Source: Gari tellinella (Eukaryota > Mollusca > Bivalvia > Cardiida > Psammobiidae). From it: a DNA stretch of 64,000 bases. A program made the translations under genes and the position numbers. This document shows positions 1-64,000 of this stretch, in pieces. The notes under the pieces were generated by a model, which worked only from the letters and a program-made list of their open reading frames with translations, ran no database searches and was not told the DNA's origin. The stretch spans positions 46,711,786 through 46,775,785 of the forward strand of contig OV277862.1 in NCBI GenBank assembly GCA_922989275.2, given 5' to 3'. Numbering within the stretch: the first letter of the stretch is position 1; every line of letters starts with the position of its first letter.

Positions 1-175
1 GCAAAACAGTTTGACGTAATATAACACGATGTAGTCATATTGTTCCACGGTCGATAATGTTCCAATCTGGTTTCCATTTTGATTTAAATAAGTCGGCGAC
101 CGTTTTCTTTAAAACAAAACCCTTGCTTTTCTAGGCTTTCAATGTGACAGGGAAAAGTAGAAACTCAGCCTATGT

Positions 176-298
176 TTAACTTCTTCACTACCGTCGTGAC
201 GTTTCAAGCTTAAACAGTTGCATTATGCGATGTCTGATCAGGATCCAAACTGTTTGTAAATAACAATTGAACTCGGAGTAAGGCAGTGAAGGGGCTAA
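176..298 (+). mobile_element. Family B (TTAA) MITE, short copy
   Basis: Begins TTAACTTCTTCACTACC and ends GGCAGTGAAGGGGCTAA, degenerate versions of the family B termini. The right hairpin arm (GTCTGATCAGGATCC, then AAACTGTTTG) is clear; the left arm is eroded, so this is an old copy. Confidence 0.6.
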
Positions 299-1135
299 AC
301 ACCAAAATGCACTAATATATAGGACATTAAACACTAAGCCCTGTTATGCAAACAGTCACAGATATTTTGAATCAGTATATCGGATGCCGGGTAACCCTGT
401 GTCTGAACTTGATTTAACCTGTTTGACATTTGAATTGCGATTTTCATCAATTAAAAAAGACATATGGGTTAAACTCAATAATTTTGCTTACAACATGTAT
501 AGACTAAACCTCAGTATGCAAATCACTCATTTGCATTTACAAATGCCACACACATTCTAGCAGTAAAAGCGATTCAGAAGTTAATTCTATTCTAAAGGCT
601 GCAACAGTTTTTGCCAACAAAACTAAAAGTTTCTTTATATTTAAATTTTCCGTTAGCGTCAGCTATGTTTTATGTAAAAAAAACATTGACTAAAACAAAG
701 CTAAATGTATTTGTTATGAGTGTTTGAAATCGACAAACTGGGAACATGTCACCTTTAACCATAACAAACAGGAATGCAGTCCTATTATACAGTTAGATGT
801 ATACAGTTATAACCTGTGATAACCGGCCACAGAATGAAGAGACATAATTGTCGTAAATGGGATTGCTACTTCATGCAGGACAACAGTAATACAGAAGTCT
901 TAAATAGGAGGTTTGTGTATAACTGTTGTCATTAAGAAATGAACGACGTTTTTCTAATGTTTACGGGAGTATAAACCCCTTAGCTTTGCTGGCGAAGTTT
1001 CGTGAATGCATTCGTTTCTGTAAAGCACAAGCTGCTGCACAACCTATGGGGTTTTGTAGATATTGTAACAACACTTCGTGTAACTGTTGTTAGCCTTACT
1101 GTAGGAGTTCCTTACAGGTTGAATAGAGAACAATG
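299..1135. other. No recognisable feature
   Basis: AT-rich sequence without a long frame, a paired repeat or a transposon end that I can recognise. Confidence 0.5.
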
Positions 1136-1336
1136 CAGGGCTGCCATTTCTCCGGATTTTTCCTAAATCTTCGGATTTATTTCTGGTACATGGTAGTTTA
1201 AAGCAGGCTGAAATTAAAGCAGAATGCGCCTTCAGGCGCATTCTGCTTTACTTCCAGCCTGCTTTAAGTAGCCACATGTCAACATAACTAGAAACAGGCT
1301 ATGTGGTAAAGGTATGATTCGTAAAATCGCACTTTG
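1136..1336 (+). mobile_element. Family C MITE, 3'-truncated
   Basis: The left terminus CAGGGCTGCCATTTCTCCGG is intact, followed by the family C hairpin whose arms are GCAGGCTG, AAGCAGAATGCGCC and complements, near 1205-1265. Similarity to the other copies stops after AAAATCGCACTT, so the right inverted terminus is missing. Confidence 0.8.
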
Positions 1337-1969
1337 CTTTGTGAACAGCTGATGAACAGAATTGATGACTTTAACAAAATATGTTGCAGCAACACAGCAA
1401 ATGAGAAATTTCGTATTTATCGGTGCTACAATATCCTGTACCCTGTCAATACACCGGTCAGAATTACCAGAATTAATGCTACAGATGAATGTGTACTTAG
1501 AGATGTGATACAGACGTTATAAAATAAATAAGAGATGACATATTATTTATGCTTTTCGGTGGATTACCACGAAATAGCAGTGGATTATCACTTGGTAATC
1601 CACTGCAGTGGATTATCACCAATCGCTTTTATTATGAATTTTCCCCGTAGGGCTCCCCAAGAATCGTAGTCAATCGTGTCTTATCGTTAAATTCCGGCAG
1701 TCCGATTTGTCGCGAACAACTCACCGGAAGAGCACGAATCCAAACTCGGGATCAACGAAGTAATTCGGATGACGTCAAATCAATAAATAAGTGACGTCAT
1801 CGTACGGGAAACTCTTTCGAAAATGTGTTCGATATAAAGTTGGGGCTCAACACGGGGTAAATCATTTACTTTCGCTTTCTCGTGCCCAACTCAACAACTC
1901 AATTGTCGAGCAATTACGTTTAAAAAGTGGCTTAAAAGCATAAATAAATAGAATAATTGTATTTTTTCA
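1337..1969. repeat. Unique-looking DNA with a short GTGGATTAYCAC cluster
   Basis: At 1559-1620 the motif GTGGATTA(C/T)CAC occurs several times in both orientations and can fold on itself. The remainder, including two GACGTCA sites near 1770-1800, shows no gene or element I recognise. Confidence 0.45.
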
Positions 1970-2092
1970 GTATAAGATCGAATTTAGTCCATTGAGTGAA
2001 CATCAGACGTTATATTTTCACGAGTGGCGAAGCCACGAATGAAAATATAACAGTCTGATGTTCACGAAATGGATTACATTTCTATCTTATAC
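1970..2092. mobile_element. Fold-back (palindromic) MITE-like element
   Basis: A near-complete palindrome of about 123 bp. It starts GTATAAGAT and ends ATCTTATAC, with matching inner arms GTGAACATCAGAC and TTATATTTTC, meeting at the centre GTGGCGAAGCCAC. No target duplication could be defined. Confidence 0.7.
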
Positions 2093-2439
2093 CGAAACAA
2101 CCAATTATCCTCTATGTCTTTGCAACAATAAAGACGTTGCATCTATATTTTACAAATAACTCGTATATATTACAGGGGAGAATATGAAAGAAGATCCTTT
2201 ATCCCCCCGCAATCTATAGCGTTAAGGAAGATCTAAACTGGATAGAACCAGTTCTGAATTGAAGGTTCATTGAAATTAAAACCGCGTTTTGCATAGGGTT
2301 ATATAGAGACATTATCATTATGATAAGTGTACATACGCATTAAATTGTCACCTGTCATAAATGCAACATAAGTGTTCCTTTAAGATGGTCGCTGAACACA
2401 AACTTACCTGTACTTTTTATGTCGGACAGTGTAGATAGG

Positions 2440-2612
2440 GCAACTAGTAAGAAAGTGTAGACGATTTACTTTAATCTGAGTGGCAATCAACCACGAACCT
2501 GATTAGAAGCCCGGCTACCTGGTATTTTATCTTCAAAATGGTTGTAATTAAAATGTCTTAGTGCAGATGTGTTTATTTGGAAAGCGTAACATACTTTACA
2601 CTGTACCAGCAA
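2440..2612 (+). mobile_element. Family A MITE, degenerate
   Basis: Old family A remnant: TTTACTTTAATCTGAGTGGC, a decayed hairpin with CCTGATTAGAAGCCCGG, then GTTTATTTGG and a terminal TTTACACTGTA. The left terminus is not recognisable. Confidence 0.55.
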
Positions 2613-2684
2613 AACAGTGAAGATCCAGGTCGGAGCTCTTTGATCAAGGTCTGTACTGGTTGTTAATAAATTGTACAAAAACTA

Positions 2685-2930
2685 CAGTGGAGAATCTATT
2701 ATTCTTTCCCGTTTAAACGCAAACGTACGCAAACGCAAAACACCGAAACGTAGAAAAGTACAACTTTTTGACAATTCTGATAATTCATCTTTATCTTGGT
2801 GGCAAACAGTTTGGAGCCTGATCAGACGCCGGGTTACCCGGCGTCTGATCTGGCTCCAAACTGATTGCAGTGAAAATAATAGTTTTAGCGTAAACGCGTT
2901 TATTGGGAAATAATAACGTGTTCTCCACTG
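2685..2930 (+). mobile_element. Family A MITE, full length (reference copy)
   Basis: A non-autonomous DNA transposon with TA on both sides. Both ends read CAGTGGAGAA or CAGTGGAGAACACG inward, then TATTCTTTCCCG or TATTTCCCAATAAACGCG. The left subterminal zone has GTTTAAACGCAAACG repeats, the right one AATAAACGCGTTTACGC. In the middle (about 2806-2868) sits a hairpin with arms AAACAGTTTGGAGCC, TGATCAGACGCCGGG and complements around a TTA loop. TA target and CAGTG ends suggest a Tc1/mariner-type transposase, which is not encoded here. By convention + means the GTTTAAAC end is on the left. At least 19 copies in the window measure exactly 246 bp. Confidence 0.93.
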
Positions 2931-2955
2931 TACCTTTAAAGGGAAATCGTAGACT

Positions 2956-3274
2956 AAATTGAAAAATGGAAGTTTCCATCAAACGCTTCAGGGTTGAAAA
3001 AGTTACACCTACAAGTCTTCTAGACCTAATTAGTGTAACATTGTAAAGCCATGTCGGTTACATAAGGGTTGGTCATAAACACATTCAACTACTTAAGCAG
3101 CACGTCTTATCCGCATTGAACCGACTATTACCGTTCTAAGCCTGAGCTTACACTCTTTGCAAGCAGTCGGCGTCTAACCAGATAAAAAACTGATGTTGAC
3201 ACTAAATTTAAAACAAGAGAAAAAAATCTTGGTGTTTGGTAATGTTTTGTGCAACTGTCGACAGTTTACCATGG
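2956..3274 (+). repeat. Local direct duplication, unit 1
   Basis: About 319 bp from AAATTGAAAAATGGAAG to GTTTACCATGG, repeated almost base for base at 3600-3919. It carries no recognised transposon end, and family A copies sit next to both units. Confidence 0.9.
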
Positions 3275-3276
3275 TA

Positions 3277-3522
3277 CAGTGGAGAATGTGTTATTCTTTC
3301 CCAATAAACGCGTTTACGCAAAAACGTTTATTTCCACTGCAAACAGTTTGGAGCCAGATCAGACGCCGGGTAACCCGGCGTCTGATCAGGCTTCAAACTG
3401 TTTGCCACCAAGATAAACATGAAATATCAGAATTGTCCAAAAGTTGTTCTTTTCTACGTTTTATTGCTTTGCGTTTGCGTACGTTTGCGTTTAAACGGGA
3501 CAAAATAACAGATTCTCCACTG
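3277..3522 (-). mobile_element. Family A MITE, full length
   Basis: 246 bp, flanked by TA, inserted directly at the end of the first duplication unit. The hairpin reads TGATCAGGCTTC on its right arm, a change not mirrored on the left. Confidence 0.92.
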
Positions 3523-3599
3523 TACCCGTTACGTCCATAGACAAAACAATATTGTTTACCAATACATCAAGGACGTAATTTACGAGAATTGACTTATAT
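3523..3599. repeat. Spacer repeated at 9932-10017
   Basis: CCCGTTACGTCCATA, ACAATA-TGTTTACCAATA and AAGGACGTAATTTACGAGAA recur in the same order near 9932-10017. It resembles a family B fragment at its start but is otherwise of unknown origin. Confidence 0.6.
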
Positions 3600-3919
3600 A
3601 AATTGAAAAATGGAAGTTTCCATCAAACGCTTCAGGGTTGAAAAAGTTACACCTACAAGTCTTCTAGACCTAATTAGTGTAACATTGTAAAGCCATGTCG
3701 GTTACATAAGGGTTGGTTATAAACACATTCAACTACTTAAACAGAACCTCTTATCCGCATTGAACTGACTATTACCGTTCTAAGCCTGAGCTTACACTCT
3801 TTGCAAGCAGTCGGCGTCTAACCAGAGTAAAAACTGATGTTGACACTAAATTTAAAACAACAGAAAAAAATCTTGGTGTTTTGGCAATGTTTTGTGCAAC
3901 TGTCGACAGTTTACCATGG
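3600..3919 (+). repeat. Local direct duplication, unit 2
   Basis: Second unit of the duplication seen at 2956-3274, with only scattered substitutions such as AAGCAGCACGTC against AACAGAACCTC. A 23-bp unique stretch separates it from the next family A copy. Confidence 0.9.
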
Positions 3920-3942
3920 AAAATATGCTGATAATATTGATA

Positions 3943-4174
3943 CAGTGGAGAATCTGTTATTCTTTCCCGTTTAAACGCAAACGTACGCAAACGCAAAACA
4001 CTAAAACGTAGAAAAGTACAACTTTTTGACAATTCTGATAATTCATCTTTATCTTGGTGGCAAACAGTTTGGAGCCTGATCAGACGCCGGGTTACCCGGC
4101 GTCTGATCTGGCTCCAAACTGTTTGCAGTGAAAATAATAGTTTTTATTGGGAAAGAATAACGTTTTCTCCACTG
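3943..4174 (+). mobile_element. Family A MITE, small internal deletion
   Basis: TA-flanked copy of 232 bp. It lacks the GCGTAAACGCG stretch between AGTTTT and TATTGGG near the right end; termini and hairpin are intact. Confidence 0.9.
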
Positions 4175-4323
4175 TACACTTGTTTTATCCCTCCCACATG
4201 GTGAATAAAAGTTGCAAGGTCACCGTAATTAATTTTTCGCCAAACTGTTTACAAAGTCTAGTAAAGTATCGACATGCAGGCGGGGTAGTGTCTGAGAACC
4301 GATAATGGCCTACTAATATTTAT

Positions 4324-4752
4324 CAGGGCCCGCCACTTATTCGGATTATTCCGTAATCTTCGAAATTTATTGGAAAAAAGTCTGTTATTTTATGTCTATG
4401 TCTTTGTTTAAAAAATGTCACGGCTGTAAATAGTTTAATATTATTGTGTTTTGAAAAAATGGCGTTGAACATACAAGAACACGCATGACACGTTTCAACC
4501 CATTTTTGTTAATATGCACCATAAAACATATGTGTTCATCCTAGCAGATGGTAGCTTAAGCAGGCTGAAAGTAAAGCAGAATGCGCATTCTGCTTTACTT
4601 TCATCCTGCTTTAAGGGTTCAGTGGGCATTCGTTTCAAACTGAAAACAGGCTATGGGGTAAAGGGTTTACGGTACGATTTCAAATATTGCGCCGGAAAAA
4701 TAGAACCTTTGAAAATCATAGGAATTGTTATTATAAACGTATGGCATCCCTG
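4324..4752 (+). mobile_element. Family C-related element, diverged
   Basis: Starts CAGGGCCCGCCACTTATTCGG and ends ATGGCATCCCTG. The hairpin near 4553-4613 keeps AAGCAGGCTGAAAGTAAAGC, AGAATGCGCATTCT and complements. It is longer than the usual 255 bp because of about 170 extra bases on the left. The flanks give a possible 8-bp match (ATATTTAT/ATATTTAC) rather than the 6 bp seen at other copies. Confidence 0.7.
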
Positions 4753-4843
4753 ATATTTACAACAATTGATATGACATTATCCGCTATAGATAAATAACCT
4801 TGTTTACTTGCAGTTATGTCCGTTTACTGTGTTATTTAATATA

Positions 4844-5099
4844 CAGTGGAGAATCTGTTATTCTTTCCCGTTTAAACGCAAACGTACGCAAACGTACGCA
4901 AACGCAAAACACTAAAACGTAGAAAAGTACAACTTTTTGACAATTCTGATAATTCATCTTTTTCTTGGTGGCAAACAGTTTGGAGCAAGATCAGACGCCG
5001 GGTTACCCGGCGTCTGATCTGGCTCCAAACCGTTTGCAGTGAAAATAATAGTTTTAAGGTAAACGCGTTTATTGGGAAATAATAACGTTTTCTCCACTG
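4844..5099 (+). mobile_element. Family A MITE with extra subterminal decamer
   Basis: 256 bp. The 10-bp excess is one more ACGTACGCAA unit in the left subterminal repeat. Flanked by TA; the hairpin is nearly perfect. Confidence 0.92.
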
Positions 5100-5492
5100 T
5101 AACTAGGCGTTAATGAAATAACTTGTCGTTGAAAATGGATATAATTATGACCCCTTTTGGACCGAAATGTTCACAAACACGAAAAATACGTTCTTAACTG
5201 TCTTTTTTCAAATTATTTTGAATCAAATTCACAGATGCCAGTATTCGACATGCTTTGTAAAATAATCATATCATGTTTTTTGTTACAATTCATGTCGCCT
5301 GTGAAAAAATGATTTGAAAAAATTGACATGATTTGTAAAATATTTTACAAATTAGATATTTTTACAAATCATGTTGCTATAGGACAGGCTCTGCGTCGTT
5401 TTCCAATGACCTCCCTAGATTGATGCAATGCTTAAATCGGTTAAATACAAAAACACAAGTTATCCTTGAAGGAATTGTAATGTCAGGTCTTT

Positions 5493-5865
5493 ATTGAAGT
5501 TGTAGGAGGATAATTGTACCTCATCTTCTGCACGTGTTGTACATGTAAATCTAAATGTCATCTGCAAATTTATGCTCTGCAATAAATCTCCAATTGATTC
5601 AATACGTTTCAAACAGTTTGGATTCAGATGAGACGCCGAGTTACTCGGCGTCTCATCTAGATCCAAAATGTTTGAAACAGTTATGATGAATCCACGCTAG
5701 CGTGCAGAAGGTTAATAAAATTTAGATACCATCTAAAATCCCCACGGAATACCGTTTTGATTGAAGCTTAGTCTCCTAAATGCTTTTAACTGTGTTACAT
5801 TGTAAGGCGCTTTAATGGCATTTGACGACTCTTATTCTTTTGCGAATATCTCAATCAAATTCCCT
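5493..5865 (+). repeat. Dispersed repeat paired with 8748-8915
   Basis: Shared blocks in the same order at both places: TTGAAGTTGTAGGAGGATAA, AAATCCCCA-GGAA, and GC-TTAA-GG-ATTTGA. The 5.6-kb copy additionally holds the hairpin at 5610-5675. Confidence 0.6.
5610..5675. repeat. TGATGAGA-type hairpin (family B style)
   Basis: Arms CAAACAGTTTGGAT, AGATGAGACGCCGAG and complements CTCGGCGTCTCATCT, ATCCAAAATGTTTG around a loop of TTA. The change from GATCAGA to GATGAGA on one arm is matched by TCTCATC on the other. Confidence 0.85.
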
Positions 5866-5931
5866 CAGTGTAATGTTACCCTGTCTGCTTAACACATTAC
5901 AAGTTTGCGATTTGACATGTTAATGTAAATA

Positions 5932-6186
5932 CAGGGCTGCCATAAATTTACATGAAAAATCCTAAGATTTCCCAATCTGCATTTTTCAAGTGCGATTTTA
6001 CGAATCGTACCTTTACCCCATAGCCTTTCTCTTGTTTTGTTGACATGCGACTACTTACAGCAGGCTGGAAGTAAAGCAGAATGCGCATTATGGCGCATTC
6101 TGCTTTACTTTCAACCTGCTTTAAGCGTCCATGAAATGGGGGAAAATCCGGAGATTTAGGAAAAATCCGGAGAAATGGCAGCCCTG
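5932..6186 (-). mobile_element. Family C MITE, full length with 6-bp TSD
   Basis: 255 bp, termini CAGGGCTGCCAT and ATGGCAGCCCTG, flanked by TAAATA on both sides (5926-5931 and 6187-6192). The central hairpin (about 6059-6124) has arms GCAGGCTGGAAGTAAAGC and AGAATGCGC. No coding capacity. Confidence 0.93.
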
Positions 6187-6273
6187 TAAATATTCGATGT
6201 TTGAAGTAAAGTCTTGCTTTACATATATGAAAATTATGGTGCAATATGAGGCTTTCCAATGCATTCCTTATTA

Positions 6274-6843
6274 CAGTGCTTCATCTCTACAAATACGTCC
6301 AATAGGACACACAGATTGGAGGGAGTTTTTATAGGGATGGAAATTGGCATTCAATTGCAAACAGCTTGAATCCAGATCAGACGTCTCTTTACTCGGGGTC
6401 TGATTAGGATTTATACTGTTTACCAATCGTGATAATGTCAATTATGTAAGAAACAATGCAGACAACTATGTTAAGTAGGCGATATTGCAGCAGTGAAAGC
6501 GTTATACATACAGTGGAGAATCTGTTATTCTTTCCCGTTTAAACGCAAACGTACGCAAACGCAAAACACTAAAACGTAGAAAAGTACAACTTTTGGACAA
6601 TTCTGATAATTCATGTTTATCTTGGTGGCAAACTGTTTGGAGCCTGATCAGACGCCGGGTTACCCGGCGTCTGATCTGGCTCCAAACTGTTTGCACTGCA
6701 AATAATAGTTTTAGCGTAAACGCGTTTATTGGGAAAGAATAACAGTTTCTCCACTGTAAATGTCTTTGGAACAATTGTAAACGTTGTTGTACGTGAAAGG
6801 AGGAATTCGTTGTTCGGACGGTCGTTGTAGGGATAAAGCAGAG
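6274..6843 (-). mobile_element. Family D MITE, interrupted by family A
   Basis: Left terminus CAGTGCTTCATCTCTACAA; right end has GTCGTTGTAG and GGATAAAGCAGAG followed by TA. A family A copy at 6511-6756 splits it. Its central TGATCA-type hairpin (about 6358-6425) is eroded: AAACAGCTTGAATCCAGATC against GGATTTATACTGTTT. Confidence 0.75.
6511..6756 (+). mobile_element. Family A MITE, full length, nested in family D
   Basis: 246 bp flanked by TA inside the family D copy. The D sequence resumes on the other side with GTTGTTGTACGTG, so A arrived later. Confidence 0.92.
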
Positions 6844-7792
6844 TATTGAACCAATACAGCTCGCCAAGGGTCAGGCTTTAAACTGTTCGCAACTCAAATT
6901 CAGTAATCAATAATTTCAAGCAGCTATCAAAGTGTCCACATTGAACAGTGGTTATAACAAAACAGTGACTACATAGAAATGTGCAGTTACAGGCTATGTT
7001 TTCATTGGCCCCTGACAGATTAAATAGGCAATTTAATGTAACAGTTCAATTTTAACGCACATCGACGAGGAGCAACCTCGTGTTACAGTCATAGAAAGTG
7101 TGCTTGAATATAGTCAAGGAGTAGTCATGTTCTAGCAAGACACCTTAAAATGTAGATTTATCAAGTATCAATTGACTCCCCACTAGTGTTCAATGTTCCT
7201 ATCATAATCATATATACATTGTAGATGCGATCAGCTGATTGAGATCGAATATGGTTGCTATCGCGTTGAAATATGTTAATTAGGTTCAAATTCAATAACT
7301 ACCTATGCTTTTAGAATGTTGTTTGGTAATAGATATTCAGGTTTCATTGTTTATTTTTGATGACGCATAAGTCTTTTTAAGTACAGATAGAAAGATTACT
7401 GAGTAAAATGCGGAAGTTGTAATGCAATTTCAATATATGTATCTGGGACTTCTTAGCATACCATTCTATAGAGACCGAATGGCTGTTACATCGAGAATTA
7501 CATCTATCAAACATACTTGACCGGTATATGATACATGTATATTAATGTGCATGAACACACATCAGGTCAATATACACTTTTAATGGACAAGAAAGAATAT
7601 AAAGGTATAAATATAAGCAAAAAAAGAAGTAATTATGTCGTTTATATGAGTATGAACCTCTTGGCTTCGCGGGGTAAGTTTATTATTTACAAATTTGGCC
7701 TTACGAACAACAGTTATCAACATTCAATCAACATGTGTTTACAATATGCGACTCAAGGCCAAAATGTTCCTGTGCTTGTATAGTTTGCTTAC
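6844..7792. other. No recognisable feature
   Basis: AT-rich. An 82-codon frame at 7535-7783 has no recognisable domain and looks like chance. No transposon ends found. Confidence 0.5.
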
Positions 7793-7798
7793 CTGTTA

Positions 7799-8076
7799 CA
7801 GGGCTGCCATTTCTCCGGATTTTTCCTAAGTATTCGGATTTTTATCCTAGCAGATCGTAGCTTAAAACAGGCTGAAAGTAAAGCAGAATGCAGGCTGAAA
7901 GTAAAGCAGAATTCGCCTTAAGGCGCATTCTGCTTTACTTTCAACCTGTTTTAAGCAGTCATGTGTCTTCAAAACAAGAAACTGACTATAGGGTAAAGGT
8001 ACGAGTAGTAAAATTGCGACTGAAAAATGAAAATTTGAAATTTTAGGATCTTTATTATCAACTTATGGAAGCCCTG
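7799..8076 (+). mobile_element. Family C MITE with 6-bp TSD and arm duplication
   Basis: Flanked by CTGTTA on both sides (7793-7798, 8077-8082). It is longer than 255 bp because AGGCTGAAAGTAAAGCAGAA is present twice in tandem on the left hairpin arm (about 7869-7911) but once on the right. Confidence 0.93.
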
Positions 8077-8374
8077 CTGTTATCAGTTGCGATGTTACTA
8101 GAACTAGCAAAGAGCTTTGATCTAGAGCAGACACGAAACGCTGCATATTATCGGGTCCATACTGTTTGACCATCCAGTGATGGTCTCTTGAATAACAATG
8201 GTTCTCAAAGAATTTTATAGCAATAGCAGACGATAACCTGTACCTGTAAGGCAGACGATAGTGCAGCTAATGAAGAGTTACATGTAACCTTTACACGGAA
8301 CTGTGACACAATAAGTTTTAAATAACAACTTAATTTAGGTTTAAATAAACTACAGTAATATCCCGCTTATACTA
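8077..8374. other. No recognisable feature
   Basis: About 300 bp between a family C and a family A copy. Nothing beyond a TACATGTA octamer near 8280. Confidence 0.5.
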
Positions 8375-8620
8375 CAGTGGAGAAAACGTTATTCTTTCCC
8401 AATAAACGCGTTTACGCTAAAACGATTATTTTCACTGCAAACAGTTTGGAGCCAGACCAGACGCCGGGTAACCCGGCGTCTGATCAGGCTCCAAACTGTT
8501 TGCCACCAAGATAAAGATGAATTATCAGAATTGTCAAAAAGTTATACTTTTCTACGTTTTAGTGTTTTGCGTTTGCGTACGTTTGCGTTTAAACGGGAAA
8601 GAATAACAGATTCCCCACTG
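8375..8620 (-). mobile_element. Family A MITE, full length
   Basis: 246 bp, TA-flanked. One left-arm base differs (GCCAGACCAGACG) without a matching change on the right arm. Confidence 0.92.
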
Positions 8621-8747
8621 TATCTCAAAGGCCGTCTCTAAACGGTGGAAGATTGGATAAAACAGTTTACAGTATAATAACGCGTCGTAATTGAAGCAGC
8701 CACCACATATAAACAAATCTTCTTTTTATGGCCGTTATGAGTTATTG

Positions 8748-8915
8748 AAGTTGTAGGAGGATAATCGGATAAATATTTTGTCACGGTCTAAATCCCCATG
8801 GAAATATCGCTTGAACTGAAAATTAAAACTTAATGTTTCAATATTCTAATGCATTAAACGTGCCTTAACGAGATTTGATGGCTCAAATTATTAAGCGAAC
8901 GGTTTAATCAAGTTA
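8748..8915 (+). repeat. Dispersed repeat paired with 5493-5865
   Basis: Shorter partner of the repeat at 5.5 kb, beginning ATTGAAGTTGTAGGAGGATA and continuing through AATCCCCATGGAA. Confidence 0.6.
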
Positions 8916-8994
8916 TTTCATGCTGATGTCTCTGTGTCTTCAAAATGCTTTTAAATTTGAGATTGTATAATTATGTTACGATAGAAATAGTTTG

Positions 8995-9325
8995 TGTTGC
9001 CCGGCGTCTTATCTGGCTCCAAACTGTTTGCAATAGAAATACAGTGGAGAAAACGTTATTCTTTCCCAATAAACGCGTTTACGCTAAAACTATTATTTTC
9101 ACTGCAAACAGTTTGGAGCCAGATCAGACGCCGGGTAACCCGGCGTCTGATCAGGCTCCAAACTGTTTACCACCAAGATAAAGATGCATTATCAGAATTG
9201 TCAAAAAGTTGTACTTTTCTACGTTTTAGTGTTTTGCGTTTGCGTACGTTTGCGTTTAAACGGGAAAGAATAACAGATTATCCACTGTAATAGTTCTTGG
9301 GAAAGAATAACGCCTCCTCCACTGT
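8995..9325 (+). mobile_element. Family A MITE, truncated outer copy
   Basis: The left half is missing: it starts inside the hairpin (GCCCGGCGTCTTATCTGGC). It runs to GAAA-TA, is split by the copy at 9042-9287, then resumes TA-ATAGTTCTTGGGAAAG and ends CCTCCACTG. Confidence 0.85.
9042..9287 (-). mobile_element. Family A MITE nested in family A
   Basis: 246-bp insert within another family A copy. The outer consensus GAAATAATAGTT is restored exactly when this insert and one TA are removed. Confidence 0.93.
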
Positions 9326-9572
9326 ATTGAAATATGCCTATGACAAGCTTTTTACTGCAAATGAAGTTAAATTGTCAAGATCTAGTCACAGTGACTTGAA
9401 AATGTTACGGGACACTATGTTAACATTTCTATGTATTCACACAACAAATTAAATAGTCCTAGCTGATGTGATATAGGAAATAAGCTCTGGTCCATGAGGA
9501 CAATGGAGACATAGACGAACACGTGTACAATTTTATTATTTTATGCACATAATTCTTAACGTAGAGGACATG

Positions 9573-9725
9573 CAGTGGAGATGACGTTATTCCTTCCCAA
9601 TAAACAGGTTTATGCTAAAATCGTCAGAATCGTCAGTCAACAGTTTGTCAATTCTGCATTTTATTGCATTGCATTTGCGTTTCTTTTACGTTTAAACTGG
9701 AAATAATATCGTCTTCTCTACTTTA
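9573..9725 (-). mobile_element. Family A MITE, hairpin-less deletion derivative
   Basis: Ends CAGTGGAGATGACG and TCTCTACTTTA, with AATAAACAGGTTTATGC on the left and TTGCGTTTCTTTTACG on the right. Everything between CAACAGTTTG and TCAATTCTG is gone. Confidence 0.8.
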
Positions 9726-10067
9726 TAAACGTTATAATTTCCTAAAAATAATTCCTCTAAAACTGATATCCTGAAGCTAGGCTCCAAATGATTTGCAGTT
9801 CAAACTAAAAAAGGTAGCCATCGATTTACGAAACAATACAACTTTCTGCATTAATTGTTAGGCGTTAACAAATAAGATTCCTTTCAATGGGAGAACATTT
9901 GTATTCCCCAGTGTTAGAATGTTAACCCGTTACGTCCATAACATTGACAGCGTCTGGACAAAAACAATACTGTTTACCAATATATCAAGGACGTAATTTA
10001 CGAGAATTGACTTATATTATACTCTCAGAAAGTGTGATCGCAAATCACCGTGTCTATACGATGAGGA

Positions 10068-10205
10068 AGACGAAAATATTTCCCGTTTAAACGCACACCA
10101 AACGGAAACACAAAACGCTAAAATTTAAAGAAAATAACAACATTTTGAAATTTCTTACGAATAATTTACTGTTTGATGCCTGATCAGACGCTGGGTTACC
10201 CAAAC
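10068..10205 (+). mobile_element. Family A MITE, left half, degenerate
   Basis: TTTCCCGTTTAAACGCAC through GCCTGATCAGACGCTGGGTT, then homology stops at the hairpin apex. Confidence 0.65.
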
Positions 10206-10329
10206 CCAAACTAGACGAAAGCACATTGTAATAAATGTAGAAAAGGTCACCTTTCTTACACTTATGAATATTGTGGTCATACTTATGTAGGTTATTCCGG
10301 CGTCTAATCAGCATCTAAATTGTTTGCAA

Positions 10330-10486
10330 TATATTTCAAATGACAAACAGTGTAGACCCTGATCAAAGGGCTCCTTAAGGTACCCTCTGATCAGGGGCTA
10401 CACTGTTTGCATGGCACAAGTGTAACATCACAGGTACACTGTTTGTAAATGACGAGTAAACTCGTCGCTAGAATTGAAGGTGTTAA
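10330..10486 (+). mobile_element. Family B2 MITE, 3' part
   Basis: Hairpin with arms AAACAGTGTAGACCCTGATC and GATCAGGGGCTACACTGTTT, then ACGAGTAAACTCGT and GAAGGTGTTAA at the right end. The left terminus was not found. Confidence 0.75.
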
Positions 10487-10719
10487 CACTTTTATCTATA
10501 TACATCGGTCCAGATCACATCTACGTTACTCCGTTTAAGGCAAAATACTGCTAAAAGCAAGATGAAAGTGAGACAGAAATCTCCTTTAGGAGTTTACTGG
10601 TTTGCAATCATCTTGCTATATGCTATCACATAATTTCGACGTTGTTACTGAATATTAAGCTCTTCATTATACATGTAGGTGCGCTTGAACCCGTCATTGC
10701 TGACCCCGAGTTCAATAGT

Positions 10720-10872
10720 TATTGGCAAACATTTTGGACCTGGTCATACGCCGCGTTACTGTTTGACATTCATTACAATGTTTCTCAAGTCAAAATACCT
10801 AAAATTTAAAATTAAAACATAAAAGTAGACGACAATTGTTTAAAATTGATGACGTTATAGGAAAGGGCTAAA
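10720..10872 (-). mobile_element. Family B MITE fragment
   Basis: Half hairpin (GGCAAACATTTTGGACC, ATACGCCGCGTTA) directly joined to CTGTTTGACATTCA, then AGTAGACGACAATTG and ATGACGTTATAG as in other reversed B copies. The right hairpin arm is deleted. Confidence 0.65.
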
Positions 10873-11040
10873 TTGCTGATGTCATCCCACGTAAAAGAAC
10901 AATTTGTGACAATTGATATCAATAGTTTCACCCATTTACTGTAAATATAGTCTACTTGAATATTATAAGTCTGTCTTTACTCCTTAAACATACACATGTA
11001 TGTTATAGGCTATTCATTCATGACATCAGTATGCGTATCA

Positions 11041-11106
11041 ATAGGTTTGGATCCTGATCAGACGCCGAGTTACTCGGCGTCTGATCTGGATACAATATGT
11101 TTCCAA
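11041..11106. repeat. TGATCA hairpin without recognisable ends
   Basis: GGTTTGGATCC, TGATCAGACGCCGAG and complements CTCGGCGTCTGATCT, GGATAC; apex GAG-TTA-CTC. Flanks do not match a known end, so it is a solo or badly eroded copy. Confidence 0.8.
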
Positions 11107-11315
11107 ATGTCAGTTTACGGGGCAAATTCTGTATGTATGGAAAACTATCTGTAAAATAGTGCGAAATTGGCGATAAGTAGATGATAATGTTTTACTTCCG
11201 TACAAATCGTGCAACACTTTGGTGCCAGAATGAAAACACTTCCTCGTGGAATTCAACGTGACTTCGATGCACGTGCTTGCTTCCGAGCAGCATCTTCATT
11301 ATCACTTCATTATCA

Positions 11316-11554
11316 CAGTTGATAAGATGTTATTCTGGCCCGTTTAAACCCTAACGAAACGCAAACGCATTGCATTAAACTGTAGAAAATGAAAACTTTT
11401 TGACAATTCTGAGTATTTATTTTAATCTGAGTGGCAAACAGTTGATCAAACGCCGGGTTACCCGACGTCTGAGTTGGTTTCAAACAATTTGCATCGGAAA
11501 TAATAATTTTAGCGTAAACGCGTTTATTGGGAAATAATAACCTCTTCTCCACTG
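11316..11554 (+). mobile_element. Family A MITE, diverged
   Basis: Left end mutated (CAGTTGATAAGATG), right end TCTTCTCCACTG intact. The left outer hairpin arm is shortened to AAACAGT-TGATCAAACGCC. Its last three bases and flanking TA were reused as the target of the neighbouring family C element. Confidence 0.82.
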
Positions 11555-11557
11555 TAA

Positions 11558-11812
11558 CAGGGCTGCCATTTCTCAGGATTTTTCCTAAATCTTCGGATTA
11601 TTTTCTGGTACATGGTAGCTTAAAGCAGGCTGAAAGTAAAGCAGAATGCGCCTTAATGCGCATTTTGCTTTACTTCCAGCCTGCTTTAAGTAGTCACATG
11701 TCAACTAAAACTAGAAACAGGCTATGTGGTAAAGGTACGATTCGTAAAATCGCACTTGAAAAATGTAAATTTGGAAATCTTAGGATTTTTATGCCAACTT
11801 ATGGCAGCCCTG
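11558..11812 (+). mobile_element. Family C MITE, full length with 6-bp TSD
   Basis: 255 bp. CTGTAA at 11552-11557 is repeated at 11813-11818. The target is the terminal CTG plus TA of a family A copy, so C inserted after A. Confidence 0.94.
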
Positions 11813-11857
11813 CTGTAACCCGTTCGATCAAATAATATATAGTTACGATAGCAACAA

Positions 11858-12025
11858 TAGTTATTTGTAAACAGTTTGGATTCTGATCAGATGTCGTGTT
11901 ACGCAGAGTCTGGTCAGGATTTAAACTTATTGACACTCATTTCAATATTTCTTAAGTCAAATTACCTGAAAGTAGAAGCAGGCGATACTTGTTAAAAAAT
12001 GATACCGCCATAGCAGCGAAAGGGT
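11858..12025 (-). mobile_element. Family B MITE, partial
   Basis: Hairpin with arms AAACAGTTTGGATTC, TGATCAGATG and partial complements, then TTGACACTCATTTC, AGAAGCAGGCGATAC and a terminal CAGCGAAAGGGTTGAA. The left end is missing. Confidence 0.7.
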
Positions 12026-12303
12026 TGAACAATTATACACAGTCCAGAATAAGCTACCTTTTTACCTCATAATAATAATCTTTATTCAAGTCTATTCATG
12101 GATACAACATAAAACAATTACATAATAAATATACAAACAAATGAATGTTCCATGTCATTCATTTATGATTATAAGAGACTATCATAGTGTTGTCAAAATG
12201 AACACATTCTAGGTACTATAAAAATATCAACATTATTTACAATAAAAACGGATATAGTCATCATTATAAAATACAAAGTGCACCACAAATCAAATATCAC
12301 AGT

Positions 12304-13260
12304 TTACACATTGTTATATAGCAGACATCTACGTCTGTTTAAAATAATATGGCAGGATTTGGCAATTATAGTGCGTATTAAATTTTCAGTAGAAAATATA
12401 AAAACAAACTTATCTATATAATTTTTAGTGTCAACTTCAGAAGCCTTGGTAAAAATATCATTTCTTATACAGTGGAGAATCTGTTATTCTTTCCCGTTTA
12501 AACGCAAACGTACGCAAACGCAAAGCACTAAAACGTAGAAAAATACAACTTTTTATCTTGTTTATCTTGGTGGCAAATAGTTTGGAGCCTGATCAGACGC
12601 CGGGTTACCCGGCGTCTGATCTGGCTCCAAACTGTTTGCACTGCAAATAATAGTTTTAGCGTAAACGCGTTTATTGGGAAAGAATAACAGAGTATCCACT
12701 GTATCATTATAAGTACAACATTTCATTATAACCTGAAATTCATTTTCCACACAGTTTTCACAAAATGGACAAATCCTGTGTTCTTCGGCCAACCTTCCCG
12801 TCTCTTTGCGCAATGGAGCGACACCTGAGCGAAAATTACTTAAAGCTGGCATGTGTTTTGTTGGTATTTTCAATTTAACATAGTTTTAAGTTTCAAAATT
12901 TTGCTTGAAAAAATTATAAGTTCTTAATTTGTTACCTCCATTACCAGATCTAGATTGTTCTGTATTCACGGTGTCACTCCATTGGCTTTTAAAACGTTCT
13001 AGTGCCGCTCTTTTTATATCATTTACAAATAGCTGTTTACAAATACTATTTGATGACCATAGATTAATTGAAAGTACTGATAATGGTTTCAAACTGAAAT
13101 ACAGAGGTATGGAATGAAAAGAAAACCAGGAGATTAATCGTGAACATTCTGAGAAAAACATTTTTGTAAAGTCTTTGATAGAAGAATTTAAAATAATTAT
13201 ATACAGAGAACTTGTAACATTCAATAAGAACCCTAATTTATAAATTATTTCATTAAACAC
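12304..13260 (-). pseudogene. LINE ORF2 C-terminal region, broken
   Basis: Reading on the minus strand from about 13090, the frame gives GGNKLRTYNFFKQNFET, a TAA stop at 12888-12886, then NYVK and further on ALSNFRSGVAPLRKETGR and CPFCENCVENEF...C. This is the conserved C-terminal block and Cys-rich motif found after the reverse transcriptase domain in many invertebrate LINEs. The frame is then split by the family A copy. Removing that copy with one TA restores an uninterrupted frame to a TAA at 12306-12304. The visible damage is therefore one nonsense codon plus one transposon. The exact LINE clade is not determined. Confidence 0.8.
12470..12701 (+). mobile_element. Family A MITE inserted in the LINE
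   Basis: 232 bp. The central part between ATACAACTTTT and TATCTTGG is shortened. TA duplication is proven by the restored LINE frame (see the pseudogene entry). Confidence 0.93.
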
Positions 13261-13558
13261 ATGAATACTATTTCTGGTATATTTGGAGATTTTCTATACA
13301 TATGGCCTATACATTTCATTTAAATAATTCCAAGGAAATTCTTTCAACAGCCATGGAATCGACAACTCTCGAAGCCGCCGTCTTTCAAATCATTATGTCC
13401 CGAAATTATTCGTGTACCAAACAAGTGAAAGTATTAGTGTTTTCTTCTAACCTGTCGGAGTTATTTTTAGATTGGAACAATCTAAAACTTTCAAAGGAAT
13501 GAGTTTTCTATACATACGGTTAATGATACGGATAGCTGTAATTTGTGTGCGCAATGTA

Positions 13559-13790
13559 CAGTAGAGGATACCTTATTCTTTCCCGTTTTAACGCAAACGC
13601 AATGCACTAAACTGTGGAAATTTACTTTAAGAAATTTTAATCATATGTTAAATCTGAGTAGCAAACAGGTAAGATCCTGATCAGACGCCGGGTAACCCGG
13701 TGTCTGATCTGGCTCCAACCTGTTTGCAATGGAAATAATAGTGTTAGTATATAAATGCGTTTGTTGGGAAAGAATAAAATATCGGTAAAG
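13559..13790 (+). mobile_element. Family A MITE, diverged
   Basis: CAGTAGAGGATACC at the left and a decayed right end (ATCGGTAAAG). Hairpin CCTGATCAGACGCCGGGTAA with CCCGGTGTCTGATCTGG; the outer arms differ from the main type (ACAGGTAAGATCC, CTCCAACCTGTTT). Confidence 0.82.
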
Positions 13791-14230
13791 TAAGCGCAAG
13801 GGTCTCGTGCTGCACGAGGATCATGTTATCTCAAGTTGGAAAGTGTACGACTATATAGATCTGATGTTACCCTGTTATCTATTTACTATTATGAACTATT
13901 CTGTTCTAAAAATAACTCCGACAGGTCAGAAAAATCGAACAATAGATTTTACTAAGTTTTATGATCACCATGTTTACTTTAGGCCATATAATGTTTACAG
14001 TTCTCAAAAGTAATCGTTGTATTTTGTTTTTAAGGAACTGATAATATCCAACGATATTACATGTATTGAGTGTTGATTTCTTGAGCGGATGAGATGAGGA
14101 CTGAGTAAAAGTTTGGATCAATGTGTAGTATTGATGGTTTCAAATATTTGACAAACCATTGTGCGCATCAATTGGTTTCTTTTGGAGTCCATTATGCAGT
14201 TTAGAACACATGCATCTATTGTGTTATATA
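13791..14230. other. No recognisable feature
   Basis: Short overlapping frames on both strands at 13807-14121 have no domain features and biased AT composition. I see no element ends. Confidence 0.45.
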
Positions 14231-14476
14231 TAGTGGGGGAACTGTTATTCTTTCCCAATAAACGCGTTTTTGCTAAAACTATTATTTCTATTACAAACAG
14301 TTTGGAGCCAGATCAGACGCCGGGTAACCCGGCGTCTGATCAGGCTCCAAACTGTTTGCCACCAAGATAAAGATGAATTATCAGACTTGTCAAAAAGTTG
14401 TACTTTTCTACGTTTTAGTGTTTTGCGTTTGCGTTTCGTTTCGTTTAAACGGGAAAGAATAACGTATTCCCCACTG
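14231..14476 (-). mobile_element. Family A MITE, full length
   Basis: 246 bp; the left end has TAGTGGGGGA in place of CAGTGGAGAA. The right subterminal repeat reads GCGTTTCGTTTCGTTTAAAC, a sequence variant seen in a few other copies. Confidence 0.9.
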
Positions 14477-14503
14477 TACATGTACAATCGTACTGTAATA
14501 GTA

Positions 14504-14826
14504 CAGTGTTCCCTCTCTACAACGCCTCTCCCGACAACGACCCCACCTTACAACGACCGTTGTCGCAGTTCCCTAAACAGGACAATTATGTCCAACCCAT
14601 TCACGGCTGCAATGTCGTAGACCTGCTTAAAATTGTCGTCTGCTGTTTTTTTCTCAAAGTTACGTAATGGACATTTTGACACTAAAAAACTGAATGACGA
14701 GTGCCTAACAGTTTGAATTCAGATCAGACGCCGCGTTACGCGGCGTCTGATCTGGATTTAAGCTTTTTGCAAATTTCCCTCACTATTTGTCTCCTTTTTG
14801 GGTGTCGTTGTAGAGAGGGAACACTG
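14504..14826 (+). mobile_element. Family D MITE, full length (reference copy)
   Basis: 323 bp flanked by TA. Termini CAGTGTTCCCTCTCTACAAC and its complement GTTGTAGAGAGGGAACACTG. The left arm has further CAACGACC repeats. The centre holds a TGATCA-type hairpin (14708-14771): TTTGAATTC, AGATCAGACGCCGCG, TTA, CGCGGCGTCTGATCT, GGATTTAAG. The stretch CCATTCACGGCTGCAATG...TTGTCGTCTGC before it also resembles family B, so D looks like a mosaic. Confidence 0.9.
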
Positions 14827-14916
14827 TAATATAAGAAATATACAATCTCAACCAACATCATGACCTACAACTTCCCTTAAATGAAAAGTAAAGGTCCGTT
14901 AAAAGAATGGATGAGT

Positions 14917-15135
14917 TGGGTTTACGTCACTTGTTATATAGCGCCGATGGATGATGAGGGATGGTGGGATGAGATGATGATGATTTCGGGAAAATGATTT
15001 CAGCTAATCTCATTCGTTGCGAAACAGCACATGGAATCAAAATCTCCGACCTGACCTCCTTTTAGTTCTTGGCAGAATGGGTAATCTCGGTCTTATAAAC
15101 ATGAAACAATTCCCTATGACAATAAACCTATGACA
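14917..15135 (+). repeat. Dispersed repeat, inverted partner of 19213-19400
   Basis: GATGAGATGATGATGATTTC, CTTTTAGTTCTTGG, TCTCGGTCTTATA and ACAATTCCCTATGACAATAA recur as complements in reverse order at 19.2-19.4 kb. No terminal structure was seen, so its class is unknown. Confidence 0.7.
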
Positions 15136-15596
15136 ATAAACCCCAGAACCACGGCAAGGTAGGAAAGTCTAGGGGAAACGTTTGGTTAAAGACGAAACGT
15201 TGAGACATAAAAGTCTTAAGATCTGATAATGACAAATCGGTGAAACAAGTATTGATACTAAAGATAGTGATACATCTTACTAGATAATTAAGCTAATGAT
15301 ACCCTTTTATGGTGACATAGTCTATTTATAAACTAAAATCGAAACACTGTCATGTTAACATCCATTTAAATAGCTGTGCCATCAAAATAGCTCGTGCCAA
15401 AACACACCCACGCAGAGCTGACCTTGAGGAATCGTTTAGGCGCCATGAGACCAGAAAATGTGTGTTAAGATCGATAGATTCAACTGAGTTCAATTTAACA
15501 GTTCTTGCCAGCCTTTCTATTGGGAGTCGTATTGCGCAGTAACTATCTGAAGTATGGCTTAAACCATCATCCTGCTACGTGAAACGTTGCCTGTGT
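15136..15596. other. No recognisable feature
   Basis: No gene or repeat structure that I can support. Confidence 0.45.
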
Positions 15597-15790
15597 CTGC
15601 AAAATGTTTGTATCCTGATCAGACGCCGAGTAACTCGGCGTCTGATCAGGATTCAAACATTGTGCAAATCGTATTGATCTTTATTTAGTAAAATAAATAT
15701 CATAGTCTTAAATCGGACTATTTTGCAGACGAACATTTATAAGCAGACGGTAACGCAGCGGGAAAATGGATATTTCAATCCTTTTAGAGA
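15597..15790 (+). mobile_element. Family B MITE, partial, perfect inner hairpin
   Basis: Hairpin ATGTTTGTATCC, TGATCAGACGCCGAG, TAA, CTCGGCGTCTGATCA, GGATTCAAACAT. It is followed by GCAGACGAAC and GCAGACGGTAACGCAGCG, as in the reversed B arm. Confidence 0.7.
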
Positions 15791-15989
15791 GATCCGGAAA
15801 CGATTTAACAGGAAGCTAAAGCCAATTACCCTGACGTGCAGACAGGTTCTTTTCGAAGTCTTATGAATGTATTAGTTTTTAATAAATTTTGTTCTTTGTG
15901 GGATGAACATTGATCAAAATTTTAATGTTGAAAGTCTAGTCGATGGAAATAAGCTACTCTAATGACCTTGAAGTATTGGGACAGACGGG

Positions 15990-16062
15990 CGTGAGCGAAC
16001 TGTGTATACCCTGATCAGAATGCTTCTTCGGGAGCGGTCTGATCAGGATATAAACATACACT
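15990..16062. repeat. TGATCAGA hairpin of B2 type
   Basis: CTGTGTATACCCTGATCAGA, a short loop side GCTTC-GGGAGC, then TCTGATCAGGATATAAACAT and ACTGTTT. No element termini were found around it. Confidence 0.75.
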
Positions 16063-16117
16063 GTTTATCATTCGCTGTATTGGAAATTGATTCACCGCAA
16101 TGCCTCTTAAGTATGTT

Positions 16118-16405
16118 GAGGGGCCTCCGTGGCCTAGTGGTATAGTCACTGTGACTTACATGTACATCACTAAGCTCCTCACCGCTGTGAGTTCGAATTC
16201 CAGTAGGGTCGTTCGGATTTTTCACGTGGGGAAGCCTTCCAGCTGGCTTGGGGAAGGTCGGTGGTTCTACCCAGTTGCCGATTTGTGCCTGAAACAGTGT
16301 ATAAAGGACTTCTGGGGTCTTCCTCCACCTATAAATAGCTGGACGTCGCGATATGACTGAAATACTGTGGAAAGCGACGTAAAATCAAAACAAATCAAAT
16401 CAAAT
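16118..16405 (+). mobile_element. tRNA-derived SINE, RUDI-like
   Basis: The head has RNA polymerase III promoter boxes: box A-like TGGCCTAGTGG (16130-16140) and box B-like AGTTCGAATTCC (16190-16201). The body has a conserved core (CTTCCAGCTGGCTTGGGGAA, GGTCGGTGGTTCTACCCAG, GGGGTCTTCCTCCACC) known from molluscan SINEs. The tail is AAATC repeats. A 13-bp duplication TCTTAAGTATGTT flanks it (16105-16117 and 16406-16418, the first base ambiguous with the tail), proof of LINE-mediated insertion. From memory the core matches RUDI of clams, a name I cannot verify here. Confidence 0.9.
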
Positions 16406-16544
16406 CTTAAGTATGTTAACAAAAGGAACAGTCTGATCTGGGTATTTGCTGTTTGCAATTGAGTTTGCACCTTTTGGACAAATAACTGTATGATAGAAGC
16501 AATTAGTTTAAAATTTTGTGACGCCATCAAGGGTATATCTTGTT

Positions 16545-16635
16545 ATGTGATAATACATTATTCTATCCCTATAACGCGTTTTCGCTAAAACTATTATTTC
16601 CATTGCAACTAGTTTGGAGTGTGAACAGACGAAAA
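16545..16635 (-). mobile_element. Family A MITE fragment
   Basis: CATTATTCTATCCCTATAAC, GCGTTTTCGCTAAAAC and AGTTTGGAG, ending within the hairpin arm. Confidence 0.65.
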
Positions 16636-16734
16636 TAAGCAAAATAAATCGCTGGGGTCGAAAATATTCCATACTTTCTGGTTGAATACTTCATGGAACC
16701 CCTTCACTGCATTACCCCGAAAAAATGATTACAT

Positions 16735-16890
16735 GTATTGGAAAATAGTTTTGATCCGGATCAGACGCCTGTTTGACACTCATTTCAATATATTTTAAGT
16801 AAAACTTACTTACATGTACATGTAACACTTAAAGTTTAGAAATAAAAGCAGATAACTTTAGTTTAAATTTGATGACGTCATGGAAGTAAA
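16735..16890 (-). mobile_element. Family B MITE fragment
   Basis: Left arm ATAGTTTTGATCCGGATCAG and ACGCC joined straight to TGTTTGACACTCATTTC; ends GATGACGTCATGGAAG. It contains TACATGTACATGTA at about 16810-16823. Confidence 0.65.
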
Positions 16891-17455
16891 TAGATATTGA
16901 TAGTTTCGACTTCAACGAATTCGAGCTTTCGCGGTTCGACTGTAAACTAATTAATCAATACACGTGGCAAATAAAACAATAAAAGATGTTCCATTAATTG
17001 GATTTAACAGATAACTCGATAATGAAAAAAACACAGAAGAATCACCAAAACTCCACAGGGTAATAAAAGACAGGAAAAATAGATTAAGTTAGACAGCTCC
17101 CCGTATTGGTGCCAATGACTAATACTTGGAGCTATGTTCCTCGGGGAACACCGTGTAGTCTCGTAAATACTACACACTAAATGGGGGCGATGCTGTCTTA
17201 ACCCGCGTAAAAGAATTACATTCTGATCTAATTAAATAAAATGTTGAGACAGCTACTTTTTTGAAACTATACAGATTTTTTTTCTAATCGGAATGGCAAC
17301 CAGTTTAGAGTCCGATCAGAAACATACTTTAATCATCACTTTAGCTCAAATGCGTGTATTGCGAATCGGTTGGAATAAAAAGTAAAGAAGAGGCTTTCTA
17401 CGTTTAACGCAATTTAAGCTCTTCTATACCTATTATTCAAGCTTTTCGCAATATA
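16891..17455. other. No recognisable feature
   Basis: AT-rich; a faint GGCAACCAGTTTAGAGTCCG near 17293 may be a family A relic. Confidence 0.4.
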
Positions 17456-17701
17456 CAGTGGAGAAAACGTTATTCTTTCCCAATAAATGCGTTTACGCTA
17501 AAACTATTATTTTCACTGCAAACAGTTTGGAGCCAGATCAGACGCCGGGTAACCCGGCGTCTGATCAGGCTCCAAACTGTTTGCCACTAAGATAAAGATG
17601 AATTATCAGAATTGTCAAAAAATTGTATTTTTCTACGTTTTAGTGTTTTGCGTTTGCGTACGTTTGCGTTTAAACGGGAAAGAATAACAGATTATCTACT
17701 G
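17456..17701 (-). mobile_element. Family A MITE, full length
   Basis: 246 bp, TA-flanked, right terminus slightly mutated (ATCTACTG). Immediately followed by a family B tail. Confidence 0.92.
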
Positions 17702-17790
17702 TACGTATTTAGGCTACTTAAAAAAAAGCTATTAAAGCAGACGACAATAATTGTTTAAAGTTGATGAAGTTATGGCAGTGAATGGGTTAC
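17702..17790 (-). mobile_element. Family B MITE tail
   Basis: AAAGCAGACGACAATAATTG, AAGTTGATGAAGTTATGG and CAGTGAATGGGTTA, the long-arm end of a reversed B copy. The family A copy probably inserted into it. Confidence 0.65.
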
Positions 17791-18866
17791 ATCTGTAAGA
17801 CAGAATGAACATTAAGCTAAAACATATTGCGGAGTCTTCGTATCTTTCATCGGTTTTGCTGTAAAAGGCATGTGAAAGGTGGCTATCTAAAACATAATTG
17901 GTTGCTGGTACAATATATTAATGTACTAGAGTAATTTATCTATATAATTGGTTTCTGGATACATGTAACTAATTACCTTCAGGAACCCTTTAACATAGGG
18001 TTCAAATTTGTTTTACCTTTCTTTGAAATATTTACTGAAAACGGTCTAAAAATCGACATGGTACTTTTTTAATCTACTTTGATTGTTGTGTGACCTTTGT
18101 ACACGTGTAGAATCAATCTCTTCTCAATAGTTTCTAAATTATAACGTAGATAGAGGTACCGTAATATGTCAATAGTTATACGTATTTCAATAAAGCAACT
18201 GTAATACTGAAAACGTTATATTATTTACGTCGGTGACGTCGGAACGAACGTTCCGCCTTTACCTGCTGTTCGTGACAAGAGAGTCATATACAAACAGTCA
18301 AGTTCCGGATTATGCGCCGAGTAACCAAGCGCCTCTTTTGTATTCAACCCGTTTTACACACATCGATTACTTTTATGAAGAAGTCATTTAAATTTTAGAA
18401 TCGAAACACACGAGATATGGTGCATGCGCTGTCTATCATGGCACACTGTTAACTAACCTGCAGCGCTGTCTCTAGACACGACATGGAAACCGGAGTTCAC
18501 TCTTGTGGGAGTTATCATATTAGATAAAACAAATTTCGCTCTATTTTATAAAAATGTGAAGCGTCCTCCTGCAGGCAAACGCCTCTTCCTAATAGTTATA
18601 AACACGTCTCTCATTTATAAGAGCTATTTTAGGAGTTTCTAAATTATCATGAACGTGTGTGTGGACGGGAAAATGACTCTCATGGGCAAAAGAAGACCAA
18701 AATATATCGAGTCATCAACTTTGACATCGCAAGTTGCAACCTTGCAGACTCCATGGATTAAATTAACTTTTAGTCTGCTAGGCACGACTTCAAATAGTAA
18801 AGTAAATAAATGATATTGAGAGAATGACGTCTTAAAATATAAGATATTAGTTTAAATTTAATAAGC
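17791..18866. other. Over 1 kb without a recognisable feature
   Basis: No long frame or paired ends. GTCAAGTTCCGGATTATGCG at about 18298 is a possible decayed hairpin arm. Confidence 0.45.
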
Positions 18867-18940
18867 AAACAGTTTGGAGCTTTATCAGATGCCGTGTTGT
18901 CCGGTCGATTATCAGGCTCCAAACTGCTTGCACCCAAGAT
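18867..18940 (+). repeat. Decayed family A hairpin
   Basis: CAAACAGTTTGGAGC, TTATCAGATGCCG, CGATTATCAGGCTCC and AAACTGCTTGCACCCAAGAT. The next family A copy is inserted at the TA that follows CAAGA. Confidence 0.7.
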
Positions 18941-18941
18941 A

Positions 18942-19187
18942 CAGTGGAGAATCTGTTATTCTTTCCCGTTTAAACGCAAACGTACGCAAACGCAAAACAC
19001 TAAAACGTAGAATAATACAACTTTTTGAAAATTCTGATAATTCATCTTTATCTTGGTGGCAAACAGTTTGGAGCCTGATCAGACGCCGGGTTACCCGGCG
19101 TCTGATCTGGCTTCAAACTGTTTGCAGTGCAAGTAATAGTTTTAGCGTAAACGCGTTTATTGGGAAATAATAACGTTTTCTCCACTG
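18942..19187 (+). mobile_element. Family A MITE, full length
   Basis: 246 bp, TA-flanked, inserted next to an older family A hairpin. Confidence 0.92.
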
Positions 19188-19212
19188 TACCTTCCTACAT
19201 TGTAATGGTTCA

Positions 19213-19400
19213 GGGGTTTAATTGTCACAGGGAATTGTTCCTGTGTATTAGACCGAGGTTATCCCCCTTTCCAAGAACTAAAAGGAAGGCATGTTTGTGG
19301 TTTTGATCCCATGGAGCAACTAAAATTAGATTAGTCAAAATCATCTTCCTGAAATCATCATCATCTCATCTCATCGCCCCTCATCATTCATCGGCTCTAC
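19213..19400 (-). repeat. Dispersed repeat, inverted partner of 14917-15135
   Basis: Contains GGGTTTAATTGTCACAGGGA, AGACCGAGGTTATCC, CCAAGAACTAAAAGGA and GAAATCATCATCATCTCATC. Confidence 0.7.
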
Positions 19401-19696
19401 ATGTATATGACCATTTTTGTATCGAAGTTCCGCAAATCCCAACACAACCATCGATACAAACTGCTTGCAATGAACGCTACGAATTTAGCATAAATGCGTT
19501 TATAAAAATAAGACATAGAAGTACAGCACATAAAAAACATATTTATCAGTACACGATCTGATGTAGAATAAATTAACATCACACTAACTACACAATAAAA
19601 CAATGTAATTGTCACATGTACAACAAAATCACTGCATATGGGTGCCAACGCTATTCTGTGTGTTACTCTGATAGATTCCTTAGGAACAGTAAGATA

Positions 19697-19942
19697 CAGT
19701 GGAGAAAACGTTATTCTTTCCCAATAAACGCGTTTACGCTAAAACTATTATTTTCACTGCAACCAGTTTGGAGCCAGATCAGACGCCGGGTAACCCGGCG
19801 TCTGATCATGCTCCAAACTGTTTGCCACCAAGATAAAGATGAATTATCAGAATTGTCAAAAAGTTGTACTTTTCTACGTTTTAGTGTTTTGCGTTTGCGT
19901 ACGTTTGCGTTTAAACGGGAAAGAATAACAGATTCTCCACTG
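19697..19942 (-). mobile_element. Family A MITE, full length
   Basis: 246 bp between TA dinucleotides; hairpin intact apart from GATCATGCTCC on the right arm. Confidence 0.92.
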
Positions 19943-20000
19943 TATTATCATTGCTTTCATCTGTCTTGACTATTTGTCCGTGATACTACTGTATGATACT

Positions 20001-20960
20001 AAATGACCTTGACCTTTGTCTAACATGGCCTAATTTTTACTGAGCCCAAGGGCTTCTTGCACTGAGTACACATGTGAATTATTAAGTCTCTATTACATGT
20101 TTTTTCAGGTTTTCGACCAATATTAGACGAACCGTAGTTGAGCTTTAACTCATTTACCCCTGAAATTATTAATACACAATTCCAAGTAAAATTCGAAATA
20201 AATTTAGTCCATTTTTGACTATTTAGGGTTCATTGTAGCAATATATCTCAATATCAAACAATATAGACCCTGATCAGAGGGCTCCTTCATGAGCCTTCTG
20301 ATCAGAGTCTATACTGTTTGCATGGGACAAGTGTAATCATTACAGGTACACTCTTTGTAAATGACGAGTATACTCGTCGTTAGGGTTGAATGTGTTAAAT
20401 GACATTGACCTTAGTCGGACATGACCCGAGTTGTACTGAGCCCAAGTGTCCGTAAAGTTCGTGGACACGTGTTTGAGTTGTCATGTGAAAAGTGGTAGTG
20501 ATTCGGTTAATGGTGTTTTATTTCTCTGTCGTTTCCACAAACACTAATAGGCCCCGGGGCAGGTGTCGACGTCGCAACGTCATTACAGAGTCGGGTGCTA
20601 GACTGAAGACACGTCAGGTGATCGCCATATATTCAGATTTCAATTGTCGCATGGGAATACTGTTGATCACAGTTTTTCAAAATATTGCCCTTTCGCTGCG
20701 ACACACTTTTGGTGTCATTTAATTTACTTGTCGTATATCACATGTTTTGTCAGAGTTATGGTCAATATTTAATTAACCCTATTTAGTCGGTAAATGACCT
20801 TGAACTTTGTCGGACATGACCAAAGTTGTTCTGAGCTCAAGAGCTTTATAAGTCGAATAAACATGCCAAATATAAAATCTCTATCACATGCAGTTCAAAC
20901 GTTATGGCAATTTTATGGCAGGTTTGTCCACGTCAAAATATCCTATGAACGTGAAAGGGT
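20001..20960 (+). repeat. Three GACCTTGACC-type repeat units
   Basis: Units start at about 20001, 20397 and 20791 with AAATGAC(C/A)TTGA(C/A)CTT, then GACATGACC-AGTTGT and CTGAGC(C/T)CAAG. A B2 element sits in the first unit. Similar GACCTTGACC motifs are common in molluscan repeats. Confidence 0.65.
20145..20398 (+). mobile_element. Family B2 MITE, full length with TTAA ends
   Basis: TTAA at 20145-20148 and 20395-20398. The right end is GGTTGAATGTGTTAA, the left end TTAACTCATTTACCCC. The hairpin (about 20258-20325) has ATATAGACCCTGATCAGA and TCTGATCAGAGTCTATACTG with loop sides GGGCTCC/GAGCC. A second small palindrome ACGAGTATACTCGT lies near the right end. Confidence 0.88.
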
Positions 20961-21154
20961 AGCATCTCCTAGCAAGAATAATCACTCTTCTGCTTTATAA
21001 TGTAGCTTTATAGTCCCCCGAAACGCACACACATTTAGCTATACTGTTGAATGAGGCACGTAGTTAAACACTTTGACGATTAACTTTATTGTTTAGAGCA
21101 AGATCAGAAAGGAGTATTATGGTTTCTTACAATTTAGAAGCTGCCAAGTTTGAT

Positions 21155-21310
21155 CGTCTGCTTTAACCTGCTTACCGCGAAAATATCGTCTGCATTGGAA
21201 GTGTCGTCTGCAATATTTCTAAAGTCAGCTTTAGGGCTGTTTTGATTGAAAAAATGTCGACTCGAGTATCAAACAGTTTAGACCCTGATCAGACTCTGGC
21301 AGTGAAAGAG
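21155..21310 (+). mobile_element. Family B MITE, hairpin-deleted
   Basis: ATATCGTCTGCATTGG, AAGTGTCGTCTGC, AGCTTTAGGGCTGTTTTGA and GTATCAAACAGTTTAGACCC, TGATCAGACT, joined to GGCAGTGAAAGAGTAA. It is the same subtype as 25888-26115, with most of the hairpin lost. Confidence 0.7.
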
Positions 21311-21311
21311 T

Positions 21312-21536
21312 AAAACGCAAACAAAACGCAAACACAATGCATTAACATGAAGAAAGCTACATTTCTTTTTCGCATTTGTCAAGATTTACTTTAATCAGAG
21401 TTGCAAACAGTTTGGAGCCTAATCAGACGCCGGATAACCCGGCGTCTGATCTGGTTCTAAACCGTTTGCAATTGATTAAAACGTTTTAGCGTAAACGCGT
21501 TTATTGGAAAGGGATACATGTAACGTGTTCCCCACT
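21312..21536 (+). mobile_element. Family A MITE, 5'-truncated, with TACATGTA insert
   Basis: Left terminus missing. The hairpin GCCTAATCAGACGCCGG/CCCGGCGTCTGATCTGG is intact. At 21515-21522 it reads GGATACATGTAACGTG where other copies read GAATAACGTG. Confidence 0.85.
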
Positions 21537-21545
21537 ATATTTTGA

Positions 21546-21784
21546 TTAACACTTTCACCTGTGAAATTTTTAATAGCAAATTCAAGTTTCCAATTAAATC
21601 TAGTCAATTTTTGACAATTTTGAACATTTTTGCATTTTCAACATGACAAACAGTATAGACCCTGTTCAGTGGATTTCCTCTCGTCTGGGTCTACACTGTT
21701 TTTATATGACAGCTGTACTTTTTTAATAGGGACATTGTTGGTAAGGGACTAGTTTATTCGTGGCTAGAGTTGAATGTGTTAAAC
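21546..21784 (+). mobile_element. Family B2 MITE, full length with TTAA ends
   Basis: 239 bp between TTAA (21546-21549) and TTAA (21781-21784); ends TTAACACTTTCACC and GAGTTGAATGTGTTAA. Outer hairpin arms ACAGTATAGACCC and GGGTCTACACTGTTT remain, the inner TGATCAGA part is decayed. Confidence 0.87.
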
Positions 21785-22205
21785 TGTTAATTATGATTTA
21801 ACGGGTTGACACGACACGTTTTTAGCCCAAAATATGTTTTCCTTCTCTACAACCATATAAGCTAAGTAATAATATTCCAAACACGTGATAATGATTACAT
21901 GTAACATTCTGACCTTGAGATACCGTAAACATATTTTTTAAGGCTAACCCTTCGCTTGCTAGTCGCTACATGTACCTAACTAGAAATTTCAAACAATTGA
22001 GATCCAGACTTTGTGCTGTGCTGCCAATCGCGGTGTTTGATCTGGAACCAATCGTTTTGATCCTCGTGTTAATATCTATAGAGACTAAAATGGTATTAAG
22101 CTTATATTTTAAACTACATTTGCAGACGACACGTTTTAAACAGACGATATTGAAGCAGGCGAAGAACCGACACGTGATAAACATAATCATTCCCGCCTGG
22201 TGCTA
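21785..22205. other. No recognisable feature
   Basis: Two overlapping opposite-strand frames (21966-22263) without domain features. Octamers TACATGTA near 21898 and 21968. Confidence 0.45.
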
Positions 22206-22700
22206 TAGTGGAGAAAACGTCATTCTTTCCCGTTTAACCCTTTCACTACCAAATTTTCCGTGAATTTTTTACCCCTTCACCGTTTCATTGTCGTCTCTTC
22301 AATATTGCTGTCTGCAAAGTCGTTTCAAAGTTAAATTCAAGGCAGTACATTGTATGGCTGAAGAAATTTCAAAACGAGTTTCAAACAGTTTGGATCCTGA
22401 TCAGACGCCGCGTGACGCGGCGTCTGATCAGGATCCAAACTGTTTGCAAACGCGCTTTGAAGCGTGATTGAGAGTGAAAGGGTTAAGCGCTAACGAAAAA
22501 CAAACGCATCGCAAAGGAAATGAAAAAAAATACAGCTATTAGCAAAGTTTAACAATTAATTTTAATCTGACATGCAAACAGTTCGGAGCCTGATCAGACG
22601 CCGGGTTAACCGGCGTCTGATCTGGCTTCAAACTGTTTGCAATGGAAATAATAGTTAGGGTTAACGCCTTTATTTGGAAAGAAAAACGTCATCTCCACTG
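22206..22700 (+). mobile_element. Family A MITE, split by family B
   Basis: Left terminus TAGTGGAGAAAACG and CATTCTTTCCCGT, then a family B insertion at its TTTAA, then the rest: GCGCTAACG, hairpin GCCTGATCAGACGCCGGG/CCGGCGTCTGATCTGGC and terminus ATCTCCACTG. Confidence 0.92.
22234..22486 (+). mobile_element. Family B MITE, full length, nested in A (reference copy)
   Basis: 253 bp from TTAA (22234-22237) to TTAA (22483-22486), matching the TTAA in the host consensus CCCGTTTAAACG. Termini TTAACCCTTTCACTACC and GAGAGTGAAAGGGTTAA. TTAA targets and CCC ends are typical of piggyBac-type transposases; no transposase is encoded. The hairpin (about 22383-22448) is near-perfect: AAACAGTTTGGATCC, TGATCAGACGCCGCG, TGA, CGCGGCGTCTGATCA, GGATCCAAACTGTTT. 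A short ACGCGCTTTGAAGCGT arm follows. Confidence 0.95.
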
Positions 22701-22702
22701 TA

Positions 22703-22946
22703 CAGTGGATAATCTGTTATTCTTTCTTAATAAACGCGTTTACGCTAAAACTATTATTTGCAGTGCAAACAGTTTGGAGCCAGATCAGACGCCGGGTAAC
22801 CCGGCCTGATCAGGCTCCAAACTGTTTGCCACCAAGATAAAGATGAATTATCAGAATTGTCAAAAAGTTGTATTTTTCTACGTTTGAGTGTTTTGCATTT
22901 GCGAACGTTTGCGTTTAAACGGGAAAGAATAACAGATTCTCCACTG
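22703..22946 (-). mobile_element. Family A MITE, back-to-back copy
   Basis: Starts directly after the TA that ends the previous copy, so the two share one TA. Four bases of the right inner arm are missing (CCCGGCCTGATC), hence 244 bp. Confidence 0.92.
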
Positions 22947-23044
22947 TACCATATCTGGTTTCAAAGTAAAATATTGTTATAGCTTTTGCATTGACAGTAT
23001 CGTCGCAAAAACATATTCAATTACAACTTTGTACACTTGGTCAA

Positions 23045-23209
23045 GCACAGAAACTTAAAGAAGAATGTCAAATAGTTTGGTTCCAGATCAAGCATCAGTA
23101 AAGGATAAAAAGGTTCATGCGTTTACCGTCATTAATGAGTCTGGATCCAAACTATATGCAAATGATTAATCAAGTTGCGATTAAGTTGTTGCAGCATAAG
23201 GGCTAAACA
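23045..23209 (+). mobile_element. Family B MITE, decayed
   Basis: GTCAAATAGTTTGGTTCCAG, ATCAAGC, then TGAGTCTGGATCCAAAC and a tail GCAGCATAAGGGCTAA. Confidence 0.6.
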
Positions 23210-23487
23210 TGTGGTAGTATATACAGGAAATTGCTTGTTCCCATGTAAGAAAGTAATTTCCATTTTAATAAAACGAAATCGTAATTCACGTGTCGCGTAT
23301 CACTAGGTTAAACAAGAACCAATGCTGATCACGTGATGAAGGATGGGTGCTATTTCATTTGAACTTTGAACAAACATACAAATGATAAAACGAGAAACTA
23401 ACAATGCACCAACCATTATCAATGAGTTTTCTACAATTCAGTTGACAGTCTATAAAGGTCATTTGGTTGACAAAAGTCATTTTATAT

Positions 23488-23724
23488 AGTTGGGAAAAAT
23501 GTATTTTTTCCCAATGAACACATTTATGCAAAAAATCATGTACAATGAAACCAGTGTGTAGCCTGATCAGGGGCCTGTTGACCTAACGTCTGATCAAGGC
23601 TCAAACCTGTATACCATACAGGTACAAATTAATTTAGAAATTTCAACAATTTGTACGGTTTTACATATTTTTGCACTGTGTTTCACTTTCGCTTAAAAGA
23701 GAGTGATTGACGTTTTCTCAACTG
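23488..23724 (-). mobile_element. Family A MITE, old, in array unit 1
   Basis: TAGTTGGGAAAAATG...TTTTCTCAACTG. Hairpin weak: GTGTGTAGCCTGATCAGG against CGTCTGATCAAGGCTCAAAC. Confidence 0.75.
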
Positions 23725-24138
23725 TATCCACTTTTGAAATGATGTTTGCATTTAGCTTTCTGTAAACATGCTTTATTTAGTTGTTTTATCCAAGTAAATT
23801 GACACAAAACGTAATGTAATGAAACATAGAAAAGTCGTGATCGGCAGAGTAAGGGATAATACGTATGATAGTATATACAGGAAATTGCTTGTTCCCATGT
23901 AAGAAAGTAATTTCCATATTAATAAAACGAAATCATAATTCACGTGTCTCGTATCACCAGGTTAAACAAGAAACAATCATGCTCACGTGATGAAGGATGG
24001 GTGTTATTTCATTTGAACTTTGAACACACATACAAATGATAAAACGAGATACTTACAATGCATCAACTAGTATTAATGCGTTTTCAACAATACATTTGAC
24101 AGTCCATAACAGTCATTTGGTTGACAAAAGTCCTTGTA

Positions 24139-24387
24139 CAGTGGCGAAAATGATATTATTTCCAATTTAATACATTAATACTTTAAAAAATCATGTCCAT
24201 CGAAAATAGTGTGGAGCCTGATAAGGGACCTGTTGACCTGACGCCTGATCAATGCTCAAACCCGTTTGCAATACAGAAACAAATTAATAGTAAGAAATGT
24301 CAACAATTTGTACTTTTTACACATATTTTGGACTGTGTTTAGATTTCACTTTCGCTTAAAAGAGAGCGAATAACGTCTTTTCAACAG
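24139..24387 (-). mobile_element. Family A MITE, old, in array unit 2
   Basis: CAGTGGCGAAAATG at the left and CTTTTCAACAG at the right; same position within the unit as the copy at 23.5 kb, therefore duplicated with it. Confidence 0.75.
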
Positions 24388-24628
24388 TATCCGATCTAGA
24401 CATGACACTTGCATTGAGATTTCTGTATATATATATATATAACTTTAAGTTATTAAGTTAGTATATCCAAGTAAATTGACACAAAACGTAATGCAATGAA
24501 ACAGAAAAACTTTCAATTAGTCAAGTCGTTATCGGCAGAGTAAGGGCTAAACATGTGTGATGAGTTCAGTAAAGAAATTAATGCCCGTCGATGGCCATCG
24601 ATTGCGAGTTGGCTACCGGTTTGAAATA

Positions 24629-24840
24629 CAGTGGAGGAAACGTAATTATTTCGTTCAAACGCAAACGCATTGCAATGAATTATAGAAAATGACAACATTT
24701 TGACAATTCAGACTACAAGTTTTAATCTGAGTGGCAAAATTGTTGGAGCCTGATCAGACGTCGGGTTACCCGGCGTCTGATCTGGCTTCAAATGTTTGCA
24801 ATGACCGGCGTCTTTTGAAAAGAAAACGTTTTCTTTACTG
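24629..24840 (+). mobile_element. Family A MITE between array units
   Basis: CAGTGGAGGAAACG, shortened subterminal zone, hairpin GCCTGATCAGACGTCGGG/CCCGGCGTCTGATCTGGC, right terminus TTTCTTTACTG. The GTAAACGCG block is deleted. Confidence 0.85.
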
Positions 24841-25186
24841 TACTATGCACGCTGCACACGGGACACAAACTGCTAACCTAAACAGCAAACAATGGTTATT
24901 GAACACGCTAGTGGTAGTATAATTATACAGGAAATTGCTTGTTCCCGTAAAAGATAGTCATTTCCATATTAATAAAACGAAATTATAATTCACGTGTCGC
25001 GTATCACCAGGTTAAACAATAACACATGCTGATCACGTGATGAAGGAAGGGTGCTATTACATTTGAACTTTGAACAAATATTAAAAAAAACAACGAGATA
25101 CTAACAATGCATCAACTATTATTTTTGAGTTTTCTACAAATCAGTTGACAGTCTATAAGGATCATTTGGTTGACAAAAGTCCATGT

Positions 25187-25387
25187 ACTGTGGAGCAAAC
25201 TGTATTCTATACTAATACAATGACGTCCGTTGAAACCAGTTTGTAGCCTGATCAAGGGCATGTTTGCCATACAAATTTAAATAACTGGTAAGCAATTTCA
25301 AGAAGTTTGTATTTTGTAGCATTTTAGTGCACTCTGTTTAGGTTTCGCGTTCGCTTTTACGAGACAAATTAACGTTTTCTCTACTAT
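25187..25387 (-). mobile_element. Family A MITE, old, in array unit 3
   Basis: CTGTGGAGCAAACTG and TTTTCTCTACTATG; the hairpin is reduced to GTAGCCTGATCAAGGGC without its partner. Confidence 0.7.
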
Positions 25388-25560
25388 GTCCGCCTTTGAA
25401 ATGACACTTTCAGAGATATTTCTATAACAGTCGTGAATACGAGTACATGTACGTTGTTATTTCCAAGCACAATGAAATTAAACGTAATGAAAAGAAATGT
25501 AGAAAATAAGAATGTTCAAGATATTGACGCTGCTTCTCCTTATCTGAATGTCACTATGCA

Positions 25561-25690
25561 CAGTGCTACAACGACCCTTCAAACAACAATTCCCTCTTTA
25601 CAAAAATGCTTGCCGTTGTTTCCCTGACAAAACCATTATGCCTAACGCTTTCTCTGCTGAAATATCGCCTTCTTTATAATTTGATTTAGT
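25561..25690 (+). mobile_element. Family D MITE, left part
   Basis: CAGTGCTACAACGACCCTTC, a second AACAATTCCCTCTTTACA, then CCCTGACAAAACCATTATG as in the D copies at 14.5 and 39.3 kb. The hairpin and right end are missing. Confidence 0.65.
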
Positions 25691-25887
25691 ATCTTTGAAT
25701 AACATACTTTTCTAATTCAAACGGAAAAGCCCTCACATCACGGTATACGCCAGTGATAACATTTTTCTATGTATCGACAACTATCTACTATAAATAGAAT
25801 AAAGAAAACTAGACCAAATAGAAACTGGAATCGTCCATTCGAAGCTTTAGAGAAGAAAGGTTAAAATATGCTCTTACATGTAACTCA

Positions 25888-26115
25888 TTGACTGCCAATT
25901 TTTATCGTCTGCTTTAACACTATATCTGCCAAACTGTTGTCTGCATTGGTAGTGTCTTCTGCAATATTTTCAAAGACAGCTTTAGGGCTGTTTTGACTAA
26001 AGAAATGTCGATACGAGTGTCAAACAGTTTCGATCCTGTTCAGTCGCCGCATTACGCGGCGTCTGATCAGGATCAAAACTGTTTGCAAAGTCGCCTTTTG
26101 GCGACGTTGGCATTG
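25888..26115 (+). mobile_element. Family B MITE, nearly complete
   Basis: AACTCATTGACTGCC start, GTCTGC motifs, hairpin CAAACAGTTTCGATCC, TGTTCAGTCGCCGC, ATTA, GCGGCGTCTGATCAGGATC, AAAACTGTTTG, then AGTCGCCTTTTGGCGACG, another small palindrome. The right TTAA is lost. Confidence 0.75.
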
Positions 26116-26400
26116 ACAAGAGTCCATGTATAATAGGGATGCTTTAAGTAAGACGAACACGATTGTTTACAAGATTCTCATTTACAGTTATGGAAATTTC
26201 TAATGGCATGCTATAACTTATTATAATAATAATAATATAGAAAACTTCCACTGGAACTTAATGAATAATCTTCATCCTGCACAAAGCAGCTTCCTATTTC
26301 AAAGATCGCATACAGTATTCAGCGAGGACTCACATATGCCTTGCCTGTTGTCCAATCCTTTTCTTTGAATTAAATGTTGTTACACATGCAACTTTTGTTT

Positions 26401-26528
26401 GGGCAGTCGCTCAGGCTCCAACCTATTTGCCATTTTCACTAAATCAGTATTCTGAATTATCAAGAAACCGCGACATACAACATTTTATAACATTATTTTT
26501 GTTTTTAAACCGGAACAAATAACCCATA
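26401..26528 (-). mobile_element. Family A MITE, right half
   Basis: CAGGCTCCAACCTATTTGCC, ATTCTGAATTATCAAG, ACAACATTTTATAACATT and TTTAAACCGGAACAAATAAC. No terminal CACTG. Confidence 0.6.
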
Positions 26529-26639
26529 ACACTAAAGATTCGATAAAAGCGTCTACACTAGACAAACGGTAATTCAACCGAATTCAAATAAAAGATTACT
26601 TTACCCCTTGCCTTTCCCCTAGTACATGTACAAAAGTAA

Positions 26640-26825
26640 TTCGCAACTAGTTTGGAATTTGATCAGACGTTGTGTCACGCGGCTTAATCAAAACTGTTTG
26701 ACATTCATTTAAATATTTCTTAATAATAATAAGTATAAATGCATGCGAACTAAATTTGAGAAACAAAATCAGACGACAGGTGTTAAAAAATGATGACGTC
26801 ATGGCAGTGACGAGGAAAAACGATT
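26640..26825 (-). mobile_element. Family B MITE, partial
   Basis: CTAGTTTGGAATTTGATCAG, a shortened hairpin, CTGTTTGACATTCATTTAAA, CAGACGACAGGTG, ATGATGACGTCATGG, CAGTGACGAGG. Confidence 0.7.
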
Positions 26826-27175
26826 CGCTGTACACACGTGCCAAAACGTCTGAAACTGAGTATTATTTAAATGTGTCAGAAATATCCAGAAGTGCCATCA
26901 TTTGAATGTGTCATTTTATCCAATTTACATGCATTATATCAAAGAGTCTATATCTTTTGACATCCTATCCTTGCTACAATCAATACAGGCGTATTTACAT
27001 GTAACATACCGGTACAACAGGAACTCTCTGCACTAACCCATATCAAAATAGTGGTTGCTGCTGCTGTTTAAAGCAAGTCGCTGTTTAATAAAAGATGCGT
27101 GATAATCAGAAATATTCTTGAGTGAGCTTTTTGGGAGCACTTTTACAATTAATCCGCCACCAAAATGTCAGTTTT
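26826..27175. other. No recognisable feature
   Basis: Nothing supported in this 350-bp stretch. Confidence 0.45.
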
Positions 27176-27261
27176 ATGGCCAGGTTAATGTTACAAAAAT
27201 GGCCTGATTAATGTAACAAATAAATGGCCAGGTTAATATTACAAGAGATGGCCAATTAATG
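27176..27261 (+). repeat. Minisatellite, 4 units of 22-25 bp
   Basis: ATGGCC(A/T)G(G/A)TTAAT(G/A) followed by TTACAA or TAACAA occurs three times in tandem, with a fourth shortened unit ATGGCCAATTAATG. Confidence 0.85.
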
Positions 27262-27427
27262 TCTACGAAAATACCAAAAAGACTTGCGGACAGATTCTAC
27301 ACTTTACTCTTACCCTAACCCTTGTTTTTGGTGGCAGACCAACTGTAAACCCTAGCCGCTTTTGTAATTTAACGGCAAACAATGATCTAACTATATATGT
27401 TTGTAGTTAGGAAGGAAAGTGACCACT

Positions 27428-27480
27428 TTAAACAGGTTAAAAGTAAAGCATTCCGCTTTACATTTAGCCTGTTTAAATTT
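27428..27480. repeat. Family C-type hairpin, eroded
   Basis: TTTAAACAGGTTAAAAGTAA, AGC-ATTCC-GCT, TTACATTTAGCCTGTTTAAA. The inner AATGCGCC part is shortened. Confidence 0.65.
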
Positions 27481-27860
27481 ACAATTTGCCAGAACAGGAA
27501 ATATTTGTTGTATAAAATGGAGCTAGTTTGTTCAGTGGAGGAATAAGTTAAGTGCGTAAAAGGCGTATCTAAGGAGTCAACGGTTAAATAGGTACACGCC
27601 TTTTACGTTCTTAAAGCGTCTCACTTTAGTTGCAGTAATCGAAGGATTTATCAGTATAGGGATAAAATAATGTTCAAGACAGTTGGAAGGGTTATTTGTC
27701 TAGATTGGATTACTGAAAATTATTAATATCGACAGACATAACAGCTAATAGTTCAGATATGACACGCACAAGTGACACGTGCAAGACACGATGGTGATTT
27801 TGATGGTACATGTAGTTTGACATACATCTTTTGCAGTGTCTAGGACGAAGTGCACTGGTA

Positions 27861-28106
27861 CAGTGGAGAATCTGTTATTCTTTCCCGTTTAAACGCAAAC
27901 GTACGCAAACGCAAAACACTAAAACGTAGAAAAGTACAACTTTTTGACAATTCTGATAATTCATCTTTATTTTGGTGGCAAACAGTTTGGAGCCTGATCA
28001 GACGCCGGGTTACCCGGCGTCTGATCTGGCTCCAAACTGTTTGCTGTGAAAATAATAGTTTTAGCGTAAACGCGTTTATTGGGAAAGAATAACGTTTTCT
28101 CCACTG
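27861..28106 (+). mobile_element. Family A MITE, full length
   Basis: 246 bp, TA-flanked. One base is lost after the hairpin (TTTGCTGTGAAAA) and compensated elsewhere. Followed by a family B fragment. Confidence 0.92.
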
Positions 28107-28270
28107 TATGTGCAAATGGTTTGAATACTGATCAGAGCCAATAATCTCGGTGACTGATCTTGATCCAATATGCTTGATATTAATGCAAATATACATAACA
28201 TCTATGTTTGAAAACTATTAAAGCAGATGTACATTTAAAGCAGACATTATCTTGTGAAAAAGAAAATGCA
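28107..28270 (-). mobile_element. Family B MITE fragment
   Basis: AAATGGTTTGAATACTGATC, AGAGCC, GACTGATCTTGATCCAATA, then AAAGCAGATGTACATT and AAAGCAGACATTATC. Confidence 0.55.
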
Positions 28271-29315
28271 CTCTTATAAATAAATTGCATACATTTATTC
28301 GACGTTCAGCCATTGATGGAACTTTTCCACTGTCATCAATGTGCATGCTTTAAAGGTTTCTGCAATTCCAAAATCTAGAAAGGTACTCTGAAGAATGAAA
28401 CGCTTAAACGTATACGAGTTTCACGCACCGGGAATATGAATCCTGATTAGACACTGGGTGTCTCCGGGTCTGATCTAATTCACAGTAGTTTGAAAAAATG
28501 CCAGTTAAATCCGAAAAAGTGTTAGCATGTCTGTAAGCAATTTAAGTGGGTATCCTTTCCTAAAAATACAATTGTTTATAATAGCCGTAATTACGGAAAT
28601 CAGATGTATTTATATCTGTCTCGTGATTTCGGGAACTTCAACTTGGAAGTCATACTACAATATTCTGAGCTTATGCAGATTGCAAAGTGCATTTTACAAG
28701 ATGTACCTCAGTGGGCAAAACAATATTCTTTTCACATAAATGTTGTTTGTGCTAAAATAGTTATTTCAAAAGTTCAAACAACTAGAGCCATATGGGACAC
28801 GAGGTGGCCTTATGTCTAACAAGGCTCCAAATTGTGTGCTATATAAAAATAGAAGAGGCAAGTTGGCCGGCGATGCACTTGCGTCTTTTGTGGTTCTTGA
28901 CAAAGTTGCGGTGCATTGCTTTATATCAACACCCATCATGCATGCCCAAAGCCGGTCTGCTGACTCAGACCAGTGCATGTATTAGTCGCATTGCTTTGTC
29001 GTAGATATCAAGTTGGATGACCGCACGATCAGTTTCATTCAAGCCAGTTTTTCCCTATATTAAAATTTACGAGCATGTACATGTAGGCTACTAATGGTAA
29101 GTTTTGCGATTTCTGCAACTTTTCACTAAGGCAAATAGGACAGAGGACGCACAATTTAGGCAGTCGTGCGAATGGAAGTGACCCAGGTTAAGGTCAACCA
29201 TGAACACATCGTATGCACATGGTTTGTATCCATTTAGTCCACAGTGCACGTGTATAATCAATGACGTTGTTATATAACATGTACTAGCTGTAATAGTTTC
29301 GAAATGTATACTTAG
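28271..29315. other. Over 1 kb without a supported gene
   Basis: Short frames on both strands at 28527-29004 lack domain features. A weak hairpin-like GAATCCTGATTAGACACTGG/GGGTCTGATCTAATTC lies at about 28438-28485. CGTGC and GCATGC words near 28.9 kb show no order. Confidence 0.45.
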
Positions 29316-29528
29316 TTAATCCTTTCACTCACAATGGCACTAAAAAGTGCGTTTTCAAACAATTTGGATCCTGATTAGACGCCGCGTAACGCGGCATCTA
29401 ATCAGGACCCAAACTGTTTGACACTATTATAGATATTTATTAAGTCATACAACTATAACTTTAACTTTGAAACGTGTCTTGCAGACAACAATACTGAAGC
29501 AGACGACAATTAAGCGGTGAGGGGGTCA
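29316..29528 (-). mobile_element. Family B MITE, nearly complete
   Basis: TTAATCCTTTCACTC at the left, then GGCACTAAAAAGTGCGTTTTC, hairpin AAACAATTTGGATCC, TGATTAGACGCCGCG, TAA, CGCGGCATCTAATCA, GGACCCAAACTGTTT, and at the right GCAGACGACAATTAAGCGG and TGAGGGGGTCAA. The change TGATTAGA pairs with TCTAATCA. Confidence 0.85.
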
Positions 29529-29818
29529 AATATCTCGAATAATTTGAACATGAAAGAGACGACCTAACATAAATAAGTCATATGTCATTTCTGAGATCAC
29601 ACTGTAATACTTATATGACTCATAATACATATAACAATGCACCTAAAGCACCATAGCTCACGTGCAAGACGACGAACAGCGACATACGAATAGCACAACC
29701 AACCCTTTCCTAAGGTAGATTGCCCGCCCGTCCTGACACGTGAGTTGTCTCCAGCTTTGTCATTTTTCTCCACCATCACTACTATTTTCTGTTAAAATCT
29801 TTGCTTTTATAAAACATG

Positions 29819-30064
29819 CAGTGACGAAGACGTTATTTTTTCCCGTCTAAACGCAAACGTACGCAAACGCAAAACACTAAAACGTAGAAAAGTACAACTT
29901 TGGGACAATTCTGATAATTTATGTTTATCTTGGTGGCAAACAGTTTGGAGCCTGATCAGACGCCGAGTAACCCGGCGTCTGATCTGGCTCCAAACTGTTT
30001 GCACTGCAAATAATAGTTTTAGCGTAAACGCGTTTATTGGGAAAGAATAACGTTTTCTCCACTG
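29819..30064 (+). mobile_element. Family A MITE, full length
   Basis: 246 bp; left terminus CAGTGACGAAGACG is mutated, right terminus intact. It abuts an older partial family A copy. Confidence 0.9.
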
Positions 30065-30246
30065 TACGAAACTCATACGCAATGCTCTAAAATGTAGAAC
30101 ATTACAGTCTTTTGACATTTCTGAATATTTTTAACCTGCGTGGCAAACAGTTCTGATCCTGATTTGGCTCCAAATTGTTTGCATTCGAAATAATAGTTTT
30201 AGTGAAAACGCGCTTATTGGGAAACAATAACGTTTTCTCCTCTATA
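30065..30246 (+). mobile_element. Family A MITE, partial, older
   Basis: ACTCATACGCAATGC, AATGTAGAACATTACA, TGCGTGGCAAACAGT, TGATCCTGATTTGGCTCC (hairpin tip deleted), TTAGTGAAAACGCGCTTATT and a terminus TTTCTCCTCTATA. Confidence 0.78.
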
Positions 30247-31286
30247 GGTAATAATTAAGTAGTTTTGAATGCTCCAATATATATTTGATGTCAAACAGAA
30301 AATATCAAATTGCATTAAATCCGTTCACTGGTGTTAAATCGTTTGCTTTGGAATTAAGTTTGTTTTACTTTCGCCATATAGAAGACATTTTGACCGATTT
30401 TATTAACAGTTTATTTGAATGCATTCTCCTTGGCAATCAAGGAAGTGTTCCTGGGTGGAAGATCCGCCTACAATTCACAGTACACATAAGAAAACGTTTT
30501 AACATATCTCTAAAATTACTGGCGAGATATGATTATTTTTAAAGAAACGATCCAGGGCTCACTTTTAACTAGAAATATTCAGAATTTTTTTTCTGGTAAA
30601 ATTACATTTATTGCCACCACTGAGGGATCAGGTCGTTCATAGTTTGCGGTAGTAAATGTTCTCGTCCTTAACAACAGCATTACAACTGAGTTTACACAAA
30701 TGGGCATTTGGTTGCCTTGTTTCAAATCTAGTTTCCAACAATCAAAACAATGGCCACTAAGGATCGAGATATTTCCTTACATAGCTATCTATAATGTCAT
30801 CTGTACATACCACTTCTTTTCATATGAAACTACTGGTCAGAATATGATTTCGTTACTCAGAACACTGGATTGATCGGGTCGGAATTCCTTGTATCTCATA
30901 ACTTGCGGTCTGAGAGTGACATAAAGCCATTAAATAAGTAAAATAAAATTGATTATGGTATTTACCTAGTAAATTATCGGTTTTGGCTTCCAAACCAATA
31001 GAATCTCATGTGTGTGCTTATTATTTATCATTTTAAATAAACTCGTTAACTAAAATTAATATTTCTTTAGTCAACTCGTTTATTAACGATGATAAATAAT
31101 GACCATTCTTGTAAGTTTCTCTATATGTACGTAACATAATAATAATAATAAAAAAAAAACAACTAACAAACGTCTTAGCTGAAACCACTATCCCGATCGG
31201 GCCAAAGTCGGTAAATATCGAAAACTCTGGAGAGCAATCGACCATTCTCGTAAATTGTTGACCCGTTCCGAACCACTTTAAGCATA
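30247..31286. other. About 1 kb without a recognisable feature
   Basis: An 85-codon frame at 30285-30542 has no motif I recognise. No repeat structure seen. Confidence 0.45.
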
Positions 31287-31510
31287 CAGTGGAGAAAACT
31301 TTATTCTTTCCCAATAAACGCGTTTACGCTAAAACTATTATTTGCAGTGCAAACAGTTTGGAGCCAGATCAGACGCCGGGTAACCCGGCGTCTGATCTGG
31401 CTCCAAACTGTTTGCCACCAAGATAAACATTTATTATCAGAATTGTCAAAAAGTTGTAATTTTCTACGTTTTAGTGTTTTGCGTTTGCGTACGTAACAGA
31501 TTCTCCACTG
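31287..31510 (-). mobile_element. Family A MITE, right-end deletion
   Basis: TA-flanked, 224 bp. The stretch between GCGTACGT and AACAGATTCTCC, holding GTTTAAACGGGAAAG, is missing, yet the termini are intact. Hairpin arms are fully symmetrical (GAGCCAGATC/GATCTGGCTC). Confidence 0.9.
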
Positions 31511-32087
31511 TAGCTCGGAACTGGTCGACAGTTTAGGAAAATGTCCGTTTTCTGTACGTATAGTAGCGTTTTGGTTCGATCCCATTAAAGGTCCTTAAAT
31601 TTAAAATGTGTTTTACCTTAACTCCATAGCGTGTTATTAGTTTTGAACACAGAATTTGTGACCACTTAAATCAGATTGAAAGTAAACCAAAATGTGCCTT
31701 AAGGCACATTTTGCTTTTCTTCAAGCCTGCTGTTAACCTCTATCTGCTAGAATATGGAATATATCTATTATAATGCATATTCATGACTGATTAAATTTGA
31801 CCTATTTTCTTCAACGTAGGAATAAATTATATATGTGCTAAAAGGCGCTTCTATGAGGGAACGGGTTAAGCAAGTACTGACTGGATGACTTTGTAACATT
31901 ATAATATTCAGACTTTTTCAGATAATGTTCCAAATCGTCACTACTGACACCTATTGCAAGATCTGAAACCAAATACGCAAAGCGAAGTTAGCCCTTTACC
32001 AGGTGAGTGAGTCAGGGTCAACAAGCCCAAAGGTTAAAAAGGCGTTTTCATCAAGTCTGAGATCAGTATTAACCCTTATCCTGCTGC
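31511..32087. repeat. Mostly unassigned, with family C-type hairpin at 31660-31740
   Basis: The hairpin has AAATCAGATTGAAAGTAAAC, CAAAATGTGCCTTAAGGCAC and ATTTTGC...TTCAAGCCTGCT: AATGTGCC pairs with GGCACATT where other copies have AATGCGCC/GGCGCATT. No terminal CAGGGCTG was found. Confidence 0.6.
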
Positions 32088-32281
32088 CACAGGTACTTGA
32101 CACATACTTTATTATCTATTAAACCCCCCCCCCCCCCCCTTTACAAAAATAAAAAACATCGCCGATATTCTCTTGTGGTACCCTCGGGAAATGATTAATT
32201 TATCAATATCTACTTTTTATTTCATCAAATTCCGTCAAATTGCGTTACAGTACGTGAATTATAACGAAAATGTGCAAGTCC
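32088..32281 (-). mobile_element. Fold-back element, partial copy
   Basis: CACAGGTACTTGACACATAC start, then a run of 16 C (32124-32139) and ATCGCCGATATTCTCTTG, GGTACCCTCGGGAAATGATT, ATCAATATCTAC. This is the inverted counterpart of 32765-32880 and of the end near 33010. Confidence 0.75.
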
Positions 32282-32409
32282 AATTTAGGTGTTTTATTTT
32301 CTGAAAACACATTTCTTTTCGAATTATCCTTCTGAAACTACAAGCAACTTAATTATACGGGCATACAGAATACATTAATCGGTATCTTAGTTACTAATGC
32401 TGTGTGACA

Positions 32410-32600
32410 GTACCATAAAATGTAGAATACAATTGTTTTGGAAATTTCGACGATTTAATATTACCTAAGTAACAAACAGTTTGGAGCTTGATCAGACGTC
32501 GGATAACCCGGCTTCTGATCCGACTCTAAATTACTTGCAATAAGATAAGTTTTAACTACATACTCTTTTATTAGTGAAATATAACGTCTTCTAAACAGCA
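32410..32600 (+). mobile_element. Family A MITE, degenerate
   Basis: AAAATGTAGAATACAATTG, GTAACAAACAGTTTGGAGC, TTGATCAGACGTCGG, CCCGGCTTCTGATCCG, and AACGTCTTCTAAACAG. It separates the two fold-back copies. Confidence 0.7.
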
Positions 32601-32656
32601 CGGTACTATTATAAATGATACACAGAAATACAACAGTAAAACAATAATGTTTCACT

Positions 32657-33010
32657 CACAGGTACTTGACACATTCATCTAGATCTATTACCAAAAAAAT
32701 GTTATTTTACTAGACTTCTATTAGAGATATAAGGTATACAACGGAATCCAACTTTTTAAAACTTTGTAAATGCACGTACTGTGGCGTTATTTGACGGAAT
32801 TTAATGAAATAAAATGTAGATATTGATAAATAATCATTTCCCGAGGGTACCGCAAGAGAATATCGGCGATTTAGTCTATTTTAGCATCAGTTTAAGTCGA
32901 TAGTTAAGACTGTTGGATTCAGTTGTATACTTTGTTTCTATAATAGAGGTCTAGTAAAACAATTTTCTACTTTGGGTAATAGATCTAGATGTATGTGTCA
33001 AGAACCTGTG
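32657..33010. mobile_element. Fold-back element with about 110-bp inverted arms
   Basis: The left end CACAGGTACTTGACACAT and right end ATGTGTCAAGAACCTGTG are inverted repeats that continue inward: TCTAGATCTATTACC/GGTAATAGATCTAGA, TACTAGACTTCTATTAGAG/CTATAATAGAGGTCTAGTA, GGAATCCAAC/GTTGGATTC. The middle holds AAATGTAGATATTGATAAAT and CCCGAGGGTACCGC. Confidence 0.82.
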
Positions 33011-33239
33011 GTTTTACTATAGATATAGCCATATCTGAGATCCTTAATGTTATGCAAACAACGACTTATGCGAGTTAAAGATATGTGTAAAGATTGGATA
33101 TTTCGTTAAAGTAGTATGCAGTAATTATTAACCAAAAAATCCTAAAACTAGGGGCACCTTGTGGAACTATTGTAATTATGATCCATTTGATCAAATGGCC
33201 TTTGTCGCACAGCAGTTTGTACAAAAGGTGCAGACTGAA

Positions 33240-33305
33240 TGGCAAATTATGTAGACCCTGATCAGACTGCTCCCTCAGGAGCAGTCTGATCAGGTTGTAC
33301 ACTAT
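33240..33305. repeat. TGATCAGA hairpin of B2 type
   Basis: ATTATGTAGACCCTGATCAG, ACTGCTCCCTCAGGAGCAGT, CTGATCAGGTTGTACACTAT. The inner arm ACTGCTCC/GGAGCAGT is perfect although it differs from every other copy. Confidence 0.85.
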
Positions 33306-33661
33306 TTTCTCAGTTATGTGTCGCCTAACACTCTGTGCAATATCAGTATAGATTACACTGGTACTAACAAGTCTTTAAGACCTTGCTCAAACTCTCTAGA
33401 TATTCTTGGTCTAAACATGATCAAAACTGTTTACGATTATACAAATGTTTCTGAAGTTAAACCATGTAGTAAAACAGACGCTATTTCAGGCATACAGTAT
33501 TATAATAATATCATTAATATATATATATGAATGTTTATGAAGTTAAGTACCTAAATTAACTATCATATTGAATAAAACCAAAGGATATTTTTGGCATACC
33601 GTATCATTAATATATTTAGTGAATATATTAGACAGGTTTGACGTCATTATGATATCAACTA

Positions 33662-33905
33662 GTTAACACGTTCACTGTCGTGACGTTTTAAGCTTTAAAC
33701 AATAGTCGTCTGCTTATAATTCTCAAATTTAGATTTCAGGCGTTTTCACTGGAAACACAAGGATACCAGTGCCAAATCGTTTGGATCCTGACCAGTATTT
33801 GAACTTCTTTCCTGTAAAGTAGACCAAATAAGTATTTGCAATAATTTGGACCTTAATTAAGGGCCGAATAATTCGGCGTCTGGTCATAATGAAAACTGTT
33901 TATGT
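33662..33905 (+). mobile_element. Family B MITE, broken
   Basis: AGTTAACACGTTCACTGTCG start, ATAGTCGTCTGC, CAAATCGTTTGGATCC, TGACCAGTATTTGAACT, then a second half hairpin at 33836-33905 (ATTTGGACCTTAATTAAGGG, TCGGCGTCTGGTCAT, AAACTGTTT). Confidence 0.55.
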
Positions 33906-34391
33906 TAAATATATTTTATTGACATATATATATGTACAACCATATAGCACACGTTCATAATCAAATTAACAAAATACAAAAACAAAGGCAAAAGGGTTAG
34001 ACTAAAAATTCTGCCAACATAAGTTACGGTCACCCGAAAGCTGTTCGTGACTCATATCAATGTTTTTGAAGTGAAAGTGCCTAAAACAAAAACAGAGGCT
34101 ATATTTTGGAGACATAATTACTAAATTATTGTTTTCGACAGGGTTGTCGTCATCTAGGTAAGGGTTACTATGGCATTGGGCAATTAACTCGCGCAATATT
34201 TATAGAAAATGAAAACAATGATATTATATGTAGTGAGTCATTGATTGCATTAAGACACTGGCTTGTACATGTGACAATGAACTAAACCTACTATATAAAT
34301 AAGCATAAATAAGCAAGAAATGTAATCGAAATGTACACATAATACAATAATGATCATACTTAACCAGAAATGGGTGTCAAAGCCACCTGAT
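33906..34391. other. No recognisable feature
   Basis: AT-rich DNA leading into the satellite element. Confidence 0.4.
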
Positions 34392-35628
34392 GCTCGCCTG
34401 TTTAAAATTTAATTCTAAAAACATCTTGTATCGAAAACAAATCGATTTTCAGTTTTGAAAGATTAATAAAAAAAAACCCGTCCAAATCAAATTAACTTGG
34501 TGATTTGAGGTAAATACAACTAAGTTCAAAACATGTAAAAAATTGAAATAAATTAAATCATTTTTTAATTCCAACTTTATAACATCAATGTTTGTTCCCA
34601 ATTGAACCTCCATACAAAATTTCAGCACCCTAGCACAAATATTAAGCTTTAAAACAACCCGTCCAAAAAACTTTAACCTTGGATCACCTAAGTCCAAAAC
34701 ATGCTAAATATTGAAATAAATTATAACATTTTTAAATTCCAACTTATAACATCAATGTTTGACACCAAATGAACCTCCATACAAAATTTCAGCACTCTTG
34801 TACAAGTATTAAACTTTATAACAACCCGTCCAAAAAACTTTAACCTGGGGTTTTGCAACAACAAATCTAAGTCCAAAACATGTTAAAAATTGAAATAAAG
34901 TTTGAATTAAGTTTCAACTTCATAACATCAATGTTTAACCCCAAATGAACCTTCATACAAAATTTAAGCACCCTAGCACAAATGTTAAGCTTTAAAACAA
35001 CCCGTCCAAAAAACTTTAACCTGGGATAAACTAAGTCCAAAACATGTTAAAAATTAAAATAAATTAAATTATTATTAAATTCCAACTTTATTACATCAAT
35101 GTTTGACACCAAATGAACCTCCATACAAAATTTCAGCGCTCTTGTACAAGTATTAAACTTTAAATCAACCCGTCCAAAACACTTTAACCTGGTAATTTGT
35201 AGTCGAAAAACCTAAGTCCAAAACATGTTAAAAATTGAAATAAATTAAAATTATTTTTAAGTTTCAACTTCATAACATCAATGTTTAACCCCAAATGAAC
35301 CTCCATACAAAATGTCAGCACCCTAACACAAGTATTAAACTTTGAAACAACCCGTCCAAAAAACTTTAACCTGGTAGTTTGTAGTTGAAAAACCTAAGTC
35401 CAAAACATGTTGGAAATTGACATAAATTAAAATTATTTTTAAATTCCAACATCATAACATCAATGTTTAACCCCAAATAAACCTCCATACAAAATTGCAT
35501 AACCCTAGCACAAATATTAAGCTTTAAAACAACCCGTCCAAAAAACTTTAACCTTGGCCACGCCTACGCTCACGCTCACTCACGCCGGGGGTATGACATT
35601 AGCTCTGCTGTTCTACGAACAGGCGAGC
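34392..35628. mobile_element. Satellite-bearing element (HINE/pearl-like)
   Basis: An inverted 11-bp sequence brackets the unit: GCTCGCCTGTT at 34392-34402 and AACAGGCGAGC at 35618-35628. The right end also folds on itself (AGCTCTGCTGTTC TAC GAACAGGCGAGCT). Inside lies a tandem array, and after it CACGCCTACGCTCACGCTC and GGGGGTATGACATTAGCTC. This layout of short inverted ends, internal tandem repeats and 3' hairpin is known from Helentron-derived bivalve elements. No protein is encoded. Confidence 0.65.
34476..35570 (+). repeat. Tandem array, seven starts, 167-182 bp units
   Basis: The anchor ACCCGTCCAAA occurs at about 34476, 34657, 34824, 35000, 35168, 35350 and 35532, followed by ACTTTAACCTGG, AAGTCCAAAACATG, ACATCAATGTTT, AATGAACCTCCATACAAAAT and AGCACCCTAGCACAAGTATT. 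Confidence 0.92.
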
Positions 35629-35830
35629 TAAAAATGATATATTATAATATGATATTTTGGAAATGTTAACAATTTATGAAAGTGCCTAAAACAAACCAAG
35701 ATTTTATTATAGGCATGCACTATTAGTATGTGTTCGACAGGTTGGGCGTCATTAAATCAATGTTGGCACTTATTTCGCGCATTGTATATAGTACTGGTGA
35801 CACAAGTGAGCCATTGCTTATGTGAAAGTA

Positions 35831-36077
35831 TTAACCTTTCATGCTAAAACTTTTCGGCAGATGTTTACCCGTTCACCGCTGTATTGTCGTCTGTTTCAGT
35901 ATTGCTGTCTGCAAGACACGTTTGAAAGTTAGATTTAATGTTGTACGCCTTAATAAAGAAAGTTAAGAGTGTCAAACAGTTTGGGTTCTGATAAGACACC
36001 GCGTTAGACGGCGTCTGATCAGGACTCCAATTATTTGCAAACGCGCTTTAAAGCGTCATTGAAAGTGAAAGAGTTAA
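35831..36077 (+). mobile_element. Family B MITE, full length with TTAA ends
   Basis: 247 bp between TTAA at 35831-35834 and 36074-36077. Left end TTAACCTTTCATGC, right end GAAAGTGAAAGAGTTAA. Hairpin (about 35969-36041) moderately decayed: GTTTGGGTTCTGATAAGACA/GGCGTCTGATCAGGACTCC. Confidence 0.9.
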
Positions 36078-36189
36078 GATGCATGTCAAGCTACAAATTT
36101 ATGTAGTCATGGTCTTACATTATTATGTGATATGAAGGAACAAAAGTAGTAACAGAATTATATCCCGTCAAATAGCACTCAGCGCACAC

Positions 36190-36580
36190 CATTCAATGAT
36201 ATTTCAAAATAACATATTTTGGAAAGAATACCATTTATATCAATCTGACTGACAAACACGTAGGGGGTCTGGTAAGATCTATGGTAAACCTTGGGCCCGT
36301 TTTACTTACGCAAAATGTTTGCGTAAGTCAAAATCGTTTAACTCTTATTTTTCGATCATAAACGTTTGCAAACAGCAAATAGCCACATCAGAGGACGCGC
36401 AAAAAGCGCGTCCTCTGATCTGGCTATTTGTTGTTTGTAGCAAGTGATAATATAAAATACAAATTAAAATTAATTTGCGTAAGTTGTTTAGTAAAAGGTC
36501 GGGTTGGTTACATATATTTTCGGCGTTTGCATTGGAAATTAATATTTTGGTATAAACGCGTTTATTAATTTTGATAGGAT
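36190..36580 (+). mobile_element. Old family A copy split by family E
   Basis: ATCAATCTGACTGACAAACACG on the left and GTTTGCATTGGAAATTAATA, TATAAACGCGTTTATTAAT on the right are family A. A family E element separates them. Confidence 0.6.
36293..36503. mobile_element. Family E MITE with its own hairpin
   Basis: Ends GGGCCCGTTTTACTTACGCA and GCGTAAGTTG-TTAGTAAAAGGTCGGG. A long hairpin (36362-36440) has GCAAACAGCAAATAGCC, CATCAGAGGACGCGC, AAAAA, GCGCGTCCTCTGATC, TGGCTATTTGTTGTTTG. Its order (GCAAACAG, spacer, GCC, ATCAGA, GC-rich apex) parallels the hairpin of families A, B and D with different bases. Confidence 0.8.
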
Positions 36581-36584
36581 ATGT

Positions 36585-36863
36585 ACAGCGAAGAAGACGT
36601 GATTATTTCGCAATAAACGTGTTAACACTTAAATTATTAAATTACAGTTAAACTGTTATGTCCGATGCAAACAGTTTGGAAACAAATAAGACGCCCGGGA
36701 ACGCGTTGTCTGATCATGTTCCAAACTGTTTGACACCGTGACTCATCTTGACATAAATACCAGTAGTGAGAATTGTCAAAGAGTTGTCATTTCCTACATT
36801 TTAGTACAGTACGTTTGCTTTTAATTTGCGTTAATACGTGAAAGAATAACATCTTTTCCACTG
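36585..36863 (-). mobile_element. Family A MITE, diverged, long
   Basis: CAGCGAAGAAGACG and CATCTTTTCCACTG ends, hairpin CAAACAGTTTGGAA, CAAATAAGACGCCCGG, CGTTGTCTGATCATG, TTCCAAACTGTTTG. Confidence 0.82.
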
Positions 36864-37587
36864 TAGCGCCTTTTCCTTTTTAACACGTATTGTGCACAGT
36901 GGAAAATAATAAGGTTTGACAGATCATGCTTCTGTTGTTAGACTTTCAAGCAATAAGGCATTTTCAAACACCTGGATATGATAGTGCCGCAACCAGCATC
37001 CCGTTCACGACTTGTCTTTGAGTTGCTGTAGTTTGCAGTGTCGCAAAAATTGGTCAAACTGTATGTAAATTACATGTACATGTATAAAAGAGAATATTGG
37101 GCCACTGTAAAATTTGGGATAACAAGGTAACCAGACCCAAAGAGTTTGAATTGAGTCTTAGAGTGTTCTCAAGTATTTGATAGGTGAGATTTGAGCATTT
37201 GCTCAACTCTGATCGAGAAAATGCTTAAGACCAATCTGAGACTCAACTCAAACTCTTTACATGTATAACCTTTGGGTCTGGTTCTACGTTTCAGACTGTT
37301 TTAGTCAACAACGTGCCGTACTTTTATTATATGTTTCATTTAGGTTTTTTTAAGAAACGCTTGAAAAAGAAGAAACATTACTTCTGGGAACTTGTAAAGA
37401 CCTTAGAAGTGTTTTTTATTGGGAAGTAAAGGTTTAATACAGCGTTCTTTAAGTTATAAAATAGCCGACCTCTGAGGTAGATAGTATTGTTCCCGTTCAA
37501 ACAAAACTGGAAGCAAATATGTGAAAATAGGTTTACACGTGAATACGTTGGTTCTTTGTAGATGTTTAATATATTTCTGCCAATTTG
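36864..37587. other. No gene; one imperfect inverted repeat
   Basis: At 37125-37280 the words ACCAGACCCAAA, GAGTTTGAATTGAGTCT and GATTTGAGCATTTGCTCAACTC return as complements (AGACTCAACTCAAACTC, TTTGGGTCTGG), giving a roughly 150-bp palindrome of unknown class. Confidence 0.6.
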
Positions 37588-37760
37588 TTACAGAGGAGAA
37601 GTTAGTTTTCCCCTATGAATACATATACATATAAATAACTATTTCCCGGCGTCTGATCAGGGTCTAAACTGTTTTCCACTGAAAACTTAAAGTAAATCAA
37701 CAACACGTTCAATACCTTTACTTTAAACTTCTACATTATTTTATTGTAATGCGCCTTGTG
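37588..37760 (-). mobile_element. Family A MITE, degenerate
   Basis: CAGAGGAGAAGTTAG, TTTCCCCTATGAATACA, then TTTCCCGGCGTCTGATCAGG, GTCTAAACTG and ATTTTATTGTAATGCG. Confidence 0.55.
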
Positions 37761-37779
37761 TTGTTTCTTTGTGTCATTG

Positions 37780-37830
37780 TTGTAAGAGGAGAATCGTTGT
37801 CCGGAGGGCCGTTATAGGGAGGGAGCACTG
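37780..37830 (+). mobile_element. Family D MITE, right terminus
   Basis: AGGAGAATCGTTGTCCGG, GGGCCGTTATAGGGAGG and GAGCACTG followed by TA, matching the right end of the D copy at 41.3-41.9 kb. Confidence 0.65.
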
Positions 37831-37969
37831 TAATCTTCATTTTAACTTCGATACTTATGAGACGTCGAGTCCTTCGAAGTGTAATTTGGTTGCAAACAGT
37901 TTGCAATCTATAGACATTAATTCTAAGCACACATACGCGTTTGATGGAAAAATAATTAGTTACACCCAC

Positions 37970-38205
37970 TGTCCGATGGAGAAGACGTTATTACTATCTG
38001 TTGAGACACCAACGAGACGCAAACGCAATGCACTGACGTGCAGAAAAAACATTTTTGTTACATTTCTAACGATTTATTTGTATTTGAGTGGCAAACAGTT
38101 TGGGTCCAGATCAGACGTCGGGTTACCCGGCGTCTGATCTGGCTCCAATCTGTTTGCAGCGGTAATAAGGTTTTTAGCATAAACGCGTTTGTTGGAAAAT
38201 ACCGG
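37970..38205 (+). mobile_element. Family A MITE, diverged
   Basis: GTCCGATGGAGAAGACG start, CGAGACGCAAACGCAATGC, a good hairpin (GGGTCCAGATCAGACGTCGG/CCCGGCGTCTGATCTGGC), AGCATAAACGCGTTTGTTGG; the right terminus is lost. Confidence 0.8.
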
Positions 38206-38392
38206 TAGATAGGTACCCTCATCTGTAGCTACCGCCCACACACTTTCAGATCCCGGTTTGTATTGTATATAAGTACGCAGTATCTAAATCAATAAAAGCC
38301 GTATTGATGCTAACAGGCTTTTCTCCTGTAGAGACAGTGTACAGTGCAACATCGTATAGTGGTGCTACATCGAGGGTTTATTGGACACATAC

Positions 38393-38653
38393 AGTGGAGA
38401 ATCTGTTATTCTTTCCCGTTTAAACGCAAACGTACGCAAACGCACGCAAACGCAAAACACTAAAACGTAGAAAAATACAATTTTTTGACAATTCTGATAA
38501 TTCATCTTTATCTTGGTGGCAAACAGTTTGGAGCCTGATCAGACGCCGGGTTACCCGGCGTCTGATCTGGCTCCAAACCGTTTGCAGTGAAAATAATACA
38601 TGTAGTTTTAGGGTAAACGCGTTTATTGGGAAAGAATAACGTTTTCTCCACTG
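38393..38653 (+). mobile_element. Family A MITE with decamer and TACATGTA inserts
   Basis: 261 bp. Against the 246-bp form it gains one ACGCACGCAA decamer in the left subterminal repeat and a 6-bp insertion at 38597-38604, where AATAATACATGTAGTTTT replaces AATAATAGTTTT; one A is missing near the left end. A further CAGCGAAGAAAAACG fragment follows. Confidence 0.92.
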
Positions 38654-38944
38654 TATACAGCGAAGAAAAACGTTGTTATTTCCTGATTAATCCCTTTAAA
38701 ACAAACGGATTATTCCATGCGTATATATTAGATTATTCTATTATTTATGTCAGGAGAGCCTAGTCTGATTTCTTATTTTTGTTTTGTTTCATATTGAACT
38801 TTCTGTCAGCAAACAGGGTAGACGCTGATCAGACGCCGTACTGTTTGCCTAGGTCATCAACATGGGACACTAGGCACAAAAGGGTTACACGAACGAGTGG
38901 CAATGCAATGAACTGTAGAAAAACTGCAATGCTTGTAAATGATA

Positions 38945-39190
38945 CAGTGGAGAAAACGTTATTCTTTCCCAATAAACACGTTTACCCTAAAACTATTATT
39001 TTCACTGAAAACAGTTTGGAGCCAGATCAGACGCCGGGTAACCCGGCGTCTGATCAGGCTCCAAACTGTTTGCCACCAAGATAAAGATGAATTATCAGAA
39101 TTGTCAAAAAGTTGTATTTTTCTACGTTTTAGTGCTTTGCGTTTGCGTACGTTTGCGTTTAAATGGGAAAGAATAACAGATTCTCCACTG
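38945..39190 (-). mobile_element. Family A MITE, full length
   Basis: 246 bp, TA-flanked. Preceded by eroded A-like pieces (CAGACGCCGTACTGTTTGC at about 38830). Confidence 0.92.
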
Positions 39191-39330
39191 TAATGCTGTA
39201 TTTTCCTCTGACTGGCAACCAGTTTGGAGCCTGTTTGATCTGGATGCACACTGTTTGCAATTGATATAATTGTTTAAGCAGAATGAATTTCGTCTTTTCT
39301 ATGATATACAATGGGTGAATTTGACACATA

Positions 39331-39676
39331 CAGCGCCCCTCCTTACAACGACCCTCACAACAACGACCCCCTTCTTACAACGACCCCTGTCGCAGTTCCC
39401 TAAACAGGACACTTATGTCCAACCTTTTAACGACTGCAATGCCGTCTGTTTAAAACTGCCGTCTGCCGTGTTTCTCAAAGTTACATAATGAGCATGGTGA
39501 CAAGAAAAAACTTAAGGACGATTGACAAACAGCTTGAATCAAGATCAGACGCCGCGTTACGCGGCGTCTATCTGGACTCAAGCTGTTTGTAAATGTTCCT
39601 CCCTATAACGACTCCCTCCGAACAACGCACATCCTTGTTGTTTCCCGTTGGGTTTCGTTGTAGGAAGGGGGCGCTG
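39331..39676 (+). mobile_element. Family D MITE, full length
   Basis: 346 bp flanked by TA; termini CAGCGCCCCTCCTTACAAC and GTTGTAGGAAGGGGGCGCTG, i.e. GCGCCCC pairs with GGGGCGC where the 14.5-kb copy has GTTCCCT/AGGGAAC. Hairpin at about 39525-39590: GACAAACAGCTTGAATC, AAGATCAGACGCCGCG, TTA, CGCGGCGTCTATCTG. Confidence 0.9.
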
Positions 39677-39858
39677 TAAATCGTTGAAAATATGCTATAT
39701 TTTCCATTTAAATAAAGTTGAATTCAAACGCATTGCAATGACATGTTAATTGTTTTGGGTTTTTATTCTGAACTTCGCGGTCCGTAGTGTCATCCTGGCG
39801 TAATATGATTAGCAGCATTCAAATGTCCCACCATTGTATAACATATTGATAATACCTA

Positions 39859-40114
39859 CAGGGCTGCCATAAGTTGACATGAAAAATCCTAAGATTTCCA
39901 AAATTGCATTTTTCAAGTGCGATTTTACGAATCGTACCTTTATCCTATCGGCTGTTTCTTGTTTTGTTGAAACGTGGCTGCTTAAAGCAGACTGGAAGTA
40001 AAGCAGAATCCGCCTTAAGGCGCATTCTGCTTTACTTTCAGCCTGATTTAAGCTACCATGTACAAGAAAAAAAATCCGAAGATTTAGGAAAAATCCGGAG
40101 AAATGGCAGCCCTG
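39859..40114 (-). mobile_element. Family C MITE, full length with 6-bp TSD
   Basis: 256 bp, flanked by TACCTA at 39853-39858 and 40115-40120. Hairpin arms AAAGCAGACTGGAAGTAAAG, CAGAATCCGCC and complements, with a few unpaired substitutions. Confidence 0.93.
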
Positions 40115-40402
40115 TACCTACCGTACATGTACAATCCTCTTTCAGTATCGCATTACAGTAGAGAATAAATAGGTTATGCTAAAGCAATAATTTTTATAAC
40201 TTCAAACTATTTCCTAGGTAAACAGTATAATTATATCAAGGGCTACACAATTTGTCATTTTGTAATATATTGACTAGATTTATATATACAATATATTTTC
40301 AATTTTCAATTATGGACAATAATGAAATGGGAATTAGAATTGTCCATTTGAAGTTTTTGAAATTAACTGAGTTAAACACACACACACACGCATGTATAAG
40401 TA

Positions 40403-40484
40403 TAGTGGAGAAAACGTTATTCTTTCCCAAATGCATGTGTTTACACTAAAACTAATACTTCCATGCAAACAGTATTCTCCACTG
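40403..40484 (-). mobile_element. Family A MITE, 82-bp deletion derivative
   Basis: TAGTGGAGAAAACGTTATTC, TTTACACTAAAACTAATAC and GCAAACAGT run directly into ATTCTCCACTG. Both termini are kept; nearly the whole hairpin and the other half are deleted. Confidence 0.88.
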
Positions 40485-40542
40485 TAAGAACAACATGCTT
40501 CTTGCTATAACTATTTGCTAAGATGTATAGAACATGTACATA

Positions 40543-40780
40543 CGGTGCAGAATATGTTATTCTTTCCCAATACACGCATTTACTCAAAAACTAATTAATT
40601 TCATTGTTAACAGTTTGGAGCCAGATCAGACATCGGGTAGCTCGGCGTCTAATGTTTGTCAATATTTTTAAAATAAACAGTAACTGTTATAAAACTTAAA
40701 AAATGTATGTTTACATTTTATTGCATTTGGTTTGCGTTTCGTTTGCGTTTAAACGGGAAATAATAACGTGTTGTCCACAG
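40543..40780 (-). mobile_element. Family A MITE, diverged
   Basis: CGGTGCAGAATATG and GTGTTGTCCACAG termini; hairpin GCCAGATCAGACATCGGG with the right arm lost after GCTCGGCGTCTAATG. Right subterminal zone GTTTGCGTTTCGTTTGCG. Confidence 0.82.
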
Positions 40781-40967
40781 TTATATTGAACAGGTTTATA
40801 AGCAATGCAATGCCCTCCCATAGATATTTATAATGAAACTTTCCGACAGACATACGGGGATGGTTCTTTCAAATATCTGAGCATAAATGGGTTATTTCCC
40901 TTTATAGCATACAAATGTAGCTATAGCCTTAACCATTAATATGTTGATCTAGACTTGGCTGGTAAAT

Positions 40968-41102
40968 AGTTTAACATTATTCAATACTAGCGACGAGTGT
41001 ACTCGTCATTAATAAAAAAAAAGTACCTGTGAAATGTATATATGGCCTATGCAAACAGTGTATATCTAGATCAGAGGGTTCCTTACTGATCAGGGTCTGC
41101 AG
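40968..41102 (-). mobile_element. Family B2 MITE, partial
   Basis: GCGACGAGTGTACTCGTC, AAGTACCTGTGAAATG, hairpin GCAAACAGTGTATATCTAGATC, AGAGGG, TGATCAGGGTCTGCAGTGG. Confidence 0.65.
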
Positions 41103-41323
41103 TGGTAACATTTTTTCAATATAATGTTAAAATCAACTCAAGCAGTAATTGTCAAAATTGGACTACACGCAATAAAACATTGGAAATGTCTATTAAAGGA
41201 TCTAACCAGATAATTTCTGATCGAGTTTGATATGAGTACCCATACAGCTTGTCACGCGTGTTTAGGCATTTGTGAAGTAGAAACCTACGGAAATATGTTA
41301 GAACCAGTATAGCTAACGATATA

Positions 41324-41937
41324 CAGTGCTACAGTGGAGAATCTGTTATTCTTTCCCGTTTAAACGCAAACGTACGCAAACGCAAAACACTAAAACGTAG
41401 AAAAGTACAACTTTTTGACAATTCTGATAATTCATCTTTATCTTGGTGGCAAACAGTTTGGAGCCTGATGAGACGCCGCGTTACCAGGCGTCTGATCTGG
41501 CTCCAAACTGTTTGCAGTGAAAATAGTAGTTTTAGGGTAAACGCGTTTATTGGGAAAGAATAACGTTTTCTCCACTGTACATCTCTACAACAACATCCAA
41601 TGGGAGACAAATATTATGTGAGCAGTTCGGATGGTGTTGTTATAGGGAGGGAAATTGGCTTACATTTGCAAACATCTGAAATCAAGACCAAACGCCGTGT
41701 ATCGCGGCGTCTGATCTGGGTTTAAGATGTTTGTCACTTGTCATTGTGTTGTTTTTTCTGTGAAACTGTCCAATATGTAATTTGAGAAAAACAACAGATG
41801 GCAATTTTAAGCAGACGAATTAGCAGCCGTGAAATGTTGGACATACATTGTAATTGTCTTGTTTGGGGGACTAACGGAAAGCGTTGGAATAAGGACGGAA
41901 TCGTTGTTCAGAGGGCCGTTATAGAGAGTGTTCATTG
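41324..41937 (-). mobile_element. Family D MITE, terminus hit by family A
   Basis: CAGTGC, then a family A insertion eight bases into the element, then CATCTCTACAACAACATCC. The hairpin (41668-41735) has ATCTGAAATCAAGACCAAAC and CGCGGCGTCTGATCTGG. The right end AGAGAGTGTTCATTG is followed by TA. About 366 bp without the insert. Confidence 0.82.
41332..41577 (+). mobile_element. Family A MITE nested in a family D terminus
   Basis: 246 bp. Removing it with one TA restores CAGTGCTACATCTCTACAAC, the D terminus. The inner hairpin apex is mismatched (GACGCCGCGTTACCAGGCGTC). Confidence 0.93.
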
Positions 41938-42024
41938 TATGTATATAAATGCTACACAATTTGACTGTACAGGATGTCTGCTTTTGGTCTTAACTGTTTG
42001 CAAAGTATACTTTAGATACGTAGA

Positions 42025-42270
42025 TAGTGGAGAATCTGTTATTCTTTCCCGTTTAAACGCAAACGTACGCAAACGCAAAACACTAAAACGTAGAAAAGTA
42101 AAACTTTTTGACAATTCTGATAATTCATCTTTATCTTGGTGGCAAACAGTTTGGAGCCTGATCAGACGCCGGGTTACCCGGCGTCTGATCTGGCTCCAAA
42201 CTGTTTACAGTGAAAATAATAGTTTTAGCGTAAACGCGTTTATTGGGAAAGAATAACGTTTTCTCCACTG
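42025..42270 (+). mobile_element. Family A MITE, full length
   Basis: 246 bp with a first-base change (TAGTGG for CAGTGG); hairpin perfect at the apex. Confidence 0.92.
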
Positions 42271-43291
42271 TATGACAGCGGTAGCGTTCAGTAAAAAGGT
42301 AAATGCTTCTAGGTCTTAACTGTGTGACAGTTTGATGACGATTTAGATACATTTTCTCTGGAAATTGTTGCACTGTTTTAAGTTTAGTTACAGAAGATGT
42401 ATTAACGTTTTCATCCGGCATAACACAACCTTATTGACTATAAGTATACACTCAGAGGATCTTCTAACCGATCAGTCAGATTTAAAGGTGCTACTCTAAA
42501 AACTAATTAATCCGGTTGCAAAAAATTACATTTTCCATGAGATGAAGATGTTTCATAACAGGACGAAAAGTTTCATTAAAATTGATGACAAATTAGGGAA
42601 AATAAGAATGAAATTGTAACCTAACCCTAAAATGACAACTCACAAATTCATGAATGACAGTTGTCTGTTGGGCTACCAGCTTTCAACGCGACATTGGTGC
42701 CAAATGTAGCACTTAAATGATTACTTTGAAAAAATAATATATAAGTATTGATGGAATATTGTCAACTGGCACTGAAATAAAAAATATTGAGGCAACTCCT
42801 GGTCTGTTTTCTTATAATATGTAAAATTCCAAAAATGCTACTAGCTGTCAACAGTGGCGTAGTGACATTTAGAGAATACTTAAAGAATGCCATCCTAAAA
42901 GGCTTCAGCGACGTGCAATGTTCATGTATTAATAAAAGATTTGAATTTTGAGCCGCCATGTTAAAATTTTGCATTTAAACGATTGGCGCCGATGCCATTA
43001 ACGCAGTTACGTTACGTTATTTTGACATATTCGACGGTCCAGACATGCGCGAGCAGTCACTGTAGACGCGTAGAAACATAGGCGCGAGGATGTGGTGACT
43101 AAAATGAAAGAGTCCGTCTACGTGAGTTTTTCATCTGAAGGCGCTAATGACATTAGTCTATACATTTTTGGTCAGACAAATTTCCTCAAAACAAGCAGAT
43201 ATTGGCGAACAACATGTTGAAATGCGTTGCTGGTGGTGAAATAAGATTTTGATGTATAATATTTAGCTTATGTAAACGAATTTAGGGCACA
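42271..43291. other. About 1 kb without a recognisable feature
   Basis: A 70-codon minus-strand frame at 42762-42974 has no motif. CpG words are more frequent near 42.98-43.15 kb (GGCGCCGATG, ATGCGCGAGC), but no gene can be supported. Confidence 0.45.
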
Positions 43292-43538
43292 CAGGACGTA
43301 AAACGTTATTTTTGTCCCGTTTAAACGAAACGAAACGCAAACGCAAAACACTAAACCGTAGAAAAGTGCAACTTATTGACAATTCTGATAATTCGTGGTT
43401 ATCTTGGTGGCAAACAGTTTGGAGCCTGATCAGACGCCGGGTTACCCGGCGTCTGATCTGGCTCCAAACTGTTTGCAGTGAAAATAATAGTTAAAGCGTA
43501 AACGCGTTTATTGGGAAAGAATAACGTTTTCTCCACTG
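43292..43538 (+). mobile_element. Family A MITE, left terminus mutated
   Basis: CAGGACGTAAAACG replaces CAGTGGAGAAAACG; GTTTAAACGAAACGAAACGC subterminal variant; the right terminus CTCCACTG is intact. Confidence 0.9.
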
Positions 43539-44219
43539 TATATCGATAAGAAATGGTCGGATGTTCCAAGAATGCTGGTGTTTGATGAATGAAATGTCTG
43601 TAGTCAGACATCTATTGAATATTCAATCATTATCATGCAGGCTGATAATGCAATTGGGACGGAAGTGATGTTACTTCTGATTGTATATCAATAAATTGCG
43701 AGTAACACAGCGTCTGATCTTGACCTCAGACTGATCGCAATTGGAATTAGGTTTTGGGGTCCAACTACATTTGGTGGAAATATAGCACATATATACTCCT
43801 ATACATAAAACGTATTTCATCTTTGTTAGTCGAATAGTATACACTGATTATGTTCTACATTGGGCTGACAGCCACTTTCAAATTGAACACGTGGCTATGA
43901 AACGTGAATTATAACACAATAATGAATCTATGGAGATATGCAAAGACAACAAGGTGTGTTTCTGACAAAATATGTCCTCTGATGGTCAATGTTTTAATTC
44001 AGGCTATTAGACATCTAACGAAACTTGGCCTTCACCTGACATGACATGACCTACGTTGCACATACGCGACTCGATTTCTTCTCAAGTGGAGTGCATATGC
44101 TACATATGAAGACTTTAGCACATGTAGTTCCGACATTATGGCTACGGTTAAAGATTTTGGCCAGATAGACAGACAAATACAGACACATGCTTAACCCTTT
44201 ACCTCATAGCATGTTTTTA
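43539..44219. other. Sparse region with repeat traces
   Basis: AGTAACACAGCGTCTGATCT at about 43695 is a single hairpin arm. At 44000-44200, GACATGACATGACC and CAGATAGACAGACAAATACA resemble common molluscan repeat tails. No gene. Confidence 0.45.
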
Positions 44220-44310
44220 GTTTTGGGAAAAGGTGACTACTTACATGTAAAGCAGGTTGAAAGTAAACTGAATGTGCTGCTTTACTTTCAGCCTGCTTTA
44301 AGCTACCATC
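44220..44310. repeat. Family C hairpin with TACATGTA insert
   Basis: GACTACTTACATGTAAAGCAGG at 44235-44256 where other C copies have ACTACTTAAAGCAGG. Hairpin GCAGGTTGAAAGTAAAC/GCTTTACTTTCAGCCTGC; the inner loop is shortened. Confidence 0.75.
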
Positions 44311-44752
44311 TACTATAATAAAGAAAAAAAAAATGCTGTATCAAAACAGCAGTTTTGAAGGCAATCAGTAAAATATTTTGCTGTGATTATGTCTAACATT
44401 TGCAATTTTTCGTATTTTTCAGAAAAAAAAATCAATTCATCCCTAAACAAAGTAGTTTGCTGCTTTTTAGTCCAAAATTTGAAATTGTGTACATTTTGTA
44501 TTTTTTAAGAAATAAAAAATTCAGCCCTGATTCAACCTATATTTTTCTTGGTTCAGTTTGTTTTAGATAAAAACAAGGTATCGCAATTCGTACATGTGCA
44601 TGTAACAACACTGCAGGGAGCCCTATATATTTATTTTCTTGAGGTTTGATTTGCATGAAACTAAACCCATTACTCTATAGAGACTTCGTTTTTACACATT
44701 TAATATATCTTCACTGAAGAACATAATTCCACTTTGTACAGTCGTACATGTA
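44311..44752. other. No recognisable feature
   Basis: AT-rich, several A runs, nothing supported. Confidence 0.4.
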
Positions 44753-44998
44753 CAGTGGAGAAAACATTATTCTTTCCCAATAAACGAGTTTACGCTAAAA
44801 CTATTATTTTCACTGCAAACATTTTGGAGCCAGATCAGACGCCGGGTAACCCGGCGTCTGATCAGGCTCCAAACTGTGTGCCACCAAGATAAAGATAAAT
44901 GATCAGAATTGTCAAAAAATTGTACTGTTCTACGTTGTAGTGTTTTGCGTTTGCGTACGTTTGCGTTTAAACGGGAAAGAATCATAGATTCTCCACTG
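44753..44998 (-). mobile_element. Family A MITE, full length
   Basis: 246 bp, TA-flanked, with scattered substitutions (AACATTTTGGAGCC, AACTGTGTGCC). Confidence 0.92.
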
Positions 44999-45029
44999 TA
45001 ATTATGAACCGTCAGATATATTTTCTATA

Positions 45030-45165
45030 TCCTAGCAGATGGTACATGTAGTTTATCGCAGGCTTAAAGTAAAACAGAATGCGCCTTAATGCGCATTCTG
45101 TTTTACTTTCAACCTGCTTTAGGTGGCCACCTGTCTTCAAAAGTAGAAACAGGTTATGGGTTAAA
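45030..45165 (+). repeat. Family C hairpin with TACATGTA insert
   Basis: CCTAGCAGATGGTACATGTAG at 45031-45051 where the consensus is AGCAGATGGTAGCTTAA. Hairpin GCAGGCTTAAAGTAAAAC, AGAATGCGCC/TGCGCATTCT, GTTTTACTTTCAACCTGC. Element termini absent. Confidence 0.8.
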
Positions 45166-45184
45166 ACAGGTTAAAAACAGTGTT

Positions 45185-45603
45185 TTTAAATATAGAAAAT
45201 GAAAACAATTAAAAATGCTAACAATTAGTTTAAATCTGGGGCCCGTTTCATAAAACTTCGTACGACAAAAACAGTCGTGAGCCAAAATTTAAAATACATT
45301 TAATTTCTGATGTCTCTATCTATCCTGTCTTGTGACATCTCTTTGGAATCGTCTTGTAAAGACGATTCCAAAGAGATGTCACAACACAGGGTTACATGGA
45401 GAAATAAATAATAATTTAAACGTTTATAATCTGACTTAGGACAACATTTGTCGTACGAAGTTTTATGAAACGGGCCCATGGATAGCAAACAGTATAGAGC
45501 CTAACCATACTACGGTTTATCAGGCTCCAAACTGTTTGCAATGGGCATAGAATTGTTTGAGATAAAACGCGCTTATTGTGAAATGATAATGCATTATCCA
45601 CTG
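45185..45603 (+). mobile_element. Old family A copy split by family E
   Basis: ATAGAAAATGAAAACAATT and AGTTTAAATCTG left of E, then GATAGCAAACAGTATAGAGCC, ATCAGGCTCCAAACTGTTTG, AAAACGCGCTTATT and ATTATCCACTG right of it. Confidence 0.75.
45239..45477. mobile_element. Family E MITE, GGGCCCGTTTCAT ends
   Basis: GGGCCCGTTTCATAAAACTT, CGTACGACA and complements TGTCGTACGAAG, TTTTATGAAACGGGCCC. Inner perfect palindrome at about 45331-45382: GTGACATCTCTTTGGAATCG, TCTTGTAAAGA and complement. Class not settled. Confidence 0.85.
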
Positions 45604-45878
45604 TAGATATAGTTATACATGTGTACATGTAATGCTTGCAAAACATTTAAAGTCAATGGGGGAAATGAATAGATATAAAACAGATATAAAATTGGGAACA
45701 TTCAGTTTTGCAATGTAATAAGGGAGCATTGACATATTTTCAAATTGTTCTCATATTGGTAAATGTATGGTAAATGAGGTTTTTGACAGAAATTTAGCGT
45801 TAAGAGACCCCCTGACGACTTATAACATATAAAGGTGGGTGAGTCATTAAATAAATATGAAGATTTAAATCTGTGATA
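45604..45878. other. No recognisable feature
   Basis: Only two TACATGT words near 45620; nothing else supported. Confidence 0.4.
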
Positions 45879-45985
45879 CAGTGGAGAAGACGTAAGCCTT
45901 TCTCAATAAACGCGTTTACGCTAAAAATATTATTTCCAATGCAAACAGTTTTGAGCCAGATCAGACGCCGGGTAAACCGGCCCAG
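45879..45985 (-). mobile_element. Family A MITE, left half, cut at the hairpin apex
   Basis: CAGTGGAGAAGACG to GATCAGACGCCGGGTAAACC; then unrelated sequence and an ATT microsatellite. Confidence 0.85.
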
Positions 45986-45991
45986 CGTTTA

Positions 45992-46290
45992 TATTATTAT
46001 TGTTATTATTATTATTACTATTATTATTATTATTATTATTATACCAGATTTATAAAGCGCTCTTTCAAAAGCGTTCAAATGCGTTTCAAATGAAATCATA
46101 TAAATGTACTTACAAAGTGAGAAAAAGACAAATAACCACATTTAAAATACAGTAAAGACATCTTACTTGTAATTATTTCAATGGAATTATAATTACTAAG
46201 ATAATAAGAATTGTTTTCATTAGTTTATAGAATCAATTTTACTATGAGTTAAAAAAGATTATTGGTATTATTAAAAACAGGTAATTTAAA
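45992..46290 (-). repeat. ATT microsatellite and probable LINE 3' end
   Basis: About 50 bp of ATT/GTT/ACT triplets followed by ATACCAGATTTATAAAGCGC. On the minus strand this reads GCGCTTTATAAATCTGG then ATA repeats, a form common at 3' ends of CR1/L2-like retroelements. The body to 46290 is AT-rich without a frame. Confidence 0.5.
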
Positions 46291-46299
46291 AGTCATTGT

Positions 46300-46591
46300 T
46301 GTTCCAAACTATTTGCAATCGTCATTGACAGTGAAAGGGTTACAGTGGAGAATCTGTTATTCTTTCCCGTTTAAACGCAAACGTACGCAAACGCAAAGCA
46401 CTAAAACGTAGAAAAGAACAACTTTTGGACAATTCTGATAATTCTTGTTTATCTTGGTGGCAAAGAGTTTGGAGCCTGATCAGACGCCGGGTAACCCGGC
46501 GTCTGATCTGGCTCCAAACTGTTTGCAATGGAAAAAATAGTTTTAGCGTAAACACGTTTATTGGGAAAGAATAACGTTTTCTCCACTGTAA
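46300..46591 (+). mobile_element. Family B right end, split by family A
   Basis: TTCCAAACTATTTGCAATCG, TCATTGACAGTGAAAGGGTTA, the family A copy, then TAA. The target TA is that of the terminal TTAA. Confidence 0.8.
46343..46588 (+). mobile_element. Family A MITE at the TTAA of family B
   Basis: 246 bp, inserted into the terminal GGGTTAA of a B copy. Right arm outer part complete (GGCTCCAAACTGTTTGC), left arm has AAAGAGTTTGG. Confidence 0.92.
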
Positions 46592-46609
46592 TACTGTGGT
46601 ACAAATGTA

Positions 46610-46750
46610 CAGTGGAGAAGACGTTCCATTGTATTATTCTTTCCAAATAAACGCGTTTACGCAAAATCTATATTAATACATCGTATATACAGTGCATTGC
46701 GTTTGCGTTTCGTTTGCTTTAAACGGGAGAAAATTATGTCTTCTCCACTG
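46610..46750 (-). mobile_element. Family A MITE, hairpin-less derivative
   Basis: 141 bp. CAGTGGAGAAGACGTTCC and TGTCTTCTCCACTG ends with AATAAACGCGTTTACGC and GCGTTTCGTTTGC inside; the hairpin region is replaced by about 20 unrelated bases. Confidence 0.87.
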
Positions 46751-46874
46751 TAAAGGTATGATCTGTTCAGGCTCTTCACAGCTTCTTGTTGGACACGTTG
46801 CACAAATAAACCGCGCGTCAAGAATTGCACATATTCGTGGGCTATTTGATTTTTAAGGTGACCTTTCTACATTG

Positions 46875-47120
46875 CAATGGAGAATCTGTTATTCTTTCCC
46901 GTTTAAACGCAAACGTACGCAAACGCAAAACACTAAAACGTAGAAAAGAACAACATTTTGACAATTCTGATAATTCATCTTTACCTTGGTGGCAAACAGT
47001 TTGGAGCCTGATCAGACGCCGGGTTACCCGGCGTCTGATCTGGCTCCAAACTGTTTGCAGTGAAAATAATAGTTTTAGCGTAAACGCGTTTATTGGGAAA
47101 GAATAACGTTTTCTCCACTG
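46875..47120 (+). mobile_element. Family A MITE, full length
   Basis: 246 bp, first bases CAATGGAGAATCTG. All other parts are consensus. Confidence 0.92.
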
Positions 47121-47323
47121 TACATGTTAGCAGCTTAAACTTTAAGGGGTCTTTTCTATACTTACATGTAAGACTTATTAAGTATACGTGTAGAAAAAGC
47201 AATTAGATACTTAATGTACAATACAAATTATGCAGAAATATCTAAAAGCAGTTTTGTGCATAATTTAGCTACATGTACTAATTGGTACATGTACAGTCGG
47301 TTCCATACAACCATACAAATACG

Positions 47324-47526
47324 CAGTGCTGCCATAAGTTGATCATGAAATATCCTAAGATTTCCAAATTTACTATTTTTCAAACCCGATTACTTAAAGC
47401 AGGTTGAAAGTAAAGTAGAATGCGCCTAAAGGCGCCTTCTGTTTTACTTTCAGCTTACTTTAAGATACAATCTGCTAGAATAAACTTCCAAATATTTCGG
47501 AAAAATCCGGAGAAATGGCAGCCATG
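47324..47526 (-). mobile_element. Family C MITE, shortened
   Basis: CAGTGCTGCCATAAG and AAATGGCAGCCATG ends. Flanks AATACG and AATTCG agree at five of six bases, consistent with an aged 6-bp duplication. Part of the segment before the hairpin is missing. Confidence 0.82.
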
Positions 47527-47836
47527 AATTCGACGGCAGTGACTGGTCAAGAGATAAAACAAAGAACGTACTATCCATAATGGCTATACATGTAGTTGGA
47601 TCTTATGATGAAATATTACTTTATACATGTATAAGAGTGGCTGTTCAATGCGTTGGTGTTCTTAAATTGAAAGTGATATGATAATAAAACATTAATTTAG
47701 ATGTTTACCACCTTTGACTGATAGTAAATACTGAAATCGTAGACACTGTTTTCTCTCCACTTAAAATCCAGACCAACACTCCCAGATAAGATACTTTTAT
47801 GCGTAACACGTAATATGTGCAGTAAAAACCCCACGA
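47527..47836. other. No recognisable feature
   Basis: Contains TACATGTA near 47587 and nothing else supported. Confidence 0.4.
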
Positions 47837-48060
47837 CAGTGGAGAAGACGTTATTCTTTCCCATTCAAACGCAAACGCAACGCAAACGCATTGGACTAAA
47901 TTGTAGAAAATTACAACTGTTTGAAAATTCTGAATATTCCTTAAAATCTGAAGGGCAAACAGTTTGGAGTAGTATGGGGCTCCAAATTGTTTGCATTTGA
48001 AATAATAGTTTAATCATAAACGCGTTTATTGGGACAGAATAACGTTTTTCCACAGCGCTG
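47837..48060 (+). mobile_element. Family A MITE, hairpin shortened
   Basis: CAGTGGAGAAGACG to TTCCACAGCGCTG. Outer arms GGCAAACAGTTTGGAG and GGGCTCCAAATTGTTTGC flank only AGTAT; the TGATCAGACGCC core is lost. Confidence 0.87.
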
Positions 48061-48169
48061 TAACAACTATATAATGGTCGTTTCCGTAACCAACCCCTTC
48101 ACCGCGGTAATATAGTCTGTCTTAACCGATTGACCCGAGATTCATCAAACGAACAACTCCATTTTCCAA

Positions 48170-48394
48170 TTAACACCTTCACTGCAATGACGTCATCAGT
48201 TGTAAACAATTGCTTTCTGCTTTTGTTTCTCAAATTAAAATGTTAGGTACAATGTATTATTGCCTTAAGAAATATTGAAATAACTGTCAAACAGTTTGGA
48301 TCTTGATCAGACGCCGCGTTACGCGGCGTCTGATCAAGATTCAAACTGTTTGCAAATAACTATTGTACTTTGGGAAAAGCAGTGAACGTGTTAC
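48170..48394 (+). mobile_element. Family B MITE, full length
   Basis: 225 bp, TTAA at 48170-48173 and TTAC at 48391-48394. Ends TTAACACCTTCACTGC and GCAGTGAACGTGTTA. The hairpin is strikingly symmetrical: AAACAGTTTGGATCT, TGATCAGACGCCGCG, TTA, CGCGGCGTCTGATCA, AGATTCAAACTGTTT. GATCT here replaces GATCC, matched by AGATT. Confidence 0.88.
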
Positions 48395-48524
48395 ATCAAG
48401 CCATCGATCAACGATGTGTTTCGAACAATGTCTACAGAACCATACGTCTTGCAATGCGGGTGTTTAGTATTATATCTAGTAAGTGTTAGACCATTGTTGG
48501 TTGGTTGTACAATATATTGCACTA

Positions 48525-48690
48525 TGACATGAAGTGCAGACCCTGACCAGAGGACTCCTCTCGAAGATCTTCTTGTCTGGGTATGCATTATCTGTATGAG
48601 ACAAAAAGGACACTACTTTTAGTATACTCTTCAAAATTACACTGTTTGTAATAGACATGTAAATGCTTCAGCAGGTGTCAATGAGGTAAA
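48525..48690 (+). mobile_element. Family B2 MITE, decayed
   Basis: GACATGAAGTGCAGACCCTG, ACCAGAGGACTCC, GTCTGGGTATGCATTATCTG, ACACTGTTTGTAATAGAC, AATGAGGTAAA. Confidence 0.55.
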
Positions 48691-48974
48691 TAACCAGTTG
48701 TTTTTTATGTCTCAAATTTACAGTTTTATAGGTTCGTATTTTCAAATAGGGATCGTTAAGCTGAAAGTTGCTCCATTAACTGAAACCGGGCCAAATTGTG
48801 TCGAGAAATAAAAATCGCGAGCTTTTAATTAATCTAACCGTACTGTTATCAAGTTCCGTCTGTTTTATAACAAACATTAAGATTTTAGGCATTTTGATTG
48901 AACACATATTAATGGGGGTGTTGAACAGGATAGATCTGAACGCTAGTAGAGAGGTTATGACATTGTTTTCAATT

Positions 48975-49360
48975 TTAATCCTTTCGGCGCCGAAGTCGCA
49001 TAAAAGGCGGCGTTGCAAACAGTTTGGATCCATACAGTGGAGAAAACGTTATTCTTTCCCAAAAAACGCGTTTACCCTAAAACTATCATTTTCACTGCAA
49101 ACAGTTTGGAGCCAGATCAGACGCCGGGTAACCCGGCGTCTGATCAGGCTCCAAACTGTTTGCCACCAAGATAAAGATACATGTAATTATCAGAATCGTC
49201 AAAAAGTTGTACTTTCCTACGTTTTAGTGTTTTGCGTTTGCGTACGTTTGCGTTTAAACGGGAAAGAATAACAGATTCTCCACTGTATCAAATGCCGCGA
49301 GACGCGGCGTCTGATTTGGATCCAAAGTGTTTGACACTCGTATCGATACTGCACAAACGC
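48975..49360 (-). mobile_element. Family B MITE split in the hairpin by family A
   Basis: TTAATCCTTTCGGCGCC start, GTCGCATAAAAGGCGGCG, then GCAAACAGTTTGGATCCA. The hairpin resumes after the insert: TCAAATGCCGCG, AGA, CGCGGCGTCTGATTTGG, ATCC. Confidence 0.82.
49035..49285 (-). mobile_element. Family A MITE in a family B hairpin arm, TACATGTA insert
   Basis: 251 bp. At about 49177-49187 AAGATACATGTAATTATC replaces AAGATGAATTATC. Removing the whole copy and one TA restores a B hairpin arm. Confidence 0.92.
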
Positions 49361-49463
49361 ATTGATAGGAAAATAATAAAATGTTTCGTACGGTACTCCC
49401 ACATTGATCAACTGACACCTACTCGCTTTGATTAAAGCCTTCCCTGACAAGACGTCGTCTGCC

Positions 49464-49943
49464 TTAACCCTTTCACTACAGTGGAGAATCTGTTATTCTT
49501 TCCCGTTTAAACGCCAACGTACACAAACGCAAAACATTAAAACGAGGAAAAGTACAACTTTTTGACAATTCTGATAATTCATCTTTATCTTGGTGGCAAA
49601 CAGTTTGGAGCCTGATCAGACGCCGGGTTATCCAAACTGTTTGCAGTGAAAATGATAGTTTTAGCGTAAACGTGTTTATTGGGAAAGAATAACGTTTTCT
49701 CCACTGTACCAACATTTTACGTGAGTTTTTTACCCCTTCACCGTTTCATTGTCGTCTGCTACAATTTTGTTGTCTGCAAAATCGTTTCAAAGTTAAAAAA
49801 TTATGGCAGTATGACAGAACAAATTTCAAAACGAGTGTCAAACAGTTGGGATCCAGATCAGACGCCAAGTCACGCGGCGTCTAATCAGGACACAAACTGT
49901 TTGCAAACGCGCTTTTAAGCGTCATTGAGAATGAAAGGGATAA
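49464..49943 (+). mobile_element. Family B MITE interrupted by family A
   Basis: TTAACCCTTTCACTA, the family A insert, then TACCAACATTTTACGTG and ACCCCTTCACCGTTTC, the same order as the uninterrupted B copy at 22.2 kb. Hairpin at about 49838-49905, with ACGCGCTTTTAAGCGT and GAATGAAAGGGATAA after it. Confidence 0.92.
49479..49706 (+). mobile_element. Family A MITE nested in B, hairpin deleted on one side
   Basis: 228 bp, TA-flanked. Left arm complete to GACGCCGGGTTA, then directly TCCAAACTGTTTGC: the right inner arm is missing. Confidence 0.93.
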
Positions 49944-50138
49944 ACAGTTGTCGTCTGCTCGTTTCCTCAAATTTAATGTTAGGTAAGTTGAGTACATGTA
50001 CATGTTACATGTACGGTACATGTATATGGTAATGAGTGCAAAATTTGGATTCTGATCAGACGCCGCGTCACGCGGCATCTGATCAGGATTTAAACTGTTT
50101 GCATATGCCATTTTACTCGGGGCATGGAAGTGAAAGGA
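49944..50138 (+). mobile_element. Family B MITE, second copy in tandem
   Basis: AGTTGTCGTCTGCTCG, AAATTTAATGTTAGG, several TACATGTA words (49995-50028), hairpin GCAAAATTTGGATTC, TGATCAGACGCCGCG, TCA, CGCGGCATCTGATCA, GGATTTAAACTGTTTGC, end GAAGTGAAAGGATA. Confidence 0.78.
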
Positions 50139-50392
50139 TATGTGTATAAGCTCTGTCATAAACTGATACCATAATAATCACTGATATGATTTTAAAAAAA
50201 GTATGTTGAATTTCATAGACACCCGGAAACACGAGAAGGCACGTGCTGCTACTCGTGCGTGCTATAAATAGATATAACAGCAGAAAAAGCATATCCAAAA
50301 GTGCACAGGAGACGATATTCAATTAATATTTAAACTCGCCTTTGAAAATGTGTCATCTCAAAAACCTCTCAAAACACAACAACATTTTAGTA
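50139..50392. other. No recognisable feature
   Basis: Short intervening DNA with no supported feature. Confidence 0.4.
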
Positions 50393-50614
50393 TAGTAGCG
50401 AAAATGTTATTCCTAACCAATAAAAAAAAAGAGTTCACACTAAAACTACTATTTCCATGACAAACAGTTTGGAGCCTGATCATACTCCAAACCTTTTGCT
50501 ACTCAGATTCAGATAAATATTCAGAATTGACAAAAATGTCATGTTTTACATTTTATTACAATGCAATTACGTTTCGTTTACGTTTAAGCGGTAACGAATA
50601 ACGTCTTCTCAATT
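50393..50614 (-). mobile_element. Family A MITE, hairpin tip deleted
   Basis: TAGTAGCGAAAATG and CGTCTTCTCAATTG ends. AAACAGTTTGGAGCC, TGATCATACTCCAAACC: the GACGCC apex is gone. Confidence 0.82.
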
Positions 50615-50634
50615 GAAAATGTCATTAAGAATGT

Positions 50635-50720
50635 CAAACAATTTGGATCCAGATGAGACGCCGAGTTACTCGGCGTCTCATCTAGCTCCAAATTGCTTAC
50701 AACAGTAATGACAAGTTTGT
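50635..50720. repeat. GATGAGA-type hairpin
   Basis: GTCAAACAATTTGGATCC, AGATGAGACGCCGAG, TTA, CTCGGCGTCTCATCT, AGCTCCAAATTG. Same subtype as 5610-5675; CAGTAATGACAAG follows in both styles. Confidence 0.83.
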
Positions 50721-50913
50721 CAAGATACAAGTTAAACATTAATGTATTGCACCATCCTATGATACCATGTGCTTAGTAAAAGGATATATTGACAATTTAA
50801 TGGAAGATGCCATCTTGCATTAAGGCTTCAGTTTTTATACAAATTAACTTAATGTAGGACTGTTTTATTAATACTGTCACACCTAAAATAAAGCTATTGA
50901 TCTCGAGTGACAC

Positions 50914-51330
50914 ATAAAGTGGAGAAGACGTTATTCTTCCCCATTTAAAAGCAAACGAAACGCAAACGCCTTGCACTACAGTGGAGAAACTGTTATTCTT
51001 TCCCAATAAACGCGTTTACGCTAAAACTATTACATGTATTTGCAGTGCAAACAGTTTGCCACCAAGATAAACATGAATTATCAGAATTGTCCAAAAGTTG
51101 TACTTTTCTACGTTTTAGTGTTTTGCGTTTGCGTACGTTTGCGTTTAAACGGGAAAAAATAACAGATTCTCCACTTTATCATGTAGACGCTGACATTTTA
51201 TTGAACATTATGAATGCGCATATTAATATGAAGGGCGAACAGTTTGAGACCAGATCAGACGCCGGCGTCTGATCTGACTTTAAACTGTTTGTAATGGAAA
51301 TAAAAGATGTTATTATATGCCTTCGAATGA
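50914..51330 (+). mobile_element. Old family A copy split by family A
   Basis: AGTGGAGAAGACGTTATTC, AGCAAACGAAACGCAAACGC, GCAC-TA left of the insert; right of it ACATTTTATTGAACATT, GCGAACAGTTTGAGACC, AGATCAGACGCCGGCGTCTG (apex deleted), AAACTGTTTG. Confidence 0.75.
50979..51176 (-). mobile_element. Family A MITE, hairpin excised, TACATGTA insert
   Basis: 198 bp. CAAACAGTTTGCCACC shows a clean loss of everything between the outer arms. At 51031-51038 ACTATTACATGTATTTGC replaces ACTATTATTTGC. Confidence 0.92.
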
Positions 51331-51354
51331 TATCGAGCGTTTCCGCGTGTATCT

Positions 51355-51418
51355 GCAGAGTAAAATACAAGAGTCCTTATCAGCCACCTTGTATCAGCCA
51401 CTTTGTATTTTACTCTGA
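51355..51418. repeat. Imperfect hairpin around GTAAAATACAA
   Basis: CAGAGTAAAATACAAGAG, two ATCAGCCAC-TTGTAT units and GTATTTTACTCTG. Confidence 0.65.
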
Positions 51419-51589
51419 CCTCGCTTTCGATTTAACGTGACGTCATTTGCGTACATGTACGAGTGCCGCGTTATTCTTTGTGGCATACAAAACTTCTCGT
51501 TCTGCTTCAAATAACTAATAACTTTTGGATATAAAATGATTTAAACAACTATTAAGTAGTTTCTGGTTTGTATTCAAGACATATAATAA

Positions 51590-51761
51590 ACACATTACTA
51601 GTTGGCAGTGCGCTACAGAGTGTTGGATTTAGCTCTCGACGTTTTTGGCGGAAACAACCGATCAGACTCGCGCCAAGGCGCTCGTCAGATCGGCTATTTC
51701 CGCCAAAAACGTCTCGAGCTAAATACATCACTCTGTATCGCACTGTCAACTGGTAATGTGT
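51590..51761. mobile_element. Palindromic fold-back element, about 170 bp
   Basis: ACACATTACTAGTTGGCAGTG and CACTGTCAACTGGTAATGTGT ends; inward CTACAGAGTG, TTTAGCTC, GACGTTTTTGGCGGAAA and complements, centre GCGCCAAGGCGC. No frame. Confidence 0.85.
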
Positions 51762-51819
51762 ATTACATAACGTAAACGCGTTGATTGGGAAATAATAATG
51801 TCTTCTTCTGAACTATATA

Positions 51820-52011
51820 CAGTGGAGAATCTGTTATTCTTTCCCGTTTAAACGCAAACGTACGCAAACGCAAAACACTAAAACGAAGAAAAGTACAACT
51901 TTTTGACAATTCTGATAATTCATCTTTATCTTGGTGGCAAACTGTTTGGAGCGAAAATAATAGTTTTAGCGTAAATGCGTTTATTGGGAAAGAATAACGT
52001 TTTCTCCACTG
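51820..52011 (+). mobile_element. Family A MITE, hairpin removed
   Basis: 192 bp, TA-flanked. GGCAAACTGTTTGGAGC runs directly into GAAAATAATAG, so the inner arms and the whole right arm are missing. Confidence 0.92.
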
Positions 52012-52160
52012 TAATATGAAGGGCGAACAGTTTGAGACCAGATCAGACGCCGGGTTACCCGGCGTCTGATCTGGCTTCAAACTGTTTGTGATTGGGACAA
52101 AAGATGTACATAACGTAAACGCGATTATTGGGAAATAATAATGTCTTCTTCTAAACTATA
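52012..52160 (+). mobile_element. Family A MITE, right half (duplicate of 51.23 kb)
   Basis: TAATATGAAGGGCGAACAG and TTTGAGACCAGATCAGACG repeat the sequence at about 51228-51262; here the hairpin keeps its GGGTTACCC apex. Ends GTCTTCTTCTAAACTATATA, also found at 51800-51818. Confidence 0.75.
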
Positions 52161-52284
52161 TATGCACCATTTACAGTCCATCAATGAAGAATACAACTGC
52201 CAATTGCGAAAAGAATTGGTCCAGATCGGCTTCAATTGAGGTCTTCTGGTCAGTGTCATCACCATTTGTCAGTTTGCAATACTA

Positions 52285-52530
52285 CAGTGGAGAAAAGGTT
52301 ATTCTTTCCCAATAAACACGTTTACGCTAAAACTATTATTTTCACTGCAAACAGTTTGGAGCCAGATCAGACGCCGGGTAACCCGGCGTCTGATCAGGCT
52401 CCAAACTGTTTGCCACCAAGATAAAGATGAATTATCAGAATTGTCAAAAAGTTGTATTTTTCTACGTTTTAGTGTTTTGCGTTTGCGTACGTTTGCGTTT
52501 AAACGGGAAAGAATAACAGATTCTCCACTG
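52285..52530 (-). mobile_element. Family A MITE, full length
   Basis: 246 bp; left end CAGTGGAGAAAAGG, AATAAACACG for AATAAACGCG. Confidence 0.92.
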
Positions 52531-52630
52531 TAGTACTGCAATAATTCCAAATAGTTAAAATATACCAGATTTCCTTAGAAACTTATCATGATCCTGTTTA
52601 AGTTTCACGAATCACTGGGTTAGGCGAAGT

Positions 52631-52877
52631 CAGTGAAAAAAACGTTATTCTTTCCCAAAAACGCGTTTACGTACAAACTATTGTTTCAAATGCAAACATT
52701 TTTTGGAGCCGGATCAGACGCCGGGTAAACCGGCGTCTGATCAAGCTCCAAACATTTTGCCCTTTAGATTAAAATGAGCATTTAGAAAAGTCAAACGTTG
52801 TCATTTTATACATTGTTTTGAAATGACCTTGAGTTTCATTTGTGTTTAAACGGGAAAGAATAAAGTTTTCTCCACTG
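52631..52877 (-). mobile_element. Family A MITE, diverged
   Basis: CAGTGAAAAAAACG and TTTTCTCCACTG. Hairpin TTTTTGGAGCC, GGATCAGACGCCGGG, TAAA, CCGGCGTCTGATCAAGC, TCCAAACATTTTGC: outer arm ACAGT changed to ATTTT on both sides. Confidence 0.87.
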
Positions 52878-52941
52878 CATTGACATACAAATGTAACGAG
52901 TTAGTGAGTGTTGGAGCAGGTGTAGCATTACTTGTCTTAAA

Positions 52942-53190
52942 CAGTGGAGAAAACGGTATTCTTTCCCAATAAACGCGCCGTTTACGCTAAAACTATCATT
53001 TTCACTGCAAACAGTTTGGAGACAGATCAGACGCCGGGTAACCCGGCGTCTGATCAGGCTCCAAACTGTTTGCCACCAAGATAAAGATGAATTATCAGAA
53101 TTGTCAAAAAGTTGTATTTTTCTACGTTTTAGTGTTTTGCGTTTGCGTACGTTTGCGTTTAAACGGGAAATAATAATAGATTCTCCACTG
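52942..53190 (-). mobile_element. Family A MITE, near-consensus
   Basis: 249 bp; a 3-bp CCG duplication in AACGCGCCGTTTACGC. Hairpin left arm GGAGACAGATC. Confidence 0.92.
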
Positions 53191-53380
53191 TATGTATAGT
53201 AAAATAAAACATCTGCGTAAAGCACTCACGTGTCTTATGCACCTTTTTCGTTTAGTTTATGAACCTTTGACAAAAGAATAAAATAGTTATATTATAGTTA
53301 AATAATTAAAATAACCTGATCAGACGCAAGCATTCACGTGACTTTTCATAACATCACGGCTAGCAGATAAAGGGTTCATA

Positions 53381-53914
53381 CAGTGGAAAAGATGTTATTC
53401 TTTCACAATAAACGCCTTTACCCAAAATCTATTACAGTGGAGAAAACGTTATTCTTTCCCAATAAACGCGTTTACGCTAAAACTATTATCTTCACTGCAA
53501 ATAGTTTGGAGCCAGATCAGACGCCGGGTAACCCGGTATCTTCACTGCAAATAGTTTGGAGCCAGATCAGACGCCGGGTAACCCGGTGTCTGATCAGGCT
53601 CCAAACTGTTTGCCACCAAGATAAAGATGAATTATCAGATTTGTCAAAAAGTTGTCTTTTTCTACGTTTTAGTGTTTTGCGTTTGCGTACGTTTGCGTTT
53701 AAACGGGAATGAATAACAGGTTCTCCACTGTACAGTTTGAAGCCTGACCAGACTCCGGGTTACCCGAAGTCTGACTAGGCTCTAAACTCTTTGCCACTCA
53801 GGTTCCAATGAATATTCAGAATTGGCAAAACCAGATGTTATTTTATACATTTTATTGCAAAGTTATTGGCTTTCGTTTGCGTTTAAACTGGAGAGAATAA
53901 CGTATTTTCCTCGG
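53381..53914 (-). mobile_element. Old family A copy split by family A
   Basis: CAGTGGAAAAGATG, AATAAACGCCTTTACCC, ATCTAT-TA left of the insert; right of it CAGTTTGAAGCC, TGACCAGACTCCGGG, TTA, CCCGAAGTCTGACTAGG, CTCTAAACTC and TTTTCCTCGG. TCCGGG pairs with CCCGAA imperfectly. Confidence 0.82.
53435..53730 (-). mobile_element. Family A MITE with 50-bp tandem duplication
   Basis: TA-flanked. The stretch 53487-53536 (TATCTTCACTGC to GGTAACCCGG) is repeated exactly at 53537-53586, so the left hairpin arm occurs twice. Without it the copy would be 246 bp. Confidence 0.93.
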
Positions 53915-54282
53915 TACACGTGCACTTTATCTCATGGTAAATAATAGTTCTGTTTCAACAAAAGACAGATGTTTGAGGGGATGGTTTGGGGAAACTTGAT
54001 TCACAACATATAAACATTATTCATCACAAATATAACAATTTATCGCATAACGTGGAGTCTCGGAATTGCATAAAGCAATTATATAAATATCATATTCCAC
54101 TAGTGAAATATTATTAATGGGCTCCTGCCCAACCTGGTTCTACACAAGCGCTACTTGTGTTTAAAATTGATATGTGATAAATTGTCAAAACGTTGTAATT
54201 TCTCTACATTTTATAGCAATGCAATTAAAATTGGTTTGGATATGTTTGGGTAGGTTATGGGGTCTTTAGACGGACCGACTTA
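53915..54282. other. Mostly unassigned
   Basis: TTGTCAAAACGTTGTAATTTC and TACATTTTATAGCAATGC near 54180 look like a family A right-half relic. Confidence 0.45.
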
Positions 54283-54474
54283 CAGTGGAGAAAACGTTAT
54301 TCTTTCCCCGATAAACGCGTTTACGCTAAAACTATTATTTCCAATGCAAATAGTTTGGAGCCAGATCCGTCTGTTATTCAGAATTGTCGAAATAATTTCT
54401 TTTTCTACGTTTTATTGCAATGCGTTTGCGTTTCGTTTGCGTTTAAACGGGAAAGAATAACGTTTTATCCACTG
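54283..54474 (-). mobile_element. Family A MITE, hairpin half lost
   Basis: 192 bp. AATAGTTTGGAGCCAGATC then TCTGTTATTCAGAATTGTC: apex and right arm deleted. Right zone GCGTTTGCGTTTCGTTTGCG. Confidence 0.92.
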
Positions 54475-54613
54475 TAACTGTAAACTGAAATGGTTCACTA
54501 GAGGTTTCAGTTGTCTATAGGTGCATTATGTTGCCATACAAAGTTTGAAAGTTCAACATAAAACAGAGTGACAAATAAAATATCGACCACCGCCAAAATC
54601 TTTACTGATACCT

Positions 54614-55506
54614 CGCTCACATTTGCTGTGGGTGCCGTGCGGCGGCCGCACGGCCACAGGGACGTGACACGATTGATATTTGAGAATTTTTCTTTCGAAA
54701 TGTATATATAGAGTCTCTTTATATACATTCTGACATTTTTTTTTCTCAAAAATCAATCGTGTCGCGTCCCTGTGCGCACGGCTAATTATTTCTACGGCGA
54801 GTAGTAATTCCCTGGCCGCCGCAGAATGTCTACGGCCGCCGTGTGATGGGCTCACACTTGCTTCGACTGCCGCGCGGCGAGTTTTTATCTGTTGGTGTTA
54901 AAAAACCCTGCGGCCACCGTACGGTCGCCGTTCAGTCACTGTACGGCGCCTCTACGGCGACTGCAATTTCTAATATACAAACGGCGACCGCACGGCGACC
55001 ATACAGCCGCCGTACATGTACGGCAGCCATGGAAGTCGCGCCAGATGTTCTGCAACCGAAATATGGTGCTCCTGCTGCACAACTTGGTTTTGCTACATGT
55101 TCAAACAACTCATATCAGTCCAACTACACCGTGAACTCCAATGACACATTTGGACAGTACTTAAGAGCATCTAAATCCATGTTTAGATAATATACATATT
55201 TTACATACATGGATATGAACAAAAGTACAAATTCACAATTGGAAAAGTTCCCATTAATTTCCGGCGATCGTACAGTGGCCTTACGGCGACCGGTATGAAC
55301 CATTCTGCGGCTTGTGTTTTCTATGGCCGCCGTATAAATGAAAAAATGTTATAACTCCGCGTTATAATTCTACGGCGAGCTCTACGGCCTATACAATATT
55401 GGGATACGCCGTGCGGCCGCTGTACGGCCGCCGTAGAATCTTTGTGGCCGCCGCAAGATTGTCCCGATTCCACGTTTCTGCGGCCACCGTAGAGCAAATG
55501 TGAGCG
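54614..55506. mobile_element. CG-rich element with subterminal TACGGC clusters
   Basis: Inverted ends CGCTCACATTTGCT (54614-54627) and AGCAAATGTGAGCG (55493-55506). Two zones (about 54640-55030 and 55260-55490) are packed with variants of TACGGC(G/C)(G/A)CCGT in both directions, e.g. CGTGCGGCGGCC, GTACGGCCGCCGTAG and CTACGGCCGCCGTG. An AT-rich middle (55030-55260) separates them. This resembles non-autonomous DNA transposons whose subterminal repeats bind transposase. No target duplication found; a 115-codon frame (54843-55190) has no recognisable domain. Confidence 0.7.
54656..54773. repeat. 118-bp palindrome inside the CG-rich element
   Basis: CACAGGGACGTGACACGATT, GATATTTGAGAA, ATGTATATATAGAGTCTC and complements ending TCGCGTCCCTGTG. 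Possibly an independent MITE inserted in the left subterminal zone. Confidence 0.8.
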
Positions 55507-55537
55507 CACTTTAAACCATCCCCATAGAACGTACATA

Positions 55538-55783
55538 CAGTGGAGAAAACGTTATTCTTTCCCAATAAACGCGTTTACCCTAAAACTATTATTTTCACTG
55601 CAAACAGTTTGGAGCCAGATCAGACGCCGGGTAACCCGGCGTCTGATCAGGCTCCAAACTGTTTGCTACCAAGATAAAGATGAATTATCAGAATTTTCCA
55701 AAAATTGTATTTTTCTACGTTTTAGTGTTTTGCGTTTGCGTACGTTTGCGTTTAAACGGGAAATAATAACAGATTCTCCACTG
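55538..55783 (-). mobile_element. Family A MITE, full length
   Basis: 246 bp, TA-flanked. Followed at 55838-55905 by CAGTGGAGCGTTATTCTTTC and CGGCGTCTGATCAGAATC, fragments of a further copy. Confidence 0.92.
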
Positions 55784-56066
55784 TATGTATGTCTTTTTGC
55801 TGAAATAAATATTATGCCAAAAGATAAGGTACACGTGCACAGTGGAGCGTTATTCTTTCAAGCACATAAACGGCGTCTGATCAGAATCAAGATGGTTCGC
55901 AAGTCAAAAGTAACCTAAGCGGTACATTGTAAAAGGACTGAACAATGTATATGTTCTTGTGAGCGATGTACTCAAACAGGAACATTTTGGAATTCCAAGT
56001 TGTTGGCGGTTACTTTATACCTAATAAAGATTATGTTATGCACAACTTCTGTCATACTTTAGGGTA

Positions 56067-56298
56067 CAATGGAGAAGACGTAAACTCAAAGGAAACGCAT
56101 TGCAAAAAAAATGTTGAAAATGGTCTATTTTTAACAATTCTGATTTTAATTTAAATATGACTGGCACACAATTTGGAGCCTGGTCAGACGTCGAGGTACA
56201 TGTACCCGACGTCTGGTCTGACTCCAAATTGTTTGCAATGGAAAATATAGTTTAAGCGTAAACGCGTTTATTGGGAAATAATAACGTCTTCCCTACTT
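56067..56298 (+). mobile_element. Family A MITE with TACATGTA in the hairpin loop
   Basis: CAATGGAGAAGACG to CTTCCCTACTTTA. Hairpin ATTTGGAGCC, TGGTCAGACGTCGAGG, TACATGTA (56197-56204), CCCGACGTCTGGTCTG, ACTCCAAATTGTTTGC. The change TGGTCAGACGTCG pairs with CGACGTCTGGTC. Confidence 0.85.
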
Positions 56299-56639
56299 TA
56301 TCATTTATATCATGATAGATTATGAATCTTAGTATGAGTATCGATCAAGAGAGGGGTTGGCCATGTAAACATTGATTACTCAGTCATAGTAAATTCCCAA
56401 GCACATATTCGGACGAAAACAACTTTCCCCCATTGAAATCTGGCTATTCAAATATGTATTGCGTGCTTTATCTGATTTCCCCAGTAACATATTTTGACAG
56501 AAAGCACTCCGCCGCCTACGCAAAACGTAATTTGACACACTGTTATTCCTATCCTGTGGTGATATTGTCTGCTTCGAAATTGTCGTTTATAAAAGTTGTT
56601 AATATTAGATTGATACATTTTTTAAGTAAAGAAACATAA
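56299..56639. other. No recognisable feature
   Basis: TTGTCTGCTTCGAAATTGTC near 56566 hints at a family B long arm leading into the next entry. Confidence 0.4.
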
Positions 56640-56752
56640 AGACGAGTATCAAAAAGCTTGGATCCAGATCAGACGCCGCGTTAAGCGGCGTCTGATCTGG
56701 TTCCAATCTGTTTGCAATAATCAGTAAAGTTGCGATCAGCAGGCAAAGGGTA
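56640..56752 (+). mobile_element. Family B MITE, hairpin and right end
   Basis: GAGTATCAAAAAGCTTGGATCC, AGATCAGACGCCGCG, TTA, AGCGGCGTCTGATCT, GGTTCCAATCTGTTTGC, then GCAGGCAAAGGGTAA. Confidence 0.75.
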
Positions 56753-56945
56753 ATTCCTCATCTCGCTAAGTAAGTGTCGTCTGCTAAATTTACCGTCTGA
56801 AAAAATCCTGAGATATGACTTTCCTGCAGATTTTATCAAACATATCACAAAAGTGTCAAACTGTTTAGATGCAGATGAGACGCCGAGTTACTCAATGTGT
56901 CGTCTGGCTCAACACTCTTTACAACGGTTATGACAAGGTCGCTCG
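56753..56945 (+). mobile_element. Family B-like MITE with GATGAGA hairpin
   Basis: AAGTGTCGTCTGC, ACCGTCTGAAAAAATCC, hairpin GTCAAACTGTTTAGATGCAG, ATGAGACGCCGAG, TTACTC, partly decayed right arm GTCGTCTGGCTC. Confidence 0.65.
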
Positions 56946-57427
56946 AAGACAGCGGATGAATAAAGGCATTGAATAGGAATTCCATATATGCACCGATGGT
57001 TATGGGATACAAAGCGGTACAAAACTCAATATTTTCTCCCACACTCCTCCCTCATGGGTTAGATCTTAGAGCCAACGTCTGACATATATCGGCTTTTTCT
57101 GATCTCTATGGGACCTATGGGTATATATATACATGGCATGTCTCAGAGATATGGAATTTAATAAAGCCTTCAGAGCTCACTTAGCTTGTCCACTCCACCT
57201 GCTTCAAAACTGTTTGGTGTCTTTTATTAATTTAACCCTTTACCCGGTCCAATAACTGCACCTTTTTACTTTACTTATTTTGCATATATTAAGCCAAGTT
57301 CTCAGTCAGGAAGCTTTGATTGGGATTTAAGGCACTGTGACACAATACTGGTCAAATAGCGCCGATATGTATGTATGGAGTGAATGTATAAGTACGAAAT
57401 CCTATTTGTTCTGTTTTGCAGTTTCGG
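56946..57427. other. No recognisable feature
   Basis: About 480 bp with nothing supported. Confidence 0.45.
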
Positions 57428-57785
57428 TAAAATGTCGAAAAAATGCGAGATTGCAAGGGTGCAATCTCGCACCTTTTTCGGTACATTTTGTTCATCGAAT
57501 CCTATAGTATTCTATTGTAAAAAAAAAAAAAAACGTCGAAAAAAGATGCGAACATGCAAGGGTGCCATTTTGCATATTTTTTTCGCTGCATTTTGTCCAC
57601 GAATATTATAGTAATCTACATGTATTATAGAAATCGTAGAAAAAGATGCGAGATTGTACCCTAGCAATTTCTCATATTTTTTCGACGTATTTTACAATAC
57701 AATACTATAGGATTTGAGGACACAGTGTACCCAGAAATTATAAGAGAGTCCAACCTTGCAATCACGCATCTTTTGTTTTGGCGTT
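57428..57785 (+). repeat. Array of hairpin units around GCGAGATTGC
   Basis: Three related units at about 57428, 57532 and 57638: AATGTCGAAAAA, ATGCGAGATTGCAAGGGTGC, AATCTCGCA, TTTTTCG, ACATTTTGT. The first has a perfect stem GCGAGATTGC/GCAATCTCGC. ATCCTATAGTATTCTATTGTA separates units and returns inverted at about 57690-57712. Confidence 0.8.
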
Positions 57786-58369
57786 TACCAAAACTGTAAA
57801 ATAGGAGAGAAAAATTGTCCCAACAGGATGCCGTATATATACGTCACTATTTGTGTAGTATTTCCAATATGTGAGGTCAGGTAGTGGGTTTATTCTATCC
57901 TCCCACAATCCCACTGGGGGCCAGCTATAAAGTCCTACATATGAATTATAAGAGATTGTCCAGTGCCTCAACCTACTTTAAGTGGTAATCTGTTTTAAAC
58001 TAAATATGCTTATGGGTAACAGGTTGAATTAACAGGCAGTTCGACTGCAGAAAAATCGTCACGAGTGTACATGTAAATCAGTTTAAAATAAAAAACAAAC
58101 GATCACTTTTTGCTCTGGATCCATTAGGCTTACAAATGCTGGTACATGTATACTTATGTTTTATAATTAATTGGTTCACTCCTTGGTTTTTCCTCTCCTA
58201 TACTAACATTTGCCAACAAATTATACCCATGTCGTATACACCAAGTAAGTTAGCGTCCGATAAGGATGCAATTTGCTTGCTATTTGAATCGATTCCTTTT
58301 TGCAATTATTATTCCTTTAAATCCGACTTTTAGGAATAAAAGCTTGCGGCAATACTTAAACTATTTAGG
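57786..58369. other. No recognisable feature
   Basis: Two short frames without motifs; TACATGTA near 58065 and 58143. Confidence 0.45.
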
Positions 58370-58506
58370 CCGACAATCCCATATATTTGACATTATTCAA
58401 CAAGTGTAGACTCTGATCAGACGCCGCATTATGCGGCGTCTGATCAGAGTCTACACTGTTTGCTGATAGGAACTTCAATATAAAACAAACGACAATGAAA
58501 GGTTAG
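58370..58506. mobile_element. TGATCAGA hairpin with B-like tail
   Basis: A very clean hairpin at 58400-58460: AAGTGTAGACTC, TGATCAGACGCCGCA, TTA, TGCGGCGTCTGATCA, GAGTCTACACTGTTTGC. It combines the outer arm of B2 (GTGTAGAC) with the inner arm of B/A (GACGCCG). Tail ACAAACGACAATGAAAGG. Confidence 0.82.
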
Positions 58507-58854
58507 ACCCGGAACCCTTTAAATATAAAAAGTATTAATCAAATATACAAGCAGAATCAATCGGGTGCAAATCGATTAATCAGACAATGTCCTGTCAGTG
58601 AATGGGGATGATATTTGTTGGAAATCGATCCGTATAGTACCAATTGCTATTTGTATACTCTTGTTGTAAACAGATCAACAGGGATTGAACACCATGAATA
58701 ACGGATTTTGTAAACAGGTCCCAAGTGTTTTCTGACTATTATTAGCTGGCGATATGCTTGCAAACATCTGGTTTGGCTATTAGTGATGCATTACTATGTT
58801 CATGTAGTTCTTTACTACAGAGCTCGTTCATAGTTTTGAAGACAGTAAACAACC
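58507..58854. other. No recognisable feature
   Basis: Nothing supported. Confidence 0.4.
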
Positions 58855-58945
58855 TAAAGCAGGCTGAAAGTGAAGCAGAATGCGCATAAGTGCGCATTCT
58901 GCTCACTGTCACCCTGCGTTAAGCTACATGTACCATCTGCTTGGA
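58855..58945. repeat. Family C hairpin with TACATGTA insert
   Basis: GCAGGCTGAAAGTGAAGC, AGAATGCGCA, TAAG, TGCGCATTCT, GCTCACTGTCACCCTGC, then AAGCTACATGTACCATCTGC (58921-58940) where the consensus is AAGCTACCATCTGC. Confidence 0.8.
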
Positions 58946-59261
58946 TAAAGACAATAATTATTATTATATGTGTTCATGACTGTATAACACTGAACTATTT
59001 GCTTTAGCCAAGGAATAAATTAGAGGCGTAAAAATTCGTGTGTATTGGGTAATTGGATCATATTGAACATTTCAGTAATATCCTTTGTACTATATGACAA
59101 ACGCAATACTATAAAATATATATAATCAAAATATTGTTTGTTTACAAATTGGTTAAACATATGTCTTCTATAATTCACAAGTTGTGTAATACCGGTTATA
59201 ATACATTGTACCACGAAAAGACATAGATCTAATACTAACAAACAAAATTGTATCTAAAGAA
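58946..59261. other. No recognisable feature
   Basis: A 73-codon minus-strand frame without motif; nothing else. Confidence 0.4.
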
Positions 59262-59465
59262 AGAGTTCTTTATTCTGGCTTACATTACACGACAGGAAAC
59301 GAAATACACAATACAATGTAGAAATGTTCAGAAATGAGTCCTATCAGACACTGGTTAACCTGGCATTCTCAAGATCTGGCCCAAACTGTACGCAATGAAA
59401 ATATTTGTTTTAGCATAAGTTCGTTACTGTCATAGAATAACGTACATTGTATTATCTCCTGTACA
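59262..59465 (+). mobile_element. Family A MITE, strongly decayed
   Basis: TTCTTTATTCTGGC, AACGAAATACACAATACAATG, CCTATCAGACACTGGTTAAC, CTGGCATTCTCAAGATCTGG, TTTTAGCATAAGTTCG. Confidence 0.55.
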
Positions 59466-59485
59466 CCGTTATTGTCTGCATTTAA

Positions 59486-59620
59486 AGGTTTCGCGTTTGC
59501 GTTTAGTTTCGTGTACATGTAAACGAGACAGAATTGTTATTCTTTCCCGTTTAAACGCAAACGAAATGAAGCAAAATGCGCTAAAAGGTATAGCAAAAAT
59601 AATTATTCTGAAAGTTCTAT
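59486..59620. mobile_element. Two family A ends, one with TACATGTA
   Basis: GTTTCGCGTTTGCGTTTAG, TTTCGTGTACATGTAAACG (TTAAACG in the consensus; octamer at 59514-59521), then GTTATTCTTTCCCGTTTAAA of a copy facing the other way. Confidence 0.6.
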
Positions 59621-60053
59621 GTTTATTTAGTTTAAACATATTTTATTTCAGATATTTACATGCATATTACAAACATACAATAAAGTTTAGGATTGAAACG
59701 AAAGCAAAACTTGCTTATTGAGTTTCTTTCCTTACACCGTTGGATATATATATATGCTCTGTCTATAGCTACACTATCATATATCGCATACATTCTTATA
59801 TTAATGCAAAATACGTAATCATTGATGAACATTTCTCTCAGTTCGGTGCTGCCTCTCTTCAACGACTCTCCGTAAAACGATGCTAGTTAATATAATATAA
59901 GGTTCACATAAGTACAGACCGCTGACTAATGAAGGACACACGTAATGCAGATATATCACAAGAGTAATACACAAACAGGACACGCCCATATATAATGAGT
60001 GTCGCTCAAGAAAGGAAGCACCAAATGAACAAAGTATATTTTGTGTCTCTATA
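59621..60053. other. No recognisable feature
   Basis: AT-rich, short TATATA run at about 59745. CTTCAACGACTCTCCGTAAAAC at 59858 faintly resembles a family D end. Confidence 0.4.
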
Positions 60054-60309
60054 CAGTGGAGAAAACGTTATTCTTTCCCAATAAACGCGTTTACCCTAAA
60101 ACTATTATTTTCACTACAAACAGTTTGGAGCCAGATCAGACGCCGGGTAACCCGGCGTCTGATCAGGCTCCAAACTGTTTGCCACCAAGATAAAGATGAA
60201 TTATCAGAATTGTCAAAAAGTTCTACTTTTCTACGTTTTAGTGTTTTGCGTTTGCGTGCGTTTGCGTACGTTTGCGTTTAAACGGGAAAGAATAACAGAT
60301 TCTCCACTG
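60054..60309 (-). mobile_element. Family A MITE with extra subterminal decamer
   Basis: 256 bp, TA-flanked; the right subterminal zone has one more GCGTTTGCGT unit. It abuts the 3' end of the LINE. Confidence 0.92.
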
Positions 60310-60524
60310 TAAGTATGATGACAATGATAATGGTAAATGTTTTATTTAGATTAAGAACAAAAAATATTCAACAATGTAACATGGAATTTAGAATCGAACA
60401 ATTAGTCGTATAAAGTTGTTTTGGTGAGGATTGACACAGGGGGAAAGGGAGAAACAGGGTCCCGAAAAATAGATGGATTGGATCGTGGTTAGAGTCAGTA
60501 TATATAGAAATGCTATCGATTTTC

Positions 60525-62621
60525 TTAGAATCGCTTTGTATTTTTAATATACCGGTGAACAGCTTCGACAATTTTAACATTTAAATCATAACGTAGTTGT
60601 GGATCACCTTGCAGAAATACGGAGAGCGATGGTACTGTGTAAGTAGATACTTCGCGTAGAAGTTCAGTTCTTTGAATGTCGAAATTTTTGCATTTTAAGA
60701 AGAAATGCGCTGTATTTTCAACTTTGCCACATGTGCAGAGAGGAGTACATGTATCAGATATGTTCTTTGAGAAAAGGTCATGATTCAAAGAGCTGCAATT
60801 TGTACGAAGCCGAGTAAGTAGAATTTGGACTTTTCTGTGTCCATAATAGAAGTGTTTAGGTACAATGGGCTTGTTTTTCAGAGATGATTTAAATGTAGAA
60901 AGGCTAGGTGCATGTCTTGTGGTTTCTGGAAGGTTGTTCCACTCTTGTATAGTTGAGGGAAGAAATGACTTGTGATAAAAACTTGTGCGACAAGCCACAG
61001 ACTGAATATTATTAGCATTTCTCAGGTGGTAGCGTGATGCATTACCAACTATTTCTGGCACGAGATCTGATAGATAGTGTGGCGTTAAATTATTGACCAT
61101 CTTAAAAAGTAGTATTAATCTGTGATTTCTCCGCCTTATTTCTAAAGTTTCCCAACCAACTTCTTTTAAAAGCTTTTCAATTGAAACCAGCTTAGTTATT
61201 CCAGTGACTATTCTAGCTGCTTCATATTGGATTTTTTGAAGTTCATACTTTTGACCTTGAGTGCAATTACTAAAAATAATATCTCCATATTCTAGAATGG
61301 GTCTAATAAATGACGTATAAATAGTTTCGAGAGAAGTCCTGTCTAATGTATATTTAAGTTTTCGCATAACATTTACTCTACTCCAGGCTTTTGATGCGAT
61401 ATATTCAATATGTGTATGCCATGTTAAATCATTTGACAGAAACAATCCTAGGTGCTTATGTGAATCTACTTCTGGAATTATGTGGTTTTGCATACATACA
61501 GATGGGTGGTTATTTTGAACAGACTTTCGTGAAATAATTAGGGACTCGGTTTTCTTAGGAGTGAACTTCACAAGCCATTTGTCCGCCCATAAACTAACTT
61601 TAGATATGTCTCTATCGATTTCAGATGCCATGAGTACTGGGCCATTCCCTATAATAAACAGGCTCGTATCATCTGCAAATAAACGAACATTTGAACCAAT
61701 ATCATTGACGATATCATTTATAAAAACATGAAATAGCAGAGGACCAAGGAATGAGCCCTGCGGTACCCCAGCTTTAATATATTTCCAGTCAGAAAATGTA
61801 CCAGGCAAAGCAACACGCTGTTTCCTATTGGTCAAATAGTTAGTCAGCCACTCAAGCAGATCTCCTGTGACACAAGCAGTCTTAAGTTTTTCAATTAAAC
61901 CTTTGTGCCAAACTCTATCAAAGGCTTTGCTGATGTCACAGAAGATAACTCGAATTTCCAAACCAGAATCAACTGCTTGACAGAAAGTATTATAAAGATA
62001 GGCCAATTGGTTTATGGTAGAGTCTCCTGGAGTGAAACCAGACTGGACCTCTGAAATAACATTATGATCATGAAAATAGTTGTAAAGATGCTTAAATATA
62101 ATCTTTTCAAAAACTTTGTTTAAGGCACTGATCAAAGAGATAGGTCGGTAGTTAGATACGATTAACGGATCGCCGGATTTAAATATTGGACACACATTCG
62201 CCTCTTTCCAACCAGAAGGAACCTCGCAAAGATCAAGACTTTGATTGAACAACCTGCTCAGTGGTATGGATAATTCGTTGGCTAACTCCCGCAAGACGCG
62301 ATTGTTGACCTCATCTGGACCTACAGCTTTACCTGTTTGAAGATTTCTAAGTGTTTCATTTACTTCTTCAGGAGTTATGATGATTGTAGATAGACTATGA
62401 TTGGGCACAGTGAGATCTGGAAGTTCATGAAACTCATCATTTATAATAGTTTGTTGTTGGAAGAAGTTATTCAGAAGATTTGCTTTGTCGATATCAGAAA
62501 AAATAGTGGAATCAGATTGTAGAGGAGGAATAGCCGCTTTTCGACTAGGACAGATAAACTCTTTTAGACAATTCCACCAACTTTTCGAAGAACGGGTTTC
62601 AGTTGTTAACTTATTAATATC
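60525..62621 (-). CDS. LINE reverse transcriptase (ORF2, main part)
   Basis: RNA-directed DNA polymerase of a non-LTR retrotransposon, used to copy element RNA into a nicked target. The frame is open from 62621 to the TAA ending at 60525 (about 698 codons). Counting residues from codon 62408 (a GTG): GKAVGPDEV at 27-35, VCPIFKSGD at 72-80 and NYRPISL at 86-92, DISKAFD at 158-164 with the first catalytic Asp, GVPQGSFLGPLLF at 214-226, and FADDTSLF at 244-251 with the catalytic Asp pair. Downstream are HLGLFLSNDLTW and a Cys/His motif (C558, C560, H568, C573). Gly-Ser-Phe-Leu replaces the usual Gly-Ser-Val-Leu at the PQG motif. The frame is undamaged, so the copy is young. It cannot start here naturally: it is the continuation of the endonuclease frame, lost through a frameshift near 62610-62625. 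Confidence 0.9.
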   Translation of the reverse strand, partial: DINKLTTETRSSKSWWNCLKEFICPSRKAAIPPLQSDSTIFSDIDKANLLNNFFQQQTIINDEFHELPDLTVPNHSLSTIIITPEEVNETLRNLQTGKAVGPDEVNNRVLRELANELSIPLSRLFNQSLDLCEVPSGWKEANVCPIFKSGDPLIVSNYRPISLISALNKVFEKIIFKHLYNYFHDHNVISEVQSGFTPGDSTINQLAYLYNTFCQAVDSGLEIRVIFCDISKAFDRVWHKGLIEKLKTACVTGDLLEWLTNYLTNRKQRVALPGTFSDWKYIKAGVPQGSFLGPLLFHVFINDIVNDIGSNVRLFADDTSLFIIGNGPVLMASEIDRDISKVSLWADKWLVKFTPKKTESLIISRKSVQNNHPSVCMQNHIIPEVDSHKHLGLFLSNDLTWHTHIEYIASKAWSRVNVMRKLKYTLDRTSLETIYTSFIRPILEYGDIIFSNCTQGQKYELQKIQYEAARIVTGITKLVSIEKLLKEVGWETLEIRRRNHRLILLFKMVNNLTPHYLSDLVPEIVGNASRYHLRNANNIQSVACRTSFYHKSFLPSTIQEWNNLPETTRHAPSLSTFKSSLKNKPIVPKHFYYGHRKVQILLTRLRTNCSSLNHDLFSKNISDTCTPLCTCGKVENTAHFFLKCKNFDIQRTELLREVSTYTVPSLSVFLQGDPQLRYDLNVKIVEAVHRYIKNTKRF

Positions 62622-63235
62622 TCATTACATTCTAGTTTACGTTTCCTGATCATAGCTATAGTTTCGTTCCTAATCTTTCTAAATTTTTCCCAGTGATAAG
62701 CGTTATTTGTTTGTTTTGCTTTTTTGTAAGCCCGTTTATGTTTTCGGATATTACGTTTTATGGATGATGTAATCCAAGTAGGCTCATTAGGTTTAATTGT
62801 AACTATTTTGTTGAAAATACATTGTTTTGAGATAGATATAATGAAGTCTGTAATTTTGCTTGCATGTATATTTATGTCAGTGTCATAAAGTAGATTCCAA
62901 TCAGACGTGCTAGCTAATGACCTTAATCTATCATAATTACCAGTATTAAAATTCCATACACGTCGTGTAAAAGATTTGGTTTTGTTTGAATTGTAGTTTA
63001 AAATTCCAAATACAGGACAATGATAACGCACATTTTGGTCTAAAAATGGGTCCCCCACTCCTGAAAACAATAATGTAATATCTTTACTAATAAAAATCAA
63101 ATCGAGAATAGAAGAAGATGTCTCTGTGTAGTGAGTTGACTCATCTATACACTGTTGCAGTGAGAACTGGTTACACAGAGACGTAACTCTTCTCCGAGAG
63201 GCATCCTTTGAGGTATTGTAATTAAAGTCCCCAGT
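62606..63235 (-). pseudogene. LINE ORF2 endonuclease C-terminus and linker, truncated and frameshifted
   Basis: Apurinic-type endonuclease end of the same ORF2. The frame opens after a TAA at 63238-63236 with GDFNYNTSKDASRRRV, where GDFN carries the catalytic Asp/Asn pair, and continues with SSSILDLIFIS and YHCPVFGILNYN, in which YHCPV stands for the usual SDHCPV; the Asp before the catalytic His is replaced by Tyr. A basic linker (KRNIRKHKRAYKKAKQ) follows, then TAA at 62608-62606. The reverse transcriptase frame overlaps by some 16 bases in another phase, so a single small indel separates them. The N-terminal two thirds of the endonuclease are absent. Confidence 0.85.
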
Positions 63236-63245
63236 TTATTTTTGA

Positions 63246-63340
63246 AGAGGCAAACATTTTTGAGCCTGATCAGACGCCGGGTAACCAATCTGACTCCAAT
63301 TTTTTTAAATGAAAACAATAGGTTTAACGTTAACGCCTAT
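63246..63340 (+). mobile_element. Family A MITE fragment
   Basis: AGAGGCAAACATTTTTGAGCC, TGATCAGACGCCGGGTAACC, then ATCTGACTCCAATTT and GGTTTAACGTTAACGCC. The right inner arm is deleted. The LINE 5' end abuts it. Confidence 0.65.
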
Positions 63341-63418
63341 GTCGCCTTTAATATATTCCTACCATAAGGAAACAGTCGAAACTTGATTATTCTAACTCGC
63401 GTTCGTTCGAAAATACCA

Positions 63419-63810
63419 TAAGCAGGCTAAACTTGAGTTAGGCAGTATACGCATTCTGCTATAGATATAGTGGAAAATGTGTTATTCGTTCCCAGTAAAC
63501 GCGTTTACGCTAAAACTATTGTTTCTAATACTAACAGTTTGGAGCCAGATCAGACGCCGGGTAACCCGGCGTCTGATCAGGCTCCAAACTGTTTGCCACC
63601 AAGATAAAGATGAATTATCAGAATTGTCAAAAAGTTGTTTTTTCTACGTTTTGGTGTTTTGCGTACGTTTGCGTTTAAACGGGAAAGAATAACAGATTCT
63701 CCACTGTAAGCAGGCTGAACTTGAGTTAGGCAGTATACGCATTCTGCTATATACTATTTCAACCTTCTTTACGTGATCACCCGTATTCAAAACTAGAAAT
63801 ATGCTATGGG
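63419..63810 (+). repeat. Family C-like sequence, duplicated around a family A copy
   Basis: AGCAGGCT(A/G)AACTTGAGTT, AGGCAGTATACGCATTCTGC, TATA occurs at 63421-63464 and again at 63709-63752. The second copy continues as a family C tail (TTTCAACCTTCTTTACGTG, ACCCGTATTCAAAACTAG). Confidence 0.75.
63468..63706 (-). mobile_element. Family A MITE between the 44-bp repeats
   Basis: 239 bp flanked by TA; TAGTGGAAAATGTG left end, ATTCTCCACTG right end, hairpin intact. Seven bases shorter in the right subterminal repeat (GCGTACGTTTGCG lacks the leading GTTTGC unit). Confidence 0.9.
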
Positions 63811-63819
63811 ATGCTGGGT

Positions 63820-64000
63820 TAACCTTTTCAACCTCAATGACGTCATAAGCACATTTGCAAAAAGCTTTGCTCCTGATCAGACGCCGCGTAACGTAGCTTC
63901 TGATCAGGGTTAAAGCTGCTTGCCACTTGTTTTGAAACTACGTCAGTTATACTGCCTTAAATATAACTTTGAAACGATATTTCAGACAACAATATTGAAT
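63820..64000 (-). mobile_element. Family B MITE, continues past the window
   Basis: TTAACCTTTTCAACCTC, ATGACGTCATAAGCAC, hairpin AAAAGCTTTGCTCC, TGATCAGACGCCGCG, TAA, CGTAGCTTCTGATCA, GGGTTAAAGCTGCTTG; then CTTTGAAACGATATTTCAG and CAACAATATTGAA at the edge. Confidence 0.75.

Follow-up and report, generated by a model that had tools for sequence, protein, structure and literature searches.

TACATGTA octamers gained at TA sites in a bivalve genome as probable excision footprints of Tc1/mariner-type transposons

The Tc1 and Tc3 transposons of Caenorhabditis elegans have CA...TG ends. Excision of Tc1/mariner elements is described as retaining both TAs plus a few bases of the element ends. One account of somatic Tc1 excision in C. 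elegans gives +4 as the typical scar, at 78% (PMC13148408), while homologous repair is described as mostly restoring the element in the germ line of this nematode. For Sleeping Beauty and Frog Prince, the reported footprint is C(A/T)GTA (PMC3878927), and for Stowaway MITEs, which are mobilised by Mariner-like elements, excision is reported to leave the TAs and terminal bases (PMC4561436).

We analysed a 64 kb stretch of DNA (the window) in which the octamer TACATGTA recurs, and we consider it probable that each such word is a footprint left by the excision of a Tc1/mariner-type transposon, with TA as its target and CA...TG as its ends. Most of these transposons would have been short and non-autonomous. 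The starting state would be an element between two TAs. The transposase would cut so that two terminal bases of each element end stay behind, and end joining would seal the break with both overhangs kept, turning TA into TA-CA-TG-TA. The CA and TG would then derive from the element ends, the scars would originate from germ-line excision, and both 2-base overhangs would have been kept whole at repair.

Abundance and arrangement of the octamer

The window contains 49 copies of TACATGTA, approximately one per 1.3 kb, where roughly 2-4 are expected (2.18, 2.02, 1.92, and 3.65 under Markov models of orders 0, 1, 2, and 3, respectively), and the maximum reached in 40 order-3 simulations was 7. The excess is therefore confirmed, and it is stronger than first claimed by a sequence-only reading of this DNA, which had put the count at more than 35 with only a few expected from base composition. 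The octamer is present at every position which that reading had listed for a single octamer, the one placed at about 49180 starting at 49178. Thirty of the 49 copies lie outside window repeat matches, and within the repeat-match-free DNA (34.4 kb) TACATGTA is the top-ranked 8-mer, with 30 occurrences versus 1.4-2.2 expected. Each of the other 11 palindromes composed of the same letters occurs only 0-4 times in the 64 kb window. The octamer is a perfect palindrome, and its borders are sharp.

Runs of the unit comprise 45 singles, none longer than a double, and two doubles:

16811..16824, double unit TACATGTACATGTA, one of the two doubles
37071..37084, double unit TACATGTACATGTA, the other double, absent from the sequence-only reading

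Chains of octamers had earlier been proposed at two places; the one at about 16810 is real (16811), while the sequence at about 49995 reads TACATGTACATGTT, an incomplete chain. A (TACATG)n microsatellite or a short tandem duplication could generate such words, as the two doubles and a cluster of three octamers at 49993-50024 might suggest. Given the predominance of single units, the lack of any period-6 array in the window by TRF, and the origin of the gains from a bare TA, which offers no unit to copy, we reject microsatellite expansion and regard this explanation as highly improbable. The absence of (TACATG)n expansion, on which the footprint reading had been staked, thus held.

TA elements and gains at TA sites

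At least three elements of the window with terminal inverted repeats (TIRs) carry TACA...TGTA ends, namely family A, family C, and element D:

3941..4176, plus strand, family A example, a TACAGTGGAG...CTCCACTGTA MITE; consensus length 250 bp with the two TAs
39857..40116, family C element; ends TACAGGGCTGCCAT; TIR 15/18
5930-6188, second copy of family C
51614..51737, element D, TACAGAGTG...CACTCTGTA, 124 bp including both TAs; TIR 16/18; one copy only

Family A has TIRs with TA at either end, and 25 of 30 terminal bases are identical between its two ends, bearing out in the window the earlier description of a TA-flanked element with CA...TG ends. The median divergence of 32 of its copies is 2.6%. 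Searches with family A patterns gave 0 matches among viral contigs, and Rfam returned nothing at gathering score.

TACATGTA has been repeatedly gained at TA sites. When octamers with a spanning relative were compared with that relative, 17 of 18 matched better after removal of CATGTA, as opposed to 27 of 173 control TANNNNTA sites, and in a gap census all five rows of 6 bp coincided with octamers. At well-covered octamers, most relatives have a bare TA under the octamer site, those at 49178 (6/11) and 56197 (two alignments) being less clear. The individual sites are as follows:

21515..21522, TACATGTA in a family A copy; empty form favoured in 43/44 relatives; TA in 41/43 ungapped alignments
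38597..38604, TACATGTA in a family A copy at 1.6% divergence from the consensus; empty 53/59, full 1; TA 42/49
44242..44249, TACATGTA in a family C copy; empty in 10/11 relatives; TA 10/11
44745..45000, octamer abutting a complete 250-bp family A copy (44751-45000), whose left TA is the octamer's second TA; the sole relative favours the full form
45043..45050, TACATGTA in a family C copy; empty 6/7, the remaining relative being the 58925 copy with the same gain
49178..49185, family A copy, TACATGTA with a net gain of +5; empty 30/46, full 0; TA in 6/11 ungapped
51031..51038, TACATGTA in a family A copy; empty in 49/52 relatives; TA 39/48
56197..56204, family A relative, TACATGTA in its hairpin loop; net gain +6 plus two substitutions; empty in 55/64 relatives
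58925..58932, TACATGTA in a family C copy; empty in 5/6 relatives; gain common with 45043
59514..59521, TACATGTA in a family A relative; empty 22/22, all TA
60746..60753, minus strand, TACATGTA in the RVT_1 reading frame, a 2-aa gain

The 6-bp gains claimed from sequence inspection are clean at TA for 21515, 38597, 51031, 59514, 44242, and the single gain common to 45043 and 58925. The octamer at 56197 also adds a net 6 bp but is accompanied by two adjoining substitutions, and either TA or AA lies beneath it depending on the alignment (49 and 48); at 49178, the net gain is 5 bp. The octamer at 60746 leaves a 627-aa reverse-transcriptase (RT) frame open, and its two residues are absent in 82 of 86 spanning homologues (Pfam was applied to the RT ORF only). 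A search of genome contigs with the RT alignment found three loci, one of them a contig of 4 kb in the record of a Bathymodiolus symbiont; they contain no octamer, and their 13 kb in total are too little to judge. Among viral contigs, the same alignment gave 25 pattern-matching stretches and 0 confirmed relatives.

The relatives, the gap census, and the RT homologues agree that the gains lie at TA, and since (TACATG)n expansion is also lacking, two of the three tests that the sequence-only reading had set for itself came out in its favour. A sequencing or assembly artefact is barely conceivable as the source of the words, since the gains vary between copies, the 627-aa frame stays open across one of them, and another is common to two repeat copies (45043, 58925). 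We also considered a functional palindrome, for example a binding site under selection, made by point mutation or kept by selection. Its perfect symmetry, its sharp borders, and its rank as the leading 8-mer of unmatched sequence would suit such a role. However, MITE copies and the RT frame acquired the words as gains of 6 bp, and the one-base substitution neighbours of the octamer are not clearly in excess (57 vs 43.7-57.5). For these reasons, we reject a binding-site or substitution origin as the main cause and consider it very unlikely.

Sizes of the putative scars, flanking bases, and the possible source element

The scar is almost always +6, and shorter classes are not enriched. Among one-base variants, only those with an extra central A/T are clearly enriched. 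Examples of other sizes are:

22346..22354, plus strand, +7 variant TACATTGTA at TA; empty in 5/6 relatives; TA 4/4
41844..41852, plus strand, +7 variant TACATTGTA at TA; empty 2/2, both TA; also in the gap census
52107..52112, TACATA in a diverged copy of family A, candidate for a +4 scar; empty 35/44, full 1

The +4 words TACATA and TATGTA show no enrichment in the window (52 vs 63-70 expected), and those with relatives favour the empty form in 4 of 15 cases, of which two lie at the edges of family A copies. TACAGTA and TACTGTA are likewise not enriched in the window. Variant sums place the decay of TACATGTA at no more than about 3% per base, which is close to the median divergence of the family A copies (2.6%).

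G stands beside octamers in 33 of 92 half-sites, whereas A stands beside paired family A copies in 30 of 66 (p = 0.0098); unpaired family A ends (n=55) have A 19, G 16, T 15, and C 5. The preference for G at the octamer -1 position also holds against all TAs (p = 0.0012). Flank information amounts to 0.20 bit at -1, 0.06 at -2, and ≤0.07 to -25, and we discarded the idea that the octamer is a piece of a longer repeat. Nor do octamers cluster near family A: their proximity to its copies is not above that of other TAs (p = 0.84), and the 32 listed copies contain 3 octamers versus 4.9 expected. CA and TG match the ends of families A and C and of element D, without a pairing of scar to element. 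Excision footprints remain the best reading, but an origin from family A as single source is unsupported, since the flanking bases differ and at least two other TIR elements fit.

Alternatively, another mechanism, such as repair capture of tiny DNA or a nuclease with fill-in, may add CATG and a TA copy at TA without an excised element. In the window, we saw no site with an element in one copy and a scar in another, and both the +6 uniformity and the G at -1 are unlike family A, as such a mechanism would allow. On the other hand, the gained letters are the expected residue of the window's own TA element ends, and we know of no mechanism of this kind. We therefore judge this explanation unlikely. 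The want of filled counterparts also speaks against the footprint reading itself, as do the lack of +4 enrichment, the difference from family A flanks, and the absence of clustering near family A copies.

If the octamers are excision footprints, they may, we tentatively suggest, form a dense archive of germ-line scars, with a spectrum that records the repair machinery (e.g., template-bridging family X polymerases) as well as the transposase. The scars would be uniform because host end joining fills in across both unpaired 3' CA overhangs and retains them, with an occasional single A/T added in the middle. To our knowledge, nematodes lack template-bridging family X polymerases. Should the archive reading be true, the same word would be expected in excess across related bivalves.

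Comparison with described excision footprints

Among the literature matches listed for the octamer, bivalve scars, and Tc1 footprints, judged by title, TACATGTA was not reported as a scar. The paper matching octamer, Tc1, and footprint together concerns Phytophthora. Whereas reporter assays usually read footprints singly, the genome itself allows them to be counted here, along with their polarity, their variants, and an approximate age. If the pattern is genome-wide, the frequency of cut-and-paste departures could be estimated, scars could be compared with surviving elements, and the germ-line route of break repair would become visible. The octamer is also a warning that strong enrichment of a palindrome in animal DNA can reflect mutational debris rather than a regulatory motif.

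The window resembles C. elegans Tc1/Tc3 in its TA target and CA...TG ends, and would do so in its 2-base staggered cut and in leaving bases of the element ends between two TAs. It differs from C. elegans Tc1, for which +4 is usual, in the predominance of +6 and the lack of +4 enrichment. Sleeping Beauty and Frog Prince too are TA elements that leave end bases between TAs, with a +5 footprint unlike the window, where TACAGTA and TACTGTA lack enrichment. By description, the window elements are also like Stowaway MITEs in being short, non-autonomous, and TA-duplicating, and would be so in leaving the TAs plus terminal bases at excision. Stowaway scars are described as small insertions/deletions (PMC4561436), whereas the scars in the window are nearly uniform.

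Abundance of the octamer

The octamer TACATGTA (TA-CA-TG-TA) occurs 49 times in the 64-kb window, compared to Markov expectations of 2.18, 2.02, 1.92, and 3.65 (orders 0, 1, 2, and 3) and a maximum of 7 copies in 40 order-3 simulations, bearing out the sequence-only reading's estimate of more than 35 words where few were expected. Each of the 11 alternative palindromes with this letter content has 0–4 copies, and the octamer's edge is sharp, with T...A flanking 49 of the 80 ACATGT words and every other flank pair found five times or fewer. When window-internal repeats were masked (BLAST, E 1e-4), the octamer was the top-ranking 8-mer in the remaining 34,398 bases (30 copies vs. 1.4–2.2 expected), and CATG ranked first among TAxxxxTA fillers (30; runner-up, 14). 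TA(CATGTA)n runs in the window comprised 45 single and two double units, and none was longer.

Gain of six bases at TA

A self-comparison of the window for gaps of 2–40 bp with good flanks returned 60 insertion rows, some being the same insertion placed differently. All five 6-bp rows were at octamers: four have TACATG before TA (21515, 38597, 44242, and 51031), and the fifth is another placement of the 51031 insertion. These match gains previously read in family A (21515, 38597, and 51031), a TA-flanked MITE, and family C (44242), another terminal-inverted-repeat element. Two further family C gains (45043 and 58925) proved to be one common gain, and a supposed 6-bp gain near 49180 was a net +5 at 49178.

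We then compared each octamer with related repeat copies, with and without CATGTA. More relatives favored the empty form, a bare TA, at 17 of the 18 octamers (of 49) having a spanning relative, although several rows are weak: a family A edge coincides with 14477, a single chain accounts for both 16811 and 16817 (one of three relatives decisive), and 25444 and 58068 have one relative apiece, that of 58068 carrying TC instead of TA. Octamer 44745 gave the opposite outcome, favoring the full form. Among 526 control TANNNNTA sites (octamers excluded), 173 had relatives and 27 of these favored the empty form, about two-thirds of the 27, by eye, being family A edges, TA/TAT runs, or octamer overlaps. 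The gains fall at TA, as the sequence-only reading proposed.

Octamer 60746 sits inside an intact frame that is open despite the 6-bp gain:

60525–62408, minus strand, non-LTR retrotransposon reverse-transcriptase frame, 627 aa, RVT_1 domain

Of 105 homologues, 89 aligned near the octamer at E <=1e-3 and 86 spanned it. Two residues were absent there in 82 of the 86; two others differed by one residue and two by none. These alignments were also checked at seven control points: six had no more than one length change, and the seventh (residue 565) had 8 in 83. Named homologues include Thiodiazotropha MAGs (symbionts of lucinid clams), a single protein from Mercenaria, and two low-scoring fish matches, suggesting a bivalve host; the majority are unnamed. 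The excess of the octamer and its gain at TA are confirmed and extended, and on the best reading the octamers are probably excision footprints.

Octamer variants and decay

One-base insertion variants were in clear excess only for TACAATGTA/TACATTGTA (10 vs. 1.35–1.97 expected); TACCATGTA and a handful of central variants with two bases had 2–3 copies vs. <1 expected. TACATTGTA occurs eight times (5796, 7215, 19196, 22346, 41844, 55923, 59202, and 59443) and its complement TACAATGTA twice, a strand imbalance that may be a chance effect. Five of these ten sites have relatives, and the empty form was favored at four: TA underlies 22346 and 41844, relatives of 59443 mostly have TT, and the dinucleotide under 48248 is not clearly readable. 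Site 19196 gave the opposite outcome.

The +4 scar of Tc1 reads TACATA/TATGTA. Words for shorter scars showed no enrichment in the window, neither these (52 vs. 63–70 expected) nor TACAGTA/TACTGTA (15 vs. 15.5–18) nor TACATTA/TAATGTA (17 vs. 18–26). Against relatives, the empty form was favored at 4 of 15 TACATA/TATGTA sites, namely 6505 and 53191 (both family A edges), the weak 10284, and 52107, where 35 of 44 relatives favored it and which is a real candidate for a +4 scar; the empty form was favored at neither of two TACAGTA/TACTGTA sites. One-base substitution neighbors of the octamer summed to 57 vs. 43.7 (order 2) or 57.5 (order 3), so decayed octamers number 0 to ~13 per 49 intact, at most about 3% per base.

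Candidate source elements and proposed mechanism

Three elements have ends whose expected residue is CA and TG: family A (TACAGTGGAG...CTCCACTGTA), family C (two copies, TACAGGGCTGCCAT at each end), and element D. The terminal-inverted-repeat scan had a background of 5 chance pairs on reversed sequence. Element D is as follows:

51614–51737, element D, 124 bp, single copy, long inverted arms, TACAGAGTG ends

Family A is very dense in the 64 kb, with 32 aligned copies spanning 2683–63708 (of 34 end-paired, two omitted); 22 diverge from the 250-bp consensus by no more than 3% (median divergence of the 32, 2.6%). It has a long central palindrome, and a 10-bp unit (ACGCAAACGT type) varies in copy number inside its copies (4876–4904, 38424–38454, and 60247–60277). 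At 35031–35554, a 182-bp unit is repeated in tandem (2.9 copies).

The end letters fit the suggestion that a CA...TG-ended element such as family A left the scars, but the flanks disfavor family A as the sole source. Bases next to octamers (A 20, C 11, G 33, T 28; 92 half-sites, excluding any that touch a family A end or a neighboring octamer) differ from those next to paired family A copies (A 30, C 9, G 14, T 13; 66 half-sites; p = 0.0098) and from those at all TAs (p = 0.0012), which speaks against an origin from family A alone. G is preferred beside octamers (33 of 92), and G...C is the most frequent flank pair (10 of 49). At two family A copies (44751–45000 and one ending at 14478) the octamer TA doubles as the element TA, and other octamers are embedded in family A copies, including a copy just 1.6% from consensus, so scarring both preceded and followed family A insertions.

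Cleavage by Tc1/mariner-family transposases falls at the 3' ends and, on the 5' side, two or three bases within the ends (PMC2170065), and overhang joining after excision leaves a footprint between TAs (PMC3878927, PMC4561436). A 2-base cut at CA ends would place a 3' CA on each side of the break; overlapping the two would give a +4 scar, and retaining both would give the octamer (+6). A blunt cut two bases inside the element ends would leave an identical +6 scar. Under the 2-base cut with overhangs, the window's spectrum, with +6 dominant and +7 with one central A/T less frequent, suggests that end-joining repair in the host fills in across unpaired overhangs, occasionally adding one base.

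Excision footprints are of a kind already known; new here are their density and near-uniform +6 form, and the literature matches listed included no report of the octamer as a bivalve scar. Somatic Tc1 excision in C. elegans is reported typically to leave +4 (78%; PMC13148408), in contrast to the +6 and less frequent +7 of the window. Since the C. elegans germ line mostly restores the element via homologous repair, a scar-filled genome would imply a different germ-line habit.
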